A stretch of 26,405 nt of DNA from a virus. The DNA lies in the IMG/VR virus record IMGVR_UViG_3300048625_000054, positions 1 to 26,405 of that record. One strand, written 5' to 3'. The position numbers and the translations under genes are program-made. Below, in pieces: positions 1-26,405 of the stretch. Numbering within the stretch: position 1 is the first letter of the stretch; each line of letters opens with the position of its first letter. Under the pieces are notes generated by a model that saw only the letters and a list, made by a program, of their open reading frames with translations, did no database searches and was not told the DNA's origin.

Positions 1-73
1 TGTTTTTAAATGCTCGCAACACACGGCTACGGGCTTCACCTGGGGTGACTGAACGGGACTCGGTAACTGCCAT
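1..73 (-). CDS. 5' part of an unknown gene cut by the window edge
   Basis: An ATG at 73-71 opens a frame that stays open to base 1. It encodes 24 residues beginning MAVTESRSVTPGEARSRV, and the rest lies outside the window. A strong ribosome binding site (AAAGGAG, about 6 bases before the ATG) and a clear sigma70-like promoter at 117-145 support the start. The visible residues are polar and basic and match no family that I can name. It is the last gene of this series and has its own promoter. Confidence 0.6.
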   Translation of the reverse strand, partial: MAVTESRSVTPGEARSRVLRAFKN

Positions 74-116
74 TTTTAACTCCTTTGAAATGGACTAACT
101 AACACATTAAAAACTT

Positions 117-145
117 ATTATACAACAGGAATCTTTTCTTGTCAT
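117..145 (-). promoter_or_regulatory. sigma70-like promoter for the gene at 1-73
   Basis: On the minus strand ATGACA (145-140) and TATAAT (122-117) are separated by exactly 17 bases. That is a perfect -10 and a 5-of-6 -35. The promoter lies about 45 bases upstream of the ATG at 73. It indicates use of unmodified host RNA polymerase, as in early phage genes. Confidence 0.75.
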
Positions 146-149
146 ATAG

Positions 150-273
150 TGTGTTGCTTTTACACAACACCCTTGAACTTTGCTAGCAAGTTGTTTTCTT
201 GCTATGAGTGTATTGTAACACTCTTTTCTTTATTGGCAAAACTCTTTTTGCCTTGTGTTGCAATTAAGCAACA
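150..273 (-). repeat. cluster of five short stem-loops in the intergenic region
   Basis: Five inverted repeats follow one another: GTGTTG/CAACAC (151-156 with 165-170), AGCAAG/CTTGCT (185-190 with 198-203), GAGTGT/ACACTC (206-211 with 218-223), GGCAAAA/TTTTGCC (235-241 with 246-252) and TGTTGC/GCAACA (256-261 with 268-273). The last one covers the stop codon of the gene at 264-467. A TTTTCTT motif (plus strand) recurs between several of them. None has a proper U-tract. Together they fill the 190-base gap between two genes, which has no other content except the promoter at 117-145. They could protect a 3' end, form a processed RNA or bind a regulator. Confidence 0.6.
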
Positions 274-467
274 AAGTCAAATGCAAACTCTGCAGGAGTC
301 TTGCTAACAACCACACCACCGTTAGTGATAGCGATCAATGCAGTCTCCAGCTTGGCAGCTTCCTTGGCATCGCAGTTAACAAACAGCGTACCGCTAGTGA
401 ACGAAGCTGATTTGTCGTTGCCCAGAATGTCGGACACTTTGTTGAGAACTCGTGTTTCAAAACCCAT
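264..467 (-). CDS. small hypothetical phage protein (67 aa)
   Basis: I do not recognise this 67-residue protein. It begins MGFETRVLNKVSDILG, and alternating hydrophobic and polar residues suggest a small alpha/beta fold: a first helix, then strands around LFVNCDA, then a helix at KEAAKLETALIAI. There is no signal peptide or membrane segment. It has a strong ribosome binding site (CAGGAGTTTAAA before the ATG) and its own consensus promoter at 500-528. It is therefore probably made early and in quantity. Its stop codon lies inside a hairpin. Confidence 0.75.
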   Translation of the reverse strand: MGFETRVLNKVSDILGNDKSASFTSGTLFVNCDAKEAAKLETALIAITNGGVVVSKTPAEFAFDFVA

Positions 468-505
468 TTTAAACTCCTGTTTTGCTTTGCTATGTAGTTA
501 TTATA
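468..505 (-). repeat. promoter-proximal leader, copy A
   Basis: From the -10 box to the ribosome binding site, this 38-base untranslated leader is nearly the same as the one at 1004-1040. The shared core on the minus strand is TACATAGCAAAGCAAAACAG followed by GAGTT. The genes behind the two copies are unrelated in sequence, so the leader itself has been copied or kept, which points to a shared regulatory or mRNA-stabilising role. Confidence 0.75.
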
Positions 506-528
506 CCCGATCTTTCATTTCGGGTCAA
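500..528 (-). promoter_or_regulatory. sigma70-like promoter for the gene at 264-467
   Basis: TTGACC (528-523), a 17-base spacer and TATAAT (505-500) form an almost perfect vegetative promoter. The spacer contains an inverted repeat ACCCGA/TCGGGT (505-510 with 520-525) that touches both boxes and could be an operator. The same hexamer pair with the same spacing occurs at 3257-3285. Confidence 0.8.
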
Positions 529-541
529 CCAAAATCTACGG

Positions 542-1003
542 TTACTTGGCACCGCAAATAATCATGTAACCATAACGATTGTGAAATTCGTCAAACGTAG
601 TCAAACGGTTCGGGCTGATAGCCAACCGCTGATCACGCAAGAGGTGACGTGCAATGTACACTGGAAAAGCTACTTCTGCAATTACAGGAGGAATCTTACG
701 CAACTCTTCTTCCAAGGTAGCGCGGTCCTTGCCGAACATCGCAACCATTTCATTGACGTCTGCTGCATACTTTTCTTTGTCCGGGTCGGCGTAAGGAGAA
801 GTTCCAAAGCTAACCGGAGCAGGGAAATTACTGTGTACGAAAGTATACAGATTGTCCCATGCGGTACAAATAGGAGCACTGAGTTCTGTGCCACGATCAC
901 TGTAGTACCATGTACCAAACTCACCATTGGCTGCAATGACTGCATCATTAACAGCGATTGTGGCGTCCATCAATGCCAGTGCGTCTATGTACTTTTGAAA
1001 CAT
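542..1003 (-). CDS. hypothetical phage protein (153 aa)
   Basis: The 153-residue protein begins MFQKYIDALALMDATI and is not recognised. It looks soluble and mostly helical: an amphipathic N-terminal helix, a Trp/Tyr-rich stretch near residues 31-34, a central charged region (DPDKEKYAADVNEM) and a C-terminal part rich in Arg and Tyr. It has no membrane segments or cysteine pairs. It starts behind a strong ribosome binding site (AACAGGAGTTAGC) and its own promoter at 1035-1064, and ends 13 bases before the promoter of the next gene. That layout is typical of short early phage units. Confidence 0.75.
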   Translation of the reverse strand: MFQKYIDALALMDATIAVNDAVIAANGEFGTWYYSDRGTELSAPICTAWDNLYTFVHSNFPAPVSFGTSPYADPDKEKYAADVNEMVAMFGKDRATLEEELRKIPPVIAEVAFPVYIARHLLRDQRLAISPNRLTTFDEFHNRYGYMIICGAK

Positions 1004-1040
1004 GCTAACTCCTGTTTTGCTTTGCTATGTATCTATTATA
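1004..1040 (-). repeat. promoter-proximal leader, copy B
   Basis: This is the second copy of the leader seen at 468-505. Compared with that copy it differs only by a few bases after the -10 box and just before the ATG. It ends in the same AACAGGAGTT ribosome binding site. Confidence 0.75.
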
Positions 1041-1064
1041 ATGGATTTTACCATTTTTGGACAA
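1035..1064 (-). promoter_or_regulatory. sigma70-like promoter for the gene at 542-1003
   Basis: TATAAT (1040-1035) is perfect. The best -35 is TTGTCC (1064-1059) with an 18-base spacer, a weaker match than its neighbours. The position next to the repeated leader supports it as a real start. Confidence 0.6.
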
Positions 1065-1076
1065 ATCAAGGAGACA

Positions 1077-1100
1077 GGCCGTTGCAATTACGCAACAGCC
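1077..1100 (-). terminator. strong hairpin after the gene at 1120-1572, terminator-like
   Basis: GGCCGTTGC (1077-1085) pairs with GCAACAGCC (1092-1100) over 9 pairs with one G-U and a 6-base loop. It lies just after a stop codon and just before the next promoter, as expected for a terminator. A U-tract is lacking on the minus strand, so it may slow polymerase or protect the 3' end instead. Its core (GTTGC, AT-rich loop, GCAAC) matches the hairpin at 257-272. Confidence 0.5.
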
Positions 1101-1119
1101 CAAAACTAATACTTTTGTT

Positions 1120-1572
1120 TTAGAAGTTTAGTTGTAGCAGTCCTTCGTGATAGTCCATTAGCACGTTGTAACGCTCGCGCAAATCAAACGATACGCTGCC
1201 CCAATCGTAGTACTCACAGTGATGCCTAATCGTCGCTTTGGTGCGAGGGTTGGAGATCTTCCAGCCTTCGTAGTGATTTTCAAAGTAGTAAGCACCAGTG
1301 GCAGTTTCCAATTTGAATCGACGGCTGACTGCATGTGCTTGATCGTATTTGGTTTTGTTGGCATCCTTGCCAATGGGCTTGATTTGATACCCTTGCACAA
1401 TCGCAATACGTTGCTTACGTTCACGGCTAGCTTTAATGCGATCCAGCTTGCCGCCGATGCTGACAAGATCCTTACCTGACAGTCCCATCAGTGTGGCATA
1501 GTTTACCAATGCCCGCACTTGATCCTGCTTGTCTGCGGCGAAACGTTTAAAAATTAGTTCTTCGTCTTCCAT
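1120..1572 (-). CDS. hypothetical phage protein (150 aa)
   Basis: The 150-residue protein begins MEDEELIFKRFAADKQDQ and is not recognised. The N-terminal half is helical and charged, with a Lys/Arg cluster (KLDRIKASRERKQR). The C-terminal half is rich in Tyr, His and Trp (YYFENHYEGW, HHCEYYDW), suggesting a beta-rich or ligand-binding part. A nucleic-acid role is possible from the basic patch but is not shown. Its ATG directly follows the stop of the gene at 1573-2130, so the two are translated together in the unit started by the promoter at 3257-3285. Confidence 0.75.
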   Translation of the reverse strand: MEDEELIFKRFAADKQDQVRALVNYATLMGLSGKDLVSIGGKLDRIKASRERKQRIAIVQGYQIKPIGKDANKTKYDQAHAVSRRFKLETATGAYYFENHYEGWKISNPRTKATIRHHCEYYDWGSVSFDLRERYNVLMDYHEGLLQLNF

Positions 1573-2130
1573 TTAGATCACCAAATGTTTAAAGTAAGAG
1601 AAATGTTGTTCAAGAGTCCATGTCTCCTGGTTGATTGCAGTTCCATCATGTGTTTGGAATTCTGCAGTGAAAACCTGTGAGTAACGTATGAACGGCAACC
1701 ACATGTTTGGAGTCTTGCTAGCCCAACCTGCATCCTTTAGCATCATGTGTTTAGCACGGCTCAAGCGCACAGTTGGGGCATTGAGTGCCTGCTCTGTAGT
1801 AATGGCACCTGCTAACAACAAATCGCGAATACGACTTGCTGGAATCAAGTGTTCAAAATCACAGTCATCATCGGCACCAACTTCGTGATAGTGTGCTTTC
1901 ATACCATCACGCTGTTCAATGCAATACTCGTGGTAACGGCGCAGATAATAATCAATGTCGTTACGCACTTCTCGCATCCATTGCTGATCGTCTTTGATCA
2001 TCAAGTACTCGCCCACTAGCCGGTCTAGATGTGAGCTACAATGCTTTGCCACAGTCTTGTAAGTTTCGGCTGAACGCTTGGTCTTACCGTAGACTGGGGC
2101 AATGAATTGTTCTAGCGATTCCTTTAACAT
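1573..2130 (-). CDS. hypothetical protein with an HNH-like motif (185 aa)
   Basis: I start this gene at the ATG at 2130, one base after the stop of the ParB-like gene and behind GAGG. The in-frame ATG at 2223 would lie deep in that gene and add an unlikely hydrophobic stretch. The protein has helical basic regions, then FEHLIPASR (residues 92-100) followed by an Asn (N117) and a His (H128). This order (acidic-His-x-x-Pro, Asn, His) resembles the beta-beta-alpha metal core of HNH nucleases. The zinc-knuckle cysteines of classic HNH enzymes are not seen, so the nuclease idea is only a possibility. The ParB-like partner upstream is in keeping with DNA work. Confidence 0.75.
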   Translation of the reverse strand: MLKESLEQFIAPVYGKTKRSAETYKTVAKHCSSHLDRLVGEYLMIKDDQQWMREVRNDIDYYLRRYHEYCIEQRDGMKAHYHEVGADDDCDFEHLIPASRIRDLLLAGAITTEQALNAPTVRLSRAKHMMLKDAGWASKTPNMWLPFIRYSQVFTAEFQTHDGTAINQETWTLEQHFSYFKHLVI

Positions 2131-2131
2131 A

Positions 2132-3181
2132 TTAAGCCTCAGGAAACAAACCAGGAGCAGCATTACCAGCAGTAAGGCCCATGCTTGCACCAGCACCGTG
2201 TGTGGGCAACTGCAAAGTGCCACCGTTAAGGATGTGCAGTTCGCGCATGAAGTTACTCATTGCACTTGGCGCACTCCATGTAGATCCGGGGTTCTTGTGT
2301 TCCCATTGCACTTTGGCCTTGGCATGCACAAGAGCTGAGCTCTTGAATGTTTCTTTAACGCTGGTCAGCAATGTCTCCATCCACCCTTCGGGCAGCTTGA
2401 CATTGGGTGTGGTGCCAGCAAGTCGTTGCAATTCGTACAAGCCAATAAACACACCTTGGTCAATTTCCTCTTGCAAAGGAAATACCTTAGTGATAGCTGT
2501 CAAAATGTTCAGCAACACTTTACCGCTTTCGTCAACTTCGATGCCCTTTTGTGCATACTTGAAGTGACTAAAGAAGTAGTCATTGTCACCACGCAGGTTG
2601 TCGCTTGCACGTGAACCTTTGTCTTGCAAGTCCACACCTGCGGAGTCAAATTGATCTTGCATTGTGCGGGCACGGACGTTCTTGATGTCGCGGCTACCGT
2701 TCTTGTAACGCACCAAGGCATTACGGTGCAAGTCGCCTGGATTCAAACGTTTAACGCCTGTATCATTGAGCATTTCAAACGCATAAGAAGCAAAGTTCTT
2801 GTCGTTTGTTTCTACTACAGCACACGGCACTTCAGCAAAGCCAAGGATGGCACTGGCAATGGTACGATGTTGACCATCGTATGTGTCAATTTGATCTTTT
2901 CCGATCAGCTGACAAGCCGATACTGGACTACAGATGCGCGGGTCCCACTTCTTCATGATGTTGATAATATGCTTGTGCAGCACATCACGTTGGACTTCGT
3001 AGTCAATTGACAGATCTGCAATAGGAACCATTGCAGTAGTGGGGAATGTGTAAAGACTTGCCATAGCAGCGGCGCGCCATGCGTCAAGTTCTTTTTGGGT
3101 TACGCCAAAGTGGGCTTTTAGTTGTGACTCAACTTCTTTAGCCACTTCGGTGAGTTTACGGGTGAGACGCTTTGATGCCAT
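2132..3181 (-). CDS. ParB-like (DGQHR-motif) protein
   Basis: This is a 349-residue soluble protein. Around residues 50-125 it shows the ParB/sulfiredoxin-fold pattern: a strand with VPIADLSIDYEVQR, a helix, then IDTYDGQHR (DGQHR at 102-106) and a strand VPCAVVE. This fold occurs in ParB CTPases, in nuclease-like relatives and in phage regulators. The DGQHR motif is also known in DndB-type proteins. The C-terminal two thirds (from about 150) is helical with no family that I can name. The start has a good AAGGAAG site. A promoter at 3257-3285 and a palindrome at 3226-3237 lie in its leader, so self-regulation by binding is possible but not shown. Confidence 0.8.
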   Translation of the reverse strand: MASKRLTRKLTEVAKEVESQLKAHFGVTQKELDAWRAAAMASLYTFPTTAMVPIADLSIDYEVQRDVLHKHIINIMKKWDPRICSPVSACQLIGKDQIDTYDGQHRTIASAILGFAEVPCAVVETNDKNFASYAFEMLNDTGVKRLNPGDLHRNALVRYKNGSRDIKNVRARTMQDQFDSAGVDLQDKGSRASDNLRGDNDYFFSHFKYAQKGIEVDESGKVLLNILTAITKVFPLQEEIDQGVFIGLYELQRLAGTTPNVKLPEGWMETLLTSVKETFKSSALVHAKAKVQWEHKNPGSTWSAPSAMSNFMRELHILNGGTLQLPTHGAGASMGLTAGNAAPGLFPEA

Positions 3182-3225
3182 TTTACTTCCTTCTTTACTC
3201 GAACAATACGAGATTGGTTGATGAT

Positions 3226-3237
3226 GTTGCTAGCAAC
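3226..3237. promoter_or_regulatory. 12-bp perfect palindrome, possible operator
   Basis: GTTGCTAGCAAC is a perfect palindrome between the promoter and the ATG of the ParB-like gene. A related half (GTTGTTAGC on the minus strand) sits just upstream of it. The arms GTTGC/GCAAC recur in the hairpins at 257-272 and 1081-1096. It could bind the ParB-like protein or another phage regulator, but this is inference. Confidence 0.4.
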
Positions 3238-3256
3238 TATGCTAACAACTGTGGCT

Positions 3257-3285
3257 ATTATAGCAATGTTTTCTTTAATGGTCAA
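3257..3285 (-). promoter_or_regulatory. sigma70-like promoter for the ParB-like operon
   Basis: TTGACC (3285-3280), 17 bases, TATAAT (3262-3257) match the promoter at 500-528 in both boxes and spacing. It drives the ParB-like gene, the HNH-like gene and the gene at 1120-1572. Confidence 0.8.
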
Positions 3286-3298
3286 TTACACTAAAGTA

Positions 3299-3667
3299 TT
3301 ACATTTGCAGGTTATCTAAATATTGACCTAAATTGCCTGCGTGTAGCTGCAACATTATAGCATCACTCTCGCCATAGAGGAAAATGCTTTTGTTGGATTT
3401 GATAAAGTACGGCTCTTTAAACAGGCGCTCTAACTGTAGCATTTGCTTGCCAGTTACGCCAGTTACTAGATCGATTTGATGTGATGGAAACTTGGAACGC
3501 TTGGTGAACCAGACGTGCCCAATGGAAGTCAATCTAAGGCTATTGTGGTTCAATGGGTTACGCCACCATAGCTTGGTGACATCTCCGACTATGCTGACCT
3601 CAAGGCCGGCAGCAACCACAGCCTTGACGAACCAATCGTGCTGTGGATTACGGGTAGACTTGGTCAC
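3299..3667 (-). CDS. hypothetical phage protein (122 aa), GTG start
   Basis: The 122-residue protein begins with GTG at 3667 and overlaps the previous gene by 20 bases. There is no good ribosome binding site, so it probably depends on translation of that gene. It is basic, with a Trp pair (KLWWRNP) and a C-terminal part LFKEPYFIKSNKSIFLYGESDA that looks like two strands and a helix ending in LGQYLDNL. I do not recognise a function. It is a type of small cytosolic protein often found in T4-like phages. It ends the long upstream gene series, just before the promoter at 3257-3285. Confidence 0.7.
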   Translation of the reverse strand: MTKSTRNPQHDWFVKAVVAAGLEVSIVGDVTKLWWRNPLNHNSLRLTSIGHVWFTKRSKFPSHQIDLVTGVTGKQMLQLERLFKEPYFIKSNKSIFLYGESDAIMLQLHAGNLGQYLDNLQM

Positions 3668-3935
3668 CGGCTTTTAATAGAACTACTGTAAATTTGTCTG
3701 TCTTAAAAAGGGTGTTTAGTTTCTTGGCCAAGTTGATTGCATGGCCTGGATTGCTAAAAGAATTTTTCCGATACTTCGGTCCTGGGTAGCTGATTAAAAC
3801 ATTGCTAGTCTTTAAGTTGATAGGTTGGTTATCGTAGAATACCGCCCATATGCCTTCGCTGGCTAATACTTGATCGCTTTTGTAGTTTGTTTTGTTAACG
3901 TGTTCTAACAGTATTGTTGGCTTAGGTCTCGACAT
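3648..3935 (-). CDS. hypothetical phage protein (95 aa)
   Basis: The 95-residue basic protein starts MSRPKPTILLEHVNKTN and is not recognised. It has beta-strands around IWAVFYDNQPINL, a Pro/Gly/Lys-rich turn (YPGPKYRKNSF) and a helix NLAKKLNTLF followed by the strand FTVVLL. The start has AAGGAA 7 bases before it. The 46-base gap upstream holds a T4-late-promoter-like octamer at 3957-3964. It overlaps the GTG start of the following gene by 20 bases. Confidence 0.75.
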   Translation of the reverse strand: MSRPKPTILLEHVNKTNYKSDQVLASEGIWAVFYDNQPINLKTSNVLISYPGPKYRKNSFSNPGHAINLAKKLNTLFKTDKFTVVLLKAGDQVYP

Positions 3936-3956
3936 TTCATAGTTCCTTGATAATAA

Positions 3957-3964
3957 TATTTATC
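3957..3964 (-). promoter_or_regulatory. possible T4-type late promoter box
   Basis: GATAAATA on the minus strand matches 7 of 8 bases of the T4 late consensus TATAAATA and lies 22 bases before an ATG in a small AT-rich gap. An octamer can occur by chance in AT-rich DNA, so this is weak. Confidence 0.25.
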
Positions 3965-3981
3965 TCAGTAATCTACGTATA

Positions 3982-4200
3982 TTATTTAAAACCACCGCCG
4001 TCAACACTAATTTGGATAACTTCGTCTGCCGCTGTACCACCTTGAGCTGACAGTTCTGCCACGTTTGCAAGTAGTGCGTAGATGTCGTTGTGTAAACTAC
4101 GTGCTTCCTGTGCCGATAAGACTACTTGCTTACCATTGGTCTGATTCATTTGCTTCACCCGATCGTTAAACGTACGGATAGCTAAAGATAGTTGTTCCAT
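3982..4200 (-). CDS. small helical hypothetical protein (72 aa)
   Basis: The 72-residue protein starts MEQLSLAIRTFNDRVKQM. Residues 1-20 and 28-52 (VVLSAQEARSLHNDIYALL) are amphipathic helices, then a Gly-rich tail ends in VDGGGFK. Its fold is probably a helical hairpin that could form dimers. Function is unknown. TAATG coupling (one-base overlap) ties it to the gene at 4200-4670. Confidence 0.75.
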   Translation of the reverse strand: MEQLSLAIRTFNDRVKQMNQTNGKQVVLSAQEARSLHNDIYALLANVAELSAQGGTAADEVIQISVDGGGFK

Positions 4201-4670
4201 TATGCCTTCAGTTCTTTAATTTTATCAGCAGCTTCTGCTTTGGTGGTGTATGGTCCGTGATGCTCGTAACGACTAACGGTAATGTTCTTAGGACAGAACT
4301 CTGTGATCCAAGTATTGTTAAATTTAATTGCATAGTATCCTGCACAATACAAACTCTTACTCTTGGGCTCTTTACTGTAGATGGGCAGCTTGCGTTGAAC
4401 GTCCCATACTTGGTTATAGGGCTTGCTTGAACAAGGGAATCCGTATGCCTCGTGTGTAATCTTTGTTTTAGTTGGCTTGGTAGTGTCAAATACAATATTG
4501 TACTTTTTGCTAATCAACTTAATACTGGCAAACTGCTCACGAGTATCATCATGCACGTATGCAAACCCGCCACCTTCTTCGATTGCTTGGATTGTAGCAA
4601 TCTTAGTACCGTCTGATTCTACAATCCAGTATTTGTTTTTAATAACTGGCTTTGCTACGATTGTCATCAT
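4200..4670 (-). CDS. hypothetical phage protein (156 aa)
   Basis: The 156-residue protein starts at the ATG of an ATGA overlap with the gene before it. It has a beta-rich N-terminus (NKYWIVESDGTKIATI), a basic middle (TTKPTKTKITHEAYGFPC) and a conserved-looking segment KSLYCAGYYAIKFNNTWITE with a Cys, then a short C-terminal helix rich in Lys/Glu. The C-terminal TKAEAADKIKEL looks like the end of a small alpha/beta domain. I recognise it only as a kind of protein common in T4-like phages of aquatic bacteria, without a known job. Confidence 0.75.
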   Translation of the reverse strand: MMTIVAKPVIKNKYWIVESDGTKIATIQAIEEGGGFAYVHDDTREQFASIKLISKKYNIVFDTTKPTKTKITHEAYGFPCSSKPYNQVWDVQRKLPIYSKEPKSKSLYCAGYYAIKFNNTWITEFCPKNITVSRYEHHGPYTTKAEAADKIKELKA

Positions 4671-4963
4671 TGTGCTTCTTTCTTAAGGCAAGTCAGTGTA
4701 ATGATCTTACCGATCTCAGCGCCCAAGTCTTGATCACTGCTTACAATGTGCAGGTCCGGGACTTGTCCGTATCCTGTGCGCGGACTAATGCTAACAATAT
4801 ATCCGCCATTGGCTGGCGTGACACGAATGTCAATACCGTGGTTGAATTCGTGTTGCACTTGATCATTGCCAATGCCTGATATGCCCATACTACCAGCAAT
4901 GGCGTAAGGGCCGCCAAGGGTAACATGATTTCCAGCAGCCAGTTTTGCTTGTGTTACAGACAT
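4667..4963 (-). CDS. small hypothetical protein (98 aa), paralogue of 4965-5243
   Basis: The 98-residue protein starts MSVTQAKLAAGNHVT and has a Gly-rich N-terminal half. From about residue 45 it follows the pattern RVTPANGGYIVSI...LHIVSSDQDL...IGKIITL. The next protein (4965-5243) has the same order: FTVSAARGGLIVCV...NHIIHDDEDV...IADIVSV. The two therefore look like tandem duplicates of one beta-beta-alpha domain. The function is unknown and no catalytic motif is visible. Confidence 0.75.
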   Translation of the reverse strand: MSVTQAKLAAGNHVTLGGPYAIAGSMGISGIGNDQVQHEFNHGIDIRVTPANGGYIVSISPRTGYGQVPDLHIVSSDQDLGAEIGKIITLTCLKKEAQ

Positions 4964-4964
4964 A

Positions 4965-5243
4965 TTAGGCCTTCATCAATTCTACAGACACAATATCTGC
5001 AATGTTCTTGGAAACGTCTTCATCGTCGTGGATAATGTGGTTAACGTAATCGTGACGATCACGTTGCTTGTCATATGTGCGAACACATACAATCAAACCA
5101 CCACGTGCCGCCGACACTGTGAATTGCATTTCACTTGCTGTCTCAACTCGGTTTGCATACTTTGCAGTTGCTGTGGCAATTGGTTGCATATCATCTGATG
5201 GATACAGGAACTGATGCAGTTTATTTCTTAACCATCTTTTCAT
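4965..5243 (-). CDS. small hypothetical protein (92 aa), paralogue of 4667-4963
   Basis: The 92-residue protein has a basic N-terminus (MKRWLRNKLHQFLYPSDD), then a small domain with strands MQFTVSA, GGLIVCVRTYD and HIIHDDEDV and a helix NIADIVSVELM. The domain is similar to that of the neighbour at 4667-4963. The N-terminal amphipathic helix is not shared. It is ATGA-coupled to the gene at 5240-5599. Function is unknown; an accessory structural or host-directed protein is possible. Confidence 0.75.
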   Translation of the reverse strand: MKRWLRNKLHQFLYPSDDMQPIATATAKYANRVETASEMQFTVSAARGGLIVCVRTYDKQRDRHDYVNHIIHDDEDVSKNIADIVSVELMKA

Positions 5244-5599
5244 TTGTTTTCTTCCTCTGTTAGAGCTACAACGACTTTGAGTTTGTTGTATGCTTCGTTG
5301 ATTGTATTCACAGCATCTGCCACTGCTGGATGCTTTTCAGCTAGCTGTTTAATGCTGGCCTCTTCAGCCATCTGAGATTGTGCCCAATTGATAGCAGATT
5401 GTGCAGCGCCATTTAACGAAATACTTGGAAAAGCCCCGCCCACGTGTATCCAAGTCGAGCCGTCGAATACTTGGAGATCGTTTCCTGAAATGCGTAGCAT
5501 TCCTTGCATTGGGTTATTGTTGTTTTGACTGATATATGGCATAGTAGAGTAGCCGCTTTCGACTACTATGCCATTACCTCCGGTAATGCTCTTAATCAT
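5240..5599 (-). CDS. putative virion-associated protein with a PAVAD tail (119 aa)
   Basis: I start at the ATG at 5599 (ATGA overlap) rather than an in-frame GTG six bases upstream. The protein opens MIKSITGGNGIVVESGYSTM, followed by Gly/Ser/Asn-rich sequence and MLRISGNDLQVFDGSTWIHV. That segment resembles short beta-repeats seen in phage tail and neck decorations. The C-terminal third is a coiled-coil-like helix, AEKHPAVADAVNTINEAYNK then LKVVVALTEEE. The end of the protein at 8683-8994 is similar (NPAVADML, LRVVIELV). A structural role is inferred only from this style of sequence. Confidence 0.75.
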   Translation of the reverse strand: MIKSITGGNGIVVESGYSTMPYISQNNNNPMQGMLRISGNDLQVFDGSTWIHVGGAFPSISLNGAAQSAINWAQSQMAEEASIKQLAEKHPAVADAVNTINEAYNKLKVVVALTEEENK

Positions 5600-5964
5600 G
5601 CACACACCATATAAGTTAACAGGATGTAGGTAACTTGATGCACCATTTGATCAAGTCCCAAGTGCGCCCAGAACTCAGGAGTTTGAATATCTCTATTACC
5701 CCAATTCATCTTGGCCCAGTCAGTGTGATAATGAATCACAAAGTCAACAAATGCAATAACCGTGGCAAAGATCCAATACTCTGCACCCACTACCAATGCC
5801 ACTGCAATGTAAGTACCGAGTCCTTGTTTAAGACTATGTCGAATACCTAGCCATTGGCCGTAATGGCCTTTGCTGTTGACCTCATCCATGTCTTGATCAA
5901 CAAAGTCAATATACCAATGTTTAAGTTGGAACAAGACCAATAACAGTAATGCAGCTTCAATCAT
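5596..5964 (-). CDS. DUF3307-like membrane protein
   Basis: The 122-residue protein has hydrophobic segments at about 2-14, 50-75 and 110-121, so it is probably an inner-membrane protein. It shows the spaced signature of DUF3307: an N-terminal helix with DFVDQ (20-24), a His in IRHSL (41-45), VIHYHTDWAK (76-85) and LDQMVHQ (104-110). The family is found in bacteria and phages and its biochemical role is unknown. It is ATGA-coupled on both sides. The phage could use it to alter the host envelope, which is inference. Confidence 0.75.
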   Translation of the reverse strand: MIEAALLLLVLFQLKHWYIDFVDQDMDEVNSKGHYGQWLGIRHSLKQGLGTYIAVALVVGAEYWIFATVIAFVDFVIHYHTDWAKMNWGNRDIQTPEFWAHLGLDQMVHQVTYILLTYMVCA

Positions 5965-6191
5965 AGTCCGAATCTTTCTTTAATTGCGGCTTCTGCGCCA
6001 GCAAGCGTTGCCTCATGTTGACTTCTGTCAAAGTTGGTACAAACATGCTGCTTGTCACCGGTGTACAAAGCATTGATGCACTCTGCAACTACCAACTTGG
6101 TATACGAATCTAATTGCGAACGATTTACGCTTGGGTAATGACTACCGCCTGCTTGCAATGCCAGTTCAGTTACGCTAGTCTTAAACTTCAT
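5961..6191 (-). CDS. small protein of the HFG-tail family (76 aa), divergent member
   Basis: The 76-residue protein has a helix with LALQAGG, a second with LDSYTKLVVAECINAL (28-43) and a short end IKERFGL. This matches the layout of two others in the window (10612-10851 and 13053-13271): AGG or AQ near the start, a helix F-x-x-L-h-V-x-E/K-C, and a terminal h-K-x-x-FG. Small proteins like this are frequent in T4-like phages, often in several copies, with no known function. Here the final His is replaced by Arg, so it is the most divergent. Overlaps of 11 and 4 bases join it to both neighbours. Confidence 0.75.
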   Translation of the reverse strand: MKFKTSVTELALQAGGSHYPSVNRSQLDSYTKLVVAECINALYTGDKQHVCTNFDRSQHEATLAGAEAAIKERFGL

Positions 6192-6717
6192 CGGCGCCCT
6201 CTACAACTTCTTCTGCATGGTCAATCGCCAGTTGCAGTATTTCTGCAACCATTTCATTTAGGGTGATGTTCTTTTCATGGGCCCGCAACATCAACTCGTG
6301 CAAGGTGTCTCGGTCAAGGTCCAGTGGAATACTGACCATTGTATCGTACTCCTGCTCTGTCATAATAGCAGTCATTTTGTCAAGGAAGTCTTCGTCAACT
6401 TCGAGATCGACATAGTTAACATCATCCCATGCTTGCTTATGGCCCACGTTACGCACCAGAGCTTCTGCTGTGTGCAAACGACGAAGGTCGTCACTGCCAA
6501 ATAGTCGATAAGCACGGTTGTCTTTGTAATCGTAACAAGCAACTTGATATACTTCTTGCGTTACTCGATCAAAAATAATCGAGGCGCTGTTGCTGTCCCA
6601 TGTATCTACACGCACATCTAAGGCGTAGGCATTGGGACCAAAGCATTGCCACTGGAAATCGCTACCTTCGGTAACACGGTACTGGCCTGCTTCAAGGAAT
6701 TGTTTTAATGTAATCAT
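6181..6717 (-). CDS. hypothetical protein with a ribbon-helix-helix-like end (178 aa)
   Basis: The 178-residue acidic protein has two parts. Residues 1-75 are beta-rich with Trp and Tyr (FQWQCFGPNAYALD, IIFDRVTQEVYQVACYDY). Residues 100-120 are acidic (DLEVDEDFLDKM). Residues 128-168 show a strand VSIPLDLD followed by helices TLHELMLRAHEK and TLNEMVAEILQLAI. This is the pattern of a ribbon-helix-helix (Arc/MetJ-type) dimerising, DNA-binding domain. A regulatory role is therefore possible. It is ATGA-coupled to RNase H upstream. Confidence 0.75.
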   Translation of the reverse strand: MITLKQFLEAGQYRVTEGSDFQWQCFGPNAYALDVRVDTWDSNSASIIFDRVTQEVYQVACYDYKDNRAYRLFGSDDLRRLHTAEALVRNVGHKQAWDDVNYVDLEVDEDFLDKMTAIMTEQEYDTMVSIPLDLDRDTLHELMLRAHEKNITLNEMVAEILQLAIDHAEEVVEGADEV

Positions 6718-7703
6718 TCTGGATATGCCTTTGAAAGGAAGTCTACGTAGTTTTGCAAGTTGTCACTGATACGTTTCAATTCGTACTTGCCACAAAATTT
6801 AAGAAACTTTGTACCAATTTGTGCTACATCTTTTGGGACACTGTTGGTTGCAATGGTTTCTGCAATTTGCAGTTTAACATCGTCGGGTTGAGCAGTCAAG
6901 TCAATCAGTGTGACGTTTCGGTTGTAGTCATCCAAAACCTTGTGCTCGGCACCATTATGGTCAACCCAACGTTGCAACATTAGATTGTTCCACGCGAAGC
7001 CTTTCGCTTCACGATCCCCAAACGCTTCCTCGAGTCCGACTTTATTCTTTGTACCTTTGGTCCGTACTCCCGGGTAGGCCGAGAAGACATTGTCGCTAGT
7101 GTCGCCGCGCATACACTTTTCGAAGAGGATCCACTTCGGATCCGGAACCTTTTTGGGTTCTTTAGTTTTCTTATCTTTGACTGGGGCACCCTTGGCGTCA
7201 AAGATACCTTTGATTGTGTGGAGCTCATCACTGATTCCGTTATATTGTTGAACATTGTCTGACAGTAACTGGTAGAAGTCGCTGTCGCTGCTGACGATCG
7301 TGTGTTGATCGTTTGGATGTGCTTGGATAAAGCCTGCAATCAAATCATCTGCTTCCAAGTTAGGATGCTGTAGAATTGTGCAGTTGCTTTTCTCGATGAA
7401 GAACGTTTTGAGTTCGTCAAAACTTTCCCAAAACAGTTTTTCTTCTTCTTGCTCGGCTTCGGTAAGTGCAGCACGGGCAACAGTACGATTGGCCTTGTAT
7501 GGAGCATAGAAGCCCTTGCGCCAGCTCTTGCCTTCTAAGCAGATGATAACGTGGTCGGCTTTTTGCTCACGGAATGCCTTGCCAATACTGGCCAGTGTAA
7601 CGTGGATAGCAAACCCCAATCGGTCCCATGTATCAGCTTGTCGATGTGCAGCATGTCGCGCACGGAAGAAGGTATTAGCAGTATCTACGATTAAATATTT
7701 CAT
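6714..7703 (-). CDS. rnh: T4-type RNase H / 5'-3' exonuclease
   Basis: The 329-residue enzyme removes RNA primers and trims 5' flaps during lagging-strand synthesis. T4 Rnh is about 305 residues, so this is close to full length. It shows the FEN/PIN order: D7 in the first strand, TFFRAR (11-16), YKANR (69-73, basic residues for the DNA bridge), EADD (117-120), SSDSDF (138-143) and GDTSDN (200-205) before PGVRTKGTK of the helix-three-turn-helix DNA clamp. Acidic residues for both metals are present. An insertion rich in Lys (173-187) separates the halves. The ATG at 7703 lies 22 bases after the SGNH gene. It should work with the sliding clamp encoded at 25589-26323. Confidence 0.9.
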   Translation of the reverse strand: MKYLIVDTANTFFRARHAAHRQADTWDRLGFAIHVTLASIGKAFREQKADHVIICLEGKSWRKGFYAPYKANRTVARAALTEAEQEEEKLFWESFDELKTFFIEKSNCTILQHPNLEADDLIAGFIQAHPNDQHTIVSSDSDFYQLLSDNVQQYNGISDELHTIKGIFDAKGAPVKDKKTKEPKKVPDPKWILFEKCMRGDTSDNVFSAYPGVRTKGTKNKVGLEEAFGDREAKGFAWNNLMLQRWVDHNGAEHKVLDDYNRNVTLIDLTAQPDDVKLQIAETIATNSVPKDVAQIGTKFLKFCGKYELKRISDNLQNYVDFLSKAYPE

Positions 7704-7725
7704 ACGTAATAATAGCAGTTAATGA

Positions 7726-8490
7726 TTACTTAGTCAATAGGTTTTGGACATAGTTGGCATACAAGAATTCGGCCCATGTTGTGTGTGCATCTGCTTTGAA
7801 ATGGTAACTATTTCGTGTAGCTGTTTGAAATCCACGGTTCTTTAACCAATTGAAATAGGTATAGTCTGGATCATATGGATTGATGTAGCAACCATTCCAA
7901 TCGAGTTCTTCCTCACCTAGGTTCTTGAGGTGACTAAAATCCAAATAGGTGTTAAAGAACAAATGCGGGATTTCGAATGCAGTAAGAGTGCAGTGTAGAT
8001 GATGTATAGTTTTGTGTACTTTCACTAACTTTTGGTTAATGACTTCTGGTTCCATTTGATCAATGACCCAAGACTTGTATTTCGACTTAATGGCGTCAGG
8101 CCAATCGTGCCCAATTCCGCCAGCGTTGACTTGCCAATAGCGTTGTGTATCAGGATCAAACCATTCTTCACGCTCCCAAGTTGCCCAGCCAATGATTAGC
8201 AAGTCGGGTTTATTCTCTAGTTGCCCGGTATGATGCGTTGCATTATCATCGCCTATTAGATAGTCCAGCGTGGTGCGTAATATACGGTCATTGCTACTGG
8301 CGCTTTCAGCACCGCACACCAATTCTGCATTGAGCATATTGGCTAGCACATTGCCATAACTAACCAGTAGATTATCAGGATGTGGTTTACGGCCTAGATG
8401 CTGATATCTGCGGTCGTCTTCTGCAAAGGCAGCGGTATGTGCAGCTTCTGCACCTGCACTGTGGCTATCTCCGTTGATATAAATTATCAT
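7726..8490 (-). CDS. SGNH/GDSL-hydrolase-like protein
   Basis: The 254-residue cytosolic protein has no signal peptide. It opens MIIYINGDSHSAGAE, with GDSH at 7-10 like block I (nucleophile Ser9) of SGNH hydrolases. ESASSNDRIL gives a block-II/III-like region, LLIIGWATWEREEW follows a strand, and ADAHTTWAEFL near the end supplies a late Asp-x-His (D234/H236). Such proteins are common in marine and freshwater T4-like phages. Some SGNH relatives act on glycans (esterase or acyltransferase). Here it could remove or add acyl groups on a sugar, but the substrate is unknown. ATGA overlap with the gene at 8487-8690. Confidence 0.75.
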   Translation of the reverse strand: MIIYINGDSHSAGAEAAHTAAFAEDDRRYQHLGRKPHPDNLLVSYGNVLANMLNAELVCGAESASSNDRILRTTLDYLIGDDNATHHTGQLENKPDLLIIGWATWEREEWFDPDTQRYWQVNAGGIGHDWPDAIKSKYKSWVIDQMEPEVINQKLVKVHKTIHHLHCTLTAFEIPHLFFNTYLDFSHLKNLGEEELDWNGCYINPYDPDYTYFNWLKNRGFQTATRNSYHFKADAHTTWAEFLYANYVQNLLTK

Positions 8491-8690
8491 GCTAGTTTCA
8501 ATTGCATAAATGTGGCCATCTTGGGATCGTCGAATATTACAATGGCGTTGGCATAGCCTCCACGAGCCGGTCTAACATCCCACCCTTCGCCGCCTATGCG
8601 ATTGTGTAGAACAAACTTGCGCGGCCCAACATACTTTTCCAATTGGTCAGCCATCCAGCGATATCCGCAATCAAATTCAATTTCAACCAT
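8487..8690 (-). CDS. small hypothetical protein (67 aa)
   Basis: The 67-residue protein starts MVEIEFDCGYRWMADQLEK and is not recognised. It has an acidic first strand, a helix, then a Gly-rich stretch (RIGGEGWDVRPARGGY) and a hydrophobic strand AIVIFDDPKMATFMQL. It looks like a compact alpha/beta fold. It overlaps the previous gene by 8 bases and the SGNH gene by 4, so it is made with them. Confidence 0.7.
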   Translation of the reverse strand: MVEIEFDCGYRWMADQLEKYVGPRKFVLHNRIGGEGWDVRPARGGYANAIVIFDDPKMATFMQLKLA

Positions 8691-8994
8691 TTTCTTTTAC
8701 TAATTCGATGACAACTCGGAGTTGTTCTAACATATCTGCCACTGCGGGATTGTTGTAATACTTACCAACATCGTTTAGTAGATCCATGATGCTTTCGTGA
8801 CCATCTGCGTCTATCGTTAATTGATACAAATAGGTAGACCCGTCGCCGAATATATTACCCACTGTGCCGCGTGAGTTACTAACGTGAATTACATCTCCTG
8901 CGGCAGGAGGGGTAGCAAAGCTCACTGCATTTTTGCAAGCAGTGTAATCAATGCCAGGTATTTGCTTTACACCATTGACGTGAACACTTAACAT
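8683..8994 (-). CDS. putative virion-associated protein (103 aa), beta N-terminus and PAVAD tail
   Basis: The 103-residue protein begins MLSVHVNGVKQIPGIDYTA and continues VSFATPPAAGDVIHVSN. The pattern (h-x-V-N-G-V-x-Q near the start, then F-x-x-P-P-x-x-G-D-x-I) is that of short beta-sandwich modules in phage tail fibres and baseplates. The C-terminal helix (YYNNPAVADMLEQLRVVIEL) is like that of the protein at 5240-5599. So these two may share a partner or an assembly role. No enzyme motif is present. TAATG and 8-base overlaps link it to its neighbours. Confidence 0.75.
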   Translation of the reverse strand: MLSVHVNGVKQIPGIDYTACKNAVSFATPPAAGDVIHVSNSRGTVGNIFGDGSTYLYQLTIDADGHESIMDLLNDVGKYYNNPAVADMLEQLRVVIELVKENG

Positions 8995-9245
8995 TATTCT
9001 TTGTACGCCGGATTAGGAAACTCTAGTTCAAACACATGATAGCTAATGCCATCGTCTGTGCTCTTAAGAGTTTCCAGTGTTCTATTGTGTTCAGCTTCTT
9101 GCTGAGTGGTGTAGAATCCGACGCCAACGTAGTTTGTACTACCAGCTGGTACAGATCCTGCGCTGGTTAAATTCAATCCACCTTTGGTAGACATTTTAAC
9201 CAGCTGATAGAATTTCATCGTTGGTGGTATTGGTAGAGAAACCAT
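8994..9245 (-). CDS. small hypothetical protein (83 aa)
   Basis: I take the ATG at 9245, which makes the one-base TAATG overlap with the gene before it. An in-frame start at 9266 would add 7 residues inside that gene. The protein starts MVSLPIPPTMKFYQLVKM, then a Ser/Gly/Thr-rich stretch, YVGVGFYTTQQEAEHNRTLE and the strand YHVFELEF. A segment that begins GFYTTQQEAE with a following helix looks like a small alpha/beta unit. The function is unknown. Confidence 0.7.
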   Translation of the reverse strand: MVSLPIPPTMKFYQLVKMSTKGGLNLTSAGSVPAGSTNYVGVGFYTTQQEAEHNRTLETLKSTDDGISYHVFELEFPNPAYKE

Positions 9246-9559
9246 TATTGCCACCCCAGTAAACACATTGTCTTAAACATTTCCCAATCCTCTTTATTCT
9301 GAAAGTAGAATCTATGATTACTTTCCATCCAGGTGCCCGGTTCAAGTGAATTGGTTAAAAACCCTTTAATAGAGGCTGTTTGTTTGCGAGTAGCATCTTG
9401 ATCCCATTCAGTCCAACTACCACGCATAGGAGTTGCACATTTGGCTCCACTAAGTGATTCACTCATTGGCTTAGAAGGCAATATCCAATAGTCAAAGGTT
9501 TTCTCTCTGACTCCATTGCCATCATATGATACGCTGCTATTGAGTACGCCGAATTTCAT
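9245..9559 (-). CDS. hypothetical protein (104 aa)
   Basis: The 104-residue protein starts MKFGVLNSSVSYDGNGVR. It has Trp-rich segments (YWILPSKP, RGSWTEWDQDA, GTWMESNHRFYFQNKEDW) and a short C-terminal helix with a Cys. I do not recognise the family. It is ATGA-coupled to the H1-tail protein before it. The small size and mixed charge do not suggest an enzyme. Confidence 0.7.
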   Translation of the reverse strand: MKFGVLNSSVSYDGNGVREKTFDYWILPSKPMSESLSGAKCATPMRGSWTEWDQDATRKQTASIKGFLTNSLEPGTWMESNHRFYFQNKEDWEMFKTMCLLGWQ

Positions 9560-10029
9560 GACACTTCTGTTTTACCGCCGCCAAGATCTCTACGATCAAT
9601 AACACGTGGCCGCATTTCTTCCGGTTGGTTGGCTTCCCATTGTTCGTATTCCTCTGTGAGGATATTACGGCAAATGGTCTTGAACCAATTATCAACAACG
9701 TCTGCATCAGTTTTGCCTTGGTATCCTGCACGTACTAACTTGGCAACAAAGATATCGTTCCAATCTAGTTCAAATGCTCCGTTACCAATGTTGTCAGTGT
9801 CTAGCTCTACACTGGTAATAGTTACATAAGGCTCGCCTTTGGCCGTTGCTGCATCCTTGGGACTCTTGCCCTTTACGGTTAGCTTGGGCTTTGTTGCTGC
9901 TGGCTTTTTAGCAGGAGCTTTTTTAGCTACCACTGGTTTTGTTACAGTCTTTTTAGCCACTGGCTTTTTAGCGACTGTTTTCTTAGCTGGTACTGCCTTC
10001 TTGGCTGCTACTGGTTTCTTTGTTGCCAT
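9556..10029 (-). CDS. small conserved domain with a histone H1-like Lys/Ala/Pro tail (157 aa)
   Basis: The first ~56 residues are low-complexity with repeats such as AKKPVAKKTV, very like the C-terminal tail of histone H1 and the AlgP/HctB-type bacterial tails. The rest is acidic and ordered: PYVTITSVELDTDNIGNGAF, LDWNDIFVAKLVRAGYQG, DNWFKTICRNIL, then EQWEANQPEEM and RRDLGGGKTE. The tail predicts sequence-independent DNA binding. The ordered part is a small domain seen in many phages without a known function. In-frame DNA of the tail is repetitive and prone to copy changes. A good AAAGGAA site precedes the ATG. Confidence 0.8.
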   Translation of the reverse strand: MATKKPVAAKKAVPAKKTVAKKPVAKKTVTKPVVAKKAPAKKPAATKPKLTVKGKSPKDAATAKGEPYVTITSVELDTDNIGNGAFELDWNDIFVAKLVRAGYQGKTDADVVDNWFKTICRNILTEEYEQWEANQPEEMRPRVIDRRDLGGGKTEVS

Positions 10030-10030
10030 A

Positions 10031-10261
10031 TTAAATTCCTTTTAACATCATTATAATTGCTTCGTGTCGGTGATACCATCGATCCTCGATGACAGGTTCA
10101 CCGGGTCCTGTGATAATTCTACGTCCACGCATAGCTGTGGTCATAAACATCCAGCGCCCGGTATTGTAACACTTACGTGGCCATGCACAGAACACGTATG
10201 TAAAATGTGCTCGATCATTAAACGGATCGTACATTTGTACTCCTGGATCAAACCCTGACAT
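10031..10261 (-). CDS. small hypothetical protein (76 aa)
   Basis: Starts at the ATG at 10261, which makes a TAATG overlap with the DUF2061 gene; the in-frame start at 10276 lies inside that gene. The 76-residue protein is rich in aromatic residues, Met, Arg and His (DRAHFTYVFCAWPRKCYNTG, RWMFMTTAMRGRRI, EDRWYHRHEAI) and has two Cys near residues 25-31. A small metal or nucleic-acid-binding fold is possible but not demonstrated. Confidence 0.65.
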   Translation of the reverse strand: MSGFDPGVQMYDPFNDRAHFTYVFCAWPRKCYNTGRWMFMTTAMRGRRIITGPGEPVIEDRWYHRHEAIIMMLKGI

Positions 10262-10437
10262 TATTGCTTTCCCCATTTGACTCTAAGCCAAACTCGTTCC
10301 ATTGTGTATTGTACAATAGCCAGAACAAAATGTATAGCCACGGCTTCACCTAAACCTGTCCACAAGGCAGTAATTAACAGAGCTACCAAACGATAGCTTA
10401 CTGTCCTTGCAATGGTCCTACTGTGAGTTTCGCTCAT
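10261..10437 (-). CDS. DUF2061-like small membrane protein (58 aa)
   Basis: I choose the internal ATG at 10437 because from there the protein matches the whole DUF2061 pattern: RTIARTVSYRLVALLITALW, a second hydrophobic helix AVAIHFVLAIVQY and the end MERVWLRVKWG. Upstream in-frame sequence overlaps another gene (10418-10615). The protein should be a two-helix inner-membrane hairpin with basic ends. The family is widespread in bacteria and has no assigned role. It overlaps the previous gene by 20 bases, as several phage genes here do. Confidence 0.75.
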   Translation of the reverse strand: MSETHSRTIARTVSYRLVALLITALWTGLGEAVAIHFVLAIVQYTMERVWLRVKWGKQ

Positions 10438-10615
10438 TTCGTCTTTCAAAGATTTCGTCGAACACTGCCCTAAGCTCTGCATTAACTCGAGCAACAGCTT
10501 CAGGGCTATGCCGTTCTTGCCACTCTGCACTGCGTTCCAGTCCTTGACTTTCCATAACACAGGGGCAATGCGATTCACCGCACTGTGGGCCTAGACATGC
10601 GCATGGTCCCATCAT
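10418..10615 (-). CDS. small Cys-rich hypothetical protein (65 aa)
   Basis: Starts at the ATG of an ATGA overlap with the gene at 10612-10851. The N-terminal 20 residues contain five cysteines and a His (MMGPCACLGPQCGESHCPC), which suits a zinc-binding knuckle. The rest is a charged helix rich in Arg and Glu (ARVNAELRAVFDEIFERRNE). Protein-protein or nucleic-acid contact is likely, but the target is unknown. Confidence 0.65.
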   Translation of the reverse strand: MMGPCACLGPQCGESHCPCVMESQGLERSAEWQERHSPEAVARVNAELRAVFDEIFERRNERNSQ

Positions 10616-10851
10616 TCTTTAACTCCAAAATGTTTCTTCATCTCAGCGGCAGTCCAACTGTCGCGATCATTTAATCCTGTTGCTGCTTCAAATTGTTGAT
10701 TAGCAATATCGGCACATTTATTGACCAGCAACTGAGCGAACTTTTCCGCATCAAAGTGCAGGTAATCAATCTTGTCTACAACTGCGGAACCTTCTGTGGA
10801 ACAAATGATTCCACCTGCCTTCATAATCAGTAGTTTTGTGTGTTCGTTCAT
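10612..10851 (-). CDS. small protein of the HFG-tail family (79 aa)
   Basis: I take the ATG at 10851 (ATGA overlap with queE); a start at 10908 would lie in queE. The protein has MNEHTKLLIMKAGG at the N-terminus, a central helix FDAEKFAQLLVNKCADIANQ and the terminal MKKHFGVKE. It is a paralogue of 13053-13271 and, more distantly, 5961-6191. The repeated family suggests a common binding job performed with different partners, but no function is known. Confidence 0.75.
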   Translation of the reverse strand: MNEHTKLLIMKAGGIICSTEGSAVVDKIDYLHFDAEKFAQLLVNKCADIANQQFEAATGLNDRDSWTAAEMKKHFGVKE

Positions 10852-11720
10852 GCTAGGCTCGCATATAAGTGCATTTGCAGGTTCAACTTGAAACCATGTT
10901 CGATGCAATAGTGTGCAGCGTATTCGTGGTTAGCTTGGTTGGCTTTCAAGTCCAACAAGCCCGGTTCCCAGAAGCTGATAACTTCATCAACTGTGCTGCG
11001 CTCGGCCATTGTGATGTTGCCTTTTTCTGCACGAAGCAATTTGATCTTCTGCGGGAAACTGTTGTACACGTTCATTGGGCTGCAATAGATCTCTTTGCCT
11101 GTTGCTGCTTTCCAGTCATGTGCCCACTGTGGTACGCTGTTGTAAGGACTATCTACATCTGCACTCATAACAAACTTCAAACAGTCTGCACGTTGCAGGA
11201 TAGTTGCCGATGGAGCGAAGTACTTGGTAGGCTTACCGTCTTTTTCTGCGCACTTGGGACTACACACTAGCGTTACACCAGCAGGCACATCAGTAACAGG
11301 AATGCCGTTACTTTCAACCTGAACTGCCTTGAAATGTGCAAGTTGACGGGTCATAAATGCACTAATGTTCTCCTGCAGGAGTGGTTCGCCACCTGTCATT
11401 ACCAACACAACGCCAGGATAGTTGTTTAGTCCATTGTTTGCCCAAGTTGGCGTTGCTTTGCCTTGCTTGTTCCAATAGTCGTTGATGGCTGCATACATTT
11501 TGCCTTCGATTTGATCGTAAGTCATCCAATCGCCATCGTCAAAGAATGTATCGCAAAAGCTACACACTAAGTTACACTTGGCAAGTCGAATAAACAATGC
11601 GGGCATACCTGCATAAGGGCCTTCGCCTTGTAGTGTGAAGAACATGCTGGTCACAAACAAGCTGTCTGCTGGTGCATCCTTAAAATACTTCTTACCAATA
11701 ATTTCATTTGTTCCGAACAT
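10848..11720 (-). CDS. queE: QueE, 7-carboxy-7-deazaguanine synthase (radical SAM)
   Basis: The 290-residue enzyme converts 6-carboxy-5,6,7,8-tetrahydropterin to 7-carboxy-7-deazaguanine (CDG), with a 4Fe-4S cluster and S-adenosylmethionine. It has the typical opening FFTLQGEGPYAGMPALFIRL, then CNLVCSFCD with cluster cysteines C49, C53 and C56 (C-x3-C-x2-C), and TGGEPLLQ (109-116) which binds SAM. The Ser/Asn-rich VESNGIP and LVCSPK segments fit the family. It is somewhat longer than the typical bacterial enzyme (~210-245), with an insertion between residues 80 and 100. It sits after a MazG-like gene and near QueD and the Rieske oxygenase, as part of the 7-deazaguanine module. Confidence 0.9.
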   Translation of the reverse strand: MFGTNEIIGKKYFKDAPADSLFVTSMFFTLQGEGPYAGMPALFIRLAKCNLVCSFCDTFFDDGDWMTYDQIEGKMYAAINDYWNKQGKATPTWANNGLNNYPGVVLVMTGGEPLLQENISAFMTRQLAHFKAVQVESNGIPVTDVPAGVTLVCSPKCAEKDGKPTKYFAPSATILQRADCLKFVMSADVDSPYNSVPQWAHDWKAATGKEIYCSPMNVYNSFPQKIKLLRAEKGNITMAERSTVDEVISFWEPGLLDLKANQANHEYAAHYCIEHGFKLNLQMHLYASLA

Positions 11721-11721
11721 A

Positions 11722-11940
11722 TTATTTCAATAATCCTTGTGCTAGTGTTGTTAGTTCTTCGTTAGTTAACAAGAAATTATATGTGCTAGCGAAGTCAACT
11801 TCACCGTCGCGCATACACTCTTGAATGATCTCTAAACTATTTAGATCTTTTGGACTAGTGCTCTTCCACATACGCACTCGCATACGAAAGGCAGTCTCAT
11901 CTTTAACTGTGAATTCTTTTACTTCGATGCTGGGGTGCAT
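11722..11940 (-). CDS. small hypothetical phage protein (72 aa)
   Basis: The start at 11940 is set by a strong AAGGAAG site 4 bases before the ATG. It overlaps the MazG-like gene by 22 bases. The 72-residue protein begins MHPSIEVKEFTVKD, with strands AFRMRVRMW and a C-terminal part FASTYNFLLTNEELTTLAQGL. It is a compact alpha/beta protein of a type common in T4-like phages. No known function. Confidence 0.75.
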   Translation of the reverse strand: MHPSIEVKEFTVKDETAFRMRVRMWKSTSPKDLNSLEIIQECMRDGEVDFASTYNFLLTNEELTTLAQGLLK

Positions 11941-12212
11941 GTGTCTTCCTTGAAAATGTTTGACCACTGGTGTAGCTTTTCGCGCTTGGCACGGATAGCA
12001 GCTTGTACGCTGGGAGCGTCAATTACTCCGTATTCGGTTAGCAGCTCAATCATGCAAAGCACATCGCCTACTTCGGTTACTAGATTTTCACGCTGTGTCT
12101 TTCCTGACTTGTGCGCATTGTCTAGCCCGAATCGACGAGCTTTGCTAACAGCTTGGATTACCTCTGCACATTCTTCTTGCAGGATATCCATAATTTCTTG
12201 TTGTTTATTCAT
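11919..12212 (-). CDS. MazG-like nucleotide pyrophosphohydrolase (97 aa)
   Basis: The start is the ATG at 12212, overlapping the end of the Rieske gene by 8 bases; the in-frame start at 12245 lies inside it. The MazG/all-alpha NTP-PPase motif is clear: QEECAEVIQAVSKARRFG with E13, E14 and E17, then ENLVTEVGDVLCMIELL with E47 and D50. These acidic residues hold Mg2+ for cleaving NTP or dNTP to monophosphate. Phage MazG proteins are thought to clean up nucleotide pools or alarmones. Here, inside a base-modification cluster, it could remove unmodified or side-product nucleotides, which is inference. Confidence 0.85.
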   Translation of the reverse strand: MNKQQEIMDILQEECAEVIQAVSKARRFGLDNAHKSGKTQRENLVTEVGDVLCMIELLTEYGVIDAPSVQAAIRAKREKLHQWSNIFKEDTCTPASK

Positions 12213-13053
12213 CTTTAATCTTGTTGTCTCTAACCCATTTGCCAAAGTGTACGCAATGGTCTTCTAATCTGTTGCTGGCCTGCATTAACGGAAAGTAACC
12301 GCCTTTTTGCTTTTCAATGGCAGCAACGTCTTCGTGGAACACATCTTCTAGTGTTTCAAACTCTGCCCGCTTGGCAGCAGGTACACTGGGATTATAGTAA
12401 AATTGTGTAACCCAGTCAAATCCAAATTCATCGTTTATGTTTTTAGGTGTAGTGTAGTTAACCGAAACACATCCGGGACTCCATTCTACAAATACAAACG
12501 GATAAATGAATAGCCACCATCCGGTTGAGCATGTTTGCAAAATCCAACCATCCCCTTGACTCATGCCCACGTCATCTAGGTTAGTTTGTTCAGATAGCTG
12601 TGGGTGTATTGCACCCTCACCACGCCTGATATGGAACAGGTCTGCTTGAATTTCCATCATCCACAACCAGCTTCCATTACTAGTGCCGTTGCAGCTATGA
12701 CTATAAACTAACTCAGTTTCGGCGGCTAAGTCATTAACCCAATGATGGGTGGGTTCAACAAAGTCTTTCATTACTAATCCGCTGCGACCAATATCTGCAG
12801 ATCCGCAACTGATCTTACGATCGTTGTTTACTGGAGTACCAGTTGCATCCCATTCAAATCCATGAAAGTGGCACTGAATGTTTTGCACCACTTCGCCGGG
12901 CGTGTGCATTGGGTACATGCGGTGCGGGCAGTATCTATGAAACAAGTTGGCAACAGTGTTGGTGCTTGGGTTAAGAATAACCTCGGGCGTAACAAAGTTG
13001 CCTGCATTCATTGCAGCCTTGTGGGCATAGATCTTTGGAACGTTTTTAAACAT
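12205..13053 (-). CDS. Rieske non-heme iron oxygenase (alpha-subunit-like, 282 aa)
   Basis: Residues 42-64 hold the Rieske 2Fe-2S motif C-x-H-x16-C-x2-H (YCPHRMYPMH then CHFHGFEWDATG): C42, H44, C61 and H64. The second half has the mononuclear-iron pattern: a polar run NGSWLWMMEIQADLFHI with H141, then IHPQL with H150, and EDVAAIEKQKGG (from 241), a typical end of the family that supplies an acidic ligand. So both the electron-transfer and catalytic sites seem to be there. At 282 residues it is shorter than most alpha subunits (~330-450). No reductase or ferredoxin is visible, so host electron donors would be needed. The substrate is unknown. It sits between QueD and MazG/QueE. Start set by TAATG coupling. 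Confidence 0.85.
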   Translation of the reverse strand: MFKNVPKIYAHKAAMNAGNFVTPEVILNPSTNTVANLFHRYCPHRMYPMHTPGEVVQNIQCHFHGFEWDATGTPVNNDRKISCGSADIGRSGLVMKDFVEPTHHWVNDLAAETELVYSHSCNGTSNGSWLWMMEIQADLFHIRRGEGAIHPQLSEQTNLDDVGMSQGDGWILQTCSTGWWLFIYPFVFVEWSPGCVSVNYTTPKNINDEFGFDWVTQFYYNPSVPAAKRAEFETLEDVFHEDVAAIEKQKGGYFPLMQASNRLEDHCVHFGKWVRDNKIKDE

Positions 13054-13271
13054 TAATCTTTAATGCCAAAATGTTCTTTCATGTCGTCAACCAACACATC
13101 TAAAACTGTTTTCATTACAACATCGTTTGGCCATTCCGCTTGTATTTGTGGTGAAGTTATGCACTTGGCACATTCCTGCACAATCAACTCAGCAAACTCT
13201 TCTAGTCGCACATGACTAATGCAATGCTCTACCTGTGCCTTAATGGCAATTTGTTTTAATGTTTCGTTCAT
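13053..13271 (-). CDS. small protein of the HFG-tail family (72 aa)
   Basis: The 72-residue protein shows the family pattern best: MNETLKQIAIKAQ at the start, LEEFAELIVQECAKCI in the middle and MKEHFGIKD at the end. Paralogues lie at 10612-10851 and 5961-6191. The helices are amphipathic and there is no catalytic motif. It is translationally coupled on both sides, ATGA before and TAATG after, so it is made along with the Rieske oxygenase. Confidence 0.8.
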   Translation of the reverse strand: MNETLKQIAIKAQVEHCISHVRLEEFAELIVQECAKCITSPQIQAEWPNDVVMKTVLDVLVDDMKEHFGIKD

Positions 13272-13462
13272 TCTGCTACCTTAATAAGTTTAATATGTAG
13301 TTTGCCATCTTCTAAAATCATATAATGAACAGACTTGGTGCCAGTGGCCAATTGTTGTTCAATGCCCTTGATGGTTGTAACTGCCAACTCTGCTGTACCC
13401 GCTGGTAAAGGATTCTCTGCCCAACGTTGGGCAACATGTTCTACTACTTGATCTGCTTTCAT
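13268..13462 (-). CDS. small hypothetical protein (64 aa)
   Basis: The 64-residue protein starts MKADQVVEHVAQRWAENP. Its first half is a helix with a Pro/Gly break, then ELAVTTIKGIEQQL, and it ends in two strands, VHYMILEDGKLHIKLIKV. It is a small alpha/beta fold of unknown function. ATGA coupling ties it to QueD upstream and to the HFG-family gene downstream. Confidence 0.7.
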   Translation of the reverse strand: MKADQVVEHVAQRWAENPLPAGTAELAVTTIKGIEQQLATGTKSVHYMILEDGKLHIKLIKVAE

Positions 13463-13962
13463 GCAAACAAGTCCTCATTCCATTCACGATGACCTTCTCT
13501 GTAGGCCATGTTGCTTTGTGTTTCACGCACTTCAACGCGGTAGCACCACAAGCGTTCTGCTTCGTGTGGGCCCCACATCTCTGGAATGTAAACACCATTG
13601 ATGTATTTGTAAAGCATATCGCTTAGGGCTTCGCAACCTAGTGCAGGCAACACAACGATCTTGGCCATGTTCTTTTCTTGTAGCAGCTTGAATGTTTCCA
13701 TTTCTGGATCATCCTGTGCAACAATAAGCGTGTGGTCAAATTGATCTTCTAGGGTCTTTTTAAGTTCTTTAAGACCGCCGTAGTCAGCAGCCCAATTACG
13801 CACGTCTAGGTCGTTGGTTCCAAAGTAGAACTTCATACTAAACGCATAGCCATGGATTAGATTGCAGTGGCTGTCTGCACGCCATTGTCTGTAAGCGACA
13901 GGAAAGGCGTTGTGATACTCTTTGGTACTAGTGTACTTGTATTGTACGGTTGGTAATGTCAT
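13459..13962 (-). CDS. queD: QueD, 6-carboxy-tetrahydropterin synthase (PTPS family)
   Basis: The 167-residue T-fold enzyme turns 7,8-dihydroneopterin triphosphate, the FolE product, into 6-carboxy-tetrahydropterin. Family landmarks are in order: ADSHCNLIHGYAF with H32, catalytic C33 and H37; DVRNWAADYGGL (a PTPS hallmark); DQFDHTLI with D76/H77; GCEALSDMLYKY; and VEVRETQSNMAYRE with the end Glu E147. The usual second His of HGH is Tyr (HGY), so the zinc site is not canonical. I believe this variant is shared by phage QueD proteins. It follows a 61-base gap after the PP-loop trio with a hairpin overlapping the ribosome binding site (13973-13994). Confidence 0.85.
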   Translation of the reverse strand: MTLPTVQYKYTSTKEYHNAFPVAYRQWRADSHCNLIHGYAFSMKFYFGTNDLDVRNWAADYGGLKELKKTLEDQFDHTLIVAQDDPEMETFKLLQEKNMAKIVVLPALGCEALSDMLYKYINGVYIPEMWGPHEAERLWCYRVEVRETQSNMAYREGHREWNEDLFA

Positions 13963-14023
13963 GCTTTATTCTCCTATGTTAAGTTTAGCATAGGCAGCAG
14001 AATTTGTATACCGGGATGATGCT
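13963..14023 (-). promoter_or_regulatory. gap before queD with a hairpin over the ribosome binding site
   Basis: In the 61-base gap, CCTATG (13994-13989 on the minus strand) pairs with CATAGG (13978-13973), and the loop is 10 bases. The right arm overlaps the AGGAG ribosome binding site (13975-13971). Folding would hide part of the site. I see no convincing promoter here and no match to the preQ1 riboswitch pattern. Confidence 0.35.
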
Positions 14024-14872
14024 CTAAAGGCCGGTTAATTGATTGAGTAGTGTATCTCTATTTATAAAGAACGCTTGATGCTCTGAGTTTTTACCTAATC
14101 GGTCCAAGCTCTTTTTGATAATAAAATCTAACTCTGTAGAATGGTAGAAATTAAAAAATGAAGATTGAATCTTGGTCCTACACAAAATACCATACAACTG
14201 AGATTTTGCCATCTGTGTATTCATAGTAGTATCTAGTTCTCGAACCAGGGCAGCAAACAATTCAGGGGTATACGATAAAAATGCACCAGGATGTTGGCTT
14301 CCATGTACTACATCTAGAAAATAATTGTGATCAGTTATTTCTACTAGATCACCAACTGGTTCATTGAATGTAGTTGAAACATGGACCGGGTCTCCGTTAC
14401 CAGTTAATACACTAGCGTTAGGCAATAAGTCTGCAATAACACTTACCACCAATGCCCTGTCAAACGGCAAATGATATTTGTGCGCTTTCTCTATAAGCAT
14501 TTTCACTAATGTGACATGCTTTTCTTTCCCTGCAAAATCCAGCACCAACGGGGTTAGTTTGTTATCGTGACAGAATTTGTAAGCGTACCAGTTCTCTGCT
14601 TTGGCGTAATCGGCGGCCAGTATCACAGGCGTGAATGGTATGCTATTTCTAATTAACACCTTGGCTACAAATTCACTATCGAGGCCGCCGCTTAAACATA
14701 AATGTAAATCAGTGTACTGCTTGGCAATCAACTGTGCAGTATAATCGGCGGCATCGTCAAAGGACATGACTTTAGCAGTAGAATTAAACTCTACTGCAAA
14801 CGGATCGGTTATATTACTAACACTGTACTTTTCTAAATTAACTGACAGCCAGCCATTGTGTCCAATATTCAT
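14024..14872 (-). CDS. PP-loop ATPase, third in transcription order of a tandem trio (282 aa)
   Basis: The 282-residue protein has the PP-loop signature SGGLDSEFVA (61-70) that binds the pyrophosphate of ATP, as in QueC, asparagine synthetase B and tRNA-modifying thiolases. The enzyme class adenylates a carboxyl or carbonyl group for attack by ammonia, sulfur or another nucleophile. The fold continues with FTPVILAADYAKAENWYAYKF and ends with an HPGAFLSYTPELFAALV segment shared by all three paralogues. No QueC-type C-terminal Cys cluster and no glutaminase domain are present. It is ATGA-coupled to the paralogue upstream. Nearby QueD/QueE suggest a 7-deazaguanine amidation or nitrile step. Confidence 0.85.
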   Translation of the reverse strand: MNIGHNGWLSVNLEKYSVSNITDPFAVEFNSTAKVMSFDDAADYTAQLIAKQYTDLHLCLSGGLDSEFVAKVLIRNSIPFTPVILAADYAKAENWYAYKFCHDNKLTPLVLDFAGKEKHVTLVKMLIEKAHKYHLPFDRALVVSVIADLLPNASVLTGNGDPVHVSTTFNEPVGDLVEITDHNYFLDVVHGSQHPGAFLSYTPELFAALVRELDTTMNTQMAKSQLYGILCRTKIQSSFFNFYHSTELDFIIKKSLDRLGKNSEHQAFFINRDTLLNQLTGL

Positions 14873-15714
14873 CGTAATAGCAATCCAATTAATTCATTCT
14901 TATTCCACATAGCCGGCGGCAATGGAGAATACAATTCAGTATGCACAGCTGAAAATATTTTTTGGGTCACTCTTGAATCCATTGGTTGAGTGGGCACCAA
15001 TTCCTTAACTCTAAATGGAACTCCGTAGAGTCTCGATTTTGATGAACTGTGATTTGTACTAGTATCGCTTTCAGTTGCCATTGCTAACATCAATTCCGGG
15101 GTATACAATAAGAAGTTGCATAAAGGTAACGATGGATCTATTAGGGTAGGATAAAAGACACTGGCATATATGTCGTACACATCACCGGCTGCTTCATCAA
15201 ACCTAGCGGTATGTCTAACTAACGGTGACTCACCGGCTACTAATGTGCCACCTTTATTGCGAACATAATGGCACAGATAATCGATTACCGACACTAGGTT
15301 ACATTCTTGTTTTACGCCTTTACAAGAGTTTATAAAATGCGGGATTAGTCTAGGGTCGTTGGTTTTAAATTCAATGAATATTGGCGCTATTTTTTTACGA
15401 TAACACCATTCTAGCGCAAACATATAATCGGTGCTGCCTTCTACAGTAGCAACAATCGGAGTGAATTTAATGTTGTTTCTATAAAATACTTCGGCTACAA
15501 ACTCACTGTCGAGCCCGCCACTCAATCCAATATAGATATCCGTGTGATTTTTTGCAAATAATTTAGCTGCCTCGTCGGCCGCCTGTTGAAACGGCACAGT
15601 TCTAATATCTGTGTGATTGAAGTTTAGTGTAAATGTAGACTGCAACGGCTTTTTCTGTATATCGGCGATTGCAGTATACCAGTTGTTGTAGCCTTCAGTT
15701 GTTGTTAGTATCAT
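14869..15714 (-). CDS. PP-loop ATPase, second of a tandem trio (281 aa)
   Basis: This paralogue has SGGLDSEFVA (65-74) and the same layout as its two neighbours: an N-terminal NNWYTA motif, QQAADEAAKLFAKNH, the PP-loop, a variable middle with a Cys-containing stretch SCKGVKQECN, and LYTPELMLAMATESDTS near the end. Identity to the other two seems modest, so the duplication is old and the proteins have probably taken different tasks or act as a heteromer. No zinc ribbon is seen. It overlaps the first paralogue by 20 bases and the third by 4, so all three are made from one message. Confidence 0.85.
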   Translation of the reverse strand: MILTTTEGYNNWYTAIADIQKKPLQSTFTLNFNHTDIRTVPFQQAADEAAKLFAKNHTDIYIGLSGGLDSEFVAEVFYRNNIKFTPIVATVEGSTDYMFALEWCYRKKIAPIFIEFKTNDPRLIPHFINSCKGVKQECNLVSVIDYLCHYVRNKGGTLVAGESPLVRHTARFDEAAGDVYDIYASVFYPTLIDPSLPLCNFLLYTPELMLAMATESDTSTNHSSSKSRLYGVPFRVKELVPTQPMDSRVTQKIFSAVHTELYSPLPPAMWNKNELIGLLLR

Positions 15715-16603
15715 TGAGTAACAGTTTCAAAAATTCTTCTTTATCTGGTAGCGGGGTAAAATCTCTATTACTCCATTGCAATGGCACGTGTGCTTGAGTC
15801 CACTTAAAAATCTCATTATACTCTGGTATTGTTTTGGCAATGTAGTTTTGCACAAATCCTTCTCCGCCATTTAACTTGGGTCGAGGCAATAGGTTAAACA
15901 TTCTCCATTTATTCTCTTCCATTGGCTGAGATGTGTCCCAGTCAGCGATTGCGCTTGCTAACATTTCCGGAGACCAGAAAAAGAACGCCCACGGGTGCTT
16001 ACCGGGGTTCATTAACTCAATGTAGAATTCAGCCTCGCCAATCATAAACCCACGGAATGAATCTTTAAATTCTTTACTGGCCTTTTCGGGCTGCATTTTC
16101 GGATCCGGCCAGTACATTGGGTACGCGCCGTGAACCATGTACCCACCACGGCTTTCTATTTCTTTTGCAACTAAATCAACGGTGGCCCCAAACCAGCAGC
16201 TTCCTTTTACTTTACCTATTACACGCTTTCCGTGGTCTAGTAGATCAAATGGATCAACTTCGAACTTTATAAGCTCAACTTCGTTTTCCTTGCACCACTT
16301 ATCAGCATACCATTCTCCTATTTTAAAGTAACTCTTGCAAGTCATCATGATAGCTTTAAATGGGACACCTGCTGCCTTAAAACTTTTAGCAACGTACTCG
16401 CTATCGCATCCGCCACTCATTGCAACGTATATATTTGGATATAGTGAATGGATTTCCCTTGCTGTTTGCTGTGCAATTTCGTCGAGTGGATATACTCTAT
16501 CTGCACGTTCGTTAAACTGTACTGCAAAATCTCCGCTGCGGGCACGACAATTTCCAACTCCGTTACCAAAGTCGAACGTCATCCAGTTATTTCTACAATA
16601 CAT
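15695..16603 (-). CDS. PP-loop ATPase, first of a tandem trio (302 aa)
   Basis: The signature here is SGGCDSEYVA (63-72), with Cys in place of Leu. The start (RNNWMTFDFGNG) and the WSPEMLASAIADWDTS end match the other two. The middle differs: Trp-rich KIGEWYADKWCKENEV and a long segment with WPDPKMQPEKA. The change at the loop, together with the longer middle, suggests a different substrate. It follows two small genes at 16593-17224 with an 11-base overlap. The product is unknown; amide or nitrile synthesis on CDG is the leading idea from context. Confidence 0.85.
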   Translation of the reverse strand: MYCRNNWMTFDFGNGVGNCRARSGDFAVQFNERADRVYPLDEIAQQTAREIHSLYPNIYVAMSGGCDSEYVAKSFKAAGVPFKAIMMTCKSYFKIGEWYADKWCKENEVELIKFEVDPFDLLDHGKRVIGKVKGSCWFGATVDLVAKEIESRGGYMVHGAYPMYWPDPKMQPEKASKEFKDSFRGFMIGEAEFYIELMNPGKHPWAFFFWSPEMLASAIADWDTSQPMEENKWRMFNLLPRPKLNGGEGFVQNYIAKTIPEYNEIFKWTQAHVPLQWSNRDFTPLPDKEEFLKLLLNDTNNN

Positions 16604-16928
16604 GTTCTGCTCTATCTTGTACTTCTCTTAAATTATGTGCAGTCACAGTATCCATAAACTTTAGCAAGAACATACTAGCAAGCGATGCATCGTCGCCGTG
16701 AAAGTGTATGCGTATACCACCGTTGCCATTTTGATGATAGTGACACCACTTGGCTTTACCAAATGCAATGTACTCTGTGTCAATTTTGTTGCCACGGTGA
16801 TTGTAATAGCTGTCAATTTTTGTGCGTCCACCAACAAGTTTGCACCACTCAACTAGCTCGTTGGTCATTTCTTTAACGTCAATCCATACTGCATAGGTTA
16901 CAGTGCATCCTGGTGGTAGTGCGATCAT
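16593..16928 (-). CDS. small hypothetical protein (111 aa)
   Basis: The 111-residue protein starts MIALPPGCTVTYAVWIDV, has EMTNELVEWCKLVGG (a helix), then a His/Tyr/Asn-rich region (HRGNKIDTEYIAFGKAKWCH) and a strand IRIHFHGDD before a helix SLASMFLLKFMDTV. The layout, basic strand then F/H-x-x-D then a helix, also appears in the next gene (16925-17224), hinting at a distant pair. No catalytic motif is clear. It is coupled by overlaps to both neighbours. Confidence 0.7.
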   Translation of the reverse strand: MIALPPGCTVTYAVWIDVKEMTNELVEWCKLVGGRTKIDSYYNHRGNKIDTEYIAFGKAKWCHYHQNGNGGIRIHFHGDDASLASMFLLKFMDTVTAHNLREVQDRAEHVL

Positions 16929-17224
16929 TGTTTAAGTATCCGTTCGTTAACAATCATGTCCTGAATAGACTTGATTCTGCAATTTTGTATCAGGTGCCCG
17001 TAGACTATACTAAACATCATAATGGTATCCTCGTCGGGAAAGAACACTCTAACAGTGTTGTCATGATGATTGTGTCCACTGCTAGGCTTACAGTCTGGGA
17101 ATTGCACATGGTATGTGCCTTCGCCCCACGAGTTATATCTAGTAACCTTAGCACCACGTGCCTCTAAATATGCAGCGGCTTCTTCAGTGACTTTGAATAG
17201 GTCTACTGGATAAAAGCCGTTCAT
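16925..17224 (-). CDS. small hypothetical protein (99 aa), maybe related to 16593-16928
   Basis: I start at the ATG at 17224 (ATGA overlap), not the in-frame TTG two codons upstream. The protein opens MNGFYPVDLFKVTEEAAAYL, then ARGAKVTRYNSWGEGTY, a His-rich loop GHNHHDN and TVRVFFPDEDTIMMFSIVYG. The strand, Asp pair and helix resemble the end of the neighbour 16593-16928. The His cluster could bind a metal. The function is unknown. Confidence 0.7.
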   Translation of the reverse strand: MNGFYPVDLFKVTEEAAAYLEARGAKVTRYNSWGEGTYHVQFPDCKPSSGHNHHDNTVRVFFPDEDTIMMFSIVYGHLIQNCRIKSIQDMIVNERILKQ

Positions 17225-17436
17225 TTGCAAGTATCAAGGAATTGATCTAGGCGCATACATGCTTCGTCAAAGTCCACACCCCAGACATGTGCGTAAATGA
17301 TGCCATCTTTGATTTGCATATCGAATGGTACCATACCGTTAAATCTAAAGTCGTTGGGCACTTCAGTAGTGACCATAAACTCATTTAATACCTTTGCACG
17401 ATTGATTAGTGCTGTTGTCATGTCTGCGGCGTTCAT
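17221..17436 (-). CDS. small hypothetical phage protein (71 aa)
   Basis: The 71-residue protein starts MNAADMTTALINRAKVLNEF, a helix, followed by PNDFRFNGMVPFDMQIKDG and IYAHVWGVDFDEACMRLDQF, that is, two or three strands with a C-terminal helix. It resembles small proteins found across T4-like phages, without a known role. It follows folE by 9 bases and is ATGA-coupled to the next gene. Confidence 0.75.
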   Translation of the reverse strand: MNAADMTTALINRAKVLNEFMVTTEVPNDFRFNGMVPFDMQIKDGIIYAHVWGVDFDEACMRLDQFLDTCK

Positions 17437-17445
17437 GTTGTTTCC

Positions 17446-18147
17446 TTAGCGTGGTGCAAACTCTTGTTGCAGTTTGATGTTGTCGAAGAACTCTTTCTTT
17501 ACGCTTGCGTCTTCCTTGAAAGCGCCGCGTAGTACTGTGGTCTGGGTGAGACTAGAATGAGCCATGATACCACGATTTTCACAGCATCCGTGGGTAGCTT
17601 GGATATAAACAGCAACATCCTTGGATCCAGTTGCAAGTTCAATCTCACGAGCGATGTCCATGCAGAGTTCCTCTTGTAGAGTTCCTCGTCTTGCGCACCA
17701 CTGAGCAATGCGCGTATATTTCGAAAGTCCAATGAGTTTCTGTCCAGCAAGAATGCCAATGTAAGCGATGCCTGTAACAGGCTGGTGATGATGGCTGCAC
17801 ATACTCTTAAGCTCACTGCGCACAACCAACATTCCGTCATATGCGCCTTCACTGTCATTTGGAAACGCTGTTGCGCTAGGACTTTCATCATAGCGACCGG
17901 CCATGATTTCATTAAAGTACATTTTTGCAAGACGCCTTGCTGTGCCTTTTGAGTTCGGATCATTTTCTCTGTCAATCAATAGTGTGTCAAGTACTTGTTC
18001 AAATGCTTCTGCTGCTTCGTTAATTAACGATTCTTTTTCTTCTTCGCCAACATACTCGCTGATGTTGTCGCCTGCCCAAAAGCGTTTGTTGTCTGCTCGC
18101 ATTTTGTCGCGAATAACTTGTGATAAGTTTTTACTTGTATCTGTCAT
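17446..18147 (-). CDS. folE: FolE, GTP cyclohydrolase I
   Basis: The 233-residue enzyme catalyses the first step of pterin and 7-deazaguanine synthesis, GTP to 7,8-dihydroneopterin triphosphate. The family signature is intact: SMCSHHHQPVTG with zinc ligands C117 and H120, IGLSKYTRIAQWCARRGTLQ for the active site, and THGCCENRGI with C188. It is probably a homodecamer in the cytosol. The N-terminal 60 residues are a charged helix region usual for FolE. Phages with DpdA often carry it to boost precursor supply. It lies one base downstream of the DegT-like gene. Confidence 0.92.
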   Translation of the reverse strand: MTDTSKNLSQVIRDKMRADNKRFWAGDNISEYVGEEEKESLINEAAEAFEQVLDTLLIDRENDPNSKGTARRLAKMYFNEIMAGRYDESPSATAFPNDSEGAYDGMLVVRSELKSMCSHHHQPVTGIAYIGILAGQKLIGLSKYTRIAQWCARRGTLQEELCMDIAREIELATGSKDVAVYIQATHGCCENRGIMAHSSLTQTTVLRGAFKEDASVKKEFFDNIKLQQEFAPR

Positions 18148-18148
18148 T

Positions 18149-18754
18149 TTAGTCCTTGATAGTGATTGTTCTTAAGTCTGGGTACTCAACCGATACTGGC
18201 TTTGGTTTATCTGCCTTAATGCCTTGGAGTAATGCAAGTCCTTGCACTGCTTCTTCTGGTGTGGGCTTATAGTGATAACCAACGCTAAATTCTTTCTGAG
18301 ATTCCCATGGTTTAATATTTAGGTCGCGTCCATCATAACGTCTACGAATTATTCTGTCGTATGCTTCCTTGTCGTCTAGTAGTATAGCACCGCCACGGCC
18401 GATGTGTAAAGGCTTTGTATGTCCAAAACTTAAACACTGCATCATTCCCGGGCGGTACATGTTTTCTTCTAGTCGTCTTGCGCTATCCCAAATACGTGTA
18501 CCTTCAAATTTATACTCCCCAATCCATTGTTGTCTGTGTGGCAACGTGTCCGGAAAGTAACTGTAGTTGATTCCCAGCTTGTGCATGGTCATCGGAATGC
18601 TTAGATAGGTATAGGGAGTAAATGAGCACTCGGAAATAGCATCGTGGCGCAAGCATAACTCAATGGCATGTGTGCAGCAATCTGTCATGATTGCATATGG
18701 TGCGCCAGTAAATTCTGCTAACGCAATTTCAAATTTCTTAATTTTATCAAACAC
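18149..18754 (-). CDS. miniature DegT/DnrJ/StrS-like PLP protein (201 aa), GTG start
   Basis: I pick the GTG at 18754, overlapping galE by 8 bases; another GTG at 18802 would add 16 residues without family match. The protein has the DegT order: FEIALAEFTGAPYAIMTDCC, YTYLSIPMTMHKLG, WDSARRLEE (D90, the PLP-nitrogen aspartate), and LSFGHTKPLHIGRGGAIL with K114 as the PLP lysine. Members usually have about 370-400 residues, but this one stops after the first part of the large domain. Either it is a reduced sugar aminotransferase or it has another binding job. With GalE upstream, a nucleotide-sugar link is likely. Confidence 0.75.
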   Translation of the reverse strand: MFDKIKKFEIALAEFTGAPYAIMTDCCTHAIELCLRHDAISECSFTPYTYLSIPMTMHKLGINYSYFPDTLPHRQQWIGEYKFEGTRIWDSARRLEENMYRPGMMQCLSFGHTKPLHIGRGGAILLDDKEAYDRIIRRRYDGRDLNIKPWESQKEFSVGYHYKPTPEEAVQGLALLQGIKADKPKPVSVEYPDLRTITIKD

Positions 18755-19730
18755 GATTGTTATACCAGTTATATGCTGTGTCGATGATGTTTTTAATATC
18801 ACTGTTGACGGGGTTCCACCCTAGTACGGTACGTGCAGTAGAAATATCTGCTACTAATATATCAGGGTCGCCAGGACGAGCTGGTCCGTACTTGACTGTT
18901 GTTAGCCCGTATGTGAAGTACACACAGTCAACGATTTCTTTATTGCTAGTTCCGCGCCCAGCGCCTAAGTTGAACACATGGTGTCCTGCAATGGTATCTG
19001 GACCATAGTGAATAGCAAAGAAATCTGCTGCCTTAGTGTGTGCTAGTGCAATGTCCCAAACGTGTACGTAGTCACGAACACAAGTGCCGTCTAGGGTATT
19101 AAAGTCTTCGCCATTGATGGTTAGCAAACGTTTGTTTAGGCTTGCTTCGATAGTACGTGCAACTAGATGTGTTGCATTAGGTTCCTGCCCTAAGTCACCA
19201 GTTTCAATTGCACCTGCTGCATTAAAGTAGCGGAAGCAAATGGTGTTAATACCGTAAGCACTACCGTAATCCTCTAGCAACTGCTCAACAATCATCTTAG
19301 TTGAGCCGTATGGGCTAATCGGACTCACTGGTGCTTGTTCTCGGATTGGCGACTCTTTGGGAATACCATAAACGCTTGCGCTGCTGCTAAACATGATAGT
19401 GGGCTTTTTAGGCATGTCCTTAATAACGTCCATCATTTTGATAGTCTTGGTAACGTTGTTATGGTAATACTCCGCCGGGTCAGTCATGCTTGGGCCAACT
19501 AAGCTAGTGCCTGCACAATGCACAATGATATCGGGTGCATAATTGATAATCGTTGACAGCACTGCATCACTTGCAAAGTCGTCAATTAAGTATCCATCAA
19601 TGTCTTTAACGGTGTGCTCACGAAACACAGAATCCACAATGTATACTGCGAATCCCGCTTGTTTAAACGCTCGCGAGACATGGCTACCTATGTAGCCACA
19701 TCCGCCCGTTACAATAACGGTCTTTGCCAT
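18747..19730 (-). CDS. galE: GalE-type UDP-glucose/UDP-GlcNAc 4-epimerase
   Basis: The 327-residue enzyme belongs to the extended short-chain dehydrogenases. It shows the NAD-binding TGGCGYIGSH (8-17), SSSASVYGIP (115-124), the catalytic PYGSTK with Y141 and K145, and RYFNAAGA. It interconverts UDP-glucose and UDP-galactose (or the N-acetyl forms). Length and motifs are complete. It feeds the glycosyltransferase encoded at 20300-21478, or the host envelope pathway. The following DegT-like gene overlaps its end. Confidence 0.92.
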   Translation of the reverse strand: MAKTVIVTGGCGYIGSHVSRAFKQAGFAVYIVDSVFREHTVKDIDGYLIDDFASDAVLSTIINYAPDIIVHCAGTSLVGPSMTDPAEYYHNNVTKTIKMMDVIKDMPKKPTIMFSSSASVYGIPKESPIREQAPVSPISPYGSTKMIVEQLLEDYGSAYGINTICFRYFNAAGAIETGDLGQEPNATHLVARTIEASLNKRLLTINGEDFNTLDGTCVRDYVHVWDIALAHTKAADFFAIHYGPDTIAGHHVFNLGAGRGTSNKEIVDCVYFTYGLTTVKYGPARPGDPDILVADISTARTVLGWNPVNSDIKNIIDTAYNWYNNRV

Positions 19731-19913
19731 TTACGCCTTCTTAGCTTCTACTCGTGCGTTCTTGGTTTCGGTAATTTCGTTACGGCGTGCCTTAACACCT
19801 TTACCTAGTTCTTGCAATGCTTTGCGAGCACGGGTGCCTGCTGCATTGTTACCGGCTTCAAATTTTTCGTTCTCTGCCAAGTATGCGTCGAAAAGTGGTT
19901 GTAAGTTTGTCAT
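19731..19913 (-). CDS. histone H1/Hc1-like small DNA-binding protein (60 aa)
   Basis: The 60-residue basic, helical protein contains NNAAGTRARKALQELGKGVK (22-41) and a Lys/Arg/Ala-rich end. It matches the N-terminal domain of Hc1-like proteins from Chlamydia and many other bacteria and phages, which bind DNA and compact it. A clear AAAGGA site precedes the ATG after a 23-base gap. In a phage it may coat or pack DNA or alter the host nucleoid. It is the second H1-like feature in this window. Confidence 0.8.
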   Translation of the reverse strand: MTNLQPLFDAYLAENEKFEAGNNAAGTRARKALQELGKGVKARRNEITETKNARVEAKKA

Positions 19914-19936
19914 TTTATTTTTCCTTTGTTAAATGA

Positions 19937-20131
19937 TTAGTTGTCAACATCCATTGCAAGTGCTTCTTCAATCACTGCAAAGAGTTCTTCTTTTGTGCTG
20001 CAAAGTACCTTACAGGTCTTCCAGTCACTTTCTTTGTCACGACCGCCAACTTCGATCATGAAGCCATTGTCGTAACGATTAACTGTAAATGATTCATTTA
20101 CTTTGTCTAGTTTGTTTAGTTTCTTAGCCAT
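19937..20131 (-). CDS. small hypothetical protein (64 aa)
   Basis: The 64-residue protein begins MAKKLNKLDKVNESFTVNRY, followed by GFMIEVGGRDKESDW, CKVLCSTKEELFAVIEEALA and an acidic end. The pattern strand, strand, helix (EELFAVIEEALAM) suggests a small alpha/beta fold. Function unknown; the type is common in phages. TAATG coupling to the gene at 20131-20316 sets the start. Confidence 0.75.
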   Translation of the reverse strand: MAKKLNKLDKVNESFTVNRYDNGFMIEVGGRDKESDWKTCKVLCSTKEELFAVIEEALAMDVDN

Positions 20132-20316
20132 TATACGCCCCTTATGTTCTTTAGCATTACGTATTGATCAAACAAGTTGACCAACTCTGGATCACCGCCC
20201 AAGTACCATTCGCTGGCAGCTTTTAGGCTTAGTGCCTTTAGTTGATCTTCATTGAGACTGGGGTATCGCTCCCCAGCCAATGTTAACCAAATGTCTTGTT
20301 TAGTACTTAGACTCAT
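20131..20316 (-). CDS. small hypothetical protein (61 aa)
   Basis: I use the ATG at 20316, giving a 17-base overlap with the glycosyltransferase; the in-frame start at 20436 lies far inside it. The 61-residue protein is mostly helical: MSLSTKQDIWLTLAGERYPS, LNEDQLKALSLKAASEWYLG, then LVNLFDQYVMLKNI. There is no ribosome binding site of note. Unknown function. Confidence 0.65.
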   Translation of the reverse strand: MSLSTKQDIWLTLAGERYPSLNEDQLKALSLKAASEWYLGGDPELVNLFDQYVMLKNIRGV

Positions 20317-21478
20317 GTGTATGTTTGCGGTAGTCAGTTGACATACGCAACCACTGTTCGCCCTTGCCTTCAATAATGTCAACAATGCGATCAGCAGTGC
20401 CACTGGTCCATGTACAGATCTTGCCCATGTTTTCACTTGGCTTCTGCAACAGTTTTTCCAACTTGTCTAGTGCGTCTTCTATGCTCCATGGAACGTACAT
20501 ACGTGTATGATCATTTGCAAAAGTCTCAGGGAAAGATCTATAAGCAGGATAAAGTACATTACATCCCAAAGCGTCAGCTTCGGAGACAGTGTTGGAGACC
20601 CAATCTTGTAAAGCACAATTAAAAACAACGCGGCTATCATTAACGATGGAGTAATAATCATTCTTTTCTAAATCCTCGTAAATGGTTAACACACCTGCAG
20701 CCTGCATTTCTCTAGTGCGATTCATGTAGCTGTCATTGTTGCTCTTTAGTTTTGCGCCCGAGCACACAGCAAACTCTACACCCGATCCAGGATGACGGCG
20801 GTGCCATGCTTCGATTACATCCATGTAGAAGTCCGGTTGCTTCTCTTGGTCCCAACGTGCAGAGAACACCACGCGAGGCGTGCGCTCATTCCACGGAGTA
20901 ATCTTATTACCAACACGCTCTTGCACTTCCTCAGTGTTAAACACCAATCCTGAAATATTGTAGATTGGAGCTTTCCAACCTGCAATCTTCATGTGCATTA
21001 CCATTTCTTCGTTAGTGGCCAACACACCATCCACAAAGCTGTCCACCATGCGTTCATAGTGACCCATAAATTCACCCATTCCCCAAACATGTACGAAGTC
21101 ATCAGGGTCAATAGACTGAGCGAGACAACGTACAAAGATTCTTGGGCGCGACGCCTCCGGGATCTGTTTAATGATATATGGTAGGCTTTCAATTCCAGGC
21201 TGGAACATGTCTTCGAAATATACGACATCATCTTTATTTAACGCCCCTTGTTGCATCAATCGAACCAAATTCATCATCTGGCTCATACCAAAGTAGCTGC
21301 GACCATGTGCGTCCAGTACTTGTCCTGTAACAATCTTTTGACTGTTATCCAGCGTTAGACCTGGAACGTATACTGCTTCGACGCCACGGCGATCAAAAAC
21401 ACGCTTGTTCCATTCTGTTAGTTGCAGAGTATAGCGAGCTTTGTAGCTCTCTAACCCCATGTAATATAGCTTGCCCAT
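20300..21478 (-). CDS. GT-B-fold glycosyltransferase (GT4-like, 392 aa)
   Basis: The 392-residue protein has the two-lobe layout of GT-B enzymes. The N-terminal half has Tyr/Trp-rich sequence (VWGMGEFMGHYERMV), then the linker TPRVVFSARWDQEKQPDFYM (200-219), typical of the strand and helix at the start of the nucleotide-sugar lobe. VSNTVSEADALGCNVLYP (294-311) looks like the E-x7-E-type sugar-nucleotide site. It could transfer sugars to modified DNA bases or surface glycans. GalE lies three genes away. The exact donor and acceptor are unknown. Confidence 0.8.
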   Translation of the reverse strand: MGKLYYMGLESYKARYTLQLTEWNKRVFDRRGVEAVYVPGLTLDNSQKIVTGQVLDAHGRSYFGMSQMMNLVRLMQQGALNKDDVVYFEDMFQPGIESLPYIIKQIPEASRPRIFVRCLAQSIDPDDFVHVWGMGEFMGHYERMVDSFVDGVLATNEEMVMHMKIAGWKAPIYNISGLVFNTEEVQERVGNKITPWNERTPRVVFSARWDQEKQPDFYMDVIEAWHRRHPGSGVEFAVCSGAKLKSNNDSYMNRTREMQAAGVLTIYEDLEKNDYYSIVNDSRVVFNCALQDWVSNTVSEADALGCNVLYPAYRSFPETFANDHTRMYVPWSIEDALDKLEKLLQKPSENMGKICTWTSGTADRIVDIIEGKGEQWLRMSTDYRKHTHESKY

Positions 21479-21876
21479 TAAATGGGACCTCCGTTAATTT
21501 TTGTTAAGTAATCGCGCATGGTGATATTGCTCATATTCTGACCCCATACATCTCTTCCATACGTGTCAGATGATCGCCAGTTATACGCACGACTAGCCGC
21601 ATCATGTTGAGTCAGTGCATCAGTGATGTGTCTCACTTGGTCTTCTAGACTGCGAACACGACTGTGCATGGTATTTAGGTCACGTTCCATTGCACGTAGT
21701 GGACCGATATCACCTTTAGAGTCAGCGTCTTCGGGATTAGTAAGCGCCACAATCATTAGCAGACTGCGAAGGGCGTTTACTACACGCTCATCTTTACTAG
21801 TTAGGGCAGTATCAAATAGTTCAAAGACCCGTTGTAGGTCTAGTTCTGCTTGGCCCATGTCGTTTGTGGCGCTCAT
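21478..21876 (-). CDS. hypothetical coiled-coil protein (132 aa)
   Basis: The 132-residue protein starts MSATNDMGQAELDLQRVF. It has LFDTALTSKDERVVNALRSL and LLMIVALTNPEDADSKGD. After that, residues 65-92 (MERDLNTMHSRVRSLEDQVR) have a heptad pattern for a coiled coil. The end is rich in Trp, Tyr and Asn. It probably makes a dimer or trimer. Function is unknown. TAATG coupling to the glycosyltransferase gene downstream means they are made together. Confidence 0.75.
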   Translation of the reverse strand: MSATNDMGQAELDLQRVFELFDTALTSKDERVVNALRSLLMIVALTNPEDADSKGDIGPLRAMERDLNTMHSRVRSLEDQVRHITDALTQHDAASRAYNWRSSDTYGRDVWGQNMSNITMRDYLTKINGGPI

Positions 21877-21878
21877 AA

Positions 21879-22142
21879 TCAGCGGTACTTCCAGTTGCTG
21901 TTTTTGTCACGAGGTTTGAACTCACGACGCTCTTTTGGATATGGACTCCAATTGTCCTTGGGGAACTTGCCAGCCTTAACTCGCTGCATTTCGCCCCACG
22001 GTGTTTTCTCGTTGTAGAGATGGCTTTCGTCATAGACGTAGCCCTGCTTCTTACAGAACGCCAAGTACTCTTCGAGGTCATTGAATAGACGCGAAACTTC
22101 GGGTTTCATCTTCAAGTACTTTTGCAGGTGTTCGTTTGCCAT
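21879..22142 (-). CDS. small basic hypothetical protein (87 aa)
   Basis: The 87-residue protein starts MANEHLQKYLKMKPEVSRLF with a helix LEEYLAFCKKQGYVYDES. The rest is basic and lacks hydrophobic core (KAGKFPKDNWSPYPKERREF, KPRDKNSNWKYR). It may bind nucleic acid or be partly disordered. A good AAGGAA site lies ahead of the ATG. It belongs to a group common in T4-like phages with no known function. Confidence 0.75.
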   Translation of the reverse strand: MANEHLQKYLKMKPEVSRLFNDLEEYLAFCKKQGYVYDESHLYNEKTPWGEMQRVKAGKFPKDNWSPYPKERREFKPRDKNSNWKYR

Positions 22143-22153
22143 TTTATATTTCC

Positions 22154-22603
22154 TTAGATACTGATCAGTTGTGGGCGGTGAGATTCATATTTAATTAAAG
22201 CGCCGTTCTCACCATCTTCGGCAACTTCAATCCAGACACTGCGGTCAGGATACTTTGTGTTGATTTGTGTGTACAAATCATCTGCAATCATTTCGCAACT
22301 CTTAAAGTTGAGTTCCAACGTACCACCTGCGTACAGGTTTTCAAGCCAACGCTTAAATTGGATGAATTCAATATCGCGGTCATTGTGGAACACGTCAATC
22401 CATACACGGAAGTGAAAGATATGACGATGTGGTAACCCAAGGAACGAAACGTCATATTCGTCGCCTGTTGCCAATGCTGGGTCAGTTGCTGCTGCTGGGT
22501 ATTTGTGAATGCCTTCTTTCTTGAAGGTTACCCAGATTTGTCTATCTGCACGTTGCATGATACGCTCGCGCTTGTCTGCTAGTGCTTGGTCTCGTTGGCT
22601 CAT
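22154..22603 (-). CDS. QueD-like T-fold protein (149 aa)
   Basis: The 149-residue protein has the fold order of the PTPS/QueD group: VTFKKEGIHKYPAA, then FLGLPHRHIFHFRVWIDVFH with an H-R-H (59-61), EFIQFKRWLENL, KSCEMIADDLYTQI (SCE at 102-104) and VWIEVAEDGENGALIKYE. The SCE-x-x-A and E-x-x-x-x-x-A segments are typical of QueD. The zinc and catalytic pattern is unlike the second QueD here (13459-13962). It may have a related reaction, a partner role or a new substrate. It sits between the DpdA neighbours and the glycosyltransferase block, so a link to base modification is likely. Confidence 0.7.
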   Translation of the reverse strand: MSQRDQALADKRERIMQRADRQIWVTFKKEGIHKYPAAATDPALATGDEYDVSFLGLPHRHIFHFRVWIDVFHNDRDIEFIQFKRWLENLYAGGTLELNFKSCEMIADDLYTQINTKYPDRSVWIEVAEDGENGALIKYESHRPQLISI

Positions 22604-22785
22604 CTAATAATTCCTTGTGAGTCGGTTGTTGTATTAAAGTCAATGACTTCGTTTGCTACTTCTGAAAAGTGCGTAGTACATGCAGTTTGCATTTCTTCCC
22701 ACATTGCTTCAAAATCGCTGTCTGAGATATCAGGGCGCATTTCTGCAATAACAAGACGTAACTGTTCTTTACTGAGCTTGTTCAT
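22600..22785 (-). CDS. small hypothetical protein (61 aa)
   Basis: I use the ATG at 22785 (ATGA overlap); an in-frame start at 22815 lies in the previous gene. The protein has a helix-rich sequence: MNKLSKEQLRLVIAEMRPDI, SDSDFEAMWEEMQTACTTHF and EVANEVIDFNTT. It is a small acidic helical protein without a visible motif. ATGA overlaps link it on both sides to the base-modification genes. Confidence 0.7.
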   Translation of the reverse strand: MNKLSKEQLRLVIAEMRPDISDSDFEAMWEEMQTACTTHFSEVANEVIDFNTTTDSQGIIR

Positions 22786-23285
22786 AAAGTTTCGTCTTTC
22801 GTATAGCTGGACCAATCAGTAAATACTTTTCGATCCATAAGGTTGTGAACACTGTGGCACCAAACACCAGGGTTAGTTGCTGCAAAGTCTTTGTCGTCTA
22901 GCTTGATTGTAGCATTATAACCTAGCTGTTGTAAATACGGCAGTTTCACCGAAATCATCGGAATGAAGTTGTGATGCTCGCATAGAGAACTTTCCAACAG
23001 GCCTTCTACACATTTAGAGTCAATGTCCAGGGTACAAGTGTATCCTTTTTCTAAGAAAGGGCCAATCATCTTTTCCCAATCGTTCCAAACTGGATCGTTT
23101 ATAGCAGGATTAGGAAAGCTCATGTTGGCACCAAAGTAGATATGGTCCGCACCATGTAGGTTCAATGCAATATCTGCCAATGGCTGTACACCCACAACAA
23201 ACAGTGTTTGCTTTCCATATGCAGGAGTGTGTTCTACTTCCTTACCTTGGAAGAATCTAACTTCCTCATGACCTTCTCTAATCAT
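22782..23285 (-). CDS. conserved DpdA-neighbour protein of unknown function (167 aa)
   Basis: The 167-residue protein is ATGA-coupled behind dpdA. Its ordered core runs KQTLFVVGVQPLADIALNLH, HIYFGANMSFPNP, LEKGYTCTLDID, FIPMISVKLPYLQQL and ATIKLDDKDFAATNPGVW. The repeated hydrophobic strands followed by helices suggest an alpha/beta fold of the Rossmann or TIM-barrel type. A clear nucleotide-binding loop is not visible. I recall similar proteins next to TGT-like genes in other phages but can give no function. A partner that delivers base or DNA to DpdA is possible. Confidence 0.75.
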   Translation of the reverse strand: MIREGHEEVRFFQGKEVEHTPAYGKQTLFVVGVQPLADIALNLHGADHIYFGANMSFPNPAINDPVWNDWEKMIGPFLEKGYTCTLDIDSKCVEGLLESSLCEHHNFIPMISVKLPYLQQLGYNATIKLDDKDFAATNPGVWCHSVHNLMDRKVFTDWSSYTKDETL

Positions 23286-24976
23286 TGTGTGTCCTCTAAG
23301 TTGTCTAATGCTGCCTCGTCAAACTCGATTTCATCATCGCTGCTTGAATCTTCTACGTCAAATAGCTTGTCAAACATTGGGCGAGCACTTACTGCCTTCT
23401 TGCCTTTGAATCCACGAGTTCCAATGATCTCGGTCCAGTAGCCATTTGGGCCACCATACATTTCGATAATCTCTTCTGCTGTAGCACGATCGGGCGCTGC
23501 AAAAATGGCTTCAACAATGTCTTCAAAGAAAGGTGCGAGAGGCTTTTCGGATCGCATCATTGCGGGATGTTCTCCTGCATCAAATCGTCTATTGGCTTCT
23601 TGTACCGCAGTCAAGTGCATCCAAACGTTATGGCCCATGAGCAATGCGTAACTAAAACTATCCCACGAAGTCTTACCTTCCTTGCCAACCTTATTTAGAT
23701 CGCCGGGCTTATAGATACAAATATCCTTCATTTTGAACAAGTCACTTAGTGGACTATCTTCCCAGTTATCGTAGATACCATCTGCAACTACACCTGTACT
23801 CCACTTGCGTGTGTCAGTAGCATACTTCTTGTCGTCTGCACTAGGTGCCATGCGATAAGACCATTTACCATCTTGTGGGAATACGTTTTCAAAGTACACC
23901 TGTCCGTTAGCTGTTGCTAAGAATGGACTTGCACAGTCAAAGCTAATAGTAAAAGCTGGATTAACATACTTGCGAACTGCACGTTGAATAACAGTCAGCA
24001 ACACGGCCCACTCTAGTTTACTTGTGCCTAAGAAGTGCATCCAATCATGTTTGCCCTCTTGTAATAAGTTGTCGTAACGTAGTGCCACTAGACGTTTCAA
24101 GATCAAGTGTACATCACACATGTTCTGACCTCCCATAGCCCAGCCGTCGAAGTGTGTATCGGGATACTTAACTGGATCACAATACTCTTTCATTACTTGG
24201 TACCAATCTTCGGCACTGCTGTGATTGTCACCCTGCAACACGTTTAAGAACTTAGTACCGCCGTTGTTCTTACCTTTACGCTGCGCCATAAAGTATTCGT
24301 TGTTATACTTTGTGGCTGCTACTGCTTCGTCAAGGGTTTTGATACCGCAGGCATCGCTGGCTTTCTTGTCATGAATAACCCAAGTTGGAATATCCAGTCC
24401 CATACCATAGTTACTAATACTGTCTAACCAAGTTAAGATAGCACCACGTTTCTTTTGTGCTGCGTCGATTAAGTTTTGATAGTTTTTAGCATGATCGATT
24501 GTTACAGTCTTTGGACCTTTTTTACCAATGACAGGATTACCGTCCTTGTCTAACACAGGTTTAATTTCTACGCCCAATGCCACCATTGCAGCCATTTTGT
24601 CTTTGACTTCTTGGCTGTTAGGATCACGCCACTCGCCTTCCCATAAGCCTTTAGCAATCTGGAATCCACCAGAGTCGCCAAGTAGGATAGTGTTTGGGTC
24701 ACGTTTACGAACCATGTCTTCGCTTGCATCTTCTTTAGTGAGATCTAAGTTGGCGTGACCTCCTGAATAGAGGCTCCACTTGTACGGGAATAGGCCCTTT
24801 TGATCATTAAGCCAGTTCATTTGCTCCATGTCAGTTAGTCCTTGCGGGAAACGTGCCGGATCAACATAGTCATTGTTAACACGCTGTTTGCCCACAAACG
24901 TGCCGTAGAAGCCGCTGATAGCTGGCAAGAATACTGCGTAATCTTTTTGTTTACTTGTTAAATTATCTTGGCTCAT
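23282..24976 (-). CDS. dpdA: DpdA, TGT-like 7-deazaguanine DNA transglycosylase (564 aa)
   Basis: The 564-residue enzyme exchanges guanine in DNA for a 7-deazaguanine base, using the tRNA-guanine transglycosylase (TGT) mechanism. Seen motifs: LLGDSGGFQIAKG (98-110), with D101 as the general base, FLNVLQGDN (243-251), DGWAMGGQNMCD (277-288), HFLGTSKLEW (314-323), and SFDCASPFLATANGQ (345-359), in which D347 matches the nucleophile of TGT (FDCVLPTR). The CxCxxC-H zinc site of bacterial TGT is not visible. The C-terminal 35 residues are strongly acidic. It is larger than bacterial TGT (~375 residues). It overlaps the sulfotransferase gene by 14 bases and is coupled to its conserved neighbour. 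Confidence 0.88.
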   Translation of the reverse strand: MSQDNLTSKQKDYAVFLPAISGFYGTFVGKQRVNNDYVDPARFPQGLTDMEQMNWLNDQKGLFPYKWSLYSGGHANLDLTKEDASEDMVRKRDPNTILLGDSGGFQIAKGLWEGEWRDPNSQEVKDKMAAMVALGVEIKPVLDKDGNPVIGKKGPKTVTIDHAKNYQNLIDAAQKKRGAILTWLDSISNYGMGLDIPTWVIHDKKASDACGIKTLDEAVAATKYNNEYFMAQRKGKNNGGTKFLNVLQGDNHSSAEDWYQVMKEYCDPVKYPDTHFDGWAMGGQNMCDVHLILKRLVALRYDNLLQEGKHDWMHFLGTSKLEWAVLLTVIQRAVRKYVNPAFTISFDCASPFLATANGQVYFENVFPQDGKWSYRMAPSADDKKYATDTRKWSTGVVADGIYDNWEDSPLSDLFKMKDICIYKPGDLNKVGKEGKTSWDSFSYALLMGHNVWMHLTAVQEANRRFDAGEHPAMMRSEKPLAPFFEDIVEAIFAAPDRATAEEIIEMYGGPNGYWTEIIGTRGFKGKKAVSARPMFDKLFDVEDSSSDDEIEFDEAALDNLEDTQ

Positions 24977-25589
24977 TATAATAGTTTGCTGTTTTAATTA
25001 GTTCGTAGTCAGCAGCATATCGTGCAATAATCTTAGCACGTAGTACAGGATCCTGCTCTACTCTGAATCTCATATGCTTGGCAATCATTTTAGTATCGTA
25101 ATTGTCTTCGCCTGCGTTAGCTGCTATAGGATTATTTAGACCTAGCTTACAATCTAAAAAACTTTCTAAGTTCATTCCTAACTCGTAATTGAGTTTGAAG
25201 AATGTAATCTTGTGGTCGCCTAGTTGCTCTACGTATTTTACTTGTTCAGTAGTATGGTCGTCAAATACAATTTGATCAAAGATTATGCGCTGTGTGAGAT
25301 CATTATAGTCATCTCTAAAATGGTCGCTGCCATAACCTTCCCCGAGCAACCAACTGGCCGCATAAGTTGCAAAGCCACTGAGCCAACGATCAACTGGATC
25401 ACGTAGAACCACTATACATTCCTTAATGTCAGGACTGTACACGTCATTGTGGCGCCAATCGTTAGCAACCAGCAGGTTAGTCATATATGTGCTAGCGTTC
25501 TTGGGAATGCCTAGATAGAAAATCCCAGTAGGGGATAATAACCCACTACCAGGACGGTATCCTCTAGGTATCAGATGACCTAAAGACAT
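24963..25589 (-). CDS. PAPS-dependent sulfotransferase-like protein (208 aa)
   Basis: The 208-residue soluble protein has GIPKNASTYM (27-36), matching the 5'-phosphosulfate loop of sulfotransferases, and VVLRDPVDRWLSGF (60-73), matching the 3'-phosphate site. This type uses PAPS to put sulfate on sugars or other hydroxyl groups. The rest is helical, rich in Asp and Asn. It directly precedes DpdA and overlaps it by 14 bases, an unusual link. The acceptor is unknown: a modified base, a glycan or a host molecule are all possible. TAATG coupling to the clamp gene sets the start. Confidence 0.8.
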   Translation of the reverse strand: MSLGHLIPRGYRPGSGLLSPTGIFYLGIPKNASTYMTNLLVANDWRHNDVYSPDIKECIVVLRDPVDRWLSGFATYAASWLLGEGYGSDHFRDDYNDLTQRIIFDQIVFDDHTTEQVKYVEQLGDHKITFFKLNYELGMNLESFLDCKLGLNNPIAANAGEDNYDTKMIAKHMRFRVEQDPVLRAKIIARYAADYELIKTANYYNEPR

Positions 25590-26323
25590 TACTTCTGTTG
25601 TGCAGGGATAATGTAGCTGTAGTCAGCAATGCCACTGTCAACTGTAATCATTGCAGCACCTTCGTCGCTGATTTTGAAGGTTTTGTCACCCGGCAAACCA
25701 AGGATGCTGATAACTGCATCAACTGGCCAAGACCAGCTCTTAGTCAATGTGCCGCTAACGTTGTTGTCAAACACGAAGTTACCTGCGTGGCTTGACGAAT
25801 CACCGAAGAAGAACTTGAGTGCGCCGTTTTCTGTTTTGGCAGTAAACGTAGTTTCTTCACTGTTAGCACTGGCCATGAAGCGCATACGCTGGATGCTAGC
25901 GATAGTGGGAACTACATCAACACCCCAGCGCACGCCTTTAAACTTGACTGCTTTGAGTTTGTCGTTAACAACTTCTGCGCTCATGAAACGATAATCGTTT
26001 TTAAAGTCGCCGTCTTTGTTTTCAAAGTGGATACCAGATGGTACTGTTTCGCCTGCAGAGTTCTGCTGTGTGTTGATGCTCAACTTGGCATCGTCACGGT
26101 AAACTTCGATGTTGAGAATAGTTTTCAGTTTGCCCAAGTTAGGCATACCAAACGTACCAACAAATTCTGGTACAGGGTTTTTAAATTTGGCTTCAACAAT
26201 AACCGAACGGTCTTCGGCGATTGTGTTTAGCACTGTCTCGCTTGCTGTGCCGGTTACTTTAACCAGCTCAATCGAACCTAGTCCGAATGTATGCTGTACG
26301 ATGTCTTTTAGATTGTCTTGCAT
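25589..26323 (-). CDS. sliding clamp (T4 gp45-like), DNA polymerase processivity factor
   Basis: The 244-residue protein has the composition and layout of T4-type clamps: an N-terminal helix MQDNLKDIVQHTFGLGSIEL, long alternating strands (SVIVEAKFKNPVPEFVGTFG, LKTILNIEVYRDDAKLSI) and a second similar half ending in SGIADYSYIIPAQQ. Phage gp45 is about 220-230 residues and forms a trimeric ring that holds polymerase on DNA; T4 gp45 also activates late transcription. Similarity is by pattern rather than a signature motif, so the call is probable, not certain. It has its own promoter (26345-26373). Its partners, gp44/gp62 loader genes, are not in the window. Confidence 0.65.
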   Translation of the reverse strand: MQDNLKDIVQHTFGLGSIELVKVTGTASETVLNTIAEDRSVIVEAKFKNPVPEFVGTFGMPNLGKLKTILNIEVYRDDAKLSINTQQNSAGETVPSGIHFENKDGDFKNDYRFMSAEVVNDKLKAVKFKGVRWGVDVVPTIASIQRMRFMASANSEETTFTAKTENGALKFFFGDSSSHAGNFVFDNNVSGTLTKSWSWPVDAVISILGLPGDKTFKISDEGAAMITVDSGIADYSYIIPAQQK

Positions 26324-26344
26324 GTGTTCTCCAATGTAATGTGT

Positions 26345-26373
26345 AGTATATAGATATATTTAGAAAATATCAA
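26345..26373 (-). promoter_or_regulatory. sigma70-like promoter for the clamp operon
   Basis: TTGATA (26373-26368), a 17-base spacer and TATACT (26350-26345) lie about 22 bases upstream of the clamp ATG. Both boxes are one base off consensus, and the spacer is AT-rich. This would begin the long series of overlapping genes reading leftwards. Confidence 0.65.
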
Positions 26374-26405
26374 GGGTTAACGTATTTTATTTCACCTAAA
26401 ACTTG

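Follow-up and report, generated by a model that had tools for sequence, protein, structure and literature searches.

The window analysed here is the whole 26,405-nucleotide stretch of IMG/VR record IMGVR_UViG_3300048625_000054, a fragment of a large phage. A preliminary description of it, made from the letters alone, had placed a 7-deazaguanine locus here that went beyond FolE, QueD, QueE and DpdA. By Pfam, NCBIfam and PHROG profiles and by motifs, every gene named in that description proved to be real and to lie at or close to the position proposed; all have intact motifs and all are on the minus strand (Table 1). PADLOC returned zero matches.

Table 1. Genes of the locus, in order of position in the window, with the sequence evidence for each
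Gene product	Position	Strand	Evidence
QueE, radical-SAM 7-carboxy-7-deazaguanine synthase	10848..11720	-	TIGR03963 (E 4e-19), TIGR04322; PHROG 2076 (E 5e-46); CNLVCSFC
MazG-type pyrophosphohydrolase	11919..12245	-	PF03819; EECAE, EVGD
Rieske non-haem iron oxygenase (putative accessory)	12205..13053	-	PF00355 (E 2.7e-7); PF00848
QueD, 6-carboxytetrahydropterin synthase	13459..13962	-	PF01242 (E 5.6e-15); PHROG 2389
PP-loop ATPase 3, without glutaminase domain (putative accessory)	14024..14872	-	SGGLDS
PP-loop ATPase 2 (putative accessory)	14869..15714	-	SGGLDS
PP-loop ATPase 1 (putative accessory)	15695..16603	-	SGGCDS
FolE, GTP cyclohydrolase I	17446..18147	-	PF01227 (E 7e-40); CSHH, HGCCENRG
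Miniature DegT/AHBA-synthase-like PLP protein (truncated DegT)	18149..18802	-	PF01041 (E 2.4e-13)
GalE-type UDP-sugar 4-epimerase	18747..19730	-	TIGR01179, above cut-off
GT-B glycosyltransferase (putative core DpdA partner)	20300..21478	-	PF13524 (E 2.2e-5, slightly below cut-off); PF00534
QueD-like T-fold protein, PHROG 17812 (putative core partner)	22154..22603	-	Possible profile match to QueD family
C22, small conserved protein adjoining DpdA	22782..23285	-	Conserved across loci
DpdA-type DNA guanine transglycosylase, 564 aa	23282..24976	-	DSGGFQ at 101, GWAMGG at 278, SFDC at 345
Sulfotransferase-like protein (sporadic)	24963..25589	-	PF03567, barely at cut-off

FolE, QueD and QueE, the genes that produce 7-carboxy-7-deazaguanine (CDG), are all present in the window. 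DpdA had no Pfam, NCBIfam or PHROG match; its profile aligns in hhalign with the DpdA2 family, that of Vibrio phage nt-1, at a probability of 94.6 (E 7e-8), it is 28–32% identical to proteins of PA5oct, Vibrio 2.275.O and Phosso, and its active-site motifs are kept across many relatives. A bacterial homolog (L304:9469-11079) weakly matches tRNA-guanine transglycosylase (TGT) models. The AlphaFold model of DpdA was poor (pLDDT 62), had no significant PDB match and left the fold unconfirmed; this model was set aside, and the identification is based on motifs and on profile homology to DpdA2. As judged from these, DpdA appears to be a TGT-related protein with catalytic motifs that groups with the DNA-acting DpdA2. 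The FolE/QueD/QueE/DpdA set of the preliminary description is thus upheld by profile matches, motifs and DpdA2 homology.

Pfam and NCBIfam models detected no QueC among the scanned PP-loop proteins of the window, and no QueC was found in three sister contigs (G001-G003; 354, 320 and 240 kb, possibly incomplete). QueC or Gat-QueC, one of which the dPreQ0/dG+ type requires, was thus found neither among the scanned proteins of the window nor in these contigs. The absence of QueC, on which the preliminary description did not remark, is the most informative absence that we noted.

We took the "QueD-like T-fold protein" of that description to be the ORF at 22154-22603. Its profile may be related to that of the QueD family, with which hhalign gave a probability of 56 (E 1e-4), all controls staying below 2, and comparison with PDB sequences gave chance matches only. 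Its identification as QueF was unsupported, the profile comparison being negative. The T-fold gene adjoins FolE/QueE/DpdA in 11 isolated phages, none of which has a full-length QueC, while QueC is present in nt-1, pf16, Ps15 and Vibrio 2.275.O, all four of which lack both the T-fold and the glycosyltransferase genes. The mutual exclusion of T-fold protein and QueC gave a Fisher P of 7e-4 (0.004 with the partial D479 match counted). Because T-fold phages are without full-length QueC and the four QueC phages are without T-fold protein and glycosyltransferase, a QueC-independent base is predicted. The T-fold protein appears to be a core member of the pathway, in which it is found where QueC is missing and would probably act on CDG or its product.

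The glycosyltransferase has the motifs of retaining GT-B (GT4-like) enzymes, R-x4-K and E-x7-E, in the form of R208-x4-K213 and D292-x7-E300; E-x7-E itself is found in PA5oct and relatives. Among the best 80 of 416 viral glycosyltransferase loci, which are not independent because most belong to a single group of phages that have their backbone in common, que, dpd or T-fold genes lie within 8 kb of the glycosyltransferase in all 80, the T-fold gene is present in 77, and QueC is present in none. The same proximity holds for 18 of 18 bacterial loci. In isolated phages, the closer glycosyltransferase homologs sit in que loci of two DpdA families. Glycosyltransferase and T-fold protein occur together in PA5oct, Phosso, ACP17, BUCT-ZZ01, X1 and the window's clade, some of these phages having a window-type DpdA and others DpdA2; the module is carried by the isolated phages PA5oct, Paride, ACP17 and BUCT-ZZ01. 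The glycosyltransferase, T-fold and DpdA genes overlap in Magnetospirillum and Verrucomicrobia contigs, and contigs of Sulfitobacter, Shimia and Azospirillum carry a queuosine-precursor-transporter-like gene together with glycosyltransferase and DpdA genes. Distant glycosyltransferases (Xanthomonas PhiXhv-12, 24% identity) had no que gene nearby.

No thymidylate-synthase-family gene was found in ACP17, BUCT-ZZ01 or X1, so that hydroxymethylpyrimidine made by that route is an unlikely substrate in these three. PA5oct, Phosso and the window's sister contig do have such a gene, and there glycosylation of hydroxymethylpyrimidines is conceivable.

The preliminary description had tentatively drawn all the added enzymes into one pathway. 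That extension held for the glycosyltransferase and the T-fold protein only, both of which accompany DpdA, FolE and QueE in bacterial chromosomes and in phages that are not related to one another. Judged by this linkage, the glycosyltransferase, like the T-fold protein, is a likely core member; most of the other added enzymes are optional passengers. GalE, the miniature DegT protein, the sulfotransferase and MazG had been grouped by position only, and proved to be clade-limited, sporadic or rare. GalE, which comes after the glycosyltransferase in the window's clade, is conserved in that clade only, where it could possibly supply a sugar donor. Conservation of the miniature DegT protein (WDSAR, SFGHTK; Lys130 invariant in 19 homologs) is limited to that clade too. 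About one-third of DpdA loci have the sulfotransferase, which was matched in 30 first-set loci, and MazG, rare among the loci compared, probably serves general nucleotide metabolism. C22 was matched in 79 of 95 first-set loci and in 67 of the best 80 of 416 glycosyltransferase loci; in ACP17 its homolog lies immediately upstream of DpdA2. The C22 model reached a pLDDT of 72.5, and its top PDB match, QueE, was non-significant; like the DpdA model, it was set aside. Matches of C22 to designed "Cake" proteins, which are synthetic repeat proteins, fell on a short repeat and were disregarded.

Family-level gene identities, long sister contigs without QueC, and a linkage between the glycosyltransferase, T-fold and DpdA genes that recurs in bacteria and in unrelated phages were observed directly. 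On the strength of these sequence comparisons, we lean towards a reading in which a QueC-independent 7-deazaguanine is inserted into DNA by DpdA and the linked glycosyltransferase probably adds a sugar. The window would be part of a jumbo-phage genome in whose DNA guanines are swapped for 7-deazaguanine. FolE, QueD and QueE would convert GTP to CDG; with no QueC to take CDG to preQ0, the T-fold protein would probably act on CDG or its product, DpdA would put the base so formed in place of guanine in DNA, and the GT-B enzyme would then glycosylate it, probably after insertion, with a donor that GalE may provide in the window's clade. We infer here the substrates, the order of the steps, the attachment of the sugar to the base and the sugar's identity. 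More tentatively, and with rather less confidence than an even chance, DpdA, the T-fold protein and the GT-B enzyme might constitute a three-gene system, found in phages and in the chromosomes of some bacteria, for making a glycosylated 7-deazaguanine in DNA without passing through QueC, to which a swappable FolE-QueD slot adds tailoring enzymes in the window's phage.

The best-placed alternative, which we regard as unlikely, is a simple known base, dCDG or, if the T-fold protein is DpdL, dDG, with the glycosyltransferase serving another base, the virion or a cell-surface target. Work by Cui et al. in 2023 reportedly dealt with dCDG/dDG phages and with DpdL, a CDG decarboxylase; these phages resemble the window in their QueC-less pathway. 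FolE, QueD, QueE and DpdA without QueC predict CDG, which has been raised for phage Bipper, missing only QueC (Hutinet et al., 2019, PMC6884629). GalE, the miniature DegT protein and the sulfotransferase are typical surface-glycan genes, and there are phages with the T-fold gene but no glycosyltransferase: those with small DpdA-like genes lack it, and Cellulophaga phiST shares with the window a T-fold gene of the same family next to FolE but, unlike the window, has no glycosyltransferase. Were the T-fold protein DpdL, the outcome would be a plain 7-deazaguanine, with no C7 group to carry a sugar. What speaks against a simple base is the tie between glycosyltransferase and DpdA, which is seen in bacterial chromosomes and, in phages, with DpdA of two families, the genes often overlapping or adjoining.

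It is improbable that the full set of enzymes first named acts on one base, with the CDG carboxylate amidated by the PP-loop ligases, the base oxidized by the Rieske enzyme, and then glycosylated and sulfated. The Rieske protein has the CxH-Cx2H [2Fe-2S] cluster and the 2-His-1-carboxylate site (D-x2-H-x8-H) of ring-hydroxylating oxygenases. The two histidines of this site are farther apart than usual. All three PP-loop ORFs have SGGxDS, and their family profile retrieves NH3-dependent NAD synthetases (E 5e-8); the Asn_synthase model had no match in this family or in the sister contig. In the window and its sisters, the Rieske and PP-loop genes lie between FolE and QueE, and a DNA-borne carboxylate is amidated by the phage enzyme CmoY, an asparagine-synthetase-like PP-loop ligase (PMC12783734), with which the PP-loop family aligns over the PP-loop core only (hhalign E 1.7e-4). 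Yet most same-clade loci have neither a Rieske nor a PP-loop gene in this slot, and among the best 80 of 416 glycosyltransferase loci we found no such genes except one weak Rieske match. A PP-loop neighbor is present in 35 of 40 Rieske loci, but most pairs are located elsewhere, only about six Rieske loci lying inside a que locus. On long contigs, the genome with such a pair often also has dpdA. Relatives of PP-loop ATPase 1 in IMG/VR were confined to two sister contigs at the stringency used, and tblastn of the Rieske protein and PP-loop ATPases 1 and 2 against 50,697 phage records found none. Of the extra genes, neither the T-fold gene nor the glycosyltransferase, as judged by its closer homologs, was common in phages lacking dpdA; for the Rieske and PP-loop genes this holds only weakly. 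The latter appear to form a separate module, a putative, optional addition to the pathway.

That the locus is degenerate, or that its que genes serve host tRNA queuosine instead of phage DNA, is very improbable: DpdA is a distant TGT relative, but many relatives keep the active-site motifs and it groups with DNA-acting DpdA2.

The preferred reading, a glycosylated QueC-independent base, has partial parallels in known systems. The DpdA2-dependent modification of Vibrio phage nt-1 (Hutinet et al., 2019, PMC6884629) shares FolE, QueD, QueE and a profile-related DpdA with the window; nt-1 has QueC and neither a T-fold nor a glycosyltransferase gene, whereas the window type is the reverse. CmoA/CmoX/CmoY carry out carboxymethylcytosine hypermodification in Synechococcus phage S-B43 (PMC12783734). 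A carboxylate handle on DNA is accompanied there by a nearby PP-loop ligase, as might be the case in the window; the base differs, and alignment of the window's PP-loop genes with CmoY covers the ATP-binding core and not the full length. QTMAN and QTGAL make the mannosyl- and galactosyl-queuosine of animal tRNA (PMC12518689). By their description they add a sugar to a 7-deazaguanine already in nucleic acid, as proposed here; unlike in the window, the nucleic acid is RNA instead of DNA, and the sugar is on the cyclopentene ring, which the window pathway does not make. To our knowledge, a glycosylated 7-deazaguanine has yet to be described in DNA, and in open-access papers we found no report of DpdA with a glycosyltransferase.

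Bases that carry a sugar, those of T4 among them, protect DNA strongly from restriction and CRISPR nucleases. Our prediction is of a sugar-coated DNA base not previously known to us, and the bacterial copies suggest that a DNA marking system of this kind may exist in host chromosomes too.

All genes named in the preliminary description were found in the window and retain the expected motifs. The window covers 26.4 kb of a viral record, with nearly all genes on the minus strand. The locus is real and interesting, and it is indeed larger than the basic FolE/QueD/QueE/DpdA set. What makes it larger, however, is a glycosyltransferase, a T-fold protein and the absence of QueC (the enzyme turning 7-carboxy-7-deazaguanine, CDG, into preQ0), rather than the proposed sum of all neighboring enzymes. 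Three contigs, 240, 320 and 354 kb long, are most closely related to it; Pseudomonas phage PA5oct (287 kb) shares the TAILX, DpdA, glycosyltransferase, T-fold and exonuclease genes in a similar order.

Positions of features in the window, extracted loci of relatives (L) and long viral contigs (G)
Feature	Sequence	Positions	Remark
TAILX	window	25589-26323	gene also in PA5oct
T-fold protein	window	22154-22603	QueD-like profile
Miniature DegT-like proteins	window; L167; L169	18149-18802; 10010-10597; 6989-7633	~200 aa
FolE-QueD slot genes	L032; L021; L067	9892-10962; 12542-13447; 17263-18186	by eye
Rieske/PP-loop clusters	G017 (L125, L126); G011 (L129-L131)	60600-84000; 18000-44000	large phage clusters
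PhiXhv-12 locus	L168	6735-9969	distant glycosyltransferase relative
Transporter-like gene, glycosyltransferase, DpdA	L297; L301; L299	about 7340-10600	Sulfitobacter; Shimia; Azospirillum
Glycosyltransferase, T-fold, DpdA frames	L304; L305; L307	6321-11693;; 	Magnetospirillum, Verrucomicrobia
Small transglycosylase-like proteins	L170; L175; L171	9807-10586; 9749-10543; 9429-10301	by eye

One named gene, DpdA, lacks a database name. It contains the motifs DSGGFQ, GWAMGG and SFDC, and its key residues show little or no variation across the PA5oct, Vibrio 2.275.O and Phosso homologs. In a profile alignment with DpdA2, the family originally defined in Vibrio phage nt-1 (PMC6884629), DSGGFQ aligned to DSGGLQ and ISFDC to ISYDS. 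A search for QueC found none in the window or the long sister contigs. The window's three PP-loop ATPases are not recognizable as QueC, NAD synthetase being nearest to their family profile. Since FolE, QueD and QueE occur without QueC, the base pathway is predicted to end at CDG.

For each extra gene, we asked whether it accompanies the pathway outside the window's clade. The glycosyltransferase does. Its closer homologs in isolated phages (PA5oct, BUCT-ZZ01, ACP17, Phosso and X1) adjoin que genes. ACP17, BUCT-ZZ01 and X1 carry a DpdA of the DpdA2 type (assigned here by a tblastn match of the ACP17 protein to nt-1), not of the window type, hence two DpdA families have acquired the association. 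The 64% identity between the window's glycosyltransferase and that in the DpdA2 locus of cyanophage BUCT-ZZ01 suggests transfer. Among the best 80 of 416 IMG/VR loci, which mostly come from one phage group and so represent few independent events, que, dpd or T-fold genes lay within 8 kb of the glycosyltransferase in all 80, with DpdA in 75, T-fold in 77, FolE in 66 and QueC in none. In Xanthomonas phage PhiXhv-12, a distant relative sits beside GlmS-like and deacetylase genes with no que genes near, possibly a different sugar pathway.

DpdA, T-fold or FolE also adjoins the glycosyltransferase in all 18 loci from GTDB genomes. Some look viral (same backbone genes); bacterial contigs include Sulfitobacter (1.0 Mb), Shimia (262 kb) and Magnetospirillum (up to 1.4 Mb). 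Three genes are adjacent in each of Sulfitobacter, Shimia and Azospirillum: one resembling queuosine-precursor transporters, the glycosyltransferase and a DpdA with the DSGGFQ motif; profiles did not find FolE/QueD/QueE in these loci. In Magnetospirillum, overlapping frames run in the order glycosyltransferase, T-fold, DpdA. The three frames adjoin or overlap across L304, L305 and L307, and L304 has a CoiA-nuclease-like gene upstream.

All five isolates with the glycosyltransferase have the T-fold gene, and FolE or QueE lies close to it in Cellulophaga phiST, Aeromonas Ahp1, Rhizobium RHph_I1_18, Vibrio D479 and Bakedbeans, and Chryseobacterium MA9V-3. The four QueC-carrying phages among 15 records (nt-1, 2.275.O, pf16 and Ps15) all lack it, and the 11 that carry it all lack full-length QueC; D479 has a partial QueC-like match. 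The Fisher value (7e-4, or 0.004 if D479 is counted as QueC-positive) is descriptive because the records were hand-picked. In Menderavirus Ps15, QueC immediately precedes DpdA2; in its relative ACP17, DpdA2 is immediately followed by the glycosyltransferase and T-fold genes. The T-fold family may be DpdL, reportedly a CDG decarboxylase described by Cui et al. in 2023. T-fold phages without the glycosyltransferase encode, close to the T-fold gene, small proteins with LDNSGFE-like motifs that look transglycosylase-like by eye; profile comparison of these with the window DpdA was weak.

By contrast, the Rieske and PP-loop genes do not clearly belong to the pathway. A PP-loop neighbor was present in 35 of 40 Rieske loci, with que genes in only ~6 of those loci. 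Among long contigs from the remaining loci, three (345, 250 and 171 kb) carry DpdA and T-fold at distances of tens to hundreds of kb; neither was found on two more (208 and 149 kb, possibly fragments). The cassette is optional, because the FolE-QueD slot lacks these genes in many relatives and holds different ones in others. By eye, one slot contains an amidinotransferase-like gene and others a PLP-aminotransferase-like gene beside a PP-loop gene. Given a carboxylate and PP-loop ligases, amidation of the base would be chemically plausible; CmoY is a precedent (PMC12783734), and homology of the PP-loop family to it is confined to the ATP-binding core. In the G017 and G011 clusters, Rieske/PP-loop pairs are accompanied by what were judged by eye to be TauD-like, radical-SAM and desaturase enzymes, along with TctC-like proteins; these clusters are possibly small-molecule pathways.

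Nor do GalE, mini-DegT and the sulfotransferase-like gene clearly belong. In the window's own clade both GalE and mini-DegT come after the glycosyltransferase, but mini-DegT was seen in two of the 80 PA5oct-like loci; where S-SCSM2R and Flavobacterium immuto phages encode relatives of mini-DegT, glycan genes surround them. Miniature DegT-like PLP proteins adjoin glycosyltransferases in several unrelated phages, with the putative PLP lysine conserved. In the first set, 30 loci had a match to the sulfotransferase-like gene.

Most likely, FolE, QueD and QueE would convert GTP to CDG, the T-fold protein would act in a step after CDG, DpdA would exchange the base into DNA, and the GT-B enzyme would glycosylate it. 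The FolE/QueD/QueE and DpdA steps accord with what is established for such pathways; gene linkage and family membership are our basis for inferring the other two. The chief obstacle is a chemical one, since decarboxylation of CDG by the T-fold protein, should it occur, would remove the C7 handle for the sugar. A candidate CDG glycosyl ester, or a T-fold product bearing a hydroxyl or amine, would resolve this.
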